This document shows, in pieces, positions 1 to 64,000 of a stretch of 64,000 bases of DNA (positions are counted from its first letter, which is position 1; every line of letters starts with the position of its first letter). The stretch is from Undibacterium sp. 5I1. GTDB lineage: Bacteria; Pseudomonadota; Gammaproteobacteria; Burkholderiales; Burkholderiaceae_D. The stretch lies in assembly GCF_034314085.1 (NCBI RefSeq), contig NZ_JAVIWI010000001.1, positions 1,984,001-2,048,000 on the forward strand. Direction: 5' to 3'. The position numbers were made by a program, and so were the translations under genes. The notes beneath the pieces are model-generated. The model did no database searches and was not told the origin of the DNA. It saw only the letters and a list, made by a program, of their open reading frames with translations.

Positions 1-1
1 G

Positions 2-745
2 GATTGCGCATTTGTCCCGCAATGTGGACTGGCACCAGGATTTATCTCTATCGTCGCTAATGATGTCGCAAAACGTTTTGATAGTCTGCGTGATGTCAGC
101 ATGCGCGTCGGTGCTTTGCCGACCTTCCCGAATAACGCGTTGAAATACAATCTGACCTGGAGCACTGACGGTCTGATCAACGAATATTGCAATCCTTGCG
201 AAGCCATCGTTGACGGTCAGTTGCGCGAGACAGCAGCATTGGAAGAAATCGAACATTTCTCCTTGGATGGTATCGATTACGAAGCATTTAACACCTCCGG
301 CGGCTTAGGTACTTTATGCGAGAGTCTGCAAGGTAAAGTCCAAAATCTGAACTACAAAACCGTGCGTTACCCCGGTCATCGCGATATCGTCAAAATGTTG
401 ATCCGCGATTTGGAATTGGGCAAACTGGAACGTCGTCCAATCTTGAAAGACGTATTAGAAACCTCCATTCCAATGACCAAGCAAGACGTGGTATTGGTAT
501 TTGTCAGCGTAGTCGGTATGCGTGAAGGTCGTCTGGAACAAGAGTCCTACGCTAAGAAAATTTACGCTCAAGTCGTCAACGGACAATTGCTGTCAGCTAT
601 CCAGTTGACTACGGCATCCGGCATTTGCGCCATGGTGGATTTGGTTGTGACTGGCAAATTACCTAAGCATGGTCTGGTGCGTCAAGAGCAGGCAAATTTG
701 GCTGATTTCCTGGCGAATCGTTTCGGTCAGTATTACGCGGCATAA
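2..745 (+). CDS. Saccharopine / lysine 6-dehydrogenase family protein, 5' end outside window
   Basis: The reading frame is open from base 2 through an internal ATG at 101, so the gene starts before the window and only its C-terminal two thirds is seen. The visible part has the saccharopine dehydrogenase C-terminal fold signatures: PNNALKYNLTWS, EYCNPCEA, NTSGGLGTLCE and RYPGHRDI. This family makes 2-aminoadipate semialdehyde, either by oxidising lysine directly or by cleaving saccharopine. The next gene encodes the enzyme that oxidises that semialdehyde, so the pair forms a lysine degradation route. The NAD-binding N-terminus is missing here, and I cannot tell saccharopine dehydrogenase from lysine 6-dehydrogenase. 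Confidence 0.85.
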   Translation, partial: DCAFVPQCGLAPGFISIVANDVAKRFDSLRDVSMRVGALPTFPNNALKYNLTWSTDGLINEYCNPCEAIVDGQLRETAALEEIEHFSLDGIDYEAFNTSGGLGTLCESLQGKVQNLNYKTVRYPGHRDIVKMLIRDLELGKLERRPILKDVLETSIPMTKQDVVLVFVSVVGMREGRLEQESYAKKIYAQVVNGQLLSAIQLTTASGICAMVDLVVTGKLPKHGLVRQEQANLADFLANRFGQYYAA

Positions 746-955
746 GCTAAGTAACTAAATTCGGTAATTAACCAGATGAAGGTTCGTTAGCGATTACAAT
801 CTCTTCGCTCAGGGTGCGCATTGTTTTTCACTGCCCACCCTATTTATTTTTAAATTTTGTAGCAATATTTTTAAACCTCATTCGTCAAGGCGCATCCGCA
901 ACATATCTAACCCAGATACGCTGCCATAGCCAGACAAACCATTTTGGAGACCAAT

Positions 956-2467
956 ATGGACAACATGAATATCGCAACAGTGTTAAGTCAACTCGGTGTT
1001 AATCTCGCCGACTACCAAGGTCAGGATCTGTCTAGTGTTTCGCCAATCGATGGCGCTACTCTCGCCACTTTGCGAGCAGATAATTCAGACCAGGTGCATG
1101 CCAAAATCACTCGTGCGCAAGCAGCCTTTTTGCACTGGCGTAATGTGCCAGCGCCACGTCGTGGAGAGTTAGTCCGCTTGTTCGGTGAAGAACTACGCCA
1201 GCATAAAGAACAACTCGGTCTGGTAGTGACTTTAGAAGCCGGCAAAATTCTTCAAGAAGGTTTAGGCGAAGTACAAGAAATGATCGACATCTGCGACTTC
1301 GCAGTTGGTTTGTCGCGCCAGTTATATGGCCTAACTATTGCATCAGAACGTCCAGGCCATCGCATGATGGAAGTCTGGCATCCGCTTGGTGTCGTTGGTG
1401 TCATTTCTGCCTTCAACTTCCCGGTTGCAGTATGGGCATGGAACGCGGCATTAGCCTTCGTTTGCGGTAACAGCGTGACCTGGAAACCCTCAGAAAAAAC
1501 ACCTCTGACTGCAATCGCAACCCACGCTTTATTTATGAAAGCCGTCGCAAAATTTGGTAGCGACGCTCCGGAAGGCTTGGCAGAACTAATTATCGGTGAC
1601 CGTAGCACTGGCGCACAAATGGTGAACGACAAACGTGTTGCATTGGTGAGCGCAACTGGCAGCACACGTATGGGTCGTCAGGTAGCTGAAGCCTGCGCCA
1701 AACGTCTGACCCGTACCATCCTAGAGCTGGGTGGCAACAACGCCATGATCGTCGCTGAAAGCGCTGATCTGGAAATGGCAGTTCGCGGCATTACTTTCTC
1801 CGCCGTTGGCACTGCGGGACAGCGCTGCACTACCCTGCGTCGCCTGTTCGTACACAACAGCGTGTATGACGCCTTGATACCACGCTTGAAGAGAATTTAC
1901 GCAGATCTGCCAATCGGCAATCCGGGTAGCAACTCCACATTGATCGGACCACTGGTTGACAGCGCAGCATTTGATGCAATGCAAACGGCACTCGCAACGG
2001 CCAGTGCAGAACAAGGCAAAGTGTTTGGTGGCGAACGGGTGACAATTGAAGGATGCGAAAACGGTTTTTATGTGCGGCCTGCATTAGTAGAAATGCCAAC
2101 GCAAACTCTCAGCATGCATCATGAAACCTTCGCGCCAATTATGTACATCGTGCGCTATACCGATCTGCAACAAGCGATTGACTGGAACAACGAAGTACCG
2201 CAAGGTTTGTCGTCTTCTATATTCACCACTGACATGCGGGAAGCAGAACGCTTTATGTCTGACAGTGGCAGCGATTGCGGTATTGCCAACGTCAACATCG
2301 GTCCGTCAGGCGCAGAAATCGGCGGTGCATTTGGTGGTGAAAAAGAAACCGGCGGCGGTCGCGAATCTGGCTCCGACTCCTGGAAAGCGTATATGCGCAG
2401 ATCAACCAACACCATCAATTACAGTAATTCACTGCCATTGGCACAAGGTATTAGTTTCGATATCTGA
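956..2467 (+). CDS. amaB: Aminoadipate semialdehyde dehydrogenase (ALDH7 family)
   Basis: A 503-residue NAD-dependent aldehyde dehydrogenase, the usual size for ALDH7/antiquitin. The catalytic cysteine lies in GQRCTTLRR and the general-base glutamate in ILELGGNNA. The C-terminal FGGEKETGGGRESGSDSWK motif is characteristic of the ALDH7 (2-aminoadipate-6-semialdehyde) branch. The start is taken at ATG 956 because GGAGA stands five bases upstream; a TTG at 944 is in frame but lies on the wrong side of that site. Together with the preceding dehydrogenase it should convert lysine to 2-aminoadipate. The symbol amaB follows the Pseudomonas name and is by family inference. Confidence 0.9.
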   Translation: MDNMNIATVLSQLGVNLADYQGQDLSSVSPIDGATLATLRADNSDQVHAKITRAQAAFLHWRNVPAPRRGELVRLFGEELRQHKEQLGLVVTLEAGKILQEGLGEVQEMIDICDFAVGLSRQLYGLTIASERPGHRMMEVWHPLGVVGVISAFNFPVAVWAWNAALAFVCGNSVTWKPSEKTPLTAIATHALFMKAVAKFGSDAPEGLAELIIGDRSTGAQMVNDKRVALVSATGSTRMGRQVAEACAKRLTRTILELGGNNAMIVAESADLEMAVRGITFSAVGTAGQRCTTLRRLFVHNSVYDALIPRLKRIYADLPIGNPGSNSTLIGPLVDSAAFDAMQTALATASAEQGKVFGGERVTIEGCENGFYVRPALVEMPTQTLSMHHETFAPIMYIVRYTDLQQAIDWNNEVPQGLSSSIFTTDMREAERFMSDSGSDCGIANVNIGPSGAEIGGAFGGEKETGGGRESGSDSWKAYMRRSTNTINYSNSLPLAQGISFDI

Positions 2468-2487
2468 TCAATATTTACTTCTTTTTA

Positions 2488-2516
2488 AAACCGCCGCTTT
2501 GTTGGTGGTTTTTTTT
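2488..2516 (+). terminator. Rho-independent terminator after amaB
   Basis: Stem AAACCGCC / GGTGGTTT (8 bp with one G-T pair), loop of eight bases, then a run of T. It lies 20 bases after the amaB stop codon. Confidence 0.75.
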
Positions 2517-2705
2517 AACCGAGATTTTTCATCAGGATTTGCGCTGATGACGAATCTACTTTTCGAGGCAGTTTTGAAGCGAATTTAGTCTGATTTAGGT
2601 ACGCATAGCTAGCCATTAGCAACGAAGAGCATCAAAAAAAATGACGGGAAATGCGCCGTCAGTACTCAAATAGCAGCTTTGGTGCGCCTAATGAAAATCT
2701 CGGTT
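2517..2705. repeat. Inverted-repeat element, AACCGAGA family, copy 1
   Basis: The ends are AACCGAGATTTTTCA and its near-perfect inverse TGAAAATCTCGGTT, 189 bp end to end. Inside are two small hairpins, CATCAG-GATTTGCG-CTGATG and TGACGG-GAAATGCG-CCGTCA, with nearly the same loop. The same terminal sequence forms a hairpin at 39204-39248. It resembles a MITE or structured repeat; no transposase is present. Confidence 0.6.
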
Positions 2706-2812
2706 TAACATAAAAGATACATTCACCTACTCATCAATGAGTAAGCAGATTAAACTAATCTCTTAATGTATTACAACATTCAGCAGCAGAACAACTTCAT
2801 AGGTGATCTCCG

Positions 2813-3682
2813 ATGTCTATCAAGCAGTTGCTCTCTATTTTTACTCTGTTTTTATATTTGGCGGAACCTGCTTGCGTATCCGCACAGACGACTCAGATTA
2901 TTCGCTACCCTCGTCTCTCTGCACTATATGATCCCCAGGGTGAATATATTCTGGAGCTATTACGGCAAGCGATAAAACATAGCGGCCAGTCATATCAGCT
3001 GATAGCCAATGAAGATCCTATGCAGCAGGCGCGAGCAATTTATGAGATGACGACTGGCACTGGCGGGATAGATATCCTGTGGACAATGACAACCAATGAG
3101 CGCGAGACGCAATTAATTCCCATCCGAATCCCCATCGATAAAGGCTTGATTGGTTGGCGTATTCCGCTGGTGACAATGCAAAATAGTGATTTACTTCGTA
3201 ACGTAAAATCGATAAAAGATTTAAATGCATTTATCGCAGGACAAGAGCTTGACTGGCCAGACGTTGCAATTTTAAAAAATAACGGTTTGTTAGTGAATAC
3301 GTCTACTTCTTACGAGCCTTTATTTAATATGCTTAAAGCTGGGCGATTCGATTATTTTCCACGGTCAGTATTTGAAATTCAAAAAGAAGTCGAATCCCAT
3401 CCCAAGCATGGCCTTGCGATAGACAAAAATATCATCTTGCACTATCCGGCAGCGATGTATTTTTTTGTCACGCCACGTGAGCGTAAGATGGCAGAAGATC
3501 TTCAGAATGGTCTTGAAGAAATGATCAAAAATGGTAGCTTTGAAAAAATATTTCAAAAACATCTGCAAGTAACAATTAAGCAAGCCAACATTAAACAAAG
3601 AATCGTCATAGAGCTAACTAATCCTTTGCTCTCGACAGAAAAATTGCCGTTGAATAAACCTGAGCTTTGGTATCGTCCTTAA
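2813..3682 (+). CDS. Periplasmic substrate-binding-like protein (SBP family 3 type)
   Basis: 289 residues with a clear signal peptide (residues 1-24, cleavage after CVSA) and the sequence style of amino-acid-type periplasmic binding proteins, including a C-terminal LEEMIKNGSFEKIFQKH segment typical of SBP_bac_3 domains. No ABC permease or ATPase gene is near. A paralogue of the same length lies at 4041-4919 with shared blocks such as IDILWTMTT, IPIDKGLIGWRIP, LPLN.PELWY. AGGTGAT precedes the ATG. The ligand is unknown. Such transporter-less SBP paralogues may act as scavenging or sensory proteins; that is inference. Confidence 0.8.
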   Translation: MSIKQLLSIFTLFLYLAEPACVSAQTTQIIRYPRLSALYDPQGEYILELLRQAIKHSGQSYQLIANEDPMQQARAIYEMTTGTGGIDILWTMTTNERETQLIPIRIPIDKGLIGWRIPLVTMQNSDLLRNVKSIKDLNAFIAGQELDWPDVAILKNNGLLVNTSTSYEPLFNMLKAGRFDYFPRSVFEIQKEVESHPKHGLAIDKNIILHYPAAMYFFVTPRERKMAEDLQNGLEEMIKNGSFEKIFQKHLQVTIKQANIKQRIVIELTNPLLSTEKLPLNKPELWYRP

Positions 3683-3723
3683 ATTTTTAAACAGCCATTT
3701 GTCCCTTAATCTCTTTTTTTGAT

Positions 3724-4026
3724 ATGCCTAAGCCACCAAGAGAAAAAATCCGTAAGCTAGAAGATTTGCCCAATGTAGGTAAAGCCTGCGCGGGTGATTT
3801 ACGCTTGCTCGGTATAGAGCGACCAGAACAACTCAAGGGGCGAGATCCGTATGCCATGTATGATGAATTGTGCATTCTCACAAATGCGAGGCACGATCCC
3901 TGTGTGATCGACACCTTCATATCAGTAGTACGTTTTATGGAAGGCGCACCCGCTCTGCCTTGGTGGGATTACACAGAAGAACGAAAAGCGTATTTGGCCT
4001 ACAACGTGGCTTTAGCTCGTTTTTAA
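3724..4026 (+). CDS. Cdd1-like helix-hairpin-helix protein
   Basis: A 100-residue protein with the helix-hairpin-helix pattern LPNVGKACAGDLRLLGI near residue 17 and a C.LTNARHDPC segment, as in the Pathogenicity locus Cdd1 family (related to the TfoX C-terminal domain). HhH domains usually bind DNA non-specifically; the cellular role of this family is unknown. There is no clear Shine-Dalgarno site: the ATG follows a T run. It is flanked by the two SBP paralogues, so the arrangement looks like a duplication around it or an insertion between two copies. Confidence 0.75.
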   Translation: MPKPPREKIRKLEDLPNVGKACAGDLRLLGIERPEQLKGRDPYAMYDELCILTNARHDPCVIDTFISVVRFMEGAPALPWWDYTEERKAYLAYNVALARF

Positions 4027-4040
4027 CAAGTACCTAGTTC

Positions 4041-4919
4041 ATGTTAATCAAACGCTTACCCTACTCAATTTCTCTCGCCATCTGCCTGATCTGTCTGGCC
4101 AGCCAAGTGATCGCCATTGCTAAACCGACTGTACAAATTCGCTATCCAGCTTCGGTCGCAACCAACGATCCACACAATAAATATGTGCTTGAATTGCTCA
4201 GAACTGCATTAAAAAATTCTGATAATAATTATCGCCTAATACCCAGCATTGCAAAAATGCAGCAAGGTAGATCAATCTATGAAATGACGGCAGCGTCTGG
4301 CCTGATTGATATTTTATGGACCATGACGACGGACGAGCGTGAGGCGCAATTAATACCGGTAAGAATCCCCATCGACAAAGGTCTGATCGGGTGGAGAATT
4401 CCGATCGTAACGAGAGAAAATAGCGATATTTTTAAAGAGATTAAATCGATCAAAGCATTGGCCGCTTTGTCCGCAGGTCAGGAGCAAGATTGGCCAGATG
4501 TCGGCATCCTGAAAAGTAATGGCTTGCCGGTAGAAGTTTCTACGACCTACGAACCACTTTTTTCTATGTTGGAGGCGGGAAGATTCATGTATTTTCCTCG
4601 CTCGATTGTTGAAGTAGAGAATGAATATAAAGCGCATCCCGAGCAGAACCTGCATATTGATACGCATATCGCATTACATTATCAATCAGCCTATTACTTT
4701 TTTGTCAGTCCCCGTAATCCCAAGCTGGCTGAAGATATACAACAAGGTTTAGAGGAAATGATAAAAACCGGTGAGTTTGAAAAAATTTTTTTGAAGTACC
4801 ACCAAGCCACAATTAAAAATATCAATCTTAAAAACAGAACCATCATCAAACTAAAAAATCCTCTTATCAGCCCAAATAAACTACCGCTGAATCGGCCAGA
4901 ACTCTGGTACATACCGTAA
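4041..4919 (+). CDS. Periplasmic substrate-binding-like protein, paralogue of the gene at 2813
   Basis: 292 residues, signal peptide at the N-terminus (hydrophobic SLAICLICLASQVIAIA) followed by the same domain as the gene at 2813: IRYPAS...NDPHNKYVLELL, GLIDILWTMTTDEREAQLIPVRIPIDKG, then a C-terminal KNPLISPNKLPLNRPELWY. Both proteins keep the FPRS segment and the final PELWY. The start codon ATG 4041 has only a weak ribosome site. Ligand unknown; no transporter components nearby. Confidence 0.8.
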   Translation: MLIKRLPYSISLAICLICLASQVIAIAKPTVQIRYPASVATNDPHNKYVLELLRTALKNSDNNYRLIPSIAKMQQGRSIYEMTAASGLIDILWTMTTDEREAQLIPVRIPIDKGLIGWRIPIVTRENSDIFKEIKSIKALAALSAGQEQDWPDVGILKSNGLPVEVSTTYEPLFSMLEAGRFMYFPRSIVEVENEYKAHPEQNLHIDTHIALHYQSAYYFFVSPRNPKLAEDIQQGLEEMIKTGEFEKIFLKYHQATIKNINLKNRTIIKLKNPLISPNKLPLNRPELWYIP

Positions 4920-5045
4920 AGATGTTGATTTATTGCCTTTGATTTGCCGTATTTGACAGCCGTAGATGACATCCATATGCAACGAGGATCGCGCTGATAT
5001 TGTCTTAAATTAATTCCGGTTTAAATAATTTTTTAATAAAACACG

Positions 5046-5267
5046 ATGAACAACACAGTACAAAAAATCAGCTTAGATGGCATTACCCTGGAATCAATTC
5101 TGACCAAACTGGTAGAACAATATGGCTGGGAAGGCTTGGCACAACAGCTCAGCATTCGCTGCTTTGAGCTTGATCCCAGCATTAAATCCAGCCTCAAATT
5201 TTTGCGTAAAACACCTTGGGCAAGAGAAAAACTAGAACAGATTTACTTGCAATCGGGAAACAACTAA
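5046..5267 (+). CDS. VF530 family protein (DUF2132)
   Basis: 73 residues. The segments [44 protein letters not shown] and the acidic C-terminal helix are the signature of the VF530/DUF2132 family, whose Vibrio fischeri member has a DNA-binding-like fold known from structure. Function is unknown. It stands alone, upstream of the isc promoter region. Confidence 0.85.
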
Positions 5268-5396
5268 CAAGCAAAAAAATTTATAAAGTAGAGCCGGTAA
5301 GAAATAATCAAATCGGCTGCCGGCAAAGGCATACCCAGTCTCAGTTTTAGATAAAATCCCAGAACCCGCATGTGCGTCAATTCCTAATTTAAGCCT

Positions 5397-5421
5397 ATAC
5401 CTGACAAATTCACTCAAGTTT
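5397..5421 (+). promoter_or_regulatory. IscR type 1 box, upstream copy
   Basis: ATACCTGACAAATTCACTC followed by AAGTTT fits the type 1 IscR consensus ATASYYGACTRRWWYAGTCRRNTAT except at three positions. It covers the -35 element. Confidence 0.7.
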
Positions 5422-5429
5422 GCTATACT
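5401..5429 (+). promoter_or_regulatory. Sigma-70 promoter of the isc operon
   Basis: CTGACA at 5401-5406, 17-base spacer, TATACT at 5424-5429, about 95 bases before iscR. Both hexamers are one base from consensus. The two IscR boxes overlap the -35 and -10 elements, which fits repression by holo-IscR. Confidence 0.75.
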
Positions 5430-5449
5430 TGAGTCAATCGCTCAAGCTT
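5425..5449 (+). promoter_or_regulatory. IscR type 1 box, downstream copy
   Basis: ATACTTGAGTCAATCGCTC followed by AAGCTT is a second, weaker match to the type 1 IscR consensus, exactly 28 bases after the first. It covers the -10 element and probable transcription start. Confidence 0.6.
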
Positions 5450-5526
5450 TACCTCATCACTGTTTGAGCTAATTAGTGATTTTTCACTAAAACAGCAATC
5501 GAATTTTCGCCTGGAGCAAACCACTC

Positions 5527-6015
5527 ATGCGCCTGACCACCAAAGGCCGTTTCGCTGTGACAGCAATGATCGATCTGGCTTTGCGCCAAGATAAAGGTCC
5601 TGTCACCTTAGCTGGCATTAGCCAGAGGCAAGATATTTCTCTTTCCTATCTGGAACAGTTATTCGGTAAATTGCGTCGCCATGAAATCGTCGAATCCGTA
5701 CGCGGTCCAGGTGGCGGCTATACGCTGGCGCGCAAAGCACAAAAAATCACCGTCGCCGACATTATTATCGCTGTCGATGAAGCCTTGGATGCGACCCAAT
5801 GCGGCGGCAAAGGTAATTGCCATGGCAGTGAACAGAGTAATGGCATCCATTGCATGACCCACGAATTGTGGGCAACACTGAATGTAAAAATGGTGGATTA
5901 TCTTGATTCTGTCTCACTACAAGATCTGGTTAATCAACAGCAACAAAGAAACGCAGAAAAACCGGTGGTTGTCGTTCAGCATAAAACTGTTCACGTCCAA
6001 CCGGCCAATGTATAG
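5527..6015 (+). CDS. iscR: Fe-S cluster regulator IscR
   Basis: 162-residue Rrf2-family repressor. The N-terminal winged helix starts MRLTTKGRFAVTAMIDLAL and the [2Fe-2S] ligands are Cys92, Cys98 and Cys109 with His112 in QCGGKGNCHG...HCMTHELW. In E. coli the third cysteine is at 104, so this protein has a five-residue insertion in the cluster loop. It is the first gene of the isc operon and sits directly under a promoter with two IscR boxes, so autorepression is expected. GGAG precedes the ATG by about 11 bases. Confidence 0.96.
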   Translation: MRLTTKGRFAVTAMIDLALRQDKGPVTLAGISQRQDISLSYLEQLFGKLRRHEIVESVRGPGGGYTLARKAQKITVADIIIAVDEALDATQCGGKGNCHGSEQSNGIHCMTHELWATLNVKMVDYLDSVSLQDLVNQQQQRNAEKPVVVVQHKTVHVQPANV

Positions 6016-6050
6016 AGCCGTGATCCATTATATAGAGCCCTGATCCATTA
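6011..6050. repeat. Tandem 20-bp direct repeat between iscR and iscS
   Basis: TATAGAGCCGTGATCCATTA is followed at once by the same 20 bases with one change (G to C at position 10). The iscR stop codon lies in the first copy. Confidence 0.8.
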
Positions 6051-6103
6051 TTGATCTACGAACATATCGTCTATTGAACCCGCAGTAATTTTGGAGTATC
6101 ACA

Positions 6104-7357
6104 ATGAACGCCCCGCTGGAAAAAAGCTTGATCGACACCATACTGGCACCGCACTTCCCTATTTACATGGACTACTCGGCGACAACGCCAGTCGACCCGC
6201 GTGTTGCAGATAAAATGATTCCTTACTTGCGTGCGCAGTTCGGCAATCCGGCATCACGCAGCCATATGTACGGCTGGGATGCAGAGAAAGCCGTTGAAGA
6301 GGCGCGTGGCCATGTGGCAGCCTTGGTCAACGCAGACCCACGTGAAATCGTCTGGACTTCGGGTGCGACGGAAAGTATCAACCTCGCATTAAAAGGTGCA
6401 GCACAGTTTTATAAAACCAAAGGCAAGCACATTATCACGATCAAAACCGAGCACAAGGCAACCTTGGATACCGTGCGTGAATTAGAGCGCCAGGGCTTTG
6501 AAGCGACCTATTTGCAACCACAAGAAAATGGTTTGATCACGATTGAGCAACTGCAAGAAGCGCTTCGTCCGGACACGATTTTGGTCTCTGTTATGTATGT
6601 CAACAATGAGATCGGCGTGATTCAACCGATTGATGCTATCGGCGAACTATGCCGCTCTAAAGGTATCATTTTCCACTGCGACGCGGCACAAGCCACAGGC
6701 AAAATCGAAATTGACCTGGAAAAAACTAAAGTCGATCTGATGAGTTTCAGTGCGCACAAAACCTACGGTCCAAAAGGGATTGGTGCTTTGTATGTACGTC
6801 GCAAACCACGCGTCCGCATTGAAGCGCAAATCCATGGCGGCGGTCACGAACGTGGCATGCGCTCTGGCACCTTGGCAACACACCAGATCGCTGGTATGGG
6901 CGAAGCCTTCCGTATCGCGAAAGAAGAAATGGAAAGCGAACTGACACGCATCCGTTTCCTGCGCGATCGTCTGGCAAATGGCTTGAAAGATATTGAAGAA
7001 ACTTACGTCAACGGCGATATGGATCATCGTGTTCCGCACAACCTGAACGTCAGCTTCAATTATGTCGAAGGCGAATCGCTGATCATGGCAATTAAAGAGA
7101 TCGCGGTGTCATCCGGCTCGGCTTGTACCTCCGCCAGTCTGGAGCCGTCATACGTATTACGCGCCCTAGGTCGTAGCGACGAACTCGCACACAGTTCAAT
7201 CCGCTTTACGATTGGTCGCTTTACGACAGAAGAAGATATTGATTTTACGATCAACCTGATCAAAACCAAAGTGGCCAAACTGCGCGAGCTGTCACCATTG
7301 TGGGATATGTACAAGGACGGAATAGACATCAGCTCTATTCAGTGGGCTGCCCACTAA
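6104..7357 (+). CDS. iscS: Cysteine desulfurase IscS
   Basis: 417 residues, 13 more than the E. coli enzyme because of an N-terminal extension before [13 protein letters not shown]. The PLP-binding lysine is Lys219 in [12 protein letters not shown] and the mobile-loop catalytic cysteine lies in [13 protein letters not shown]. It removes sulfur from cysteine and passes it to IscU for cluster assembly and also to tRNA thiolation and cofactor pathways. GGAGTATCACA precedes the ATG. Second gene of the isc operon. Confidence 0.97.
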
Positions 7358-7387
7358 TTCCGCAGCGAACCTACTAGGAGTATCAAA

Positions 7388-7783
7388 ATGGCATATTCAG
7401 AAAAAGTATTGGATCACTACGAGAATCCACGTAACGTCGGTGCGTTTGACAAAGGTGACGATACTATCGGCACCGGCATGGTCGGTGCGCCAGCATGCGG
7501 CGACGTGATGAAGTTGCAAATCAAGGTTGGTGCAGATGGCATCATTCAAGACGCCAAGTTCAAAACTTATGGCTGCGGCTCAGCGATTGCATCATCCTCG
7601 CTGGTAACTGAATGGGTCAAAGGCAAAACTTTGGATCAGGCTCTGGATATCAAAAATACCCATATCGCCGAAGAGTTGGCGCTGCCTCCAGTCAAAATCC
7701 ACTGCTCGATTCTGGCAGAAGATGCGATCAAGGCCGCTGTATTAGATTACAAAACTAAGCACGCAACTGAACAAAGCGCCTAG
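7388..7783 (+). CDS. iscU: Fe-S cluster scaffold IscU
   Basis: 131 residues. The three cluster-ligand cysteines are Cys37 (GAPACGD), Cys63 (YGCGSA) and Cys106 (KIHCSIL), and the LPPVK motif at 99-103 is the recognition site for the chaperone HscA. AGGAG lies nine bases before the ATG. Third gene of the operon, 30 bases after iscS. Confidence 0.97.
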   Translation: MAYSEKVLDHYENPRNVGAFDKGDDTIGTGMVGAPACGDVMKLQIKVGADGIIQDAKFKTYGCGSAIASSSLVTEWVKGKTLDQALDIKNTHIAEELALPPVKIHCSILAEDAIKAAVLDYKTKHATEQSA

Positions 7784-7822
7784 TTTTCAGGCGTCGGTAC
7801 ATTTGATTCAACAGGAACCAAG

Positions 7823-8146
7823 ATGGCAATCACATTGACAGAAAAAGCGGCTAAGCATGTCAGCCGTTACATGGAACGCCGTGGTAAAGGCATAGGCCTA
7901 CGCTTTGGGGTGCGCACGACTGGCTGCTCGGGCATGGCCTACAAGCTGGAGTATGTGGACGAGATCGGCAGTGATGATCAGGTATTCGAGTCACATGGTG
8001 TCAGAGTGTTTGTCGATCCAAAAAGCTTGCCTTATATCGACGGCACCGAGCTGGATTTTGCCCGTGAAGGTCTGAACGAAGGCTTTAAATTCCGCAATCC
8101 CAACATGAAAGACGAATGTGGTTGCGGCGAAAGCTTCCGTATTTAA
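7823..8146 (+). CDS. iscA: A-type Fe-S carrier IscA
   Basis: 107 residues with the three invariant cysteines of A-type carriers: Cys35 in [10 protein letters not shown], and Cys99 and Cys101 in the C-terminal CGCGESF. It carries iron or assembled clusters to target enzymes. It is preceded by AGGAACC and lies 39 bases after iscU. A short AT-rich direct repeat (ATATTTAA units) follows its stop codon. Confidence 0.96.
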
Positions 8147-8204
8147 ATATTTAAATATTTAAAGCAGACCTCTAAGATTTAACATCAGAAAGTAATTACA
8201 GCGG

Positions 8205-8708
8205 ATGCAAAATCATTTCGATCTGTTCCAGTTGCCACAGCAATTTACACTGGATCAGTCCCAGCTTGACGCGGCTTACCGTGAAGTACAATCCAAAGTG
8301 CATCCTGATAAATTTGTGCAAGCCAGCGATGCAGAAAAACGTGTCGCTATGCAGTGGGCGACCCGTGCCAATGAGGCTTACCAGACGCTAAAAAAACCGC
8401 TGAAACGGGCAACTTATTTGTGCGAGTTACATGGTGTGGATTTGCAGACAGAGTCCAATACAGCTATGCCGGCAACATTTTTAATGCAACAAATGGAATG
8501 GCGTGAAGCATTTGATGATGCAAGACAATCTGATGATCAACCGGCATTGAGCGCATTAGAAAGTGAACTCAGTGCAGCACTGAAAGCGCAACTAGCAGAG
8601 GTCGGGCAAGTGCTAGATCAACAGAACTTCGCCCAGGCAGCACAATTGATACGTGCTTGCATGTTTTTGGAAAAATTTCGAGCCGATATTGCCGCTGCTG
8701 AAGATTAA
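8205..8708 (+). CDS. hscB: Co-chaperone HscB
   Basis: 167-residue J-type co-chaperone. The J domain occupies about residues 4-75 with HPD at 33-35 (KVHPDKF); the C-terminal three-helix part binds IscU and stimulates HscA. Length matches the family (171 in E. coli). The ribosome site is weak. A rho-independent terminator follows 60 bases after the stop codon, which is unusual inside this operon. Confidence 0.95.
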   Translation: MQNHFDLFQLPQQFTLDQSQLDAAYREVQSKVHPDKFVQASDAEKRVAMQWATRANEAYQTLKKPLKRATYLCELHGVDLQTESNTAMPATFLMQQMEWREAFDDARQSDDQPALSALESELSAALKAQLAEVGQVLDQQNFAQAAQLIRACMFLEKFRADIAAAED

Positions 8709-8766
8709 AAAATTGGATTGAGGATCGATTGAATTTTGGCATAGCAGATTCAGTGTCACAAAAATC

Positions 8767-8792
8767 AGGTGAGTATGGATCACCTTTTTTTT
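8767..8792 (+). terminator. Rho-independent terminator between hscB and hscA
   Basis: Stem AGGTGA / TCACCT with a seven-base loop, followed by eight T. A six-pair stem may give only partial termination, which would lower hscA-fdx-iscX relative to iscRSUA-hscB. Confidence 0.7.
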
Positions 8793-8824
8793 CGATTACA
8801 GTCAATTTTTTCCTTGGGACAAAA

Positions 8825-8910
8825 AATATACTGGCAGTAAGTATGTTTTAATAGCCCAATGAATGATTGGACAATCTGGCGTTTTTGATAAAATTATTAG
8901 GGAGTGTATT
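8825..8910 (+). repeat. 85-bp dispersed element, copy 1
   Basis: Left end AATATACTGG, internal hairpin CCCAAT-GAATG-ATTGGAC, right end TTATTAGGGAGTGTATT. Same architecture and length as the copies at 43460 and 55412; the ends are slightly degraded. Confidence 0.7.
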
Positions 8911-9098
8911 GATCTAGAGACGATCGTCGTCGCCATCAAGTACAACCGCAATTCACCGAATGAATGCAGCACAATCGGCAATCATGACCTAACAATGCGG
9001 TATCGTTGACGTCATTGTTTACCTCGTTAGCCCTAAGAGTTAGCTCCAAAAACGAGCCTTCTGCAAAACAAAGTAGCGGCAAGGCAAAACAGGCAAAG

Positions 9099-9127
9099 TT
9101 GAGTCAAAGCGAATAAAACAGCAAAAT
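9099..9127 (+). promoter_or_regulatory. Possible promoter for hscA-fdx-iscX
   Basis: TTGAGT, 17-base spacer, CAAAAT, about 120 bases before hscA. The match is modest. I list it because the terminator upstream would otherwise leave hscA poorly expressed. Confidence 0.3.
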
Positions 9128-9250
9128 ACATGCTCGAAACCGGTTTATATCATCACCTCGACCACACAATAAATCGCTGACGCAGAATATCGCGTCAGAA
9201 AAAGTCAAAATATTAGTCAACTAATTGTAAACATCAAGCGATCAACACAA

Positions 9251-11113
9251 ATGGCACTACTTCAGATTTCAGAACCAGGCATGTCCACCGCGCCGCATCA
9301 GCATCGTCTGGCTGTGGGGATTGATCTTGGCACCACCAACTCGCTGGTAGCGACCGTACGTAACAGCATTCCCGAAGTGTTGAATGATGAGCAGGGTCGC
9401 GCTCTACTGCCATCGGTGGTGCGCTATTTGCCCAACGGTCATGCGCATATTGGCTATAAGGCACAAGAGGCGCAAACGATAGATCCTAAGAATACGATCA
9501 TTTCAGCCAAGCGCTTTATGGGACGCGGGCTGAAAGATATTGCCCACGCAGAAAATTTGCCGTACGACTTCCACGACGTGCCAGGTATGGTGCAAGTGAA
9601 AACCGTAGCGGGAATTAAAAGTCCGGTAGAAATTTCGGCTCAGATTTTGGCAACTTTGCGGCAGCAGGCAGAAGACGCGCTGGGTGACGACCTGGTCGGT
9701 GCGGTCATTACCGTCCCCGCTTATTTTGATGATGCGCAAAGACAAGCAACCAAAGATGCGGCAAAACTCGCTGGGTTAAATGTATTGCGTCTGCTGAATG
9801 AACCTACCGCCGCTGCAATTGCCTATGGTCTGGACAATGCGTCAGAAGGCATTTTTGCTGTGTATGACCTCGGTGGTGGCACTTTTGACATCTCCATCTT
9901 ACGCATGAGCAAAGGTGTGTTTGAGGTTCAGGCGACCGGCGGTGACTCTGCATTAGGCGGTGATGATTTTGATCACCGCTTATTTTGCTGGATCGCCCAG
10001 CAAGCGCAACTAGCGCCCTTGTCCGATAGCGATACCCGTTTGCTGATGGTGAAATCGCGCGAAGCCAAAGAAATTCTATCGACCAAAAATTCGACCATGA
10101 TCGATGCGGTACTAGAATCAGGCGAACAAGTCCATGTCACCGTCAGTGCGGCTCAGTTTGTTGAGATCACGCAAACGCTGGTGGCTAAAACGATCGCACC
10201 ATGTAAAAAAGCGCTGCGTGACGCCGGGCTGACGATCGATGATATCGATGGCGTCGTCATGGTAGGCGGCGCTACCCGCATGCCGCATGTGCGCAAAGCG
10301 GTTGGTGATTTTTTTCAGACGACACCGCTGGCCAATATCGATCCGGACAAAGTGGTCGCGCTCGGCGCCGCGATTCAAGCCAATCTGCTGGCGGGCAACC
10401 GCGCACCCGGCGATGACTGGTTACTACTCGACGTTATCCCACTCTCTTTGGGGGTGGAAACCATGGGTGGACTGGCAGAAAAAGTCATCCCACGTAATTC
10501 GACTATCCCGTGCGCACGGGCACAAGAATTTACGACGTTTAAAGATGGTCAGACTGCGTTAGCGATCCATATCGTACAAGGCGAACGCGAGCTAGTCAGC
10601 GATTGTCGCTCCCTTGCACGCTTTGAGCTGCGCGGCATTCCACCGATGGCAGCCGGTGCAGCGCGCATCCGCATTACGTACCAGGTCGATGCTGATGGCT
10701 TGTTATCGGTCGCCGCACGCGAGCTACGTTCTGGTGTTGAAGCCTCAATCACGGTCAAGCCATCTTACGGCTTGGGTGACGATGAGGTTGCCCGCATGTT
10801 GCAAGACTCTTTTGCCTCGGCAGAAGGTGACATGCAACTACGCGCACTGAAAGAAGAGCAAGTCGAAGCCGAACGTATTTTACTGGCGACTGAATCAGCA
10901 CTGCAAGGTGACGCTCAGCTTTTATCCGAAACCGAAAAAACCGCGATTGCAGGCCTGATGGATGCAGTACGCCAGCAAGCGCAAGGTAGCGACCACAATG
11001 TTTTAAAAGCAGCGATTACGGCGTTGGCGGATGGTACTGAAGAATTTGCTGCGAGACGCATGGATCAAAGCGTACGTACTGCCTTATCTGGAAAAAAATT
11101 AGACGACATTTAA
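9251..11113 (+). CDS. hscA: Fe-S assembly chaperone HscA
   Basis: 620-residue Hsp70-type ATPase (616 in E. coli) that binds the LPPVK motif of IscU and drives cluster transfer. It begins [10 protein letters not shown] as in enterobacterial HscA; the nucleotide-binding domain shows GIDLGTTNS at 23-31, the phosphate-loop YDLGGGTFD near 205 and GGATRMP near 340, followed by the substrate-binding domain. No good Shine-Dalgarno site precedes the ATG. Separated from hscB by 542 bases. Confidence 0.96.
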
Positions 11114-11222
11114 GCTCTTGTGAGCTCTGTTGCAAACTGCATTTCACACTGCATTGCACACAACTTACAAGCGATCTGTCATCTGCACTAATGTCATTAT
11201 TGAGAAAAGAATAGAGAACACC

Positions 11223-11561
11223 ATGCCACAAATTATCGTTTTACCTCATCCTGTACTCTGCCCAGATGGCGCAGTGATCGAAGCCGAAGAAGGAAAATCT
11301 CTGTGTGAAGCGCTAGTAGAAAGCGATGTAGAAATAGAACATGCCTGCGAGATGTCTTGCGCCTGTACCACTTGCCATGTGGTCATACGCGAAGGATTTA
11401 AATCCTTAAACGGTTCAACTGAGGACGAAGAAGACTTGCTCGATGCGGCCTGGGGACTAGAAGCAAATTCCCGCTTGTCATGCCAGGTCAAACTCGGCAA
11501 GCAAGACATCACGATAGAAATCCCGAAATATACGATCAATCACGCACGCGAGAATCATTAA
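11223..11561 (+). CDS. fdx: [2Fe-2S] ferredoxin Fdx of the isc cluster
   Basis: 112 residues. The cluster ligands fall at Cys42, Cys48, Cys51 and Cys87, the same numbers as in E. coli Fdx (motif [10 protein letters not shown]). It donates electrons during cluster assembly on IscU. The start is ATG 11223 after AGAGAACACC; an in-frame upstream extension to 11130 has no family support. Confidence 0.96.
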
Positions 11562-11589
11562 ACTCGTTGCCAGAAATGAGGAGCGCATC

Positions 11590-11784
11590 ATGAAATGGAT
11601 AGACTCTCAGCAAATAGCAGAAGTGCTGTACGATAAGTTTCCGGATATTGATCCGCTGACAATACGCTTCACTGACCTGCATCGTTGGGTCTGTGAGCTG
11701 GCAGAATTTAACGACGATCCGCAACATTCTGGCGAAAAAATTCTGGAAGGAATCCAGATGGCATGGATAGACGAAGCCCGTTAA
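11590..11784 (+). CDS. iscX: Fe-S assembly protein IscX
   Basis: 64-residue acidic protein, the usual size of IscX/YfhJ. It has the family helix pattern ([42 protein letters not shown]). IscX binds IscS and modulates sulfur delivery, possibly depending on iron. GAGGAG lies eight bases before the ATG. Last gene of the isc cluster. Confidence 0.95.
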
Positions 11785-12278
11785 TTGCTTCCATAAGCAT
11801 AAACTCCCCATTATTTTCAGCAACAATACTAGATTGCCCAAGGTTTCCTTGGACGATTAAACAATACACAGGGGTAGTATTGTTCTGAAAGTACGGTAAA
11901 GCTATTAAAATAGCCGAAAAAAATCGGGACTAATTTCAGGCTTTCAACGACTATTTAGAAATCACCAGTCGAGCTATGTCCATCAAAAAATTTCTCGCTA
12001 CAGCATGGATTTTTTCTAATTTAATTAAGCAGAATCAATAAATTCTTAAACGAGCCTCGCGATCTGCCAGTTCATCAAACCCAAACGCCTATAATAGAGG
12101 CCTTTCGGCAACCGCCGGTTCAGATGACTTTAGATCGATCTGTACTAGTTACTGCACTTCATAAGCGCTACATGAAACGAGTATTCATCAAAATTAGCAT
12201 CCCTATTGAAATGGCATCTCCGGTGGAGAAACAGCTCACACATACAGCGATAATCGTATCGCCTACTACCGAGTCATT
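11785..12278. other. Intergenic region after iscX
   Basis: It contains one inverted copy of the dispersed element (11801-11884), a small GCTATT-AA-AATAGC hairpin near 11901, and a TATAAT at 12090-12095 that could be a -10 box for the next gene but lacks a good -35. Nothing else is recognised. Confidence 0.5.
11801..11884 (-). repeat. 85-bp dispersed element, copy 2 (inverted)
   Basis: Read on the minus strand: left end AACAATACTACC, internal hairpin CCAAGG-AAA-CCTTGG, GCAAT, then AAAATAATGGGGAGTTTA at the right end. The hairpin arms differ from copy 1 (CCAAT/ATTGG) but still pair fully. Confidence 0.7.
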
Positions 12279-13181
12279 ATGCTGATGCATCCATTGAAAC
12301 GCGGGCAACTCCTTTGCACAATTTTGGCCTTCTCACTTTTAAGCTGTTTGCTGACAAGCACATTGCCAGCCCACGCAGCCAATGTGGCCAATGTAGCAGC
12401 AAGCAGCTCCGACAATATGATTGTCAATATCGATGAGATGTCATCATCTGAACTACGCGACAAAATTGCTGCTGGCGCGACCACGATTCTGGTGCCGATC
12501 GGTGGTACTGAACAAAGCGGCCCGTATATTGCGCTCGGCAAACACAATACCCGCGCCTATGTGCTATCCAGACAAATCGCGCAAAAACTCGGCAATACTG
12601 TGGTAGCACCCGTGATCAGTTATGTGCCTGAAGGATCGATTCATCCGCCAGTCGCGCACATGCGATTTACCGGAACGATTTCGATTCCCGATGCGACTTT
12701 TGAATCGATTCTGGAGGCAACTGCCCGTAGTTTTAAACAACATGGTTTTCGTCATGTCATCTTTTTGGGTGATCATGGCGGTTACCAAAAAAATGAGGAC
12801 AAAGTCGCCACCAAACTCAATCGCGAATGGGCCAATGATCCTGGCTGCCGGGTGATTGCCTTGCTGGATTATTACCGAATTACCCAGACCGCTTATGTCG
12901 CAGATTTAAAGAGTCGCGGTTTTAGCGAAGCAGAAATCGGTACTCATGCCGGTCTGGCGGATACCGCATTGATGCTGGCAGTTGATAAATCCATGGTGCG
13001 CACTGAAGCTCTTGCTCGTGCCGCGAAGCCGGGACCGCAAGACGGCGTGTACGGCGACCCGCGACGCGCCACCGTAGAATTGGGACAATTAGGTGTACAG
13101 CGTATTGTAGAAACTTCCGTCAATGCCATCCGCGCAGCCTTGCGCGAGCATGAGGACGCTACGATTAACAAACGTAAATAA
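12279..13181 (+). CDS. Exported creatininase-family amidohydrolase
   Basis: 300 residues. Residues 1-33 form a signal peptide (basic start, hydrophobic stretch, cleavage near AHA-AN), so the protein is predicted periplasmic. The creatininase fold is shown by VPIGGTEQSGPYIALGKHN, near residue 70 (metal-binding Glu and His), and FLGDHGGYQKNED. Family members hydrolyse creatinine, formamides or peptide bonds in cofactor precursors (MftE). A signal peptide is unusual for the family. The next gene, 43 bases on, encodes a beta-propeller protein; the two probably form an operon. Substrate unknown. Confidence 0.85.
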   Translation: MLMHPLKRGQLLCTILAFSLLSCLLTSTLPAHAANVANVAASSSDNMIVNIDEMSSSELRDKIAAGATTILVPIGGTEQSGPYIALGKHNTRAYVLSRQIAQKLGNTVVAPVISYVPEGSIHPPVAHMRFTGTISIPDATFESILEATARSFKQHGFRHVIFLGDHGGYQKNEDKVATKLNREWANDPGCRVIALLDYYRITQTAYVADLKSRGFSEAEIGTHAGLADTALMLAVDKSMVRTEALARAAKPGPQDGVYGDPRRATVELGQLGVQRIVETSVNAIRAALREHEDATINKRK

Positions 13182-13223
13182 GCACAAATAAGCGTAAATA
13201 AGTAAGCGCAAGCAAAGGAAATA

Positions 13224-14549
13224 ATGTTGAATCTGAATAAAACGTCTGCAAAATTATCTGCCAGCAAACTCAAAGTCAGTCTCGTATCTACAGCAATCGT
13301 TGTTGTCGCTGGAGTGGGTATCACGATGGCGACCCAAGTCATCGGCGCACCTGCCACCTCGGCCGCTCCCGCAACGGTCAACGCGTTACCAGCAGCCATA
13401 GCGACGGTACCAGGCATGCCAGCGGTAATCGACCCACGCAATCTGTACAGCGAGAGCGGCAGCACGCGTTTAAGCCCCGTTGTCAGTGATCATCTGGAGC
13501 GTGTTTACGTCCCTAACCTGCGTTCAAACGACGTGTACGTGATCGATCCGGCCAGCATGAAAGTCGTCAGCAAATTCAAAGTTGGCATCGCCCCGCAACA
13601 CGTAGTTCCAGCATGGGATTTGCGTACACTCTGGGTCGCCAATAACGCCGAACGCAGCAATAACGGCAGCCTGACACCGATTGATCCCCGCACCAGCAAA
13701 CCCGGCAAATCCGTGCCGGTGGACGATCCCTACAATATGTATTTCACGCCGGATGGAAAATCAGCGATTGTGGTTGCAGAGGCTTTGCACCGGCTGGATT
13801 TCCGCGATCCGCAAACAATGGCATTGCAATACACGATTGATGCACCTAAATGCGGCGGCATTAACCATGCAGATTTTTCAATTGACGGGCGCTATGCATT
13901 GTTTACCTGCGAGTTCGAAGGCAGCGTGGCAAAAATTGATCTGGTCAACCGCAAGGTACAAGGCTATTTAAAATTAAACGTGCCTCGGACCCGCTTTAAA
14001 GAAGGCGCGGATGCAGCTGCACTGAACGGCCCTGCCGGCAGCGAAATTTGCACCTCAGCGAAAGGTATGCCACAGGATATTCGCAGTTCTCCCGACGGTA
14101 AGCGTTTTTATATCGCCGATATGGATGCGGACGGTGTGCATATCGTTGATGGCGAAGCATTTAAAGAAGTCGGCTTTATCCCGACCGGTTTGGGCGCGCA
14201 CGGTATATATCCGAGCCGTGACGGCAAACAACTGTATGTCGCCAACCGCGGCACCCACAAAATCCACGGCAAACGTCGTGGCAAAGGTGGTGTCACAGTC
14301 ATCGATTTCGCTAGCGAAAAAGTCGTAGCACAATGGCCGATTCCAGGCGGTGGTAGCCCCGACATGGGTAACGTCAGCGTTGATGGCAAATTCTTATGGC
14401 TGTCTGGCCGCTTCGATGACGTGGTCTACCGGATTGACACAACATCTGGTGCGGTCATCCAGATCGCTGTCGGACAAGAGCCACACGGTCTCACCGTCTG
14501 GCCTCAGCCGGGTAGATATTCTTTAGGACACACTGGCAATCTGCGTTAA
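13224..14549 (+). CDS. YVTN beta-propeller repeat protein
   Basis: 441 residues. An N-terminal hydrophobic segment (about residues 17-38) suggests a membrane anchor or uncleaved signal, then an Ala/Pro-rich linker. The rest is made of YVTN-type blades, e.g. VYVPNLRSNDVYVIDPASMKVV, LWVANNAER, LYVANRGTHK and FLWLSGRFDDVVYRID, as in cytochrome cd1-like and surface-layer propellers. No haem-binding CXXCH motif is present. It is probably an exported partner of the creatininase-like protein just upstream. Function unknown. Confidence 0.8.
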   Translation: MLNLNKTSAKLSASKLKVSLVSTAIVVVAGVGITMATQVIGAPATSAAPATVNALPAAIATVPGMPAVIDPRNLYSESGSTRLSPVVSDHLERVYVPNLRSNDVYVIDPASMKVVSKFKVGIAPQHVVPAWDLRTLWVANNAERSNNGSLTPIDPRTSKPGKSVPVDDPYNMYFTPDGKSAIVVAEALHRLDFRDPQTMALQYTIDAPKCGGINHADFSIDGRYALFTCEFEGSVAKIDLVNRKVQGYLKLNVPRTRFKEGADAAALNGPAGSEICTSAKGMPQDIRSSPDGKRFYIADMDADGVHIVDGEAFKEVGFIPTGLGAHGIYPSRDGKQLYVANRGTHKIHGKRRGKGGVTVIDFASEKVVAQWPIPGGGSPDMGNVSVDGKFLWLSGRFDDVVYRIDTTSGAVIQIAVGQEPHGLTVWPQPGRYSLGHTGNLR

Positions 14550-14909
14550 TGCAAATTAATGCACGTCAATGTGCATTAATGCGGTAAATAGAGTTAGCTT
14601 AAATTCACTGCGCTTGATTTCTCTCGGTCAATTGTATTTTTTGCGGCTATTAGCAAAGTGAGTTTCTTGCTTAAGCGTAAAAAGTATTTTAGTATCAATA
14701 AAATGCTTGATTAGATTCTCTTGCGTCATTTAAATCTGCTTCCCCTTCCATGCAAGTGCGTTTTTTTGCTTGATGGTGTACGTGTTGACGGTAGCAGAAG
14801 CTAGTACAGAGATCACATGCGCTAAGGCTCTGGTTGTCGTCGATATTGAGACATCCATGAGTATTCCAGTAGCACTCGCTAACAAGAAGTGATGCACAAG
14901 GATCTTGCA
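14550..14909. other. Intergenic region before the histidine kinase
   Basis: It holds the hairpin at 14555-14580 and otherwise AT-rich sequence with no promoter I would defend. AAGGA at 14898-14902 is the ribosome site of the next gene. Confidence 0.5.
14555..14580 (+). terminator. Hairpin after the beta-propeller gene, possible terminator
   Basis: ATTAATGCAC / GTGCATTAAT, ten perfect pairs with a six-base loop GTCAAT. No T run follows, so it may stabilise the mRNA end or terminate weakly. Confidence 0.4.
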
Positions 14910-16520
14910 ATGCAGTTTCAACATCTTCTTTCTGCGGTTCGCGGTCGGCTCACCTTAAGGCTGGCTATTATCCTTGCCGTAGTTTTTGGCTTGCTTGCAC
15001 CGTTTGTTATTCTCATCCCTTATTACCAAATCAGCATCGAGTCGGTAGCGCGCGAACGTACCACTGCTGATCACCAGCGCCTGGCTGATATCCTCGCCGT
15101 TATATTGAGCGAACCTCTCTGGCAAATTACGCCTGAAATCGCCAAAGTATCCAGCGAAGTGGTGTATTCCGACCCACGGGTGGCAGAAATCCGTGTAGTT
15201 ACCCTGCCCGATCATAAAGAATTTATTAGAAATGACACTCGCAGAAAATCACAAGAAGGACCGTTTAAAGTCGAGAAACGGAATATCAAACACGGTGAGC
15301 AAGTCATCGGTGAAGTAGAACTGACGTTGGCCGAGGATATCTTGCGAGAAAATCTGGCCTCAGAATTCAAACGCTATGCCAGCTCAGCCTTGGTCTCGTT
15401 GATTGTTGCGGTGGTATTTATTTTGCTGGTATTGCAATGGCGCTTGGTTCAGCCGATTAAACTCCTGATGACTGAGTCAGACCGGCTGGCCAATGGCCAG
15501 CTCAATGAGCCTATCTCGTTTAAGCGAGAAGATGAACTCGGTCATCTGGCGCTCAGCTTGGAAGCGACCCGGCAAGCACTACAAAGATCTTTCTCAGAAC
15601 TTGAAGTGAAGAATCAGCAATTACTTGAATATTCAGGCACGCTGGAATCCAAGGTTAAGCAGCGTACACAAGAATTAGAAACCCTCAATCTCACGCTCGA
15701 GACTGCGCTCAATAATGTCAACAACGCGCAAAATGAACTGGCTCGCGTTGAGCGCATGGCGGCACTCGGCTCCATGGTTGCAGGTGTCGCCCATGAACTG
15801 AATACGCCTCTTGGCAATTGCCTGTTGGTTGCCAGCACCTTAGAAGAAGAAACCAAACAACTGACGGGCCTGATGAACGCTGGCGCTATGCGCAAATCCG
15901 ATTTGACTCGTTATACCAATACCGCAAATGAGTCGACTAAATTATTGCTACGTGGCTTACAACATGCAGCTCGTTTAGTCGGCGATTTTAAACAAGTCGC
16001 GGTAGACCAATCGAGTGCCCAGCGACGTCAGTTTGGCTTACTGATTACCTTGCAAGAATTAGCTGCATTACTCAACTCCAGTTTGCGCAAAACGCCGTTC
16101 ACACTAGAACTGGATATTCCTGGAAATATTCAGCTAGACAGCTATCCCGGCCCTCTGGGTCAAGTCTTCACTAATCTGGTCAACAACGCAGTCAATCATG
16201 GCCTGGATGGCTTACCTGAGGGGCGCATGTATTGCAAGGCGCACCGTCAGGGCGACCACGTATTGATCGTGTTTGAAGATAACGGCAAAGGTATCGCACC
16301 GGAGGTCATTAAGCGCGTATTCGAGCCATTCTTTACCACCAAATTTGGTCAAGGTGGCAGCGGTCTTGGGCTGTCCATCACTTTTAATATCGTCAGTAAC
16401 GTGCTCGGTGGTGAAATCCGTGTTTCTAGCGAGCCAGGTAAAGGTGCCAGATTTGAAATCAGCATCCCGCTGGTTGCACCAGGACAAGCTAACTCAGCCA
16501 ATCCTCTGTTAAACAACTGA
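14910..16520 (+). CDS. Membrane sensor histidine kinase
   Basis: 536 residues from ATG 14910, chosen for the AAGGA seven bases upstream; ATG 14892 is also in frame. Order: transmembrane segment near residues 14-36, periplasmic sensor region, second membrane segment near 160-178, HAMP domain with RLANGQLNEPISFKREDELG, coiled coil, phosphoacceptor helix with His295 in VAGVAHELNTPLGN, then the ATPase domain with N box NLVNNAVNHG, G1 DNGKGIAPE and G2 GGSGLGLS. No response regulator gene is adjacent, so its partner must lie elsewhere. Signal unknown. Confidence 0.9.
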   Translation: MQFQHLLSAVRGRLTLRLAIILAVVFGLLAPFVILIPYYQISIESVARERTTADHQRLADILAVILSEPLWQITPEIAKVSSEVVYSDPRVAEIRVVTLPDHKEFIRNDTRRKSQEGPFKVEKRNIKHGEQVIGEVELTLAEDILRENLASEFKRYASSALVSLIVAVVFILLVLQWRLVQPIKLLMTESDRLANGQLNEPISFKREDELGHLALSLEATRQALQRSFSELEVKNQQLLEYSGTLESKVKQRTQELETLNLTLETALNNVNNAQNELARVERMAALGSMVAGVAHELNTPLGNCLLVASTLEEETKQLTGLMNAGAMRKSDLTRYTNTANESTKLLLRGLQHAARLVGDFKQVAVDQSSAQRRQFGLLITLQELAALLNSSLRKTPFTLELDIPGNIQLDSYPGPLGQVFTNLVNNAVNHGLDGLPEGRMYCKAHRQGDHVLIVFEDNGKGIAPEVIKRVFEPFFTTKFGQGGSGLGLSITFNIVSNVLGGEIRVSSEPGKGARFEISIPLVAPGQANSANPLLNN

Positions 16521-16600
16521 TCTATCGGTAATGCGCAATAAGTTTGTGTATTATCAGCTGTGCTCATGTGGTGCTTTACAACCATGAGCTTTCGCCACAC

Positions 16601-16683
16601 ATATACTCCCTATCTGTATATTTAAGCTACCCAGTCATTCCCTAGTTATTTCGACGTTTTATAGAAATAATATGGGGAGTATC
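16601..16683 (+). repeat. 85-bp dispersed element, copy 3
   Basis: Left end ATATACTCCC, TGTATATTTAAG, then TTATAGAAATAATATGGGGAGTAT at the right end (given in two parts: TTATAGAAATAATA and TGGGGAGTAT). The middle is diverged and the hairpin is weak. It lies between the kinase gene and thyA. Confidence 0.65.
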
Positions 16684-16756
16684 TAGATATTTATGTATTT
16701 GTTCATATGTTAGTCGGTAAACCGTTACAATCTCACAAAAATTTCCAAAGCTCATT

Positions 16757-17551
16757 ATGCGCCAATACCTCGACTTCATGCGCCATGTGCAACAACATGG
16801 CACTACCAAAACTGACCGCACCGGCACCGGCACCGTGTCAGTTTTTGGCTACCAAATGCGATTTGACCTGCAACAAGGCTTTCCATTGGTAACAACCAAA
16901 AAACTACATCTGAAATCTATCATCCATGAACTGATCTGGTTCTTGGCCGGCTCGACTAATACCAAATATCTGAGGGACAACGGCGTCTCGATCTGGGATG
17001 AATGGGCGGACGAGAATGGTAATCTGGGTCCGGTCTATGGCTCGCAATGGCGTAACTGGCCAGCGCCGGACGGTACTCATATCGATCAGATCAGCCAGCT
17101 CATCGCACAAATCAAAAGCAACCCGGACTCGCGCCGCTTGATTGTATCTGCCTGGAATGTAGCTGATATTCCGCAGATGAAGCTGCCGCCCTGCCATGCC
17201 TTATTCCAGTTTTATGTGGCGGATGGAAAGCTCTCTTGCCAGTTATACCAGCGCAGTGCCGATATTTTTTTAGGTGTGCCGTTTAATATTGCCTCATACG
17301 CTTTGCTGACCCATATGGTGGCGCAACAAACAGGTTTAGATGTCGGGGAATTTATCTGGACCGGCGGCGATTGCCATTTGTATTCAAACCACATGGATCA
17401 GGTCGCAGAGCAGTTATCACGCGACACCTTTGCGCCGCCAAAACTGATCATCAAGCGTCATCCGGAATCGATTTTTGATTATAAATTTGAGGATTTTGAG
17501 ATCGCAGATTACCAATTTCACCCGCATATTAAAGCGCCTGTCGCAGTCTAA
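16757..17551 (+). CDS. thyA: Thymidylate synthase
   Basis: 264 residues, identical in length to E. coli ThyA. The nucleophile Cys146 lies in [12 protein letters not shown] and the folate/dUMP-binding segments [29 protein letters not shown] and the [14 protein letters not shown] end are all present. It converts dUMP to dTMP, turning methylene-tetrahydrofolate into dihydrofolate, which the next gene's product reduces again. The operon thyA-folA has a 17-base gap. The ribosome site is weak. Confidence 0.98.
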
Positions 17552-17568
17552 TCAGAGATTTCATCAGC

Positions 17569-18078
17569 ATGTCATCCTTCACAATTATTGTTGCGACTGA
17601 TCTCCAGCGCGGCATTGGCGTCAACAACACGCTGCCCTGGCATTTGCCAGAGGATTTGGCACATTTTAAAAATACCACCAGCGGTCACGCGATCGTGATG
17701 GGGCGAAAAACCTTTGATTCAATCGGCAGAGCCTTGCCAAACCGCCGCAATATTGTGATCTCTCGCAACCCAGCTTGGTCGCATGAGGGCGTTGAATGCG
17801 TTTCCTCATTAGAGGCAGCGCTGGCTTTGCTAAAAGATAAGACCCAAGATAACGCCAAAAATGAACAGGCGTTTATCATCGGCGGCGCAGAAATTTATCA
17901 ACAAGCCTTACCGTTTGCAAATAAACTGATCATTACAGAAATACAACAAACTTTTAATTGTGACGCTTTTTTCCCCCTGATCGAAGCGCAGGAATGGACA
18001 AAGATCAGCAGCGAACAACATCATTCTGAGAAAAGCCAGCTGGATTATGCTTTTGTCACTTATCAAAGAAATAATTAA
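17569..18078 (+). CDS. folA: Dihydrofolate reductase
   Basis: 169 residues. IIVATDLQRGIGVNNTLPWH opens the protein, the catalytic aspartate is Asp29 in PWHLPEDLAHFK, and VMGRKTFDSIG is the NADPH-binding strand. It regenerates tetrahydrofolate after thymidylate synthesis. Located 17 bases after thyA and 15 before the DUF4337 gene, so the three are probably cotranscribed. Confidence 0.97.
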   Translation: MSSFTIIVATDLQRGIGVNNTLPWHLPEDLAHFKNTTSGHAIVMGRKTFDSIGRALPNRRNIVISRNPAWSHEGVECVSSLEAALALLKDKTQDNAKNEQAFIIGGAEIYQQALPFANKLIITEIQQTFNCDAFFPLIEAQEWTKISSEQHHSEKSQLDYAFVTYQRNN

Positions 18079-18093
18079 ATCAGAAAAATACTC

Positions 18094-18663
18094 ATGTCAG
18101 ATTCAGAATTTCACGTCCACGGACCACACGACCACGAGTTAGAACATGCAGCCCATAGCAACGATAGTTTTGCGGGCAAAATTGCCGTCATGACTGCCAT
18201 CATGGCGACCGTTGGCGCATTGTTTGGCTTTGAAGGCGGCGCTACGCAAAATGACGCAGCAATGTTTAAGAACGAAGCCGCGATCAAAAAAACCGAAGCC
18301 TCCAATCAATGGAACTTTTACCAGGCAAAATCGAGTAAACAGAACTTATCTGAACTAGCGATGGTCTTACCCGGCATTGATGTAGAGAAATATAAAGCCA
18401 AGGTCGCACGCTATGAAGTTGAAAAAGAAGAAATCAAGAAAAATGCAGAGAAATTAGAAGCAGAATCCTCAGAATGGGATAAGAAATCGGAAGAAGCTCT
18501 GCATCAGCATCATCGTTGGGCGCAAGCCATGACCGCTGTGCAAATTGCGATTTCTTTAGCGGCCATCACTCTGTTGACCAAGAAAAAGTGGTTACAATAT
18601 GGTTCATATGGCGTTGCCGGAGTGGGCGTAATATTGGCAGGACTGGCCTGGTTGCATATCTGA
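18094..18663 (+). CDS. DUF4337 membrane protein
   Basis: 189 residues. A His-rich, acidic N-terminus (HVHGPHDHELEHAAH) is followed by a hydrophobic segment around residues 30-50, a charged helical region rich in Lys/Glu (coiled-coil-like, 75-140), and two membrane segments at the C-terminus. The pattern GGATQNDAAMFKNEAAIKKTEASNQWNFYQAKSSK is typical of DUF4337. Function unknown. Probably cotranscribed with folA; the link may be only positional. Confidence 0.85.
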   Translation: MSDSEFHVHGPHDHELEHAAHSNDSFAGKIAVMTAIMATVGALFGFEGGATQNDAAMFKNEAAIKKTEASNQWNFYQAKSSKQNLSELAMVLPGIDVEKYKAKVARYEVEKEEIKKNAEKLEAESSEWDKKSEEALHQHHRWAQAMTAVQIAISLAAITLLTKKKWLQYGSYGVAGVGVILAGLAWLHI

Positions 18664-18737
18664 GTAGTGAAGTAAAGCGTGGCGATAAAGAGTTACGATG
18701 AATAGTTACTGTCGCTGAGATACTTACAGGATACACA

Positions 18738-19532
18738 ATGAAAAAAATACTACCCACTGCCCTACTTTTTCTGGCGACAGCATTGTCAGCACAGGCACAA
18801 ACCTCCGAGTTTGCACAGTTAGTTCCCAGCACTTACCTACCGAAAGATGTAAATTTTTCACTCGGTGCTGCTGCCATATCTGCCCCCCGTTACACCGGAT
18901 CCGATGAGCGTCGCGTATTTGCAGCACCGCTATTTGATGCACAATGGAGAAATGGCATATTCCTTAGCTCGATTTCTGGTCTTGGCTACAACTTCTCTAA
19001 AGATCCCAGCCTGCAATATGGTTTGAGAATGACCGTAGAAGCCGCTCGTGATGAATCCAAATCCAGCAAGCTCCGCGGCTTGGGCGATGTCGATTCAGCG
19101 ATTGAGCCTGGTGCTTTCGTCAACTATGTGGTCAACCAAAATTATTCTTTAAGCTCATCCCTACGCTACGGCTCAGGCATAGATCACAACGGGGTACAAC
19201 TTAGCTTGGGTGGGCGTGCAACAACCTCCCTCAACACGCATCACCGTTTATCCGCAAGTTTTGGTGCCAATTGGGCAAATACATCCTATATGCAATCTTA
19301 TTTTGGGGTGACACCGACGCAATCTGCCAACAGCGGTTACACACCGTATGCGCCATCTGCTGGTTTTACCGATGTTAAAGTAGGTGCCAGCTGGAACTGG
19401 AATATTGATTCCAACTGGTCATTGACGACCGGTGCATCCGTTAAATATTTGACGGGCGATGCCAGCAAGAGTCCATTTGTATTTGAAAAAGCACCAATTA
19501 CGATATTTTCTGCTGCCAGCTACCGCTTCTAA
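18738..19532 (+). CDS. MipA/OmpV family outer membrane protein
   Basis: 264 residues with a signal peptide (1-21, cleavage after LSAQA). Alternating beta-strand sequence and the segments SAPRYTGSDERRVFAAPLFD and the C-terminal FSAASYRF (terminal aromatic residue as in outer membrane barrels) identify the MipA/OmpV family. Members are scaffolds for murein enzymes or porin-like proteins. Role here unknown. Confidence 0.88.
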   Translation: MKKILPTALLFLATALSAQAQTSEFAQLVPSTYLPKDVNFSLGAAAISAPRYTGSDERRVFAAPLFDAQWRNGIFLSSISGLGYNFSKDPSLQYGLRMTVEAARDESKSSKLRGLGDVDSAIEPGAFVNYVVNQNYSLSSSLRYGSGIDHNGVQLSLGGRATTSLNTHHRLSASFGANWANTSYMQSYFGVTPTQSANSGYTPYAPSAGFTDVKVGASWNWNIDSNWSLTTGASVKYLTGDASKSPFVFEKAPITIFSAASYRF

Positions 19533-19800
19533 AACAGTTTGACTGCCTGCTTAGCAGAATACTGATTAAGTACAGAGCATACGGTCAAGCGTTGGTAATA
19601 TTCCCTCAATATGACGACAGGATGAAATTTTTTCCTAATCGTCCTTATTGGGGATTTTTTTTCACATTTCCACCCTCATATCTGAGAAAATTCGGTCTTT
19701 GAATTTTTCGGCGCGCAAGCGGTTGATCCAACCCGGACATCAATCTGTTTCCGGACTCACTTGCCCAGGCGTCTCCCCGTAACAGCTCTCTGGAGACCTC

Positions 19801-22071
19801 ATGAAATTCCGCTTCCCCATCGTCATCATTGACGAAGATTTCCGTTCCGAAAATACCTCTGGCCTTGGCATACGCGCTCTTGCAGACGCGATGGAAAAAG
19901 AAGGCATGGAAGTGCTGGGCGTAACCAGCTATGGCGATTTGTCGCAATTTGCGCAGCAACAATCGCGCGCCTCGGCTTTTATTCTGTCCATTGACGATGA
20001 AGAATTTGGCGATGGTACCGATGAAGAAACAGACCATGCACTTAAATCCCTGCGTGCCTTTGTCGAAGAAATCCGATACAAAAATGCCGATATCCCGATT
20101 TATTTGTATGGCGAAACCCGTACTTCACGCCATATCCCTAACGATATTCTGCGTGAGCTACATGGCTTTATTCACATGTTTGAAGATACGCCAGAGTTCG
20201 TCGCACGTCATATTATCCGTGAAGCCAAATCTTACTTAGATGGTTTGTCACCGCCGTTTTTCCGCGCGCTGGTGCATTACGCGAATGATGGTTCGTATTC
20301 ATGGCATTGCCCTGGTCACTCCGGTGGCGTCGCATTTTTAAAATCACCTATCGGCCAGATGTTTCATCAATTTTTTGGTGAAAACATGCTGCGTGCCGAC
20401 GTTTGTAATGCAGTCGAAGAACTGGGGCAATTGCTGGATCATACCGGTCCGGTTGCCGCATCTGAGCGCAATGCAGCACGTATTTTTAATGCCGATCACT
20501 GCTATTTTGTCACCAACGGCACCAGCACCAGCAATAAGATGGTGTGGCATTCCACCGTAGCTCCCGGCGACATCGTCGTGGTGGATCGTAACTGCCATAA
20601 GTCGATTTTGCACTCCATTATTATGTGCGGCGCGATTCCGGTTTTTCTGATGCCAACCCGTAATCACCTTGGCATTATCGGCCCTATTCCGCTGGAAGAA
20701 TTCAGCATGGAAAGCATCCGTAAAAAGATTGAAGCTAATCCCTTTGCACGCAATGCGAAGAACAAAAAACCACGTATCCTGACAATCACCCAATCCACCT
20801 ATGATGGCGTGTTGTACAACGTAGAGACACTCAAAGATTTGCTGGATGGCGAAATCGACACGCTTCATTTTGATGAAGCCTGGTTGCCACATGCGACTTT
20901 CCATCCGTTTTATCAAGACATGCATGCGATTGGCAAAGACCGTCCGCGTGCTAAAAAATCGATGATTTTTTCTACCCAATCAACGCACAAACTGCTGGCC
21001 GGTATTTCGCAGGCATCGCAAATTTTGGTGCGTGAGTCAGAAACAGTCAAACTCGATAAAGACAGTTTTAACGAAGCCTATCTGATGCACACATCAACCT
21101 CACCGCAATACTCTATCATTGCCTCGTGCGACGTCGCAGCAGCGATGATGGAAGCTCCAGGCGGTACCGCCTTGGTTGAGGAATCTATCTTAGAAGCGCT
21201 AGATTTCCGCCGCGCCATGCGCAAGGTAGATCAAGAATGGGGCAAAGATTGGTGGTTCCAGGTCTGGGGTCCAGATACCTTGTCAGAAAATGGCATGGCA
21301 TCGCGCGACGACTGGATGATTAATGCCGAAGATGACTGGCATGGCTTTGGTAAACTTGCACCAGGCTTCAACATGCTGGACCCGATCAAGGCAACGATTG
21401 TTACGCCAGGTCTATCGTTGGAAGGGAACTTTAGCGCAACAGGTATTCCTGCGTCGATCGTCACCAAGTATCTTGCAGAACACGGCGTTATTGTCGAAAA
21501 AGCGGGTTTGTATTCCTTCTTTATTATGTTCACCATTGGTATCACCAAAGGTCGTTGGAATACTTTGCTGACAGCTTTACAGCAGTTTAAAGACGATTAC
21601 GACAAGAATCAGCCGATGTGGCGCATCTTGCCAGAATTCGCTACGGCCAATCCACGTTATGAACAAATTGGTCTGAAGGATTTATCACAAAGCATTCATG
21701 AAGTATATAAAGCCAGTGACGTCGCCCGCCTGACAACCGAGATGTATTTGTCCGACATGCAACCAGCGATGAAACCGTCTGATGCCTTTGCCAAAATGGC
21801 ACATCGTGAGATAGAAAGGGTTGCCATCAATGATCTGGAAGGTCGCGTCACAGCGATTTTATTGACGCCTTACCCACCAGGTATTCCTTTGTTGATTCCA
21901 GGTGAACGCTTCAATAAAACCATTGTTGATTACCTCAAATTTGTTCGTGACTTTAACGAGAAATTTCCTGGCTTTGAAACCGACTGCCATGGTTTAGTAA
22001 AAGCAGAAGTGGATGGAAAACGCGGCTATTTTGTCGATTGCGTCAGATTAGGTGCCGAACTTAGTGAATAA
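19801..22071 (+). CDS. AdiA-like Orn/Lys/Arg decarboxylase
   Basis: 756 residues, close to the length of inducible arginine decarboxylase AdiA and longer than typical LdcC/CadA. The N-terminal flavodoxin-like wing domain (1-150) is followed by the PLP domain: SWHCPGHSGGVAFLKSP, VDRNCHKSI, LHFDEAW and the PLP lysine in STHKLLAGISQ. The family decarboxylates arginine, lysine or ornithine to polyamines or for acid resistance. By motif comparison AdiA is the nearest E. coli member, but the substrate cannot be settled from sequence. GGAGA stands before the ATG. No antiporter gene is adjacent, which argues against a classical acid-resistance operon. Confidence 0.88.
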   Translation: MKFRFPIVIIDEDFRSENTSGLGIRALADAMEKEGMEVLGVTSYGDLSQFAQQQSRASAFILSIDDEEFGDGTDEETDHALKSLRAFVEEIRYKNADIPIYLYGETRTSRHIPNDILRELHGFIHMFEDTPEFVARHIIREAKSYLDGLSPPFFRALVHYANDGSYSWHCPGHSGGVAFLKSPIGQMFHQFFGENMLRADVCNAVEELGQLLDHTGPVAASERNAARIFNADHCYFVTNGTSTSNKMVWHSTVAPGDIVVVDRNCHKSILHSIIMCGAIPVFLMPTRNHLGIIGPIPLEEFSMESIRKKIEANPFARNAKNKKPRILTITQSTYDGVLYNVETLKDLLDGEIDTLHFDEAWLPHATFHPFYQDMHAIGKDRPRAKKSMIFSTQSTHKLLAGISQASQILVRESETVKLDKDSFNEAYLMHTSTSPQYSIIASCDVAAAMMEAPGGTALVEESILEALDFRRAMRKVDQEWGKDWWFQVWGPDTLSENGMASRDDWMINAEDDWHGFGKLAPGFNMLDPIKATIVTPGLSLEGNFSATGIPASIVTKYLAEHGVIVEKAGLYSFFIMFTIGITKGRWNTLLTALQQFKDDYDKNQPMWRILPEFATANPRYEQIGLKDLSQSIHEVYKASDVARLTTEMYLSDMQPAMKPSDAFAKMAHREIERVAINDLEGRVTAILLTPYPPGIPLLIPGERFNKTIVDYLKFVRDFNEKFPGFETDCHGLVKAEVDGKRGYFVDCVRLGAELSE

Positions 22072-22140
22072 GTTGAGACTCAACTAAGAATCATTTGAGA
22101 CGAAGTTGGGGTTCAATGATCACTGCGATTACGCATTGAG

Positions 22141-22173
22141 AAAAAAAGCACTTGTAAGCGCAAGTGCTTTTTT
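22141..22173 (+). terminator. Rho-independent terminator after the decarboxylase gene
   Basis: GCACTTG / CAAGTGC stem extended by A/T pairs on the outside, six-base loop, six T downstream. A clear intrinsic terminator, also readable on the minus strand. Confidence 0.88.
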
Positions 22174-22285
22174 ATATCTCAGGCGATGTAACGCGGCTGG
22201 GACGGTTTTGCGTAAGTCCTGTCTTTATATTTTGTTTTTCAGGATACAATAAAGCTCAACTCTTTATGAGCGGCAAAGGTATTGC

Positions 22286-23206
22286 ATGAATGAATTGTCC
22301 ACATTAGTACCGATTAAAAAAACAGAAATCAAAGTTGGTGAAGCATCACCTTGGCCGATTTACGACGCATGGGGTAATTTATTGCTCGATTCTGGTTGCA
22401 TCGTGAATAGCGAAAGGCAATTAGCAGATTTGATTGAAAACGGCTATTGCTCAGATACGACCTGGGCAGATGTCGGAAAAAAATCCTCACCTCCTATTTC
22501 CACTTTAAGCAAACCACCGTCGACCGTCGCAAAACCGCCCGTATCCGAGTTGAATAAAGATGAGTTAATGGAATTGGACAGCGTGCGCTGGCATGTTGGA
22601 GAAATTTTCTATCTGCAAGTGCATGATAATGCCGCTCTCAGGTATACCGTGCGCCTGATCGGTTTTGTTAAAAACAAATCGATCATTGTGAGCCCACCGA
22701 TGATTGATGGCAAAGGTGCGTTAATAAGAGATGGACAAACCTTTATCGTGCGGGCTTTCCCTGGCAAAAAAGCGTATGCCTTTACTGCCTCCGCGATCAA
22801 ATCGGTGTTTACGCCCTATGCCTATCTCCATCTGTCTTATCCTAAACAAGTACGTTGTACGACGATACGACAAAACTCCCGCGCTAACGTAAAGATTATT
22901 GCAGCCGTCAGCATAGGAGATCCGGAGCAAACTGCCGCTGCAACACTAGGTGATTTAAGTATGGGAGGTAGCTCTGGCGTGCTCAAAAAATTAATCGGTA
23001 AAAAGAATGATCTTGGTACCATCAAATTTAAAGTCAACGCTGCTGGCAATGATGAGTATCTGGTACTCAACGTTATATTAAGATCAATTTCTCCAACAGA
23101 GACTGGGGATGAATATCGCTATGGTTTTGAATTTGTCGATGTCCCAACGCAATCTAAATTAATTTTGTCCGCTTTTGTACATCAAACTCTGGCTGAAATA
23201 GAATAA
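22286..23206 (+). CDS. PilZ-domain c-di-GMP binding protein
   Basis: 306 residues. The first 80 hold a small unassigned domain and a Ser/Pro linker, residues 90-190 a YcgR-N-like beta domain, and the C-terminal third a PilZ domain with the ligand motifs RQNSR (RxxxR) and DLSMGGSSG (D/NxSxxG). Proteins of this plan brake flagellar motors or change adhesion when c-di-GMP rises. No flagellar or cyclase gene lies nearby. Terminators on both sides suggest it is transcribed alone. Confidence 0.88.
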   Translation: MNELSTLVPIKKTEIKVGEASPWPIYDAWGNLLLDSGCIVNSERQLADLIENGYCSDTTWADVGKKSSPPISTLSKPPSTVAKPPVSELNKDELMELDSVRWHVGEIFYLQVHDNAALRYTVRLIGFVKNKSIIVSPPMIDGKGALIRDGQTFIVRAFPGKKAYAFTASAIKSVFTPYAYLHLSYPKQVRCTTIRQNSRANVKIIAAVSIGDPEQTAAATLGDLSMGGSSGVLKKLIGKKNDLGTIKFKVNAAGNDEYLVLNVILRSISPTETGDEYRYGFEFVDVPTQSKLILSAFVHQTLAEIE

Positions 23207-23687
23207 AAATCTGATAGCAGTTTAGCTCACATCCCTCTTTCTCTCTGTTGTATTTTGTCCTTAAATCTGCATTGCTTTACTCAGGATTTTATTGGTTACC
23301 ACTAGAATTTATTTCCACATGAAAATTTATGCTAATGTATCAGAAAGTATCAAACTAACTGATTTTTGTTGTAAGCTACCTTAACCCTAGTAATAAGCAT
23401 TAAACAATACGACAGTAGAATGCAGAAAAACACATCTGCATCGCTGTTTTTTCTGCGGCAAAATCACATTATATTTTATACTCCGTACAGTATTATTAAT
23501 TCCCCACGTATATGTTGGTCGGTAGATTAACTATTTCTAAATTATGGGGGAGTATAGTGAAATTACTGCAAACTGTACTAAAGGAGAATGAAAGGAGAGG
23601 GCTTTTATTCTCTTTTCACCATGAATTGATTTTGTATAAATTCAGACATCTTAAGCCTCTCAAAACTACCTACAACGGAGATGTATC
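23207..23687. other. Intergenic region before the DUF1800 gene
   Basis: It contains one copy of the dispersed element (23477-23556) and, just after, a hairpin GAAAGGAGA / TCTCTTTTC at about 23590-23618. CGGAG at 23676 is the ribosome site of the next gene. Nothing else is recognised. Confidence 0.5.
23477..23556 (+). repeat. 85-bp dispersed element, copy 4
   Basis: Left end TATACTCCG, middle CCCCAC-GTATAT-GTTGG, right end AATTATGGGGGAGTATA. 80 bp, plus orientation. Confidence 0.65.
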
Positions 23688-25418
23688 ATGCCGTATCGCT
23701 TGATAAAACTGGCCGCAACTAGCGCCCTCGTAGCATTACTGACCTCTTGCGGAGGTGGTGGCGGTAGTGACACCAGTAATAGCAATAGTGGAACTGGTAC
23801 TGGAGGGGGAACATCGCCGCCGCCAGTGGCAATCGTGCCGCCGACTCAGGCGCAAGCAGCGCGGATGTTAGGACAAGCAAGCTTCGGTGCAACTACAACG
23901 GATATCAACAGCGTCGTCACTAGCGGCTACAGCAGTTGGATTGATACGCAGTTTGCTATTCCACAAACCTTGCACCGTAACTATATGGATAGCATCAGCG
24001 CGACTCTGCCAACAGGTACCACGATTAGTCAAAATCAATTCTTTGAGTCATTCTGGCAGCAAGCCATTACGGGTAAAGATCAATTACGCCAGCGTGTCAC
24101 CTTTGCACTATCACAAATTTTTGTAGTCTCGTTCCAGGACAGCACGGTTGCAAACTTCCCGCGCGGTGTAGCTTCTTATTACGACACTTTGGGCACAAAT
24201 GCCTTTGGCAATTTTCGCAGCTTGCTAGAAAACGTCAGCTTGCATCCAATGATGGGGATTTACCTGACTTCATTACGCAACCAAAAAGAATCAGGTACAC
24301 AAACCCCAGATGAAAATTACGCCCGTGAAGTAATGCAGTTGCTGACTATCGGTTTATATGAATTAAATCCGGATGGTTCATTAAAACTGAACAATGGCAA
24401 ACCGATAGAAACCTATACCAACACCGATATTACTGGCATGGCTAAAGTATTTACCGGCTGGAGCTGGGCTGGACCAGACAAGTCGGACAGCCGTTTTTTT
24501 GGCGGCACACCGGACGCCAATCGCGATTGGCAACCAATGCAGAGTTATCCCAAATATCATTCCACCTCTGAAAAAGCTTTTTTAGGTGTCACCGTTCCCG
24601 CCCAATCAACGCCTAATCCAGAGGCAAGTTTAAAAACTGCGTTAGATCGTCTGTTTAACCATAACAATGCCGCGCCATTTTTCAGTAAACAGCTCATACA
24701 ACGTCTGGTCACCAGCAACCCTAGTCCGCAATATGTTGGCAGAGTCGCTGCTGTATTTGCGGACAACGGCCAAGGTGTGCGCGGTGATATGAAGGCGATT
24801 ATTAAAGCTGTTTTGTTAGATACAGAAGCACGTACTGATGTCAGTAGCAGCACAACGACTGCCGGAAAATTGCGTGAACCGGTCATCCGTCTGGCAAATT
24901 GGATGCGCGCATTTAATGCAAGCTCTGCATCCAAACGCTTCTTGTTAGGTAGTTTGGATGATCCGCTCAGCGCATTAGGCCAGACACCAATGCGCTCCTC
25001 ATCGGTATTCAATTTTTATCGTCCTGGTTATGTTCCACCCAATACCAGCCTGGCTAGTGCAACACCTGAGCTGGTCGCACCCGAATTCCAAATCACCGGC
25101 GAAACCTCAGTCGTCGGATATTTAAATTTTATGCGCGATGTCATCCAGAATGGCACAGGATCTTCACGCGATGTCACCGCCGATTATTCCAGTTTGATTG
25201 CACTGGCCGATACACCGGACAAACTACTAGATCAGGTAAGTCTGCTGCTGACATCTAACCAGATGAGCGCCACTTTGCGTAACCAGATACTGGCTGCGGT
25301 CAACTCGGTTGCGATCTCGACGACCAGCACCACTGCGGCCGACACCGCCAGAAAAAATCGTGTCTATCTCAGTATTTTTCTGACGATGGCGTCCCCCGAA
25401 TACATCGTACAAAAATAA
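23688..25418 (+). CDS. DUF1800 family lipoprotein
   Basis: 576 residues. A lipoprotein signal peptide ends at LLTSCGG (Cys21), followed by a Gly/Ser/Thr linker. The DUF1800 domain follows: ARMLGQASFGATTTDI, RVTFALSQIFVVS, NYAREVMQLLTIGLYELNPDG, VFTGWSW and FNFYRPGYVPP. DUF1800 genes almost always stand beside DUF1501 genes, as here (12 bases apart). The pair is exported; its biochemical role is unknown. Confidence 0.9.
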   Translation: MPYRLIKLAATSALVALLTSCGGGGGSDTSNSNSGTGTGGGTSPPPVAIVPPTQAQAARMLGQASFGATTTDINSVVTSGYSSWIDTQFAIPQTLHRNYMDSISATLPTGTTISQNQFFESFWQQAITGKDQLRQRVTFALSQIFVVSFQDSTVANFPRGVASYYDTLGTNAFGNFRSLLENVSLHPMMGIYLTSLRNQKESGTQTPDENYAREVMQLLTIGLYELNPDGSLKLNNGKPIETYTNTDITGMAKVFTGWSWAGPDKSDSRFFGGTPDANRDWQPMQSYPKYHSTSEKAFLGVTVPAQSTPNPEASLKTALDRLFNHNNAAPFFSKQLIQRLVTSNPSPQYVGRVAAVFADNGQGVRGDMKAIIKAVLLDTEARTDVSSSTTTAGKLREPVIRLANWMRAFNASSASKRFLLGSLDDPLSALGQTPMRSSSVFNFYRPGYVPPNTSLASATPELVAPEFQITGETSVVGYLNFMRDVIQNGTGSSRDVTADYSSLIALADTPDKLLDQVSLLLTSNQMSATLRNQILAAVNSVAISTTSTTAADTARKNRVYLSIFLTMASPEYIVQK

Positions 25419-25430
25419 GCGGAGCCCAAC

Positions 25431-26876
25431 ATGAGCCATAAAATGAATGCTTCTCGTCGTGAATTTTTGCGTATGTCATCGATGTTATCGGTCGTCGGCG
25501 CAACCACTGCCCCTTTCGCGATCAACCTCGCTACCATGGCATCTGCCGCAGCGCAATCTGCACCCACAGATTACAAGGCCTTGATCTGCCTGTTTATGAA
25601 TGGCGGTAACGACCACGGCAACACGGTGCTGGCGACAGACAGCACCTCGTGGACCCAATATCTTTCAGTAAGAACGACCACGGACACTGGCTCCATCGCA
25701 TTGCCGGCAGTTGGTACGCCAGGCGGCGTAATACCAATCACGCCGACGACGACGCAAGCCGGGCGTAGCTTTGCGCTGCACCCTAATTTGGTTGAACTAA
25801 AAGGCTTGTTTGACAGCGGCCGGGCGGCAATCATCAGCAATGTTGCGCCGCTGATCGTACCAACGACCTTAGCGCAATATAGAGCGGCCAGCGTGCCATT
25901 GCCTCCCAAACTGTTCTCGCACAATGATCAGCAATCCCTATGGCAAGCCTACGCGCCAGAAGGTGCGGCGTATGGTTGGGGCGGGCGCATGGGTGACTTG
26001 ATGGTGGCGAATAATAGCAACCCGATTTTTACCTCCATCTCGGCCTCTGGCAATGCCGTTTTTTTAGCGGGTAAAACAGTCAATCAATATCAAATCAGCT
26101 CCTCAGGTGCGGTACCGATCGGTGGCCTTAGTGGTGCCCTGTTTGGATCAACGGCAGGTGCCAATCCGCTGAAAGCAATTATCACTGCCGACAATCCGCA
26201 CTTGTTTCAAAAGGAACACGCAGCAGTCACCAATCGCTCCATCAATGCGCAAAGCATACTTAGCCCGGCAATGGCAGTTGCGGGTCCAACTGGTGTGCCC
26301 AATCCAACCCAATATACCAATCCTAATACCGGTGTATTGGCGACTAATTCATTAGCCGTGCAATTGCAAACTGTGGCTCGCATCATCGCCGGTCGCAATG
26401 CTTTGGGTGCAAAACGGCAAGTGTTCTTTGTCAGTATGGGCGGCTTCGATACGCATGATTTTCAGCGCGCTAATCAAGCTGATCTGATGGCAAGGCTTTC
26501 GCACGCTATTGCTTATTTCGATGGCGTCATGGGCAATCTGCAAGGCAGCGACATGCGTAGCGCAGCCACGCTATTTACCGCATCCGATTTTGGTCGTACC
26601 TTTACCAGCAATGGCGACGGCACCGACCACGGCTGGGGTTCTCACCACTTTATCGTCGGTGGCGCAGTCAAAGGAAAAAATATTTATGGAACCTTTCCCG
26701 TCACTGGACTAAAACATACGCAAGACGTAGGCTCAGGTAGTTTGTTGCCGCAGTTCTCGGTTGATCAGTACGGTGCAACACTAGCTAGCTGGTTTGGCCT
26801 TAGCGCTACGCAAATCAGCGACGTCTTCCCGAACATCAAAAATTTTACTAACCAGAACTTAGGCTTTATGAGCTAA
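25431..26876 (+). CDS. DUF1501 family protein with Tat signal
   Basis: 481 residues. The N-terminus ASRREFLRM with a following hydrophobic run is a twin-arginine signal, so the protein is exported folded. The DUF1501 sulfatase/phosphatase-like fold shows ALICLFMNGGNDHGNTV, FSHNDQQSLWQ, FFVSMGGFDTHDFQ, and DFGRTFTSNGDGTDHGWGSHH, which resemble alkaline phosphatase superfamily metal sites. Downstream partner of the DUF1800 gene; function unknown. Confidence 0.9.
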   Translation: MSHKMNASRREFLRMSSMLSVVGATTAPFAINLATMASAAAQSAPTDYKALICLFMNGGNDHGNTVLATDSTSWTQYLSVRTTTDTGSIALPAVGTPGGVIPITPTTTQAGRSFALHPNLVELKGLFDSGRAAIISNVAPLIVPTTLAQYRAASVPLPPKLFSHNDQQSLWQAYAPEGAAYGWGGRMGDLMVANNSNPIFTSISASGNAVFLAGKTVNQYQISSSGAVPIGGLSGALFGSTAGANPLKAIITADNPHLFQKEHAAVTNRSINAQSILSPAMAVAGPTGVPNPTQYTNPNTGVLATNSLAVQLQTVARIIAGRNALGAKRQVFFVSMGGFDTHDFQRANQADLMARLSHAIAYFDGVMGNLQGSDMRSAATLFTASDFGRTFTSNGDGTDHGWGSHHFIVGGAVKGKNIYGTFPVTGLKHTQDVGSGSLLPQFSVDQYGATLASWFGLSATQISDVFPNIKNFTNQNLGFMS

Positions 26877-27067
26877 GGACGATACACCTAGGCATCAATC
26901 GTTTCAAGAATATATTGCTAGGCAGGTAAGTAAGGTATCAACATAATGCGCTCAAACGTAAATTGGCCAACAGCTTAGCGGGCGGCAGCCTGAACCGACA
27001 AAGTCGGCTCGAATTTGGAGTAAGTTGAGGACTGAACGGCGAACCAAAACAGAGGCATATTAGGCAC

Positions 27068-27100
27068 GACATTAGCGCGCCGGTTCTGGCGCACTAATGT
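27068..27100. terminator. Hairpin between converging DUF1501 and dcd genes
   Basis: ACATTAG-C-GCGCC and GGCGC-A-CTAATGT form a stem of 12 pairs with one mismatch around a six-base loop. It lies between two converging genes and may end transcription in both directions, although the T runs are poor. Confidence 0.45.
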
Positions 27101-27139
27101 GTTTGATGAAGTGTGTTTTGAATGCGACTACCGCAGAAA

Positions 27140-27706
27140 TTATGCCCTCGGCAAAGTAACGCCCTGCTGACCTTGGTATTTTCCGCCACGATCTTTGTAC
27201 GATGTTTCGCAAATTTCATCGCTCTCAAAAAACAAGACCTGAGCACAACCCTCACCCGCATAAATCTTGGCTGGCAATGGCGTCGTATTAGAGAATTCCA
27301 AAGTCACATAACCTTCCCACTCTGGCTCAAATGGCGTCACATTCACGATGATGCCGCAACGTGCATAGGTTGACTTACCAAGGCAGATCGTCAACACACT
27401 ACGCGGAATGCGAAAGTATTCCATCGTTCTGGCAAGTGCGAATGAATTTGGCGGAATGATGCAGACATCGCCTTTAAAGTCGACAAACGACTTCTCATCA
27501 AAATTCTTAGGATCGACGATTGTGCTGTTGATATTAGTAAAAATCTTAAACTCGTCGGCGCAACGAATATCATAACCATAAGAAGAAGTACCGTAACTAA
27601 CAATCTTTTCCTCACCACGCAAACGCACCTGCCCTGGCTCAAACGGCTCAATCATGGCGTGCTCTTGCGCCATACGGCGTATCCATTTATCGGCTTTAAT
27701 ACTCAT
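27140..27706 (-). CDS. dcd: dCTP deaminase
   Basis: 188 residues, the family length. [13 protein letters not shown] opens it; [40 protein letters not shown] and the catalytic glutamate in [16 protein letters not shown] are all present, ending QQGVTLPRA. It deaminates dCTP to dUTP, feeding dUMP to thymidylate synthase (thyA lies in this window but is not linked). Minus strand, single gene. Confidence 0.96.
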
Positions 27707-28040
27707 GTGTTTTCTACCCAGGTTGGTTTGATTTTGGATAGGATTTTACGCGAAATCGGGTTCAAATTTCATCTTGTTACCGGATGTTTTTATTTTAAGA
27801 TCGATTCAAGACGATATCGACAGGCTAATTGTCCGCACTAATCCCGGAAAAAAAAGCCGAACATCCGCCAGATACAAAAATTACCTATTTCCATTTTAGA
27901 GTTCATTAATATTTCGTCTATTAGCATGCCAAATGATAAAGTTAACATTAGCAAGAAATAAGCAATTCTAAACGCCGCACTTACCTATTATTTTGCAAAG
28001 GCTAAGAGCAAAAAACTTGATCTAAGGATGTTTTTATCTA
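27707..28040. other. Divergent intergenic region dcd / C13 peptidase
   Basis: AT-rich sequence between divergent genes that must hold both promoters. I see no clear hexamer pair, repeat or RNA. AAGGATG at 28025 is the probable ribosome site for the gene at 28041. Confidence 0.4.
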
Positions 28041-30068
28041 ATGAACAATATTCCGACCGCAGATAACAGTTCTCGCGATAACGCATTTATATCCAATCTC
28101 AAAATTGGCTTGCGTGCAGTATTATTTTTGCGTTTTTCAAAGGAAGAACTCTATGTGAGCTGGTCGCAAGTCGTACTTTTGACAGCCATTCACTTAACAC
28201 TATTATTTTCCTTGGATTTTGTTCATATCGGTTTTACTGGCGAATTCAATTGGTTTGGCTTACCTGGAGCAATATTTACCTTACCAATGATGATCATTGT
28301 CGCTTGGGCAATGACCTTGTCTGCGAATCAATCTGACAAGACATTATCGCTTTTAGTCGTGTTTTGCTTACTCACAATTCCATACGAGATGAGTTTTCAA
28401 TTATTAAATTGGATACTTAGTCGGCAGTTTGTTAAAGGCCTGATTGGCCAATGGGCCAGTAGCGCTACAGATATGTGGTTCGCATTGGCATGCGGACTTG
28501 CCGCAATAAGATTGCTTGAAATTAAAGGAATACGAAGGATTATCTTATTGCTGCCGGTCTTACTTATATGTGGTACTTCTTCACAAGTCATGCAATACAA
28601 AACACTTTGGAGAAAACCGTATGACCCAGAAATATCGAGAAATTTTTACGAACAACGCCATATTTTAGAAAGTGAGAACGTATTTTATTTACAACCAAAT
28701 TTGCTTGAGCAGGAACTGGCAGCGGTTATGCCCAGTAACCAAAAGACTCCTGTGCTGTTTTTCGTGGGCGTGGCTGGGTATTCTGATCAAGACGTTTTCA
28801 TGAAAGAAGTCCATTACGTTGAAGAGCTATTTAAAAAACGCTTTGGTACATCTGGACACTCTATAACGTTGATCAATAATTCAAAGACAGCAACTACATC
28901 GCCAATTGCCAGCACAACTAGCTTATCGCGATCACTAAAAAAAATAAGTGAGTCGATGGATAAGAATAAAGACATTCTGTTTTTATATATGACATCGCAT
29001 GGATCAAAAGATCATAAATTCTCTCTAGATTTTGGGTCGATGCAGTTCAACGATCTGAATCCCGAGCGTTTGCGAGACATGCTAAATGAATCAGGTATCA
29101 AGCGAAGAGTAATCGTCATATCGGCGTGCTATTCAGGAGGATTTATTGACAAGCTAAAGGACTCTAATACTTTAATCATTACCTCGGCGGCGGCAGACAA
29201 GACCTCATTCGGCTGTAGTAACGAAGCAGATTTCACCTATTTTGGTCAGGCCTATTTTGATGAGGCGCTACAAAAAACTGATTCTTTTGTTGATGCATTT
29301 AACCTTGCAAAACCGCTCATAGCAGCACGAGAAAAGGAAGATGATTACACACCATCAGATCCAGGTATTTTTGTCGGAGAGAACATCAAAATAGCACTTG
29401 CAGAATTCAGCCATCAGTTGTCGACAAAGCGTGTCAATCAATCTGTGCTGTCTTATCAGCAAGCTAAAACCACAACTCTCAATAAAGAAATTAATCAAGA
29501 TAATCCAATCAAGATTCCATCTGCATTAATAAAATCGCCGACTGAAGAAAAGGAGAACACTCGCATTCGACAAGCAAATCAACTCATCGTTTTAATGAAA
29601 TATCGTAATTTAATTGAAGATAGTATCGTCCTATGTAAAGAGGGGGCAAAATCGCGTACTCCAAATAGTATTGTAAAAGAACAGCCGAATTATTTTAGGG
29701 GAATCACGCCCCAATCCAAGCTCTGGCCAGAGGTAGTAAGCGCATATGAGGATTATTTCAACGAATCCTGTGAATATACTAGCAACGATTATTTACTTAC
29801 TATGAACCGCGTGTATTCTTCAAGTTTAACGACAGCAGAACTATCGAATATCATTAAATTTTATTCATCACCTGTGGGCGAAAAGTTTGTCATTGCCAAT
29901 TTAACCGCCAGCACTGCGCTACAGAAAGAGTTATCCCGCCAAATGTCGGCAAAAAGTGAAGCTGCTGATACCAAGTTTAAACAAAAGATTGCTGTTCTCG
30001 GGGAAACTGAAGCTCGTCCAAAAACAAAAGATCAGATGAGACCGAAATCCTGGTGGAAATTTTGGTGA
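28041..30068 (+). CDS. Membrane-anchored legumain-like C13 peptidase with C-terminal DUF2059-like domain
   Basis: 675 residues. Four or five membrane segments occupy residues 25-180. The peptidase C13 domain follows (235-450) with the catalytic pair His320 in MTSHGS and Cys363 in SACYSGG, matching the caspase/legumain fold. Residues 600-650 (AELSNIIKFYSSPVGEKF) resemble a DUF2059 domain. C13 domains are known in vacuolar legumain and GPI transamidase; bacterial membrane-bound members occur but their role is unclear. The region 28-31.5 kb is more AT-rich than its neighbours by eye. No obvious partner or inhibitor gene. Confidence 0.82.
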   Translation: MNNIPTADNSSRDNAFISNLKIGLRAVLFLRFSKEELYVSWSQVVLLTAIHLTLLFSLDFVHIGFTGEFNWFGLPGAIFTLPMMIIVAWAMTLSANQSDKTLSLLVVFCLLTIPYEMSFQLLNWILSRQFVKGLIGQWASSATDMWFALACGLAAIRLLEIKGIRRIILLLPVLLICGTSSQVMQYKTLWRKPYDPEISRNFYEQRHILESENVFYLQPNLLEQELAAVMPSNQKTPVLFFVGVAGYSDQDVFMKEVHYVEELFKKRFGTSGHSITLINNSKTATTSPIASTTSLSRSLKKISESMDKNKDILFLYMTSHGSKDHKFSLDFGSMQFNDLNPERLRDMLNESGIKRRVIVISACYSGGFIDKLKDSNTLIITSAAADKTSFGCSNEADFTYFGQAYFDEALQKTDSFVDAFNLAKPLIAAREKEDDYTPSDPGIFVGENIKIALAEFSHQLSTKRVNQSVLSYQQAKTTTLNKEINQDNPIKIPSALIKSPTEEKENTRIRQANQLIVLMKYRNLIEDSIVLCKEGAKSRTPNSIVKEQPNYFRGITPQSKLWPEVVSAYEDYFNESCEYTSNDYLLTMNRVYSSSLTTAELSNIIKFYSSPVGEKFVIANLTASTALQKELSRQMSAKSEAADTKFKQKIAVLGETEARPKTKDQMRPKSWWKFW

Positions 30069-30171
30069 GTATATGAATTAAACTCAACATAGCTCGCTTT
30101 TAAGGATAAAAATTAGCCCCCTATAGCCGCCTAAAATACTGGCGCTTAACTTCGATAACAATATTCTCTAC

Positions 30172-30825
30172 ATGACCAATATCGCGACGACTCCATCAGA
30201 GGGCGAATTATTTAAAAAAATATTAGGTGCAGAATGGTTAGAACTTCATCCAGATATTCAGGCCCGTTTTGCAAAAAATCCAACGCCAAATCAGCCATTA
30301 CACTATGTCGGTCATCTAAGCGAACTGAAATGCTCTAAGTTCGGAAAATTACTGGGTTTTCTGACCATGCCAATGATTAAAGGCGCGCTCATTCCATACA
30401 ATGATGCAAATTTTCCAGTAGATATTCAAGTCTATTCAAAACCAGATTGCCCCTCCATTTTCAAGCAGCGGATTTATCGGCTACACGGACGCAAACCCAT
30501 ACAATTTACGTCGTATATGAAAGAAAGCGAAAAAGGCGAAGTCTTAGAATATGTCGGTATGGGGCTGGGTATGAAATTACTGCTACGCGTGCAAGAGGGT
30601 GATTTACATTTCACTAGCGATGGCTATTTTTGGGAAGTCTTTGGCTACCGCATTTCTATACCCAGCATACTAACGCCGGGAAAGACCTACCTTTGCCACC
30701 GAAATGACAATCCAAATCAGTTTAATATACGGATAGAAATTAAACACGATTTGTTTGGAACTAGCTTTACTCAAGTCGGCGTATTCCATGATCTCAATAC
30801 TGATCATGGAATACCTAAATTTTAA
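30172..30825 (+). CDS. DUF4166 protein
   Basis: 217 residues with the DUF4166 pattern: LGAEWLELHPDIQARF near the start, the aliphatic-Gly core and KTYLCHRNDNPNQFNIRIEIKHDLFGTSFTQVGVFHD at the end (cut here into recognisable blocks KTYLCHRN and HDLFGTSFTQ). Function unknown. A 13-pair perfect hairpin overlaps its last codons. Confidence 0.8.
   Translation: MTNIATTPSEGELFKKILGAEWLELHPDIQARFAKNPTPNQPLHYVGHLSELKCSKFGKLLGFLTMPMIKGALIPYNDANFPVDIQVYSKPDCPSIFKQRIYRLHGRKPIQFTSYMKESEKGEVLEYVGMGLGMKLLLRVQEGDLHFTSDGYFWEVFGYRISIPSILTPGKTYLCHRNDNPNQFNIRIEIKHDLFGTSFTQVGVFHDLNTDHGIPKF
30781..30814. terminator. Perfect 13-bp hairpin in the last codons of the DUF4166 gene
   Basis: GTATTCCATGATC and GATCATGGAATAC around an eight-base loop, followed by CTAAATTTTAA. 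It lies between converging genes and probably stops transcription of both. Its left arm and right arm encode FHDL and DHGI, so structure and coding overlap. Confidence 0.6.
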
Positions 30826-30864
30826 CGACTTGATTAAGTCCTGACATGTAGCCTTTTCTGGTTT

Positions 30865-31455
30865 TTATAAAGTACCAGTCGAACGGGATGCAGTGCTATC
30901 GGCTTGAGCTATGGCTGACTCGTCTGGCGCTGTTTTGCTATCTTGAGAAATTATCGATAAGGTTTGATGCGCAGATGTAGAGTTTGCTTGCTTGTACAAC
31001 TGAGTAAAAGTGTTTCTGACCCGATCTGATTTCAGGAAATACATACTCCATAACAAACCAGCAATCGTGTCCTTTGCTAAGGCCATCCAATCTTTGCTCA
31101 TCGTTACCGCGGCCGCTTGATGTATTTTTGCTGATAACAGCATGTCAAGCAGCCGGATAATAATCATTGATAGCGAGAACGCAATGAAGACTGCAGGCGC
31201 ACTCCGACGTTGCTTAAAGAACAGCACAACCAGCAAGGTTGAAAAAGTAAATCCACCGATATTAACGATCAGTTCAAATAGTAGTAACGGAATGCGGTAA
31301 GGATGGTAAAGGGTATTGCCAACGGTTGAAAAAGAGATCCATTGATCCATTCCATAGATATTCAGAGACTGCACTAAATCCGATAGCATTGAAAATGGTG
31401 CGATAACAATCGAAATCGCGGGGATAATTAACCAACCGCCAAACCCCTTCAACAA
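30865..31455 (-). CDS. DUF2569 membrane protein
   Basis: 196 residues with four membrane helices in the first 150. The start LKGFGGWLIIPAISIVIAP is the DUF2569 signature. The only start in frame before that motif is TTG at 31455 (or the next TTG); an in-frame stop lies just upstream, and no strong ribosome site is visible. C-terminal 45 residues are polar and Ser/Ala-rich. Function unknown; converges with the DUF4166 gene. Confidence 0.72.
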   Translation of the reverse strand: MLKGFGGWLIIPAISIVIAPFSMLSDLVQSLNIYGMDQWISFSTVGNTLYHPYRIPLLLFELIVNIGGFTFSTLLVVLFFKQRRSAPAVFIAFSLSMIIIRLLDMLLSAKIHQAAAVTMSKDWMALAKDTIAGLLWSMYFLKSDRVRNTFTQLYKQANSTSAHQTLSIISQDSKTAPDESAIAQADSTASRSTGTL

Positions 31456-31603
31456 GCCACCGTCTTGAAATTAAGTCACTACCCAAGTAGTAGTTTAGGA
31501 AAAAAATTGTGGCGAAATAGATAATTAGGACAGTGCTACAGTATCAATATCTGACACATCCACCTCCAACTAACATCAACAAATCATCTGTGTCTATGAC
31601 ATA

Positions 31604-32632
31604 TCACGGCGTCCCAATGACGCAGACTGGCTCACTAGAGACTTGATTGGACGCATGCTTGGCATACTCAACCTGCACTTCTACCGGCAAATGAATATTG
31701 TTCTTCACCGCGGTCATTTCAGCCAAAATGGAGATCGCAATTTCTGCCGGAGTTTTGCTGCCGATGTATAGACCAATCGGGCCATGCAGTTTTGCGAGTT
31801 GCGCATCGCTGACGTCGAATTCTTTGAGTCTTTCTCGCCGCTTGCTGTTGTTGGCGCGGGAGCCGATGGCACCGACATAGAAAGCATCGGATTTTAAAGC
31901 TTCCATCAGCGCTAAATCGTCCAGCTTGGGATCATGAGTTAAGGCGACCACTGCGCTGCGGCTGTCTAATTGCATCTCCTGCACCAGATCATCTGGCATG
32001 GCGTGCACGACTTGTACGCCTTCTACTTGCCATCCTGCTCGGTATTCTTCTCTGGGGTCGCAAACGGTGACATGGTAATCCATGCCGACCGCAATGCTGG
32101 CGAGGAAGCGGGACAGTTGCCCGGCACCGATAATCAGCAAACGCCAGCGTGGGCCATGTATCGTCGTAAGTGCTGTTTCTGAAATCTGTAAGCTCATCGC
32201 CGACTTCGCAAGATCGAGTCTGACCTCACCAGTATGCAAATCTAATCTGCGCGCCACCAACTCATGTTGCGCTAATCTTTGTAGTAATTCTGTAATCCGG
32301 CTGTGCGCGGATAAAGGTTCTAATGCTAGTTGTATCGTGCCGCCACAAGGCAAGCCGAAGCGATGCGCTTCATCGGCGGTGATGCCGTAAGTGACTATCT
32401 CTGGCAAGGTTCGTTGTATGCCTTCTTGCCGGACACGCTCAATCAAATCGTCTTCGATACAACCGCCAGAAACGGAGCCGACTACTTGTCCGTCATCACA
32501 AATCGCCAACATGGCACCTTCTGGTCTGGGACTAGAACCCCAGGTTTTGATGACGGTAACCAACTCGCATTTGCGTCCGGCCTGTAGCCATAAGGCGCAG
32601 GCTTTTAGCACTTCCAGATCAATACTGTCCAT
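31604..32632 (-). CDS. XdhC/CoxI family molybdenum-cofactor maturation protein
   Basis: 342 residues from ATG 32632; a longer frame to 32698 runs through a hairpin and lacks family support. The N-terminal XdhC domain shows VTVIKTWGSSPRPEGAML and GSVSGGCIEDDL; the C-terminal Rossmann domain shows LLIIGAGQLSRFLA and AVVALTHDPKLDDLAL, VGAIGSRANNSKRRERL and KTPAEIAISILAEMTAV. XdhC proteins bind molybdenum cofactor, promote its sulfuration and insert it into hydroxylases. It lies downstream of iorB on the same strand and most likely serves that enzyme. Confidence 0.88.
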   Translation of the reverse strand: MDSIDLEVLKACALWLQAGRKCELVTVIKTWGSSPRPEGAMLAICDDGQVVGSVSGGCIEDDLIERVRQEGIQRTLPEIVTYGITADEAHRFGLPCGGTIQLALEPLSAHSRITELLQRLAQHELVARRLDLHTGEVRLDLAKSAMSLQISETALTTIHGPRWRLLIIGAGQLSRFLASIAVGMDYHVTVCDPREEYRAGWQVEGVQVVHAMPDDLVQEMQLDSRSAVVALTHDPKLDDLALMEALKSDAFYVGAIGSRANNSKRRERLKEFDVSDAQLAKLHGPIGLYIGSKTPAEIAISILAEMTAVKNNIHLPVEVQVEYAKHASNQVSSEPVCVIGTP

Positions 32633-32657
32633 GACAATCCAAAATGAGGGTGCAGTG

Positions 32658-32701
32658 CTTATGCGGCTTACAGGCCATTTTTGCCTTGGAAACCGCATAA
32701 G
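32658..32701. repeat. Hairpin with conserved core, family 3 copy 1
   Basis: CTTATGCGG / CCGCATAAG, nine perfect pairs around a 26-base loop that carries GCCATTTTTGCC and CTTGGAA. The same core in a different stem recurs at 49713-49759. Between iorB and xdhC. Confidence 0.5.
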
Positions 32702-32807
32702 GTATGCAGGATGAAATCGCTAAATAGTGGATGAGATAGTGGATGAAATACGACTAAGTGAATTATTCTACGCTGAATCCACTTAGTCGCTCTTCATTGC
32801 GCAATTG

Positions 32808-34946
32808 CTATGCGGCAGCGATTTTCTCTGGTGTCAAAGGCAAGCTACGCAAGCGTTTGCCAGTAGCAGCGAATAAGGCATTCGCTACGGCCGGCCCGAT
32901 CAATGCAGTTGCCGGTTCACCTATACCGCCTGGTTTTTCGGTGCTTTGTACTAAGGTCACATTGATCTTAGGCATTTCAACCATGCGTAAGACGGGATAG
33001 TTATGGAAGTTGGTTTGCTGCACGCGTCCATTTTCCAAGGTAATGTCACCATACAAGGCGGCAGTCAGTCCGAAGGCAATGCTGGACTGGATTTGTGCCT
33101 CGACCGTATCGGGATTGACCATGTGCCCGAGATCAGCCACTACCGTAACTTTATGCACTTTGATTTCATGCGCTTTATTGACGGATATCTCGGCAATTTG
33201 CGCCATATAAGTATCGTAGCCCTCCATCAACGCAATACCCAGCTTATGGCCGGCTGGCAAGGGCTTGCCCCAGCCTGCTTTAGTTGCTGCCTGTTTTAAG
33301 ATGTTGGCGAAACGCGGTTGCTTGTCCAGCAGCGACATACGGAAAGCATAAGGGTCTTTACCTGCAGCTTTCGCCATTTCATCGACAAAACTCTCATTCG
33401 GAAATGCATTCAGTGCATGGCTGACTGAGCGCCAGTAACCGACACGCAAACCCGCATCATGGATGTACAAGTCTTGCGTCATGTTTGGAATGTCATACGG
33501 CACGACTGAGGCTTCTGCCATAAACGGATCGAGCGTATCTTTTGGCAAGCCAAATGCACGCTGGGTCACGGACTGTGAGGTCAATTCAAACGTCAGTGCA
33601 ACCGGTTTACCTTTCGCATCCAGCCCTGCTGCCATCCGGTTGAGCGCCATAGGACGATAGAAATCATGCGTCGTATCATCCTCACGCGTCCATAACAGTT
33701 TGACAGGCTTGCCAACCGCTTTAGAAATCTGCGCCGCCTGCACGATGAAGTCTAATTCCAGGCGACGACCAAAACCACCGCCAAGGAAGGTCGTTTTAAG
33801 CGTGATGTCTTCTGGCTTGATCGCCAATGCGGCAGCGACGGCACCTTGCGCGCCTTGCTGGAACTGAGTAGGTCCGATCAACAAACATTTACCGTCTTTG
33901 AAGTCGGCCGTAAAGTTCATCGGCTCCAAGGTTGCATGCGCTAACAAAGGCGAGCTGTATTCTGCCTTCAGTGTTTTGGCTGCGCCCTTCATGGCGACAT
34001 CAACATCACCACCGGTTTTTTTAATGCTAATTTTTTTACCGGTCGCGGCAGCGGCGCGGATACCCGCCATCATGTTGGCATTGTTCAATTTTGCAACACT
34101 ACCTTCATCCCACTGAACAACTAAAGTCTCACGTGCTTTTTTCGCACGCCAGTAGCTGTTCGCTACCACGGCGACGCCATCGGGTATCTGCACCACATCA
34201 ATCACGCCGGGCATGCTACGCGCTTTGGTCGCGTCATAGCTCTTGACCGTGCCACCAATCACCGGGCACTGCTCTAAGGATGCGTACACCATATCAGGCA
34301 AGACAACATCAATCCCATATTGGATTTTGCCGTTCACTTTATTCGGTGTATCTAAGCGTTTAGTCGCTTTGCCGATGATCTTAAAATCTTTAGGATCACG
34401 CAACACGACATCTTTAGGAACCGGTAATTTGGATGCCGCTTCAGCCAGTTCGCCATAGCTGGCTTGCTTACCGTCAGGACCTTTGACCATACCATTGCTG
34501 GTGCTTAACTTGGCGGCATCAACGCCCCATTTATTCGCTGCGGCAGATACCAGCATCATACGGACCTGGGCACCGCCTATGCGCAATTTTTCCCATGCGT
34601 CACGTACTGAGGTAGAGCCGCCGGTGATTTGTGCACCGAGCAAACTATTGGTGTAAGCAGCGTTGGGAGGAGCAATTTCTACCTTGATATTTTTCAGCTC
34701 AACATCCAGCTCTTCTGCAATCAACATCGGCATCGAGGTGTACACGCCCTGCCCCATTTCAGAACGGGCGGAGATCAAGGTAATCGTATTGTCGTCAGCG
34801 ATGTGTACCCATGCATTCGGGGTATATAAAGTACCCGCTGCCTGAGCGTCACTTACACCGACGATACTTGGTAAGCTGATGCCAAGCATCAAGCCACCAC
34901 CAGCTAAAGCGGAAGTTTTAAGGAAACTGCGTCTAGTAGTTGTCAT
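32808..34946 (-). CDS. iorB: Molybdopterin-binding subunit of an isoquinoline 1-oxidoreductase-type hydroxylase
   Basis: 712 residues from ATG 34946, the start of a twin-arginine signal (TTTRRSFLKTSALAGGG). A longer frame to 35024 overlaps iorA and is rejected. The enzyme belongs to the xanthine oxidase family in the IorB branch, where the large subunit is exported: ARSEMGQGVYTSMPMLIAEE, GGGFGRRLELDF, GYWRSVSHALNAFPNESF and EKPGGIGEPATALIGPAVAN are cofactor-binding segments. It works with the Fe-S subunit IorA encoded 11 bases upstream. Substrate could be an N-heterocycle or an aldehyde; the name gives the family only. Confidence 0.85.
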   Translation of the reverse strand: MTTTRRSFLKTSALAGGGLMLGISLPSIVGVSDAQAAGTLYTPNAWVHIADDNTITLISARSEMGQGVYTSMPMLIAEELDVELKNIKVEIAPPNAAYTNSLLGAQITGGSTSVRDAWEKLRIGGAQVRMMLVSAAANKWGVDAAKLSTSNGMVKGPDGKQASYGELAEAASKLPVPKDVVLRDPKDFKIIGKATKRLDTPNKVNGKIQYGIDVVLPDMVYASLEQCPVIGGTVKSYDATKARSMPGVIDVVQIPDGVAVVANSYWRAKKARETLVVQWDEGSVAKLNNANMMAGIRAAAATGKKISIKKTGGDVDVAMKGAAKTLKAEYSSPLLAHATLEPMNFTADFKDGKCLLIGPTQFQQGAQGAVAAALAIKPEDITLKTTFLGGGFGRRLELDFIVQAAQISKAVGKPVKLLWTREDDTTHDFYRPMALNRMAAGLDAKGKPVALTFELTSQSVTQRAFGLPKDTLDPFMAEASVVPYDIPNMTQDLYIHDAGLRVGYWRSVSHALNAFPNESFVDEMAKAAGKDPYAFRMSLLDKQPRFANILKQAATKAGWGKPLPAGHKLGIALMEGYDTYMAQIAEISVNKAHEIKVHKVTVVADLGHMVNPDTVEAQIQSSIAFGLTAALYGDITLENGRVQQTNFHNYPVLRMVEMPKINVTLVQSTEKPGGIGEPATALIGPAVANALFAATGKRLRSLPLTPEKIAAA

Positions 34947-34956
34947 GGCGCGCCCC

Positions 34957-35424
34957 TTAAGCTGTTTTACGCATTTCGGCAGCGGCAGACTTAATCGCAG
35001 CACGAATACGGTTATAGGTTCCACAGCGGCAGATGTTACCGCTCATGGCGTTGTCGATATCGGTATCGCTGGGGTTTTTATTCGAGGCCAGCAAAGCAGC
35101 GGCGCTCATCAGTTGGCCCGATTGGCAGTAGCCACATTGCGGCACGTCGTGCGCGATCCAGGCTTTTTGTAATACGTGGGAATTGTCCGCAGAGAGTGAT
35201 TCGATGGTAGCAATTTTTTTACCTTTGACCGACGATACCGGCGTCTGGCAAGAGCGGACGGGCACGCCATCCAGATGCACAGTGCAAGCGCCGCAAAGCG
35301 CCATGCCACAGCCAAATTTCGTCCCGGTCAAACCAAGTTCATCACGGATTACCCACAACAACGGGGTATCCACTTCCGAACTGGACGATACTGCTTTGCC
35401 ATTTATATTGAAACCGATAGCCAT
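34957..35424 (-). CDS. iorA: [2Fe-2S] subunit of the molybdenum hydroxylase
   Basis: 155 residues, the size of IorA-type small subunits. The plant-ferredoxin cluster motif [20 protein letters not shown] and the second cluster motif [10 protein letters not shown] with [10 protein letters not shown] are both intact. It passes electrons from the molybdenum centre. First gene of a minus-strand operon iorA-iorB-xdhC under a sigma-54 promoter at 35497-35511. AGGAG lies six to ten bases before the start. Confidence 0.9.
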
Positions 35425-35496
35425 CTTTATCTCCTGATTTTATTGTGACAATTTGGAACACCGAGGTACACACTACGTGCTGCTGGGGCATGTTAC

Positions 35497-35511
35497 GCAA
35501 AAGTTATGCCA
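35497..35511 (-). promoter_or_regulatory. Sigma-54 promoter of iorA-iorB-xdhC
   Basis: On the minus strand TGGCATAACTTTTGC matches the -24/-12 consensus TGGCACGNNNNTTGC with exact spacing (GG and GC ten bases apart). Transcription would start near 35485, about 60 bases before iorA. The divergent gene encodes a sigma-54 activator. Confidence 0.75.
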
Positions 35512-35618
35512 TTCCAGTAATGTTTTGGTGGTGCTCTAAAAATACGGGCGACTCTGCACCAGTGAATGACAGCACCATTTTGCTAGTAAATCACTCAGTA
35601 ATTACGCGTAAAAATGAA

Positions 35619-35699
35619 GATACTCCCCCTATTTTTTATAAAAAACGGCCTATAGACCATATAATACTTGGACAATTAAATATACTTACCCTCAGTATA
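35619..35699 (-). repeat. 85-bp dispersed element, copy 5 (inverted)
   Basis: On the minus strand: left end TATACTGAGGG, GTATATTTAATTGTCC, then ATAGGGGGAGTATC at the right end. It lies between the sigma-54 promoter and the activator gene. Confidence 0.65.
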
Positions 35700-35800
35700 A
35701 ATAAATATTAAATATTTTAAAAGTTTGCCAAAGTGTACTGATGTAGGGACCAGCAAGCGGATGCGAAAATAAATCAGTAGTGTTACATTAGGAATCTTGT

Positions 35801-35911
35801 AAAAACCCTTAATCGAGATGCAGCGCTAGGCAGAGTTGCCACCTCGACGTAGCAATACGTCGGTATTGCGAGGCTTTACAACAACGCGATGCGCTCGATT
35901 AAGGGGTTTTT
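35801..35911. repeat. Large hairpin element of 111 bp before the activator gene
   Basis: Outer arms AAAAACCCTTAATCGAG and CTCGATTAAGGGGTTTTT pair over 17 positions with one bulge. Inside, GCAATAC-GTCG-GTATTGC forms a second hairpin. The outer arm with its flank (GGAAACTTCTAAAAACC on the minus strand) recurs in part at 40613 and 49676. Confidence 0.6.
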
Positions 35912-35974
35912 AGAAGTTTCCATTACAACGATTAAAAAAAGCATACAGACCCATCCTCTATACGGAGTCCAGAA

Positions 35975-38056
35975 ATGCGCCAGATCATGGAGCGAGGCAA
36001 CGACGGTGCGCAAGCGACACCGCTATCACCCAGCCAATCCGACAGATTTATCTCTGCCGGAACCCATCCCGAATTATTAGCCGCGTCGCACTTGCGCTCC
36101 GCCGCTTATGGTGTAGAGCGTAAAGCCGCACCTGACTTCAGCAGTTTAAGCAATAAAGAACTGGCGCTGCTGATGGAACAAAATCATGCTTTGCACACCT
36201 ATGCGCTACCAGTGATGGAAACGCTCTACGAGCAGATTATTGATACCCACAGCATGGTCTTGCTGACAGATGCTAACGGCCACATCTTGCATGCGTTTGG
36301 CGACCAAGATTTTTTACAAAAAGCAGATCAGGTAGCGATACGCCCGGGAGTGATGTGGGCAGAGCATAGCAAAGGTACCAACGCAATCGGCACCGCATTG
36401 GTTGAGGCCGCGCCTACTTTAATCCACGGCAGCGATCATTATCTGCAAGCCAATCATTTTCTGACATGTTCTGCCGCGCCGATTTTTGACTATCAGGGCA
36501 AAGTGTTAGGAGTACTTGACGTCACTGGCGACTACCGCAGCTTTCACAAACATACGATGGCCTTAGTCCGTATGTCGGCCCAGATGATAGAGAACCAGTT
36601 GTTCTCCGCCACATTTGAAGACGCTATCACCCTGCACTTCCATGCACGACCTGAGTTTATCGGCACCTTAATGGAAGGCATCGCCTGCTTTACACCAGAC
36701 GGACGTTTCTTATCGGCAAATCGTAGTGCTTTATTCCAGCTTGGATTGCCATTAGCGTCCTTGACTGCACATAGCTTTAGCTCGCTGTTTGGGGTCGCCT
36801 TGTCATCGCTGCTTGATCATTACCGCAACGCGACGGCACAATTTTTATCGCTCTCATTACCGGGCGGAGTGCGGGTATCAGCACGCGCGGAACTTAAGCT
36901 GAAAAATAGCTTCTCACAATACGCGCAAGGACAAGAACAAGAACGACAAGACTACCAAAAGGCTTCAGAAAACCATCATCCAGCAGCGAATTACAGTTCA
37001 CAAAATAGCCCCTCAAATAGCTCAAAACTAAAAGCCCTAAACACGGGCGATCCGCTGATCGCTAATTTAATCAATAAAATCAGCAAAGTCGCCGAGCACG
37101 ATATCAGCTTGCTGATCACGGGCGAAACAGGTACGGGCAAAGAGCTGTTGGCTCAGGCAATACATCAAGATTCATCCCGACGACAAGCTGCATTCATCGC
37201 AGTTAATTGCGCCTCGATTCCAGAGACCTTAATTGAATCAGAATTATTTGGTTACGAAGATGGCGCATTCACCGGCGCACGAAAAAAAGGTAACATCGGC
37301 AAGATCCAGCAAGCGCATGGCGGCACTTTATTTTTAGATGAAATCGGTGATATGCCCCTAAGTATGCAAGCTCGATTACTCCGGGTATTGCAAGAGCGCA
37401 GCGTGATGCCGCTGGGTGGAAATAAATCTATTCATGTCGATGTAAAACTGATCTGTGCAACCCACCGTAATCTGCGCGAGCTGATTGCCAAAGGTGAATT
37501 CCGCGAGGATTTGTACTACCGGCTGAATGGTCTGGTTTTAAAACTGCCCGCTTTGCGCGAACGTTCTGATATGACGGTGCTAGCTCAAAGAATGCTGGCC
37601 GAAGAAAATCGGTCGCGCCATAAAAACGGCAAACCCCACCAAATTTCTAGCGATGTCATGCAGTTATTTAAGCACCACCGCTGGCCCGGCAATTTACGCC
37701 AACTCAACAACCTCTTACGCACGGCGATGTTGATGGCTGGCGAAAACAATGAAATTTGTCGTGAACATTTACCAGAGGATTTTTTAGAGGAAATCACGAC
37801 GCTGACCGAGTACCAACCGACACTAGATCAGTCCGTCACCCATGTAAGCCATGTCACACCTGACATCAATCAAGCAGTCTTTAACGATTTATCCTCTGCT
37901 AACGCCATCCAATCAGTGCAGCCCATCAGTAAGAGTAAGTTACAGGATTTAGAAATTCAGGCCATACAAACTGCATTGCAAATTCATGGCGGTAATGTCT
38001 CTGCTGCTGCCCGTGCTTTGGGCGTGTCGCGCAATACGATTTACCGAAAGCGCTAA
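35975..38056 (+). CDS. AcoR-type sigma-54-dependent transcriptional activator
   Basis: 693 residues. N-terminal GAF-like sensor (about 80-200, GVMWAEHSKGTNAIGTAL is typical of AcoR), a PAS-like region (215-290), the AAA+ domain with Walker A GETGTGKE, sigma-54 contact loop ELFGYEDGAFTGA, and DEIGDMPLSMQARLLRVLQE, then a Fis-type helix-turn-helix at the C-terminus (GGNVSAAARALGVSRNTIYRK). It is divergent from iorA, which carries a sigma-54 promoter, so it very likely activates that operon in response to the hydroxylase substrate or a related compound. Confidence 0.9.
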   Translation: MRQIMERGNDGAQATPLSPSQSDRFISAGTHPELLAASHLRSAAYGVERKAAPDFSSLSNKELALLMEQNHALHTYALPVMETLYEQIIDTHSMVLLTDANGHILHAFGDQDFLQKADQVAIRPGVMWAEHSKGTNAIGTALVEAAPTLIHGSDHYLQANHFLTCSAAPIFDYQGKVLGVLDVTGDYRSFHKHTMALVRMSAQMIENQLFSATFEDAITLHFHARPEFIGTLMEGIACFTPDGRFLSANRSALFQLGLPLASLTAHSFSSLFGVALSSLLDHYRNATAQFLSLSLPGGVRVSARAELKLKNSFSQYAQGQEQERQDYQKASENHHPAANYSSQNSPSNSSKLKALNTGDPLIANLINKISKVAEHDISLLITGETGTGKELLAQAIHQDSSRRQAAFIAVNCASIPETLIESELFGYEDGAFTGARKKGNIGKIQQAHGGTLFLDEIGDMPLSMQARLLRVLQERSVMPLGGNKSIHVDVKLICATHRNLRELIAKGEFREDLYYRLNGLVLKLPALRERSDMTVLAQRMLAEENRSRHKNGKPHQISSDVMQLFKHHRWPGNLRQLNNLLRTAMLMAGENNEICREHLPEDFLEEITTLTEYQPTLDQSVTHVSHVTPDINQAVFNDLSSANAIQSVQPISKSKLQDLEIQAIQTALQIHGGNVSAAARALGVSRNTIYRKR

Positions 38057-38095
38057 AGCAGGGGATAGTCTGATTTGTGCTTCGCTAGGATCTGA

Positions 38096-38959
38096 CTAAT
38101 CTTCAATCAAAGCGAAGCGCGGCGTCTTAATACCATCCACTTCTATGGTTTCAAAAAACACGTCTTTAGCACGAGTCCAAATGCTACCATTATGCGAACG
38201 GTACACAATCACTGGTGTCAAATCCGACTCTTGCGTTGCCTCATACAATAATTCGTACACGCCACCTTTGTAATGGCGGTAGCGCTGTACTGGTTTGTCT
38301 TGTATTTTATCCGGCACAAGCATGCTGGATTTTGGCTCTGGTGCTGCGGTCTGTTTTTTTAAGAAGGCACCGACTTTAGCCGCACTGAGTTTATTGATTT
38401 CTTGTAGCAAGCGGGGATCAACGCTGCGCATGTCGTACTGTTTACCCAAATGGGCAGCAATGCGCAACAGCAAAGCCGAGGCGACTTCGGCATCGGCCTC
38501 TGCCCTGTGCGCCGCACCAGCAAAGCGGATACCCAAAGATGATGCCAGACGACCGAGTGAATAACTATCCAATCCAGGGAAAACCCGGCGCGCTAATTTG
38601 ACCGAACACACGACCCCATCGTAACTAGGCCATAGACCTAAACGATCACTTTCTGCCTGCAAAAATTTCTCATCAAAACTAGCGTTATGGGCGGCTAAAG
38701 TATCGTTACCAATAAACTCGACCAGCTCAGGAATCACCTCCGATGCTGGTGGTGCTTTGTTGACCATTGCTTGGGTAATGCCAGTCAGTTCAGTAATAAA
38801 AGAGGAGATGCGGACATTACAATTGATCAGCGATACATAACGATCCACCACCTGATCGCCAACGATCCGCAGCGCCGCAACTTCGGTCACGCGACCGCCT
38901 TGTTCCGGGCTCATGCCTGAGGTTTCAAAGTCAATCATGACGATAGGTTTTTCAAACAT
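38096..38959 (-). CDS. DEDDh 3'-5' exonuclease fused to DUF1653
   Basis: 287 residues. The N-terminal exonuclease has the four acidic sites: IDFETSG (Asp, Glu), HNASFDEKF (Asp) and HRAEADAEV (His, Asp), as in DNA polymerase III epsilon. A linker (about 190-215) leads to a C-terminal DUF1653 domain: RYRHYKGGVYELLYEA, TPVIVYRSHNG and a final Phe-Glu-rich strand. The nuclease probably trims DNA or RNA ends; the DUF1653 part is a small beta domain of unknown role. Single minus-strand gene. Confidence 0.85.
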   Translation of the reverse strand: MFEKPIVMIDFETSGMSPEQGGRVTEVAALRIVGDQVVDRYVSLINCNVRISSFITELTGITQAMVNKAPPASEVIPELVEFIGNDTLAAHNASFDEKFLQAESDRLGLWPSYDGVVCSVKLARRVFPGLDSYSLGRLASSLGIRFAGAAHRAEADAEVASALLLRIAAHLGKQYDMRSVDPRLLQEINKLSAAKVGAFLKKQTAAPEPKSSMLVPDKIQDKPVQRYRHYKGGVYELLYEATQESDLTPVIVYRSHNGSIWTRAKDVFFETIEVDGIKTPRFALIED

Positions 38960-39263
38960 GTTTGTGTTCTCTAATCTTTGTAATCTGTGTAATATAAGTG
39001 AACCGAGCGTGAACTAAGTGTTAACTTAAGCGTGAACATCTTAGTGAACGAATACACTCACTAAGGCAGCTATTGTAAACGCTAGCAGAGGCGAAATACC
39101 AGTCAGCACATATCCGCTCTACAGCTTGGAATTAACTAATAACAATCTGAAATTGTCGAAAATATTTTTAAGCGTCATCCCTCTTTTTTGTCCGGCTTTT
39201 TTTAACCGAGAATGTCTATTGGAACAGCGACAATAGAAATTCTCGGTTTAATACTATAAAAAT
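38960..39263. other. Divergent region exonuclease / MFS gene
   Basis: The first 110 bases repeat the word GTGAAC four times (near 38999-39048). A hairpin of the AACCGAGA family lies at 39204-39248, right before the MFS start. No promoter is identified. Confidence 0.5.
39204..39248. repeat. Hairpin of the AACCGAGA family, copy 2
   Basis: AACCGAGAAT / ATTCTCGGTT ten pairs, one mismatch, then TCTATTG / CAATAGA seven pairs, nine-base loop. It shares its ends with the element at 2517-2705 but is only 45 bp long. It ends 15 bases before the MFS start codon. Confidence 0.65.
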
Positions 39264-40541
39264 ATGAAAAAGCGTCTGCTACAAAGATTCACCTTAGCTC
39301 CTACTGACTTACTACGCGATCTGGTGTATCGCCGTTTGTGGACGTCGATACTGATCAGCTCGCTTGGTGCACAAGTGACGATGCTGGCGCTGCCTTTGAC
39401 GGCTGCGATTTTATTGCATGCCACGCCGACTCAAATGGGTATTTTGACTTTTATGGAAACCTTGCCATTTGTGTTTTTATCGCTGCCATCAGGGGTGTGG
39501 CTAGACAGAGTGCGCAAATTACCCGTGTACGTCGTCGGTGAAATCTTGGTAGCGATTGCGGTCGCCAGTGTCCCGCTGGTCTGGTGGTTAGGTTCCATCA
39601 ATATGATGTGGTTGTATGTAGTCGGCTTTATTATTGGCGCAGTCAATACAACATCAGGTACCGCCGCACAAATCGTTTTGACCCAGATTGTCCCCAGAGA
39701 GCGGCTGGTAGAAGCATTTGCAAAAAATGCGCTGGCAAACTCCGGTGCAGAGATCGCGGGGCCAGCCGCTGCCGGTAGCTTGATTAATCTGATGGGGGCA
39801 CCACTGGCACTGATGACGGATGCCTTATTACTGCTCAGCTCCGCCACCATTTTACGTGGGATTAAAGTCAATGAAGTCAGACCTAGTATTGAGGGCGCGC
39901 ATTTTTGGAATGACCTTAAAGCAGGTATTCAGTTTGTCTGGAATAAACCTCTATTAGTCTCACTCGCAGCGACCGTCGGTGGCTGGCAACTTTGCTACAA
40001 CGCGGCACTGGTCGTACAAATTTTATTTGCTACCCGCACTTTAGGCTTATCGGAACAAGCTGTTGGTCTCAGTTATATGGGCATGGGGATCGGTACTGTT
40101 ATCGCCAGTATTTATGGTCATCGTATTAGCCGTAGCATAGGCCCCGGCCCTTGCATGGTGCTCGGTATCAGTATCTGTGGGTTTGGCTGGTCTTTGCTGG
40201 CAATAGCACCAATTGATCACTGGGGCGTGATTGCTTTCACGATCATGCTGGTGTGCTTCTCTATTGGTGGCGTGCTGATTTTTATTAATTTTTTGGCGTT
40301 GCGGCAAGCAGTTACTCCAGAACCGCTACTCGGCAGAATGACGTCCACGATGCGCTGGCTGATTTTGCTACCTGCTGGCCCCGGTGCATTAATCGGCGGC
40401 TGGATGGGCGAGCACCTTGGCTTGCGCTACTCACTCGGCTTTGCGGGTGTCGCCGCCCTGCTGCTGGCCTTGGTGGCATGGCGCAATCCAGTCATCCGTG
40501 GCATCACAGTGTTGCCAAATTTAAACAAGCATGAAATTTGA
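39264..40541 (+). CDS. Major facilitator superfamily transporter
   Basis: 425 residues with about twelve membrane helices, separated by a central loop near residues 205-220. The motif GVWLDRVRKLPV between helices 2 and 3 is the MFS motif A (GxxxDRxxRR type), and the overall pattern resembles the enterobactin exporter/tetracycline-type MFS_3 group. Substrate unknown. No ribosome site is visible: a hairpin and AATACTATAAAAAT precede the ATG directly. A hairpin at 40571-40600 follows the gene. Confidence 0.85.
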   Translation: MKKRLLQRFTLAPTDLLRDLVYRRLWTSILISSLGAQVTMLALPLTAAILLHATPTQMGILTFMETLPFVFLSLPSGVWLDRVRKLPVYVVGEILVAIAVASVPLVWWLGSINMMWLYVVGFIIGAVNTTSGTAAQIVLTQIVPRERLVEAFAKNALANSGAEIAGPAAAGSLINLMGAPLALMTDALLLLSSATILRGIKVNEVRPSIEGAHFWNDLKAGIQFVWNKPLLVSLAATVGGWQLCYNAALVVQILFATRTLGLSEQAVGLSYMGMGIGTVIASIYGHRISRSIGPGPCMVLGISICGFGWSLLAIAPIDHWGVIAFTIMLVCFSIGGVLIFINFLALRQAVTPEPLLGRMTSTMRWLILLPAGPGALIGGWMGEHLGLRYSLGFAGVAALLLALVAWRNPVIRGITVLPNLNKHEI

Positions 40542-40570
40542 GCGAAATTACCGGGATGTCGCCATATAAT

Positions 40571-40600
40571 GCCCGATTAGCACTTCTGCCCCAATCGGGC
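40571..40600 (+). terminator. Hairpin after the MFS gene
   Basis: GCCCGATT / AATCGGGC, eight perfect pairs, 14-base loop, no T run. It may be a weak terminator or an mRNA-stabilising structure. Confidence 0.4.
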
Positions 40601-40612
40601 TGGAATAGGTAA

Positions 40613-40650
40613 GTTCTAAAAATTCTCTGACAGAGACAGCGCAAGCCAAA
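40613..40650. repeat. Partial copy of the TTCTAAAAA motif
   Basis: AAGTTCTAAAAATTCTCTGA then CAGAGACAGCGC resembles the left end of the 35801 element (TTGTAAAAACCC, then CGAGATGCAGCGC). Only the end is conserved. Confidence 0.35.
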
Positions 40651-40776
40651 AAACTCGCTGCACATCTATCGGATTTTTGAATTTCCCAATAAACGAGCTA
40701 GGACACACAATGTCTTCCAGTTCATGTTGCGTAATTTTTTGCGTAGTTTTTATTAGATTGACACCAAGGTAAAACA

Positions 40777-43032
40777 ATGCCAAACGACACCTCTGCTCAA
40801 CCCGCCTTTAAGCCCTACATTCCCGCATCAGCCCAACTTCCAGAAATGACCATCCGCGCCCTAATCATGGGTGTGGTACTGGGCATTATCTTTGGTGCGT
40901 CATCTTTGTATCTGGTGTTAAAAGTTGGCCTTACGGTCAGCGCTTCGATTCCAGTGTCGGTGATCGCGATTACCTTGTTCCGCGTATTCCAAAAAATGGG
41001 TGGCAAAGATTCCACTATTCTGGAAAACAATATCACCCAAACTGCTGGCTCTGCAGGTGAATCCATCGCCTTTGGTCTTGGCGTGACGATGCCAGCGATT
41101 TTGATTCTGGGCTTTGATCTGGAAATCTGGCGTGTGATGTTAGTTGGTGTATTGGGTGGTTTGCTCGGTATTTTATTGATGATACCGATGCGTCGCACCT
41201 TGATTGTCGACCAACATTTAGAACTCAAATATCCCGAAGGTACTGCTTGCGCAGAAGTATTAAAAGCCGCAGCTAATCAAAGCTCGCGTGATGCAGCAGG
41301 TGAAGGCGACAATCCCAATGCTTTTGCAGAAGCCAGCAAACGCGCCAAGATTATTTTTGCGGGTTTTGGTGTTGGCCTGATTTATAAGATCGTCAACGTC
41401 GCTTTGCGCGGTTGGAAAGATACGCCAGAAGTCGCGTTCGGTGCACCGTTAAAAGCAGGATCAATCGGCGCAGAAATTTCGCCGGAATTACTCGGCGTTG
41501 GTTATGTTATTGGCCCACGTATCGCATCAACCATGGCTGCTGGCGGCGTCATGTCCTATCTCTTGCTGATCCCGATGATCAAGTTCTTCGGTGATGCATT
41601 GACTGTGCCGGTCAGCCCGGGTACGACCCTAATTAGCGCAATGAGTCCTGGCGCTATCCGCAGTTCTTACATCTTGTATATTGGTGCTGGTGCAGTTGCC
41701 GCGGGTGGCTTAATCAGTTTGATGCGAGCCATGCCAACAATCTGGCGCAGCCTGTCCAAAGGTATTGCGGGAATGCGCAACACCACTAATGCAGTCAAAT
41801 CCACTTTGCGCACTGAGCAAGATATTCCGATGAAATGGGTCGTCATTGGCTCGCTGGCGATTATTGCCATCATCACCGCGGCAACGCCTTTGCACATGAA
41901 TATCCTCGGTGCGATTTTGATTTTGGTGTTTGGCTTTTTATTCGCGACGGTATCATCCCGTTTAACGGGTGAAATTGGTTCATCCTCCAACCCGATCTCC
42001 GGCATGACCGTGGCGACCTTGCTATTTACCTGCCTGATCTTTTTATTGATGGGCTGGACTGGCGGACAATATTATGTGACGGCGTTATCGGTCGGCGCGA
42101 TTGTCTGTATCGCATCGAGTAACGCTGGCTCAACTTCACAAGATTTAAAAACCGGATATCTGGTCGGTGCAACACCACGCTTGCAGCAGTTTGCGATTTT
42201 GGCTGGAGCACTGACTTCTGCTTTGGTTTTGGGTCCGATCTTACTTAAACTCAATGAGAGCGCAACTACCTATGTACCCGCAGCGCAGGTCGCGCCAAAT
42301 CTGGTCACCGATGTCAGCAAACTGACGGATACAGCGCAACTCACCGGCACGCAAGCTGAGGCAGATAAAGCAACTTATAAAGTCTGGCAAAAAAGCGACA
42401 CTGTCGGCGGCCCAGCTGGCAAGTATCTGGTAGACAATGCTGGCAAGGTTGTCTATATGGTTGATCCAGGTATTAACGGCACTTACAAAGAATTACCGGA
42501 TGGCACCAAGGTCGCCAAGTTTGATGCGCCAAAAGCGGTATTAATGTCCTACATCATCAAAGGTATTTTGGATCAAAAATTACCTTGGACTCTGGTGATC
42601 TTCGGCGTGATGATTGCCGTGATTTTAGAAATGGCTGGCATCCCTTCCCTAGCGTTTGCGGTTGGTGTGTATTTGCCTTTATCCTCCTCGGCGCCCTTAT
42701 TTATCGGCGGAATGATTCGCTGGCTAGTAGATCGTCGCAATAGCAAACTAGATCGCTACAAAACAATGACGGATGAGGAGAAGCAAGCAGCGGGCGATAG
42801 CAGTTCTGGTGTCTTATTGTCCTCAGGCTACATTGCTGGCGGTGCATTGGCCGGTATCTTCATCGCTTTCAGCGCTGGTATTCTGACCAATTTTGATAAG
42901 TCCATCGGTGACTGGGCAACGGCACATAATCCTTTCTACGAGGGTATCAACTCAAACGCCTTGTCGATGATTCCTTATGTGTTAATCGTATTGCTGCTGT
43001 ATTTTGTCGCCAGGGAAAAGAAAACTAGCTAA
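40777..43032 (+). CDS. OPT family oligopeptide transporter
   Basis: 751 residues with some 15 membrane helices. EMTIRALIMGVVLGIIFGAS, NNITQTAGSAGESIAFG, YPEGTACAEVLKAA and SSNAGSTSQDLKTGYLVGATPR are the hallmark segments of the bacterial OPT family, which imports peptides or metal-chelating compounds with protons. A periplasmic or loop insertion lies near 495-590. AAGGT precedes the ATG. A pyroglutamyl peptidase gene downstream (43549) would suit peptide use, but a strong terminator stands between them. Confidence 0.92.
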   Translation: MPNDTSAQPAFKPYIPASAQLPEMTIRALIMGVVLGIIFGASSLYLVLKVGLTVSASIPVSVIAITLFRVFQKMGGKDSTILENNITQTAGSAGESIAFGLGVTMPAILILGFDLEIWRVMLVGVLGGLLGILLMIPMRRTLIVDQHLELKYPEGTACAEVLKAAANQSSRDAAGEGDNPNAFAEASKRAKIIFAGFGVGLIYKIVNVALRGWKDTPEVAFGAPLKAGSIGAEISPELLGVGYVIGPRIASTMAAGGVMSYLLLIPMIKFFGDALTVPVSPGTTLISAMSPGAIRSSYILYIGAGAVAAGGLISLMRAMPTIWRSLSKGIAGMRNTTNAVKSTLRTEQDIPMKWVVIGSLAIIAIITAATPLHMNILGAILILVFGFLFATVSSRLTGEIGSSSNPISGMTVATLLFTCLIFLLMGWTGGQYYVTALSVGAIVCIASSNAGSTSQDLKTGYLVGATPRLQQFAILAGALTSALVLGPILLKLNESATTYVPAAQVAPNLVTDVSKLTDTAQLTGTQAEADKATYKVWQKSDTVGGPAGKYLVDNAGKVVYMVDPGINGTYKELPDGTKVAKFDAPKAVLMSYIIKGILDQKLPWTLVIFGVMIAVILEMAGIPSLAFAVGVYLPLSSSAPLFIGGMIRWLVDRRNSKLDRYKTMTDEEKQAAGDSSSGVLLSSGYIAGGALAGIFIAFSAGILTNFDKSIGDWATAHNPFYEGINSNALSMIPYVLIVLLLYFVAREKKTS

Positions 43033-43106
43033 CTTTTTTTAATGCGCTAGACGCTTAGGCGTAGATATCTAACTAAACAGCCTAACTAAGCAGCAATATA
43101 AAAATT

Positions 43107-43145
43107 AAAAAGAGCTTAAGCGCGAAAAGCGTTTAAGCTCTTTTT
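43107..43145 (+). terminator. Rho-independent terminator after the OPT gene
   Basis: AAAAAGAGCTTAAGCGC pairs with GCGTTTAAGCTCTTTTT across a GAAA loop, with one G-T pair. It is symmetric enough to work on both strands. Confidence 0.85.
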
Positions 43146-43168
43146 ACTTCTACAGCCCCGGAGGCGAC

Positions 43169-43450
43169 ATGAATGAGGACAATCTCAGCAGAAATCTATT
43201 TACCGTCGCGACTTACTATATCCCGACCGACGCTTGCATAGTCCAGGGTTGTCTGGTGGCTGCGGGCATCCCCGCCGTGATCGCTGACGACAATCTGGTG
43301 CAGACCGATACGCTCCTAACCGCGGCATTGGGTGGCGTACGGATTCTGGTGCCAGAATCTTATTTGCAGCAATCACAAGAAGTCATCGCCGCCTTCAACC
43401 GCGGTGACTATCAGCTTGATGATAATGTCGATGTCGGTGAGCTTGAGTAA
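43169..43450 (+). CDS. DUF2007 protein
   Basis: 93 residues. The pattern FTVATYYIPTDACIVQGCLVAAGIPAVIADDN and GGVRILVPESYLQQSQEVIAA is that of DUF2007 (putative prokaryotic signal-transducing protein), quoted in part: ACIVQGCLVAAGIPA and GGVRILVPES. The domain is a small alpha-beta fold of unknown function. GGAGG five bases before the ATG is a strong ribosome site. Confidence 0.85.
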   Translation: MNEDNLSRNLFTVATYYIPTDACIVQGCLVAAGIPAVIADDNLVQTDTLLTAALGGVRILVPESYLQQSQEVIAAFNRGDYQLDDNVDVGELE

Positions 43451-43459
43451 ACGACTCTT

Positions 43460-43545
43460 AATATACTCGTATCTAGTATATTAAGAGTGTCCATATAATC
43501 ATTGGACAATGAGGCATTTTTAAAAAATAAAATGGGGAGTATATT
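43460..43545 (+). repeat. 85-bp dispersed element, copy 6
   Basis: Left end AATATACTCG, GTATATTAAGA, hairpin TGTCCA-TATAATCAT-TGGACA, AAAAAATAAAATGGGGAGTA, end TATT. It is one of the two best preserved copies. Its right-end GGGGAG falls nine bases before the TTG start of pcp. Confidence 0.8.
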
Positions 43546-43548
43546 CAA

Positions 43549-44286
43549 TTGAGCCAATTGAGCCGATCTCATATTGATCACAATGATGACAATAGTGCGA
43601 CCGTCGTCCTGATTACCGGCTTTGACGCCTTCGATCAGCAAAGCATCAATCCCTCATGGGAGGTAGTCAAAGCACTGGCCGATTGGTGCTGCCAAGGAGC
43701 TAACATCAAGACGCAATTGCTACCCTGCGTATTCGGTAAGGCGATTACGATGTTAGAACAAGCCATTACCGCGGTCAACCCAGCGATCGTCCTCTGCGTC
43801 GGTCAGGCCGGCGGGAGAAGCGGTATCTCGATTGAGCGCGTCGCCATCAACATCGACGATGCGCGGATTGCCGACAATGCAGGCGAGCAGCCGATCGATC
43901 ATCCGGTCGTCAACGGCGCCCCAGCGGCCTATTTTTCTAACTTACCGATCAAAGCCATCGTGCATCAGCTTCGCGCTGCGGGTATTCCCGCCGCTGTCTC
44001 AAATACTGCGGGGACCTTTGTTTGCAACCATCTATTTTATGGCTTGATGCATCATCTGGCGACGCGGGCGCTTGTCATCGAAGCGCAAACCACTGAGCCC
44101 AAAACGATGCGAGGTGGCTTTATCCATATCCCTTACCTGCCCGAGCAGGTGGCACAAGCTGGTACACAACCAGCAGGTGCACCCAGCATGGCGCTGGCGA
44201 CGGTGGTGAGAGGATTACAGATCGCGATACAAACTAGCCTTAGCCTGGAAAAAGACATCATAGAAACTGGCGGACATCTAAACTAA
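43549..44286 (+). CDS. pcp: Pyroglutamyl-peptidase I
   Basis: 245 residues if translation begins at TTG 43549; the family core starts at VVLITGFDAFDQ, residue 19. No ATG or GTG lies in frame before that core, so TTG (43549 or 43558) is the likely start. The ribosome site GGGGAG is part of the dispersed element just upstream. Catalytic residues: Glu in GGRSGISIERVAIN, Cys in SNTAGTFVCNHLFY and His in GGFIHIPYLPEQ. It removes N-terminal pyroglutamate from peptides. Confidence 0.88.
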   Translation: MSQLSRSHIDHNDDNSATVVLITGFDAFDQQSINPSWEVVKALADWCCQGANIKTQLLPCVFGKAITMLEQAITAVNPAIVLCVGQAGGRSGISIERVAINIDDARIADNAGEQPIDHPVVNGAPAAYFSNLPIKAIVHQLRAAGIPAAVSNTAGTFVCNHLFYGLMHHLATRALVIEAQTTEPKTMRGGFIHIPYLPEQVAQAGTQPAGAPSMALATVVRGLQIAIQTSLSLEKDIIETGGHLN

Positions 44287-44566
44287 ATGACAACAAAATC
44301 GCTATACAATCAATCCATAAATAAACCAAGCTGCCATAGCTGAAAACAATGAGCCAGCACAAGAATGGTATGATGCGGGGCAATGTCAAAACAAATCGGA
44401 ACAAATCAAACTGGTTCAAAACCAGTCAGCGCAGACGACAACAGCAAGCTATCCATCAATCTATTTGAATTTTTCGCTTAGTGCCACAAGCTTAGTAGCA
44501 AAATCGCACTCACTTGTTTCAACCGAATATTCAACAATAGCAACATCTAACCCAACACGAGATTGC

Positions 44567-44845
44567 ATGACAGACTACTATTTTGTTCTGGGGATCACGC
44601 CAAATGCGACTTTAGCGGAGGTAAAAAAAGCCTTCCGGCTGAAGGCGGCAGAGTTTCATCCAGATCGCAACAGCTCTGCCCTTGCGCCGCAAAAATTTCA
44701 TGAATGCAAAGAGGCCTATGATGTCTTATCGGACGACGCAGCGCGTGCCGCTTACGACGAAAACCGGCGCCGCAATTTGCTAGACGATCCGCTGCAAACC
44801 GCCAGCGAGATTTGGAAGAATTATTTATCAGGAGTACTGCAGTGA
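44567..44845 (+). CDS. Short J-domain protein
   Basis: 92 residues from ATG 44567; an in-frame extension to 44465 has no domain support. Almost the whole protein is a J domain: DYYFVLGITPNATLAEVKKAF, the HPD in EFHPDRNSSA, and ECKEAYDVLSDDAARAAYDENRR. There is no Gly/Phe region, zinc finger or C-terminal client domain, so it should recruit an Hsp70 to a client given by a partner. Its stop codon overlaps the GTG start of the next gene (GTGA), which points to translational coupling with the unrecognised gene downstream. Confidence 0.88.
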   Translation: MTDYYFVLGITPNATLAEVKKAFRLKAAEFHPDRNSSALAPQKFHECKEAYDVLSDDAARAAYDENRRRNLLDDPLQTASEIWKNYLSGVLQ

Positions 44846-45423
44846 AATTATCCCAATATTTTCAAGATATCCAGTCTGTGTATGTGGCAGAACTGGAAGA
44901 TTTAACCAGCGATTCTGAAGGCAAAGATGTTCTGCGCCATCGTCTCAAAGAGAAGCGTGATCAGGTGCCGTTTTTGTTGCCGATGATGAAGAGCAATCCA
45001 GAAATGGTCGCAGTCGCTTTCCATAATGCATTTAAATATCTGAATCCCTTAAAAGTTGAGTCACTGATTTCTAAACCGATCAGTCAATTACCGCACTGGA
45101 AAGATCTGTCCAAAGACGTACGTTTAGAGCCCTGGGCGGAATCCCTCAGCAAAACCGTGCTCGGACATGCAGACGGTGACCAATTCATGGTGATTGCTGC
45201 CGCACTGGAATATCTGAATAAGAGCAAAGACTCTCGCGCAGTCAGCCCGTCTAACGCTTCTGACGAAGAGCAAGATGAAGATGCTGAACATCAAGACGGC
45301 GGCGTCCATGATGTCCATGGCGTACGCAATGATATGGATGACGGCGACAGCGAAGATGGCTACGATTTAGAAGAAGCTGGCGCAGACTTTTTGGCCGAAC
45401 AAGGTTTTGATCGCAAGGATTAA
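44842..45423 (+). CDS. Unrecognised acidic protein coupled to the J-domain gene
   Basis: 193 residues from GTG 44842, which overlaps the stop of the J-domain gene by four bases; AGGAG lies 8-12 bases upstream. The N-terminal 130 residues look helical (LSQYFQDIQSVYVAELEDL, VPFLLPMMKSNPEMVAVAFHNAFKYLN); the C-terminal 60 are strongly acidic (DEEQDEDAEHQDGG, MDDGDSEDGYDLEEAG). I do not recognise a family. The coupling suggests it is a client-binding or regulatory partner of the J protein. Confidence 0.75.
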   Translation: MKLSQYFQDIQSVYVAELEDLTSDSEGKDVLRHRLKEKRDQVPFLLPMMKSNPEMVAVAFHNAFKYLNPLKVESLISKPISQLPHWKDLSKDVRLEPWAESLSKTVLGHADGDQFMVIAAALEYLNKSKDSRAVSPSNASDEEQDEDAEHQDGGVHDVHGVRNDMDDGDSEDGYDLEEAGADFLAEQGFDRKD

Positions 45424-45428
45424 TCAAG

Positions 45429-46196
45429 ATGGATGATAAAAAAACGTACTACCCCGCGCTGATACAAGCGCAAAGCCTAATCAAAGTCGGCGACATCGTC
45501 GGTGCTGAATCTGCTTTGGCAACACTGGCAGAAACTGAGGGCGACAAAGCGCTGGTAGCTGCGCTGGATGATTTTCCTGCTAAAGATTTGCTGGCGATTA
45601 TCCGCGAATATGATGCGTCGAAAGAGTCGCTGGTCAACTTGCTGGTCACACCAGAACAGTTCGCACAAGCAGTAGTGCTGGAGCGTCGTTATGGCGATCA
45701 AACCCATGAGCAATTGCGCAGCATGGTCAACTCCGTCATCTTCCGCGAAGGTGGCGATCCGGCAGAGTTCTTGTATGAAATTGCTGAAGTCGACGGCGGC
45801 TACGACGCGCTAGTAGATTATCTGTACGACAGAGCAGAAATGGTCGAGCATTTTTACCGCTATGCCACCTTTGATTTATTCCACTACGGCGACGATTCTA
45901 AAGTTCAGGCACTCGATGATGACCTGATGCATATCAGCCGCGACGACGAGCCACGCGGCTCTTCATCTGACATGGCTAATCTGGTCGATCATGACTGGAT
46001 GGAAGTCACGTATTTATTACGTTATCAGTTACCAGAAATTTTCCGCGAAGTAATGATGAAATTACGTGCCCGCTACAAAGCCAGTCTGCAATTAGCCGCA
46101 GATGAATTGGCCGAGAGCGAGGAAGAAGATGAGCTCGATAAGCCGAACAATGATGACGGCGATGATAAAGATGATGGCGAAGAGTCCGCGCTGTAA
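45429..46196 (+). CDS. Unrecognised acidic protein, third gene of the J-domain cluster
   Basis: 255 residues, five bases after the previous gene. Helical throughout, beginning YYPALIQAQSLIKVGDIVGAE (a TPR-like helical start, not a clear TPR), central DYLYDRAEMVEHFYRYATFDLFHYG in two parts (DYLYDRAEMVEHFY, RYATFDLFHYG), and ending in a highly acidic tail (ESEEEDELDK, DDGDDKDDGEE). No family recognised. The acidic C-terminus is shared in style with the previous protein. Confidence 0.75.
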   Translation: MDDKKTYYPALIQAQSLIKVGDIVGAESALATLAETEGDKALVAALDDFPAKDLLAIIREYDASKESLVNLLVTPEQFAQAVVLERRYGDQTHEQLRSMVNSVIFREGGDPAEFLYEIAEVDGGYDALVDYLYDRAEMVEHFYRYATFDLFHYGDDSKVQALDDDLMHISRDDEPRGSSSDMANLVDHDWMEVTYLLRYQLPEIFREVMMKLRARYKASLQLAADELAESEEEDELDKPNNDDGDDKDDGEESAL

Positions 46197-46246
46197 AGCG
46201 ACTTAAACCTCGGGTCTGTTATCCATTAATCGGGAATGCGATTTAA

Positions 46247-46288
46247 GGGTTAACAGTTGAAACAGTTAAAAGTTAACAGTTAACAGAT
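46247..46288. repeat. Cluster of TTAACAGTT words
   Basis: GTTAACAGTTGAAACAGTT then AAAAGTTAACAGTTAACAG: the word GTTAACAGTT or a close variant occurs three to four times within 42 bases, about 45 bases before the next gene. It could be a multi-site operator or a slippage product. Confidence 0.5.
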
Positions 46289-46330
46289 CCTAGCTCTTAC
46301 CTATCTCAATTAAAGAATTTGACTCGCCCT

Positions 46331-47542
46331 ATGTCCGACAACAGCTTTCAGCTTGCCACGCTAGATAACCGTCCTTACTTTGAAAGTGCCTTACGCTTTG
46401 GCGTAAAAAACGGCCTCATCACCGCCGCTAAAATTAGCGCCATTGAGGCTGAGGCACCGAAAGGCATGGTACAGATGGCAGAGGTCTTTGGCAGCAAATA
46501 TCTGCGTCCAGAAATCGATATGGCGCAAAAACGTATCGTCAATCTGGTCAGTTTATATCTGAAGCAAAGCACACAAGGTGACCTGACTTTAGCCGCCAAG
46601 ATGATTAGCGATAATACGTTTCTAACGCTATCACGCGGTGGCTCCGGTTTGCTTAAAGCGCTATTCGTCATGCCCGAATATGCGTTGTTAGGTCGTGAAG
46701 AAAAAGGACGGGTAGAAGATTTTTTAGAAGTCTGGTCACGTAAAGACAATGACGTCGATTATCTCAATATCTTGGAACAGCGCAAAACCAATGCGACAGA
46801 AATCGCTGCGGCATTCTGGTTTGGAGAACAACTAGGGTTGTCGCGCGCTACCCTGCAAGAACAAGATGCGGATGCAGCGTCCGTGGTACGTACCGCCATG
46901 CTGTTACGTATGCTCGGCAAAACCGAAGAAAGCTTAGTCAACCAAGTTGAGTTCGCCAAACTGATCGATGCTGTGCGTAAAAAAGGTAAAATCAGCAAAC
47001 GCACTAAAGACATATTTGAACCCATTCCTACCGAATACCAGGCCATTGCGGATCGTATTCAGCAAGAAATCAGCAACCACGATTTACCTCAAATTCTGAA
47101 CGCTAGTCTGGCGCTTGATGTCGTCGTATTCGAGCTAAAAGATCGCTATTTCATCCGCGACTATGAGCTAGAAGACACCTCAGAATACGATGCGCTGGTA
47201 TCTAAAGAATGGACCAAACTGACCAAAGGCAAAACAGATGTGTACGCCCTGCTCACGGTATTTTTCTGTCTGTCTGCAGGCGCTGCACCTAAGACTGTAC
47301 TGACCGAAGCTAATGCAAAAACACTGGTCAAAAAAATCCGCAAGGATGGTTTTCATCCAGAGCTGGCAATCGAGTTCATCAAAACCGCCGCCCCCCATGA
47401 AAAGCAAGACAGTCTGCTAGAAGAATGGAATGATTTTGTGCAAGAAGCCGATGCGTATTTGCTGGACGATTGGGATAGTAGTTTTAGTGGAGCTTTACGG
47501 TTTTTAGATACGCATTGCGATATCGAGAAATCGAAGAAGTGA
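46331..47542 (+). CDS. Unrecognised helical protein, fourth gene of the J-domain cluster
   Basis: 403 residues from ATG 46331; a TTG at 46319 is also in frame and neither has a good ribosome site. Predominantly helical and charged, with no membrane segment or signal peptide (e.g. FGVKNGLITAAKISAIEAEA, MAQKRIVNLVSLYLKQ, AAAFWFGEQLGLSRATLQEQ). No catalytic motif or known family seen. It follows the third gene by 134 bases that hold the TTAACAGTT repeats, so it may have its own promoter while belonging to the same module. Confidence 0.7.
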   Translation: MSDNSFQLATLDNRPYFESALRFGVKNGLITAAKISAIEAEAPKGMVQMAEVFGSKYLRPEIDMAQKRIVNLVSLYLKQSTQGDLTLAAKMISDNTFLTLSRGGSGLLKALFVMPEYALLGREEKGRVEDFLEVWSRKDNDVDYLNILEQRKTNATEIAAAFWFGEQLGLSRATLQEQDADAASVVRTAMLLRMLGKTEESLVNQVEFAKLIDAVRKKGKISKRTKDIFEPIPTEYQAIADRIQQEISNHDLPQILNASLALDVVVFELKDRYFIRDYELEDTSEYDALVSKEWTKLTKGKTDVYALLTVFFCLSAGAAPKTVLTEANAKTLVKKIRKDGFHPELAIEFIKTAAPHEKQDSLLEEWNDFVQEADAYLLDDWDSSFSGALRFLDTHCDIEKSKK

Positions 47543-47637
47543 GTGAGCTAAATCTATTTAGGTATGGACTGTCGAGTTGAATACATTTTCAATATAAAAT
47601 GGGTTTCGATATTGAATAAAGCAAGGAATCGAACGTG

Positions 47638-47889
47638 ATGAAACGAAAATCCACTGATGACAAAATTGGTTTTATATTAGTTTTTTTATTCTTATTAGTT
47701 ATCGGCTGGACTGTCGGAATTTCAAGTATTTTTTATCTTATTTACTTATTAATTTATGGGGCAATCGTCCTGTTCCTTTGGAATCTAGAATCACGTTTGG
47801 GGCGAACAATTGCAATCGTATTAATGCCAGCAATATTGTTCGCATCTCGACGGAAAAATCTAAATAGTTTATTGAACCTTAATCTCTAA
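47638..47889 (+). CDS. Small membrane protein
   Basis: 83 residues from ATG 47638 (GTG 47635 is equally possible; AAGGA is at 47623-47627). Two hydrophobic segments cover about residues 10-55 (IGFILVFLFLLVIGWTVGIS and the next helix), with a basic C-terminus. No family recognised. Confidence 0.55.
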   Translation: MKRKSTDDKIGFILVFLFLLVIGWTVGISSIFYLIYLLIYGAIVLFLWNLESRLGRTIAIVLMPAILFASRRKNLNSLLNLNL

Positions 47890-47938
47890 AAAATTTTCTA
47901 AGCATTAAAAATTCATCACCGGTTTATTCAGGATATCC

Positions 47939-48304
47939 ATGAATCCTCAACTTAACGCCATCATGATTTACGCAAGACAACCTCAAAAAACTGCTGATTT
48001 CTATCAACAGTTTTTTGGTTTTAGTTCAAAACCTGAGTCAGAGGGATTGGTAGAATTAGTTAGTGCAGACGGATCAACAATAATCTTCATACATCAGGTT
48101 GCAAAAAGTTTGAAATTGGGGCAAGCTGGTGTGAAACTCGTTTTTTCTGTAACAGATGTTGAGACCTTCAAAGCGCAAAGCTTAGAACGCGGACTTGCCT
48201 TTAGCAGCACGCATCAAGCCAATGGCTATCAGTTCGCTAATGCAAAAGATCCAGACAATAACTCGGTATCGATATCGAGTCGGGCATATCGTTCTATTGC
48301 ATAG
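47939..48304 (+). CDS. VOC superfamily (glyoxalase-like) protein
   Basis: 121 residues with the vicinal-oxygen-chelate pattern: MIYARQPQKTADFYQQFFGF at the first module and GYQFANAKDPDNNSVSISS at the second. The expected metal-binding glutamates are not evident (LVELVSADGS may hold one), so catalysis is uncertain. A second VOC gene follows after 73 bases. Confidence 0.8.
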   Translation: MNPQLNAIMIYARQPQKTADFYQQFFGFSSKPESEGLVELVSADGSTIIFIHQVAKSLKLGQAGVKLVFSVTDVETFKAQSLERGLAFSSTHQANGYQFANAKDPDNNSVSISSRAYRSIA

Positions 48305-48377
48305 ATATGCTGTGTGATTTTGACGACGTTCAACATCTGACTTCTGCATGCACATCCCAAAAAACGAGTTCTTGCCA

Positions 48378-48761
48378 ATGCTAAACCGCATTCATCACGC
48401 TGCAATCATTTGTTCTGACTACGAAGTCTCTAAGCGCTTCTATAGTGAGTATCTGGGGCTGAAGATTATTGCCGAACATTTTCGTGTTGAACGTAACTCG
48501 TACAAACTGGATTTACAATTGCCTGATGGCTCCCAGATTGAGTTGTTCTCGTTCCCTAGTGTACCGCCTCGTCCGTCGTATCCTGAAGCACAGGGGCTGC
48601 GCCATCTGGCATTTGAAGTAAGAGATATTGATCACTGCAAGCGCCACCTGAAATCACTAGGCATCGCAGTCGAAGCAATTCGTACTGATGAATATACGGG
48701 CAAGCGTTTTGTTTTCTTTGCTGATCCAGATGGATTGCCTTTGGAGTTATATGAGGTCTAA
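48378..48761 (+). CDS. YaeR-like VOC family protein
   Basis: 127 residues from ATG 48378. It begins MLNRIHHAAIICSDYEVSKR and ends FFADPDGLPLELYEV, the classic glyoxalase I-type frame seen in E. coli YaeR, with metal-site candidates His (IHHAAI), Glu (IELFSF), His (LRHLAFEV) and Glu (LELYEV). Substrate unknown. It is a neighbour of another VOC gene, not a paralogue of it by eye. Confidence 0.85.
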   Translation: MLNRIHHAAIICSDYEVSKRFYSEYLGLKIIAEHFRVERNSYKLDLQLPDGSQIELFSFPSVPPRPSYPEAQGLRHLAFEVRDIDHCKRHLKSLGIAVEAIRTDEYTGKRFVFFADPDGLPLELYEV

Positions 48762-48877
48762 ATTCTTCACTCAGCTTACCAAGAGTCTGACTTTTCTAAT
48801 GGCTTGTGGCTATAAACGCCAAGAGTGCCGATAATTATCTCAGTGCATCTTAGAAGATAAATCTAAGGATCATCAAC

Positions 48878-49672
48878 ATGAATAAATTTGGAAATCTCGT
48901 TGCGTCAACATTCATGTTTATCTTTGGACTCGCCAGTCTCTGGGTGGCAATCAAAGCATTACTCAAGGGATCAATTAGCATGGCGAGTGGAAGCAAGGAT
49001 GTCTTGTTTTCGACTAATCCTATCGGATTTTTATTCGTCGTCGCATTTTGGATTACCTTCGGTTTATTTCTGATCTGGGTATCAAGCCGTAAAGAGGTCG
49101 ATCCTTTTCAGCCAGATGACAGCAGCGATGCAAACGGTAAGCGAGCGGACTATCTACCCGAGCCTCTGCTGCTATATAAGTCACACGCTTGGGCGATCGG
49201 CATTATTGTTCTGATGACGCTATTCATGTTACCCCTAGGATATTTCTCTCTGGCGTTGTCCCAAAGCTTGGGTGCAGGCTTTGGCTTGCTCTTGATGTTG
49301 CCTTGGTTAGCCTGGTATTTATCAACGATCTGGCGCTGCATAAGAGACATTCGATGGCAAGGTCCGGCCTTAAAAATAGACCATGTGGGAATCAAAATCT
49401 ATACAGAGAACGGGCACCTAATTCCGTGGCACGATCTTGTTGGCATCCGTTTAACCGCCTCTAGCAGCAATACTTATTTGGTCGTTCAATATAGGAATCT
49501 GGACACAGCCCGTCATCGTATCGCGCCATATAGCTTGTTCAGGTCGATCATGAGTCGCATTTTTTATCGTGGCTTTGAGGCTGGGATAAAATTAACGTCC
49601 CTCAAATTCAAACGCGCTAAAGTCATGCTGACAGCGCAAGCGTTTCTTCAATATTCGAAGCGGAGTTTTTAA
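48878..49672 (+). CDS. Membrane protein of unknown function
   Basis: 264 residues with four membrane helices (about 8-30, 48-68, 100-125 and 130-150) and a soluble C-terminal part (165-264) that reads like a PH-like beta domain (ALKIDHVGIKIYTENGHLIPW, then DLVGIRLTASSSNTYLVVQY). Similar architectures occur in STM3941/bPH-type proteins, but I do not claim membership. AAGGATCATCAAC precedes the ATG. Confidence 0.65.
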   Translation: MNKFGNLVASTFMFIFGLASLWVAIKALLKGSISMASGSKDVLFSTNPIGFLFVVAFWITFGLFLIWVSSRKEVDPFQPDDSSDANGKRADYLPEPLLLYKSHAWAIGIIVLMTLFMLPLGYFSLALSQSLGAGFGLLLMLPWLAWYLSTIWRCIRDIRWQGPALKIDHVGIKIYTENGHLIPWHDLVGIRLTASSSNTYLVVQYRNLDTARHRIAPYSLFRSIMSRIFYRGFEAGIKLTSLKFKRAKVMLTAQAFLQYSKRSF

Positions 49673-49675
49673 TCG

Positions 49676-49700
49676 GGAACTTCTAAAAACTCTTTAATTA
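49676..49700. repeat. Partial copy of the TTCTAAAAA motif
   Basis: GGGAACTTCTAAAAACTCTT TAATT matches the inverse of the right end of the 35801-35911 element (GGAAACTTCTAAAAACC, then CCTTAATC). It sits right after a gene stop codon. Confidence 0.4.
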
Positions 49701-49712
49701 TGATTAGTCTAA

Positions 49713-49759
49713 TTATTCTGGGTTCTTGAGCCATTTTCGTCTTGGAAGCCGCAGAATAA
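49713..49759. repeat. Hairpin with conserved core, family 3 copy 2
   Basis: TTATTCTG / CAGAATAA arms around a loop that contains GCCATTTTCGTC, CTTGGAA and GCCGCA, the same core as at 32658-32701, though the stem sequence is different. It lies between converging genes. The GGAACTTCTAAAAAC motif at 49676-49690 sits just upstream. Confidence 0.5.
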
Positions 49760-49882
49760 CTGGAATATTAAAATTGAAAAAGTCAACAATGGCGCTATAC
49801 AGGATTGTGGATTGCTTACACTCTCGCTCAGGATTAAGTGGAGTTTTATTCTGCTCAAAACAGGGCAGTTGGGCGTTGGCAG

Positions 49883-50284
49883 CTAGGCAAGTGTGTTGAC
49901 GTTGCCGCCGATAGCGGGATTCGCAATGCTTAAGCTTGGCGGAGTGATGGTGCGATTCTCTGCTCCTAGAGCGATGGTCAAATCCTTGGTGATGCTATTA
50001 TTTTCTTTAGAACGACTGGTTGTAGGGAGAGGCGTTTGCTGACTTGCATTGACGCTGTTTACCTGATCAATACGCGCCCTAACCTGACTAATTTTGCTAG
50101 ACAGCGATTGAATTTGCACTTTGCCTTCTATCGTTTTGGACGACGCGCAATTTACACAATCAGATAGCTGTTGCTGATACCTGGCAAGCTGCGCCTGAAG
50201 ACTGGCAAGCGCCGAAGCGGCATTGCCAGGATTAGCTGCACTGTTCCCGCCAATGATTGCAGAGGATGTTATCGCCTGTACCAT
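49883..50284 (-). CDS. FlxA-like protein
   Basis: 133 residues, no signal peptide. The central ASLQAQLARYQQQLSDCVNC and KVQIQSLSSKISQVRARID blocks form a short coiled coil with a CVNCASSKT pair of cysteines, as in FlxA-like proteins of betaproteobacteria. The C-terminus is Ser/Asn/Pro-rich. FlxA is expressed with flagellar genes in E. coli, but its role is unknown. Single minus-strand gene upstream of nothing related. Confidence 0.65.
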   Translation of the reverse strand: MVQAITSSAIIGGNSAANPGNAASALASLQAQLARYQQQLSDCVNCASSKTIEGKVQIQSLSSKISQVRARIDQVNSVNASQQTPLPTTSRSKENNSITKDLTIALGAENRTITPPSLSIANPAIGGNVNTLA

Positions 50285-50406
50285 GCTTCACTTTCGTCCT
50301 TGCTAATATCAATTGCACCTCGTATTTAGCTAAGTCGAACGAATAGCGGAAACCTTACATGAAATACAGATTTTGACGGTCCAATAAAAATGGAAATTTC
50401 CAACTA

Positions 50407-52521
50407 CTACTTATTCGCTAACGACAACACATTATCACTACCGCCCGCGCCGAATACTTGCGCTTTCAGATGAGCTAATTGATCACGTACCTGGGCCGCT
50501 TTTTCAAACTCCAGATTTTTGGCGTGATCGAGCATGAGTTTTTCCAAGCGCTTTATTTCTCTGCTAATTTGCTTCTCACTCATGACTTCATAGCGCGCAT
50601 GCTCTTGTGCAGCTTCTAGCTCTTGCTTGGCTTCTTGTTGGCTGTAGACGCCATCAATTAAATCTTTAATCTGTTTTTTAATGCCGATAGGCGTGATGTT
50701 ATTCGCCAAATTAAACGCAACTTGTTTAGTGCGCCGACGTTCAGTCTCATCAATGGCGCGACGCATAGAGTCGGTAATTTTATCGCCGTATAAAATTGCC
50801 ATCCCGTTTAAGTTACGTGCAGCACGGCCTATGGTTTGAATCAGGCTACGCTCCGACCGCAGGAAGCCTTCTTTATCAGCATCCAAGATCGCCACCAAAG
50901 ACACTTCTGGGATATCCAGACCTTCTCGTAAAAGGTTAATGCCGACCAACACATCGAAGGTACCCAAACGTAGATCACGGATAATTTCTACCCGCTCTAC
51001 CGTATCAATATCGCTGTGTAAATAACGTACTTTGATGCCGTTGTCCGCCAAAAAATCGGTCAATTGCTCGGACATTCGCTTCGTCAATGTCGTGACCAAG
51101 ACACGCTCATTTTTCTGTACACGAATCGTAATCTCGTTCATCAGATCATCGACTTGCGTTAATGCCGGACGCACTTCAATTAGCGGATCGACCAAGCCTG
51201 TCGGTCGTACTACTTGTTCAACAACTTGATCGGCATGCTGTTTTTCATATTCTGCCGGGGTAGCTGACACAAAAATCGTCTGCCGCATTTTGCTCTCAAA
51301 TTCTACAAACTTGAGCGGACGATTATCTAGCGCGGACGGCAGCCGGAAACCATAATCAACCAGATTTGTTTTTCGTGCTCTGTCGCCGTTATACATGCCG
51401 TTTAACTGTCCGGTCAGTACATGTGACTCATCTAAAAACATGAGCGCGTCTGCGGGCAAATAATCCACCAGTGTCGGCGGTGGATCACCGGCTTTAGCGC
51501 CACTTAAATGGCGTGAATAGTTTTCAATGCCTTTAGTAAAACCGATCTCGGACATCATCTCTAAATCAAAACGTGTACGTTGTTCTATCCGCTGCTCTTC
51601 AATCAGCTTATTCTCTTTGCGGAAAAATTCTAAGCGTTCACGCAGCTCGATTTTGATTGTTTCTACTGCGCGTAATACGGTTTCGCGCGGGGTCACGTAA
51701 TGCGAACTTGGATAGACAGTAAAGCGTGGAATTTTTTGTTTTACGCGGCCGGTCAGCGGATCAAATAATTGGAGATTTTCGATCTCATCATCAAACATTT
51801 CTACCCGTACTGCTAGTTCAGCATGTTCTGCCGGGAAGATATCAATCGTATCGCCACGCACCCGGAATGTGCCGCGGCCGAAATCAATTTCGTTCCTGGT
51901 GTATTGCATCTGAATCAGGCGTGCGATCAAATCCCGCTGGCTGACTTTGTCCTTTGTGCGTAAGGTCAAAATCATCTTGTGGTATTCGCTAGGATTACCG
52001 ATACCGTAAATCGCAGAGACGGTCGCGACAATAATCACATCACGCCGCTCCATCAGTGACTTGGTGCAAGACAAGCGCATTTGCTCAATATGCTCGTTGA
52101 TCGCAGAATCTTTTTCGATAAATAAATCACGCTGTGGGACATACGCTTCTGGCTGATAATAATCGTAGTAGCTGACGAAATATTCCACGGCATTACGCGG
52201 AAAAAATTCGCGGAACTCGCTGTACAACTGCGCTGCCAAAGTTTTATTAGGTGCAAAAACAATCGCAGGCCGGCCGCTTTGCGCGATTACGTTTGCCATC
52301 GTATAAGTTTTGCCAGAACCGGTTACCCCAAGCAAAGTCTGGAAAAACAAACCGTCGTTAATCCCCTCCAGCAACTTGGCAATCGCAGCCGGTTGATCGC
52401 CCGCCGGAGGAAAAGGCTGAAATAGCTCAAACTGAGAATCCGGAAAAGTGACGAACTTGCCTTCCGGCGGATTATTAGTATTGCTATTATTTTCAGCAGA
52501 AATTATCGATGCTACAGGCAT
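50407..52521 (-). CDS. uvrB: Excinuclease ABC subunit B
   Basis: 704 residues from ATG 52521 (AAGG upstream); a longer frame to 52584 has no family support. Walker A is [14 protein letters not shown], the DNA-gripping hairpin is [15 protein letters not shown], helicase motifs [28 protein letters not shown] and QTIGRAARN follow, and the C-terminal UVR domain binds UvrC ([21 protein letters not shown] in two parts, [12 protein letters not shown] and EFEKAAQVR). It verifies DNA damage in nucleotide excision repair. No good LexA box is seen upstream. Confidence 0.97.
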
Positions 52522-52604
52522 GACGCACTTACCTTTGTTAGAATGGGGTGATTGAAATTTCAAGCATGTCCAGATTGTCACCAATTGGCATTATTCCAAC
52601 CTCT

Positions 52605-52622
52605 CTGTCAGAAATTTGACAG
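52605..52622. promoter_or_regulatory. Palindrome in the uvrB / aminotransferase intergenic region
   Basis: CTGTCAGAAATTTGACAG, a perfect six-base inverted repeat with a six-base centre, 22 bases before the aminotransferase start. The spacing between CTGT and ACAG is ten, so it is not a standard LexA box (eight). It could be an operator for either gene. Confidence 0.4.
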
Positions 52623-52643
52623 CTAATTTTTCATATTATCACG

Positions 52644-53858
52644 ATGAACGCACCTGCCTCCGCCTCCCTGTTCTCTGCCATAGAAATGGCACCACGCGAT
52701 CCTATCCTCGGCATCACAGAGGGCTTTAACGCGGATAAAAATCCCGCTAAAGTCAATCTTGGTGTCGGCGTTTATTACGATGATAATGGCAAAGTGCCAT
52801 TGTTGGAATGCGTCAAAAAAGCCGAAGCTATTTTGATGGAAAAATTCGCGCCACGCACTTACTTGCCGATTGAAGGCTTAGCTGCTTATGATAAAGCAGT
52901 ACAAGAATTAGTGTTCGGTGCAGACAGTGCCGTTGTTGTAGAAAAGCGTGTCATCACGGCGCAAGCAATTGGTGGCACTGGTGCATTGAAATTGGGTGCC
53001 GACTTTTTAAAACGCTTCGCGCCGGATTCGCAAGTATGGATCAGCGATCCAAGCTGGGAAAACCATCGCGCTTTATTTGAATCTGCTGGCTTTGTGGTCA
53101 ATTCCTACCCCTACTACGACGCAGTGACTAAAGGCGTGAACTTTGCAGGCATGCTAGAGGCACTGAAGGCCATGCCAGCAGGCGCGATCGTGTTGCTGCA
53201 CGCGTGCTGCCACAATCCGACTGGCGCCGATCTGAGCGATGCACAATGGACGGAAGTCATCGCAGTCGTCACCGAACGCAAGCTGGTACCCTTCCTGGAT
53301 ATGGCTTACCAAGGTTTTGGCGATGGCATAGAAGCCGATGGCAAAGTAGTACGCCGCTTTGCGGAAACTGGATGCGCTCTGTTCGTCTCCAATTCATTCT
53401 CTAAATCCTTCTCCTTGTACGGCGAGCGCGTTGGCGCACTGAGTATTGCCGCCTCCAGTGCAGAAGAAGCTGCGCGCATCATGTCTCAATTAAAGCGTGT
53501 AATCCGTACTAACTATTCCAATCCACCAACTCATGGCGGCCAAGTAGTTGCGACCGTATTGTCAACACCAGAACTGCGCCAATTGTGGGAAGAAGAACTG
53601 GCAGGCATGCGGGTACGCATCCGCGAAATGCGCTCTGCCTTTGTTGCAGAGTTAAAAGCAAAAGCTCCAGCGTATAACTTTGACTTTGTGACCCAGCAAC
53701 GCGGCATGTTTTCTTACTCTGGCTTAACGAAAGAGCAAGTAGAAAAGCTGCGTGATAACAATTCTATCTACGCTGTCGATACCGGTCGTATTTGTGTTGC
53801 AGCTTTAAACAAGCGCAATATCGATGTCGTCATTGACGCAATTGCTCAGGTTTTATAG
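52644..53858 (+). CDS. Aromatic/aspartate aminotransferase
   Basis: 404 residues of the class I aspartate/tyrosine aminotransferase family (AspC/TyrB). VNLGVGVYYDDNGKVPLLE opens the fold, GTGALKLGADFLKR is the cofactor loop, LHACCHNPTGADLS carries the Asn/Pro motif and the PLP lysine is in SNSFSKSFSLYGERVG. The C-terminal FSYSGL and GRICVAALN with substrate-binding Arg are present. Whether it prefers aspartate or aromatic amino acids cannot be decided here. Divergent from uvrB, a common arrangement in betaproteobacteria. Confidence 0.92.
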   Translation: MNAPASASLFSAIEMAPRDPILGITEGFNADKNPAKVNLGVGVYYDDNGKVPLLECVKKAEAILMEKFAPRTYLPIEGLAAYDKAVQELVFGADSAVVVEKRVITAQAIGGTGALKLGADFLKRFAPDSQVWISDPSWENHRALFESAGFVVNSYPYYDAVTKGVNFAGMLEALKAMPAGAIVLLHACCHNPTGADLSDAQWTEVIAVVTERKLVPFLDMAYQGFGDGIEADGKVVRRFAETGCALFVSNSFSKSFSLYGERVGALSIAASSAEEAARIMSQLKRVIRTNYSNPPTHGGQVVATVLSTPELRQLWEEELAGMRVRIREMRSAFVAELKAKAPAYNFDFVTQQRGMFSYSGLTKEQVEKLRDNNSIYAVDTGRICVAALNKRNIDVVIDAIAQVL

Positions 53859-53879
53859 ACGTTTCAGGGTAGAAAAATT

Positions 53880-53908
53880 TTGACAGAACAGGCAAAGACG
53901 CATATAAT
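53880..53908 (+). promoter_or_regulatory. Consensus sigma-70 promoter of the tRNA-Asn genes
   Basis: TTGACA, 17 bases, TATAAT: both hexamers and the spacing are perfect. Transcription would start a few bases before the first tRNA gene, in TTTGTCTCTG. Confidence 0.85.
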
Positions 53909-53920
53909 CTTTGTCTCTGT

Positions 53921-53996
53921 TCCCTGATAGCTCAGTTGGTAGAGCGACGGACTGTTAATCCGCAGGTCCCTGGTTCGAGTCCAGGTCGGGGAGCCA
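53921..53996 (+). tRNA. tRNA-Asn (GTT), first copy
   Basis: 76 bases with encoded CCA. Acceptor TCCCTGA pairs with TCGGGGA, D arm GCTCAGTTGGTAGAGC, anticodon loop CTGTTAA with GTT at 53954-53956, T arm GGTTCGAGTCC. Identical to the second copy. Confidence 0.97.
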
Positions 53997-54058
53997 CAGA
54001 ATTCCTAGCATGTTGCAAGTGCAGTAAAAAGTTTAACGAAGATCATCATTTCTTCTAT

Positions 54059-54134
54059 TCCCTGATAGCTCAGTTGGTAGAGCGACGGACTGTTAATCCG
54101 CAGGTCCCTGGTTCGAGTCCAGGTCGGGGAGCCA
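54059..54134 (+). tRNA. tRNA-Asn (GTT), second copy
   Basis: Identical over all 76 bases to the copy at 53921, 62 bases downstream. The shared block starts one base earlier (TTCCCTGA). Both are read from the promoter at 53880, and a terminator follows at 54142. Confidence 0.97.
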
Positions 54135-54141
54135 AATAATT

Positions 54142-54176
54142 AAGGGGTCGCATGCAAATGCGACCCCTTTTGTTTT
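54142..54176 (+). terminator. Rho-independent terminator after the tRNA-Asn pair
   Basis: AAGGGGTCGCAT / ATGCGACCCCTT, twelve perfect pairs with a four-base loop, followed by TTTTGTTTTT. Very strong. Confidence 0.93.
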
Positions 54177-54285
54177 TCGCTCAAATGTTATTCCGATGCA
54201 TTTGTTGGGAAATAATCGGTCAGTCTCTTTTTAAATCTGGCGCATAAATTGTCCTGTCCAAGCTAATCCAAGTTTCTAAAGAACA

Positions 54286-54309
54286 AAAGCCCGACATCAA
54301 TCGGGCTTT
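54286..54309 (-). terminator. Terminator after the exported methyltransferase gene
   Basis: AAAGCCCGA / TCGGGCTTT, nine pairs, six-base loop. On the minus strand it is followed by TTTTGTTC, so it ends the gene at 54386-55246; on the plus strand the T run is TTTCATTTT. Confidence 0.75.
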
Positions 54310-54385
54310 CATTTTCAAGCATCCAATACATCAGCAAATACATCAGCAAATCAATCCGCGATCACACCATCATTAAGTAAGCTTT

Positions 54386-55246
54386 CTACGGCTTAACGAA
54401 ACGCAAAGTAAAGCGGTCGCTCTCACCGATCTCTTTGTATTTCTGACGATTATTTTCTTTATCAGCGTAGGTCGGCGGCAGTGTCCAAACACCTTTCGCA
54501 TAATCCTTTGTATCTTTAGGATTAGCATTCACTTCACTCTTCCCCACCAATTTAAATCCTGCTTGCTGGGCTAATGCGATGACATACTCTTCTGGCAAAT
54601 AGCCGGTATCAATTAATTTTGCGTCTAAAGTTTTACCAGCAGCCGCGCGATGATCAACCACACCTAACACACCGCCCGGTTTAAGCACGTCGAACATCGC
54701 CTTGAAGGTAGGGACTTCTGTATGATCTCCGACCCAGTTATGCACGTTTCTAAAGGTCAGCACGTAGTCAGCTGAGTTTGCCGGTCCAAATTGCGGTGCG
54801 GCTGGATCAAAATTAATTGTCCTTGCTTTGCTGTAGCGCTCAGGATCTGCAAGAAATTTTTTATTTTGTGCGTCTGCTGTTCTGTTCTGATATGCAGCGC
54901 TGCTAGCAGACACTTTATTGCCGTCAATATTGGCGGCAATGTAATGGCCCTTCTCTTTTAAAAAAGGTGCCAGTATCTCGCCATACCAAGCTGATCCGCC
55001 CGGAGTAATTTCGATCACCGTCGCATTAGCTTGAACACCAAAAAATTCCAAGGTCTGTTTTGGGTGGCGATATTGATCTCGCGCGCGATTTTCGTCAGAA
55101 CGCCAAACACCTTTGATAACGGTGTCTAAGCCGGAATCAACTACGTTAGTTTGTGCTACAACGGGGTTGAGCACGCCGCAAAGCAGAGCACTAACGGTCA
55201 GAAATAAACGTGATTTATTGATTAAATGAGATTGGGGGAAGTTCAT
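54386..55246 (-). CDS. Exported class I methyltransferase-like protein
   Basis: 286 residues. Residues 1-32 are a signal peptide (LFLTVSALLCGVLNPVVAQ, cleavage after VAQ). The rest has a Rossmann-type SAM methyltransferase pattern: VIEITPGGSAWYGEILAPFL (motif I with Glu-x-x-x-Gly-Gly), YIAANIDGNK, ADYVLTFRNVHNWV (motif IV region) and LKPGGVLGVVDHRA. SAM is not known to be available in the periplasm, so the activity is puzzling. Single gene, minus strand. Confidence 0.82.
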   Translation of the reverse strand: MNFPQSHLINKSRLFLTVSALLCGVLNPVVAQTNVVDSGLDTVIKGVWRSDENRARDQYRHPKQTLEFFGVQANATVIEITPGGSAWYGEILAPFLKEKGHYIAANIDGNKVSASSAAYQNRTADAQNKKFLADPERYSKARTINFDPAAPQFGPANSADYVLTFRNVHNWVGDHTEVPTFKAMFDVLKPGGVLGVVDHRAAAGKTLDAKLIDTGYLPEEYVIALAQQAGFKLVGKSEVNANPKDTKDYAKGVWTLPPTYADKENNRQKYKEIGESDRFTLRFVKP

Positions 55247-55411
55247 GAATTATTCCTAGCATTTTTAAATGAGCATTAGCACTGCCTGGCTCCACTTAGG
55301 TTCAACAAGGAGATGGGTCAGAGCTATCTATTTGAAACAGTAGACCAAGCATTGTCACAACAATTCTGCATACATTGAATATATTTTTATGGTACGTCAT
55401 TCTCTACAGAA

Positions 55412-55498
55412 GAATATACTCATCATAGTATATTTTAACTGTCCATATATTAACTGGACAGTAAGCCAATTTAAGAAAATATAATGGGGAGTATATTC
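55412..55498 (+). repeat. 85-bp dispersed element, copy 7
   Basis: The best preserved copy: perfect ten-base terminal inverted repeat GAATATACTC / GAGTATATTC, GTATATTTTAA, hairpin CTGTCCA-N9-TGGACAG, and AAAATATAATGGGG before the right end. 87 bp. Confidence 0.85.
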
Positions 55499-55600
55499 AA
55501 GCAATGTTTGCAGTATCAAGCTAAAACAAAAATTCCTCTTGCATTACCTGCCCCAATTATCTGCCCCATTAAGTCAGAATAAGCATGCCACATAAAATTA

Positions 55601-55646
55601 AAGCCAGACATGATTGAAATCTTGAAATTTCAATCATGTCTGGCTT
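55601..55646 (-). terminator. Perfect 20-bp hairpin, probable terminator of the thrS-merR operon
   Basis: Arms at 55601-55620 and 55627-55646 are perfect inverses over 20 bases (starting AAGCCAGACATG), six-base loop. On the minus strand TTTAATTTTATG follows. It lies 46 bases after merR. The stem is longer than usual for an intrinsic terminator. Confidence 0.75.
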
Positions 55647-55691
55647 AAAAGGTGACGCTAAGGTGCTTCGTTCACCAGCACCAGCATCAAA

Positions 55692-56066
55692 TCAGCGCTT
55701 TAACAAATTGAGCACTGCATGCAGTTCTTCGCGAATCTGTAATAAATTAACCGGGATTGTTACTTCCATTTCATTCAGCTCATCTTTGATCGTTGCATGC
55801 AAATTCAATTTATTTCTTGCACCATTAATCGTAAAACCCTGCTCATATAAAAGTTCGCGGATACGGCGTATCAACAAGACTTCGTGATGCTGGTAATAAC
55901 GGCGATTGCCACGTCGTTTTACCGGTTTTAATTGAGTAAACTCCTGCTCCCAATAACGTAATACATGTGGTTTGACACCACACAATTCACTGACTTCACC
56001 GATAGTAAAATAGCGTTTCGCTGGTATCGGCGGCAACACAAAAGCATCGATCTTGATTTCGCTCAT
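55692..56066 (-). CDS. MerR-family regulator downstream of ihfA
   Basis: 124 residues. The MerR helix-turn-helix begins KRYFTIGEVSELCGVKPHVLRYWEQEF, quoted in two parts as KRYFTIGEVSELCGVKPHV and LRYWEQEF, with the wing RRGNRRYYQHHEVLLIRRIRELLYEQG cut as RRGNRRYYQ and RELLYEQGF. The C-terminal helix is short with no metal cysteines. This gene follows ihfA in many betaproteobacteria; its target is unknown. Eight bases after ihfA, so cotranscribed. Confidence 0.9.
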   Translation of the reverse strand: MSEIKIDAFVLPPIPAKRYFTIGEVSELCGVKPHVLRYWEQEFTQLKPVKRRGNRRYYQHHEVLLIRRIRELLYEQGFTINGARNKLNLHATIKDELNEMEVTIPVNLLQIREELHAVLNLLKR

Positions 56067-56074
56067 AAAGGAAT

Positions 56075-56488
56075 TCAGGCAGCATGTGCAAGGGGTTGAC
56101 TACCTGCAGCGTCGACCATTCCTTTAAGTTTTTGGCTAGCATGGAATGTCACAACACGACGCGCGGTAATAGGAATTTCTTCACCAGTTTTCGGGTTACG
56201 GCCAGGACGCTGGGGTTTATCTCGCAATTGAAAATTACCAAAGCCAGATAATTTTACCGCCTCGCCTCTTTCTAACGCATCACGAATCTCGTCAAAAAAA
56301 GTTTCCACCATATCTTTGGCTTCACGTTTATTCAAACCAACTTGTTCAAACAAGAGTTCTGCTAACTCTGCTTTGGTCAAGGTAGGTAAGTCTCGTTCCG
56401 CTTGTGAACGTGCTTTTGCTTCACGCATCGCCCGGTTCAAATCTGCATCAAGAACTGATTGCAGTTCGGCGGAAGTCACTTCATTCAT
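56075..56488 (-). CDS. ihfA: Integration host factor alpha subunit
   Basis: 137 residues. The core starts at [20 protein letters not shown] and contains the DNA-intercalating arm [21 protein letters not shown], shown as [12 protein letters not shown] and [13 protein letters not shown]. An N-terminal extension of about 38 residues, absent from the 99-residue E. coli protein, is usual in betaproteobacteria. IHF bends DNA and assists sigma-54 promoters, such as the one at 35497 in this window. Eighth gene region of the thrS operon. Confidence 0.96.
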
Positions 56489-56608
56489 TCTTTTTTAATC
56501 CTACTTGCTGAAAATCAAAGCGATCATCTTAAGCAGCTATGCAAAATGAGATCGCGATAATTTTTATTTATTTAGACGCACTGTCAGGTACATTGCGGCG
56601 GAGTTATC

Positions 56609-59035
56609 TCAACGTAATCTTGCTGAGAATTTACTTGCAGCTGCAGCCAGTAAAGATGCCATTGCAGCTTCTACCTTATCATCTTGCAGCGTACTTTGAG
56701 TATCTTGCAAGCTAAAGCGGAATGCAAGACTTTTCTCGTCAGACTCCAGTCCCTTACCACGATATTCATCAAATAAAACAACGGCTTGCAAGATTTTACA
56801 TGTTTCGTTTGACTTCGCCTCAGCAAAGAAAACATCGAGTAAATCTTGAGCAGAAATTGTTTGTTTTACTAATAAAGCAAGATCACGAGTGACCGCTTGA
56901 AATTTTGAAATTTCTTGATAAATCGGTAGCGTAATGGATTGCAGACTTTGCGTATCTACTTCAAAAACGACTGGCGCTAAAGGTAAATCATATTTTTGCT
57001 GCAAACGTGGATGTAACTCGCCAACGATGCCCACTACTTTGCCATCACACTCAATACTAGCAGAGCGCCCTGGGTGCAAAGCTGGATGTTCAACTTTACT
57101 AAAGCGCAAAGTTTTAGGTGCAAACAAGGCTTCCAAGTCCGCTTTAATATCAAAGAAATCGACATTGCGTGTTGCCTGACCCCACTGTTCTTCAACTACG
57201 GGACCATATGCAAGTGCGGACAGACGCTTCGGCTGATCATAACCAGCAATCGTCAGAGGACCGTCTGGAATGGCCGCATTGCGCAGATAGATCGCACCAA
57301 TTTCAAAAATGCGCACACGGTTCATCTTGCGATTTAAATTGTAGCGCGCATTAGCAACCAAACTAGCGATCAAACTGCTGCGCATCGCGCTCATATGACT
57401 GGCAATTGGATTCAGTAATTTAATCGGGGCGTCATTACCTACAAAATCTTTTTCCCAAGCCTCTTCTACAAAACTATAGTTGACGACTTCTTGGTAATCC
57501 ATGTCTGCAATTTGACGACGGACTGTAAATAAAGAACGCTGATTTTCTGGCACAATGCGCATCGCGTTTGCTGCGATGGGAGGTAACGCAGGAATATTTT
57601 CAAAACCATAAACCCGGACGACTTCTTCAATCAAGTCCTCTTCGATTTCAATATCAAAACGATAGGATGGTGGCGTTACCAGGAATTCTCCCGGAGTTTG
57701 CTTAAACGCCAATCCCAAACGGGTAAATATATCGGCGATCTGCGCATCGTTCAATGCAACACCAATCACTTTAACCGCACGCGCCGTACGCAAAAGCACC
57801 GCAGGGCGCTTTGGTAAATTAACGATCAGGTCAGTGACTGGGCCGACTTTGACTTGCGTGCTACCACCACAAATTTCTACGATCAAGGCAGTAATACGTT
57901 CAATATGCTCGACTGTCGTCGCGTAGTCCACGCCGCGCTCAAAGCGATGTGCCGCATCTGTAGAAAAATTATAACGGCGCGCCCTACCCTGTATCGCTTG
58001 CGGCCACCAGAATGCTGCTTCCAGATAAATATTCTGCGTTTCGAGCGTTACGGCAGTAGAGTCACCACCCATGATGCCGGCCAAAGATTCGATCTCTTTG
58101 TCATCTGCAATGACGCCTATCCATTCATCTACTGCAACGGTATTGCCATTCAATAGTTTTAATGACTCCCCCGTTTTGCCCCAACGCACATCCAGACCAC
58201 CGTGGATTTTATCCAAATCAAATACATGGGTTGGACGTCCAAGTTCTAACATCACATAATTAGAAATATCGACTAAGGCAGAGATTGGCCGCTGACCGCT
58301 GCGCTCAAGACGCTGCTTCATCCAGTCTGGTGTCGGAGCTTTGGCGTTAACACCGCGAATAACCCGACCACTGAAACGTCCACACAAATCAGGCGCAGAT
58401 ATTTTAACGGGTAAAGTTTCTTGCAGAGTGACTGCTACCGAATGAATTTCAGGCAGCGTTAACACGGTACCGGTTAATGCCGACACTTCACGCGCAACAC
58501 CCAATACGGACAGGCAGTCTGCCTTATTCGGGGTCAACTTGATCGTGAATTTAAGATCATTTAATTGATAGTAATCCCGGAAATTTTGTCCGACCGGCGC
58601 GTCTACAGGCAAATCCAATAAACCGCCCTGATCGTCTGATAATTTTAATTCACGGGCAGAGCACAACATGCCTTGCGATTCAACACCACGCAATTTACCA
58701 ACTTTGATCTCGAACGGTTTGCCATCGGCACCCGGCGGCAATACCGCACCCGCCATAGCACACGGCACTTTCATACCAACACGCACATTCGGTGCACCAC
58801 ACACAATATTGAGCAGAGTACCGGTGCCAACATCTACCTGACAAACGTTGAGGCGATCAGCATCAGGATGCTTGGAAATCTCACGAATTTCTGCAACGAC
58901 TACATTACTAAAAGGCGGTGCGACAGCTTCTACTTCTTCTACTTCTAATCCAGACATCGTGAGTAAGTGTGACAACTCATCCGAAGTCATCTTCGGATCA
59001 ACCATAGTGCGTAGCCAGTTTTCAGAAAATTGCAT
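56609..59035 (-). CDS. pheT: Phenylalanyl-tRNA synthetase beta subunit
   Basis: 808 residues, the family length. It begins [21 protein letters not shown]; the tRNA-binding OB domain, B3/B4 editing domain ([17 protein letters not shown]), B5 domain and C-terminal anticodon-binding FDX-ACB domain ([14 protein letters not shown]) are recognisable. It forms the alpha2-beta2 enzyme with PheS, encoded 111 bases upstream on the minus strand. Confidence 0.96.
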
Positions 59036-59146
59036 AATTCAGCCGTGTAAATATTCAATCATTAATACGATTTTTTACCAAAACCGCATAGGAAATTTGA
59101 TGAGGAGATATAAGTTAAAAATCAAACGATCGTCATCGATTTCAAC

Positions 59147-60163
59147 TTAATTAAACTGCTTCAGGAAGCGCAAATCTCCCTCATAAAATAAGCGCAAATC
59201 ATTGATGCCATAGCGCAGCATTGCCAAGCGTTCCAGGCCGGAACCAAAGGCAAAACCGATGTATTTTTCTGGATCCATTCCCATATTTTTGATCACAGTT
59301 GGATGCACCTGACCGGATCCGGACACCTCCAGCCAGCGACCTTTTAATGGACCACTACCGAAGGCAATATCGATCTCCGCGGATGGCTCCGTAAATGGGA
59401 AGTAAGAAGGACGAAAGCGTACTTGCAAATCATCGGTCTCAAAAAAAGCTTTGACGAAATTTAAATAAACGCCTTTTAAGTCAGCAAAGCTGATGTTTTC
59501 ATCAATCCATAAACCTTCAACTTGATGAAACATCGGCGAGTGCGTTGCATCACTATCTACGCGGTAAGTTCGGCCAGGAGCAATCACTTTGATCGGCGCT
59601 TGATTCATACGTGCATAGCGCACCTGCATAGGACTGGTATGTGTACGCAGTAGCAAGGGCTTTCCGGTACTGTCGTTACCGTCAATATAAAAAGTATCTT
59701 GCATCGACCGTGCAGGATGATTCTCTGGGCTGTTCAATGCGGTGAAATTAGTCCAGTCATTTTCGATCTCAGGACCGTCCGCCACATCAAAACCGATAGA
59801 GTGGAAAATTTCCTCAACTCGGTGCCAGGTACGCATTACCGGATGAATACCGCCCATACCACGGCCACGGCCGGGCAAACTAACGTCAATCGCCTCGGCA
59901 TTCAAACGACTCTGCATTTGTGCATTAGATAAGGCATCACGCCTTTCTGCGAGCAGCGCTTCAATTTGTTCTTTTACCGCGTTGATAATCGCGCCTTGCA
60001 CTTTGCGCTCGTCTGGTCCTAGCTTGCCGAGGCTCTTCATTTGCTCAGTAATCTGTCCGGTCTTTCCAAGATAAAGTGCCTTGGCATTTTCCAGTGCAGC
60101 AGCGTCTTGGGCGGCAGTAAAATCTGCGCGCGCTTGAGTTACGAGAGGATCTAAGGGATTCAT
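59147..60163 (-). CDS. pheS: Phenylalanyl-tRNA synthetase alpha subunit
   Basis: 338 residues. N-terminal coiled coil (1-100) followed by the class II catalytic core: [14 protein letters not shown], motif 2 [34 protein letters not shown] (motif 2/3 region in two parts, [10 protein letters not shown] and [10 protein letters not shown]) and motif 3 [17 protein letters not shown]. Ala/Gly determinants of phenylalanine specificity are not examined. Preceded on the minus strand by a terminator/attenuator at 60202-60239. Confidence 0.96.
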
Positions 60164-60201
60164 GCGATTATTCCCGAAAGGGAAGTTGAAAATTGAACAC
60201 T

Positions 60202-60239
60202 AAAAATAAAACGGGGCACAGGATTCAACCTCTGCCCCG
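60202..60239 (-). terminator. Terminator or attenuator between rplT and pheS
   Basis: On the minus strand CGGGGCAGAGG / CCTGTGCCCCG form a GC-rich stem with a loop of six bases, followed by TTTTATTTTT. It lies between rplT and pheS and may attenuate pheST, as in other bacteria; no Phe-rich leader peptide was found in the 130-base gap. Confidence 0.8.
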
Positions 60240-60293
60240 CTCATATTGCGGCATTGCTCAACCAGAAACTAGCGAGCAAACCGCACCTAACAA

Positions 60294-60653
60294 TTACGCT
60301 GCCAGGTTGGCCTTAACTTGATTAACAATCGCAGCAAATGCTGGCTTGTCAGTCACTGCCATATCGGCCAAAACCTTACGGTCCAGTTCGATAGAGGCTT
60401 TTTTCAGACCATTCATGAACACGCTGTATGTCAGACCGTGTTGACGACTAGCTGCATTGATACGCGTAATCCACAAAGCGCGGAATACACGCTTCTTATT
60501 ACGACGGTCACGGTATGCATATTGACCAGCACGCATAACTGCTTGCTTGGCAACACGATATACCTTGCTACGACGACCGCGATAGCCCTTGGCTAAATCG
60601 AGAACTTTCTTATGACGGGCACGAGCTGTAACCCCACGTTTTACTCTAGGCAT
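60294..60653 (-). CDS. rplT: Ribosomal protein L20
   Basis: 119 residues, the family length, beginning [20 protein letters not shown] with the basic N-terminal extension that binds 23S rRNA, and containing the [20 protein letters not shown] segment. L20 also represses its own operon in E. coli by binding the rpmI leader. 27 bases after rpmI on the minus strand. Confidence 0.98.
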
Positions 60654-60680
60654 AGTAACTCCTTAAATAGTGAGTAGAGG

Positions 60681-60878
60681 TTAAGCTGTTGGCATCATGC
60701 GCATGACTGATGTTACGTCTGCTGCATTAACGTTCGTGATACCGCGCAATTGGCGTTTATTCTTGGTAGTTTTCTTAGTCAAAATATGACGTTTGAAAGC
60801 GTGACCACATTTAATAGTTCCACCCGGACGCACGCGAAAGCGCTTCTTGGCAGAGCTTTTTGTTTTCATTTTAGGCAT
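60681..60878 (-). CDS. rpmI: Ribosomal protein L35
   Basis: 65 residues, beginning [20 protein letters not shown], a classic L35, and ending with VMRMMPTA. It sits between infC and rplT in the conserved infC-rpmI-rplT order. 157 bases separate it from infC and could hold the L20 control structure, which I cannot fold by eye. Confidence 0.98.
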
Positions 60879-61035
60879 AAAACACCTGTCTGTTTAGGAC
60901 AGTTCCTTTTTAACATGATTGTAGGTGGCAACGATTACGATGCACTTGGATGCCTACTCTCACTTGTTGGAGCATGAAATCGAGTCCATACTCATCGCAA
61001 AAAACGCCGATTTGCATCAACGATTTTCACAAATC

Positions 61036-61557
61036 TTATTTCTTCTTCTTTGGCGCAAGAATCATGATCATCTGACGACCTTCCATCTTTGGAAACTGCT
61101 CAACTTGGCCATACGGTTCCAAATCCACCTTTAGGCGTTCCAGCATACGCATGCCAATCTCTTGGTGAGCCATCTCACGACCACGGAACCGTAAGGTGAT
61201 TTTGGTCTTATCGCCATCATCCAAAAACTTCGTCAAATTACGCAATTTGATGTTGTAATCACCATCATCAGTGCCAGGACGGAATTTGACTTCCTTCACC
61301 AGAATGACTTTTTGCTTTAACTTGGCTTCATGCGCCTTCTTTTGCTCTTGATACTTAAATTTGCCGTAGTCCATCAATCGGCAAACTGGAGGTTGTGCAG
61401 TAGGCGCAATCTCCACTAAATCAACATTAGCCTCTTCGGCAAAACGAAAGGCTTCACTTAGTTTAACGATGCCCAGTGGCTCGTTCTCAACGCCAGATAA
61501 GCGCACTTCTGGCGCCGTAATTTCACCGTTGATGCGATGTGACTTGTCAGTAGCTAT
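61036..61557 (-). CDS. infC: Translation initiation factor IF-3
   Basis: 173 residues. The family N-terminus in betaproteobacteria is [20 protein letters not shown]. In this sequence the codon before GCT ACT GAC is ATA, at 61557-61555, so infC starts with the rare codon ATA. AAGGA lies seven bases upstream. A TTG in frame at 61572 lies next to that site and would be wrong. IF-3 discriminates against rare start codons, so ATA allows autoregulation, as for AUU in E. coli. The C-terminal domain ends [12 protein letters not shown]. Confidence 0.95.
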
Positions 61558-61615
61558 TGCAGTTTCCTTCAAAAATTCAATAATTTGGCTGTGCTCTTTC
61601 GCACAACAATCCTGA

Positions 61616-63523
61616 TTAAGACTTCATTAAGATGTCATTTTTAAGACGATCTAAAAACGCTTCTTGGGACATGACTCCCAAATCCAGATTGCCACGCGTA
61701 CGCACAGCCACTGTGTTTGCATCCCTCTCTTTATCACCGATCACGATGATATAGGGTAATTTCTGCATTGAATGCTCACGTATTTTATAGGTTATTTTCT
61801 CATTACGCAAATCCGTGTGCACTCTAAACCCTTGTTTCTTCAGGTTTTCTGCGACGGATTTAGTATATTCAGCCTGGGATTCCGAGATATTTAACACTGC
61901 AATTTGTACCGGAGCCAGCCATAAAGGCATAGCGCCAGCGTGATTTTCAATCAAAATACCGATAAAACGCTCCATCGAGCCAACAATCGCCCGATGCAAC
62001 ATCACAGGAATTTTGCGCGAATTATCATCCGATACATATTCAGCATCCAAGCGACCAGGCATAGAAAAATCGACCTGCATAGTGCCAACCTGCCATGCGC
62101 GCCCTAAACTATCTTTTAAGTGGTACTCAATCTTAGGACCATAAAATGCGCCCTCGCCTGGCAACTCTTCCCAAGCAACGTCGCATTGACGCAAAGCTGC
62201 GCGTAAAGCTTCTTCGGCTGTGTCCCAAACCTGATCAGAACCAATACGATTGTCAGGACGCAAAGCGATCTTGATGAAAATATGCTCAAAGCCGAAGTCT
62301 GCGTATACCTTCATTGCCTGAGCATGGAAAGCTGCAACTTCAGGCAAAATTTGCTCTTCAGTACAAAAAATATGTCCGTCATCTTGAGTAAAGCCGCGTA
62401 CTCGCATGATGCCATGCAGAGCACCTGAAGGCTCGTTGCGGTGGCACTGACCAAACTCGCCGTAACGTAAAGGCAGCTCACGATAACTGCGCATATTTGC
62501 GTTAAAGATCTGAACATGTCCAGGACAGTTCATTGGCTTTAATGCGTAGTTCCGGTTTTCAGATTCAGTGGAGAACATATTTTCACGGTAATTCTCCCAA
62601 TGCCCTGTGCGCTCCCACAGAGTGCGATCCAGAATTTGCGGCGCCTTTACTTCTTGGTAGCCACAATCTTGATATACCTTGCGCATGTATTGCTCGACCT
62701 GCTGCCAAATACTCCATCCTTTTGGATGCCAGAAAACTAGGCCAGGCGCTTCATCTTGAAAGTGGAATAAATCTAATGATTTACCCAACTTACGATGATC
62801 GCGCTTTTCAGCTTCTTCCAGCATATGCAAGTAGGCCTCTTGCTCCTCTTTTTTTGCAAATGCAGTTCCATATACGCGTTGCAACATTTCGTTCTTAGAA
62901 TCGCCACGCCAGTAGGCGCCAGCCAGCTTCATCAGTTTAAAAACTTTCAGCTTGCCGGTTGAAGGCACGTGCGGACCACGACACAAGTCGGTGAAGTTGC
63001 CTTCTGTGTAAAGTGATACATCTTGGTCAGCGGGAATCGATTCTATGATTTCTGCTTTGTACGCCTCACCGATTGATTTAAAGTAAGCCACTGCCTCGTC
63101 GCGTGGCAATACCTTGCGAGTTACTGGCTCATCTTTTTTCGCCAACTCCTGCATTTTCTTTTCGATTGCGGCCATATCATCTGGTGTAAATGGGCGCTTA
63201 TAAGAGAAGTCATAATAAAAGCCATTTTCGATCACAGGGCCAATAGTGACTTGCGCATCAGGAAACAACTCTTTCACTGCGTATGCCAGCAAATGTGCTG
63301 TCGAATGACGGATCACATCAAGACCATCAGCATCTTTGTCGGTCACGATCGCCAGATCAGCATCAGAGGAAATCAGGTAAGACGTATCTACCAATTTACC
63401 ATCTACTTTGCCAGCCAAAGCAGCTTTAGCTAAGCCTGCGCCAATACTAGCGGCAACTTGAGCCACAGTAACAGGTGAGTCGAAATGACGCTGCGAACCA
63501 TCGGGAAGTCGAACTGAAACCAT
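61616..63523 (-). CDS. thrS: Threonyl-tRNA synthetase
   Basis: 635 residues from ATG 63523 with GGAGA upstream; a longer frame to 63571 has no family support. TGS domain (1-60), editing domain with [19 protein letters not shown], zinc-binding core with [11 protein letters not shown], motif 2 [19 protein letters not shown] and the anticodon domain. It charges tRNA-Thr and edits serine. It opens the translation operon thrS-infC-rpmI-rplT-pheST-ihfA-merR. Confidence 0.97.
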
Positions 63524-63595
63524 TTTAAGTCTCCATGTCAGCAATATTTGCCGAGTACTTACAACGTTCAAAAGAAATTACAGAAAATACAGACG

Positions 63596-63626
63596 AAAAA
63601 AAACGCGAGCTAGCCGCGTTTTTTTC
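63596..63626 (-). terminator. Terminator between tRNA-Val and thrS
   Basis: AAAAAAAACGCG and CGCGTTTTTTTT around a seven-base loop AGCTAGC. It is symmetric and works on the minus strand after tRNA-Val. Read-through would then give thrS its transcript from the tRNA promoter; no separate thrS promoter was identified in the 70 bases below it. Confidence 0.85.
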
Positions 63627-63760
63627 AATAATTACAAACGAAAAAGACCCTCGACTAACGTCGCTCACAAATTGCTGTGATCGTAGTTCGCGGTGTCATA
63701 ACCATGATGCCTTTCTCGCTCTTACCTATATTGCAACACAATGTGCCACATAATTAAATC

Positions 63761-63837
63761 TGGTGGGCGGTGCAGAATTCGAATCTGCGACCCCTTGGAT
63801 GTCGACCAAGTATTCTAACCAGCTGAACTAACCGCCC
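63761..63837 (-). tRNA. tRNA-Val (GAC)
   Basis: 77 bases with encoded CCA. On the minus strand the acceptor is GGGCGGT / ACCGCCC, D arm GTTCAGCTGGTTAGAAT, anticodon stem CTTGG / CCAAG, loop TCGACAT with anticodon GAC, T arm with GATTCGAATTC. Position 33 is C, not the near-universal T. Val is from the anticodon; the position before thrS is conserved in betaproteobacteria. Confidence 0.85.
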
Positions 63838-63848
63838 GAAGAGCCGAG

Positions 63849-63877
63849 ACTATAGCAAACCGCGCCGAAAACGTAAA
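63849..63877 (-). promoter_or_regulatory. Promoter of tRNA-Val
   Basis: On the minus strand TTTACG, 17-base spacer, TATAGT, ending 11 bases before the tRNA. The hexamers match consensus at four and five positions. Confidence 0.65.
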
Positions 63878-64000
63878 CATCTTTTACTTATTTTTATGGT
63901 GCTGTCAGCGCTTGCGAAACACGGCGCGCAATGTTATTCAGTCATTTACGCTGATTTTAAGCAAATAAGCCCGCATCCCGCTAAACTGACGAAAGACTTT

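Follow-up and report, generated by a model that had tools for sequence, protein, structure and literature searches.

An old intergenic repeat family in Undibacterium with three conserved half-sites as putative protein-binding sites

The repeats analysed here are intergenic elements of about 90 bases, each containing three short conserved DNA half-sites, and our best explanation, which we hold tentatively and at slightly less than an even chance, is that they form an old and now static family whose copies have been kept as putative protein-binding sites. The same tentative strength applies to this explanation as a whole, in which the repeats would be DNA sites rather than RNA genes. A sequence-specific and probably dimeric DNA-binding protein would occupy the half-sites and would likely bend or loop the DNA between them. 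The family would have spread within the genus long ago and be static now, with copies kept where a bound site was useful or harmless and with a presumed service to the cell. Interspersed intergenic repeats are usually dismissed as dead mobile DNA, and constraint on defined sites in static copies makes it possible to test whether such a repeat is a parasite or part of the cell.

The seven copies of the window and the anatomy of the element

The first-pass annotation had listed seven copies in the window, which is the whole 64-kb stretch of DNA that was analysed. We searched it with R1, a sequence-only model built from these seven and 29 further copies of the source genome, and recovered all of them at their places with scores of 47 to 71 bits, and no eighth copy. 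The copy at 8821..8913 (plus strand, 68.6 bits) lies between hscB-like (8205-8708) and hscA-like (9251-11113) genes, and the one at 11799..11885 (minus strand, 58.7 bits) has a 2Fe-2S ferredoxin gene (11130-11561) on one side and a creatininase-family gene on the other; both copies have an orthologous copy in the sister species G035. The third copy (16599..16687, plus strand, 53.2 bits) separates a histidine kinase gene (14889-16520) from thymidylate synthase (16757-17551), a position common to several species, and the fourth (23470..23560, plus strand, 47.2 bits) is flanked by a PilZ-domain gene (22286-23206) and a DUF1800 gene (23688-25418). The fifth (35614..35705, minus strand, 67.7 bits) occupies a gap between divergent genes, a context that is rare for the family. 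The sixth (43458..43548, plus strand, 71.1 bits) follows a DUF2007-like ORF scoring just under the Pfam cut-off and precedes a pyroglutamyl peptidase gene, and the seventh (55411..55499, plus strand, 71.0 bits) has minus-strand genes on both sides, at 54386-55246 (no Pfam match) and 55692-56066 (MerR). By the gene calls made in this analysis all seven are intergenic, as had been proposed, with two cautions: the 11799 copy overlaps a 101-aa ORF without Pfam match (11536-11841, minus strand), and the 43458 copy begins 8 bases past a stop codon.

Two of the element's half-sites form an inverted pair, TATACT-N7-AGTATATT; the third, GGGGAGTAT, lies about 50 bases beyond this pair, behind an A/T tract. 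We refer to the three as sites I, II and III. A central CCA-N9-TGG dyad is a further, lineage-specific part. Of the 111 class 1 cells per column with letters on both sides, at least 106 show pairing between site III and the ATACT core of site I, and 91 form the base pair next to this core. Terminal inverted repeats, as in a MITE, are present in class 1 copies, and the perfect ten-base inverted end repeat described for the best copy was confirmed for the 55412 copy (GAATATACTC/GAGTATATTC). Class 2 copies have the right module inverted and lack the inverted-end arrangement.

Copy number and placement in the source genome

The proposal of a family would have fallen had the copies been confined to the window, and they are present throughout the chromosome. 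The 12-mer GGGGAGTATATT, allowing at most one mismatch, occurs 437 times genome-wide against 7 times for its reversed control. Our catalogue covers 1,084 kb of the chromosome, window included, and lists 126 full copies (8 partial matches were left out of the count). This density is consistent with seven copies per 64 kb and, scaled to the 4.7-Mb chromosome, yields an estimated total of about 550 copies, or roughly one per 9 kb. No copy was detected in the second replicon of 171 kb.

Both orientations are represented among the 126 copies (61 plus, 65 minus), and 125 of them fall within called intergenic gaps, with an avoidance of gaps between divergent genes (7 of the 125 copies versus 99 of 498 gaps). 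Throughout the 1,084-kb catalogue spacing tends to evenness and close pairs are rarer than chance, as judged by the stricter of two nulls, the one allowing several random points per gap (CV 1.22) overstating the evenness. Elements are oriented independently of the neighbouring genes, whose directions in a 684-kb block, read in element orientation, were +,+ in 20 cases, -,- in 33, +,- in 18 and -,+ in 4. No functional theme was seen among neighbouring genes.

Conservation, stasis and distribution in the genus

In the part compared, the family has been static since the split between the source genome (G000) and G035. For each of the 29 G035 copies that could be mapped, G000 has an equally oriented partner, and one more was matched by inspection; 26 of the 55 G035 copies were unmappable, their G000 counterpart lying outside the sequence compared or not aligning. 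No insertion polymorphism of the MITE empty-site type was found among the 29 mappable copies, and no one-sided decay was seen between the two genomes. One G000 copy lies inside a 7-kb stretch absent from G035, and a G011 site without the element is too diverged from G000 for a junction or target site duplication to be read. Paralogues within G000 (110 copies compared, 5 of 115 left out) show a mean identity of 66.8%, with the nearest paralogue at 76.8% on average and the best pair at 87.0%; orthologous pairs average 89.8% (23 pairs).

Clear signs of constraint on the three half-sites emerge from the aligned orthologues. In 23 pairs (6 of the 29 were left out as class 2, partial or IS-split) the half-sites changed at about 3.3% of bases versus 11-12% of flanks and interior, measured on model-findable copies, which favours intact sites. 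Identical bases numbered 137/138 in site I, 178/184 in site II and 197/207 in site III, compared with 2004/2254 in the flanks and 170/201 in the loop (sites versus flanks, p = 3.1e-10). The loop and first stem arm change at about the flank rate and the second arm somewhat more slowly. Since the half-sites are much more conserved than stem or loop, the main constraint acts on the sequence at the sites.

The search in related Oxalobacteraceae that the first-pass annotation had advised returned copies in Undibacterium only, and in part of the genus. R1 found none in 14 of 35 other genus members. R2, a second model for which 38 candidates were reduced by one duplicate, three near-identical copies from a single locus and one weak copy, found none in 11 of 24 genomes, and copy number per genome is patchy, from 0 to at least 105. 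With many genus members carrying no detected copy, the genus as a whole cannot depend on the function. At some loci, place and orientation are the same in distant species: a copy stands behind the same SIS-domain gene, in the same place and orientation, in 11 of 14 genomes, and is the sole R1 match in five of these 11, which are large genomes. The position of the third window copy is also occupied in G035, G020, G015, G011 and G033; all of them keep the ends, but only G035 keeps the interior. Most tested window positions are not kept across the genus, one of the three testable beyond G035 (8821, 11799 and 16599) being found there. In a midpoint-rooted gene tree, several of whose nodes are weak (40-71), many-copy species fall within the one-R1-copy group as well as beyond it; founding is no better supported by this tree than loss, and we did not retain the one-R1-copy genomes as founders. 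An in-place flip at 1695981 was likewise rejected: behind the same gene, G013 and G033 have the copy in opposite orientation, but a different gene stands on its far side.

Element interiors lean to a species dialect, as expected of sites adapting to a species-specific partner. Interiors are 60-65% identical between copies at different places of one species and 54% identical between species at a shared place, a slight and descriptive difference drawn from 8 of the 11 SIS-domain-gene copies and 97 of the 115 G000 copies, with the close pairs G000/G035 and G004/G018 left out. G003 has a dialect in which sites I and II show a joint change (ATACCCCC/GGGGGTAT), while GAGTAT is retained at site III in 4 of the 6 copies read; this does not agree with one protein reading three half-sites alike. 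We consider unlikely a more far-reaching version of the binding-site explanation, in which a dedicated DNA-binding protein restricted to the genus would dock at the elements along the whole chromosome and help to organise or mark it. Its some 550 sites, about one per 9 kb, would be evenly spaced, missing from the second replicon, each under selection and following the protein in their dialect.

Alternative explanations and known repeat families

An origin by transposition is likely, although unproven, and a purely selfish family of non-autonomous MITE- or REPIN-like copies, once moved in trans by an end-recognising transposase and serving no host function, is a possible though doubtful account of the present copies. 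It would derive the dialects from repeated small bursts and the even spacing from target immunity or loss of close pairs, and it agrees with the inverted ends, the dispersal of hundreds of copies in either orientation, the patchy presence with species-specific consensus, the intergenic placement that avoids divergent promoters and the shortage of close pairs. It sits poorly with the lack of near-identical paralogues, with the G000/G035 blocks free of insertion polymorphism except for the copy in the 7-kb stretch, and with half-sites that stay conserved in static copies, which is not expected of dead insertions. An autonomous relative with the same ends was not seen among the partial matches read in 684 kb, and the long copies at 1703862 and 2182800 were discarded as autonomous parents, their long intervals being IS30-family insertions. 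The first-pass annotation was right in describing a new family that is dispersed between genes, has inverted ends and is possibly MITE- or REP-like. A link to a REP transposase was not found: by eye, the RAYT-like genes of G000, G015, G013, G020, G011, G001, G017, G006 and G014 have other repeats after them, the element lying downstream of such a gene in two of these nine genomes (G000 and G020). The G000 protein reaches 60 bits on the NCBIfam REP-associated transposase model, whose cut-off is 80. We rejected RAYT as the cognate transposase, given that the gene also occurs in G001, which has no element by R1 or R2, and that other repeats stand behind it. The column frequencies of 115 copies reveal no GTAG or CGTC tag beside the stem; CGTC appears as a string solely within the stem, where consensus position 33 is a C (28% of copies).

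Two further explanations assign the element a role in RNA or in local transcription. The first-pass annotation had argued that the central hairpins differ in sequence but still pair, and that such covariation implies a selected fold. A structured RNA or single-stranded DNA hairpin family of this kind now appears highly improbable: the full stem is not kept by eye in the 16601, 23477 and 35619 copies, pairs changed on both sides stay at shuffle level in the three pairings tested over 115 copies (5 versus 5.1 for the stem, 4 versus 4.1 and 5 versus 4.6), RNAalifold gave no consensus pair on 36 copies, and we rejected the fold as a selected property. Rfam, at gathering score, places nothing over the elements and only two tRNAs in the window, and the loop and first arm are no more conserved than the flanks. 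In favour of a fold, three window copies fold better than their own shuffles (z of -5.7 for the 55412 copy, -3.0 for 43460 and -2.9 for 11801), but the other four are unremarkable (between -0.2 and -1.9). Pairing in the central stem amounts to 82.9% of cells, a level that 3 of 500 shuffles reach (81.5% in shuffles), and sliding the stem by 1-3 columns lowers pairing to 42.6% at most; its covariation score is 0.164 versus 0.151 +- 0.008 (reached by 28 of 500). Site I pairs with site III in 80.6% of cells, with a covariation score above all 500 shuffles. These excesses are small (0.164 versus 0.151; 0.084 versus 0.072), and relatedness alone can yield them. A widely copied local transcription element (operon-internal attenuator, terminator, promoter or operator), whose ancestral copy would be the one between the SIS-domain gene and a sugar-binding-protein gene, is quite improbable. 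The persistence of that copy, alone by R1 in five large genomes, speaks for it, as do a GntR-like gene (below NCBIfam curated cut-offs) in the same G000 cluster and promoter-like matches (9 to 10 of 12) overlapping three of the seven window copies (8821, 35614 and 55411). Such matches are, however, no commoner in these regions than in shuffles (19 versus 25.3 and 18 versus 30.5), and a terminator-like match overlaps one copy of seven, short of an intrinsic terminator family; the 35614 copy is overlapped by one weak terminator-like and two promoter-like matches. Orientation independent of neighbouring genes and the avoidance of divergent gaps also argue against a transcription element, and by the midpoint-rooted tree the SIS-domain-gene copy may be a remnant rather than a founder.

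ERIC/IRU elements of enterobacteria are intergenic repeats of about 70-130 bp with inverted ends and many copies, thought to be old and MITE-like. Compared by description rather than by sequence, the Undibacterium element resembles them in size, intergenic placement, inverted ends and copy number, but differs in its three half-sites measurably constrained per locus and its interiors leaning to a species dialect. The Correia elements of Neisseria and the pneumococcal BOX and RUP repeats are MITE-like and modular and abound between the genes of one genus or species; going by their general descriptions, their ends and modules are different, and the Undibacterium class 2 copies stand apart from them in carrying the right module inverted. 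We found no earlier account of an intergenic repeat in Undibacterium in the open-access PMC literature that we searched. Small repeat units are known in enterobacteria (PMC2759123). REPINs have two inverted short conserved ends and a freer middle, are extragenic and number hundreds of copies (PMC3116915), features that the Undibacterium element shares, although it has no GTAG-type tag by its hairpin and showed no link to a RAYT. GTAG- and CGTC-tagged REPs are single palindromes of 20-40 bp with an unpaired tag at one end (PMC3733652); they share the short palindromic intergenic nature of the Undibacterium element, which is 90 bp long and has three sites.

Copy number and placement of the repeat

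We searched the sequence with R1, a sequence-only profile trained on the seven copies reported for the window plus 29 more taken from this genome. All seven were recovered at their places (8821, 11799, 16599, 23470, 35614, 43458 and 55411) at 47-71 bits, and the search of the whole window gave no eighth copy. The family extends beyond the window, since two chromosome blocks (684 and 400 kb) hold 126 full copies, a catalogue that leaves out 8 partial hits and scales up to about 550 on the 4,709,037-base chromosome, of which the window takes up positions 1,984,001-2,048,000. On the whole genome R1 gave at least 150 matches (the best 150 of 2411 candidates), and the 12-mer GGGGAGTATATT, with at most one mismatch, occurs 437 times versus 7 for its reversed control. 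The second replicon (171,029 bases), searched whole, gave no R1 match at E ≤ 0.01, against about 20 copies expected (p = 2e-9, Poisson, gene density ignored).

The intergenic location described in the first-pass annotation held for the larger set: with genes called by a simple custom script, 125 of the 126 copies lie in gaps of at least 110 bases. Divergent-gene gaps are under-used (7/125 copies versus 99/498 gaps, p = 6e-7), convergent gaps are over-used (31/125 versus 78/498, p = 0.002), and copies divide evenly between the strands (61 plus, 65 minus). Copies are spaced more evenly than a random choice of distinct gaps. For the 684 kb block the CV is 0.606 (null 0.92 ± 0.10, matched or undercut by 1 of 2000 draws); the 400 kb block shows the effect more weakly, at 0.705 (null 0.90 ± 0.12, matched or undercut by 50 of 2000 draws, and by 131 of 2000 under length weighting).

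Conserved sites and stasis against the sister species

Alignment of 115 copies without any structure revealed three almost invariant stretches. Site I is TATACT, usually then C. Site II (AGTATATT) follows after 7 bases and reads in the opposite direction. Site III (GGGGAGTATATT) stands at the element's right end, preceded by an A/T tract and about 50 bases past site II. Between the conserved sites sits a CCA-N9-TGG dyad whose variable loop is seen, by eye, in either orientation depending on the copy. The right module is reversed in 14 of the 126 copies (class 2), reading ATACTCC and then the A/T tract. Examples of this class lie at chromosome positions 1692113, 1744348, 1792081 and 1926810, among others, the loop sometimes being reversed too. 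The modules seem to flip independently of each other, which strand switching at short inverted repeats might explain.

The sister species G035, whose aligned pieces are mostly 91-97% identical to this genome, G000 (range 86-98%), carries 55 copies in 406 kb; of these, 29 could be placed on the G000 sequence fetched, and every one of them matches a G000 copy of like orientation. Three G000 hits first looked unpaired: one is a fragment of a copy split by an IS, the G035 counterpart of another was found on inspection, and the last lies within a 7 kb stretch absent from G035. Orthologous copies share 89.8% identity, versus 76.8% for the mean nearest paralogue among 110 G000 copies (best pair 87.0%). 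Because every mapped copy is paired and paralogues are less alike than orthologues, there is no sign of transposition since the two species split.

Site by site, in 23 of the 29 pairs, identical bases number 137/138 in site I, 178/184 in site II and 197/207 in site III; the left and right flanks give 1094/1242 and 910/1012, the spacer 138/161, the loop 170/201, and the first and second stem arms 103/115 and 127/135. Changed bases were 20/598 in the three sites versus 250/2254 in the flanks (p = 3.1e-10), and the sites also changed less than the remainder of the element (p = 1.4e-10).

Distribution across the genus and species dialects

The genus is taken to be Undibacterium, whose sequences make up most of the closest relatives of the HscB protein. 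R1 matched 22 of 60 genomes including its own, every one in the same genus; of the genus's 35 other members it left 14 without a match, as it did all 24 genomes from other genera of the order. A second model, R2, built from 33 copies of other species, matched 14 of 41 genomes and, outside the genus, none of 149 others in the order, under strict filters on the best 29 candidates per genome that weak relatives could escape. Among the best 106 candidates per genome, R2 counts in genus members were at least 105, 93, 92 and 88 in G020, G019, G013 and G015, at least 79, 78, 64 and 49 in G017, G011, G006 and G014, at least 25, 16, 2, 2 and 1 in G022, G003, G018, G021 and G004, and zero in G001, G002, G005, G007-G010, G012, G016, G023 and G024.

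Five large genomes (G004, G018, G026, G031 and G034) carry a single R1 copy, in all five at the identical place, after an SIS-domain gene and ahead of a sugar-binding-protein gene; R2, run on two of them, found two copies in G018 and one in G004. Inspection by eye showed a copy in this place and orientation also in G000, G035, G011, G013, G015 and G033, the last with the sugar-binding-protein gene absent from the fetched stretch. This copy is present in 11 of 14 genomes overall and absent behind the SIS-domain gene in G001, G002 and G003; a mere fragment of the region remains in G020. As multi-copy species fall both within and outside the single-R1-copy group in a gene tree that is midpoint-rooted with several weak nodes, the single copy may be what loss left behind. 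Window copy 16599, before thymidylate synthase, also occurs in G035, G020, G015, G011 and G033, is decayed in G006 and, by eye, in one Undibacterium MAG (L074), and was not found in G013; by eye, nothing was recognisable in eight other related records. Orthologues of copies 8821 and 11799 were found in G035 only.

Element interiors are 54% alike at shared places across species (41 comparisons) and 60-65% alike among different places of one species (292 comparisons in G000, 3 to 11 in each other species, percentages compared descriptively), and appear to lean to a species dialect. In the six copies read from G003 (records L337, L339, L341, L342 and L343), sites I and II are both changed to ATACCCC/GGGGTAT, and site III reads GAGTAT in four and GGGTAT in two.

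Folding, candidate readings and mobile neighbours

The covarying hairpins, and hence the selected fold, that had been proposed for the family found little backing: in 115 copies there was hardly any covariation (5 double-changed pairs versus 5.1 in shuffles), and RNAalifold returned no consensus pair for 36 copies. The central stem is paired in 82.9% of cells versus 81.5% when shuffled (3 of 500 shuffles reach this), with a covariation score of 0.164 versus 0.151 ± 0.008 (28 of 500), and slid versions never exceed 42.6%, which a palindromic consensus would predict. Site I against site III scored 0.084 versus 0.072, above all 500 shuffles, with 23 cells changed on both sides versus 16.6 (6 of 500) and 4 pairs with double changes versus 4.1; related sequences may exceed shuffles without any structure. 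The A/T stretch gave no covariation signal against shuffles, and folding of the window copies reached z below -2.8 in three of seven, the other four falling short of that.

Conserved sites in static copies, around a drifting, dialect-leaning middle, resemble protein-binding sites more than folded RNA or dead mobile DNA. Judged from this sequence pattern, the elements could be protein-binding sites, a reading that we hold tentatively and at slightly less than an even chance. A plain selfish family, with which the copy number would agree and the stasis since the G035 split would not, is possible and somewhat less probable. Terminator-like matches overlap one of the seven window copies and promoter-like matches three, the latter being no commoner in these regions than in shuffles; a local transcription element, to which such overlaps might point, appears improbable. 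A structured RNA family would suit the three well-folding copies and the site I/site III score, and with double-changed pairs at shuffled levels we give it very little credence. Within the window, a tandem pair of equally scoring tRNA genes, 91% alike across 106 bases, lies at 53898-54141, with a strong terminator-like hairpin directly behind it at 54142-54169.

PMC1525189 deals with REP sequences as targets of IS elements. An IS30-family element (NF033563) has 8 full copies in G000: three inside repeat elements at nearly one point (model positions 61-64; L382, L383 and L386, near chromosome positions 1702818, 949317 and 2181756), two ending about 31 bases from one (L384 and L387), and three with none within 400 bases. 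Its own end bears GGGGGAGTATAT, the right-end motif of the repeat.

A RAYT-like gene is kept within the genus (L312 2814-3509 in G000; L315, L313, L316 and others) and occurs also in G001, a genome without detected element. Its neighbour is presumably gltB, and by eye the gene is trailed by repeats of its own, such as CTATGTCCCCAATT and GACACTGACCC.
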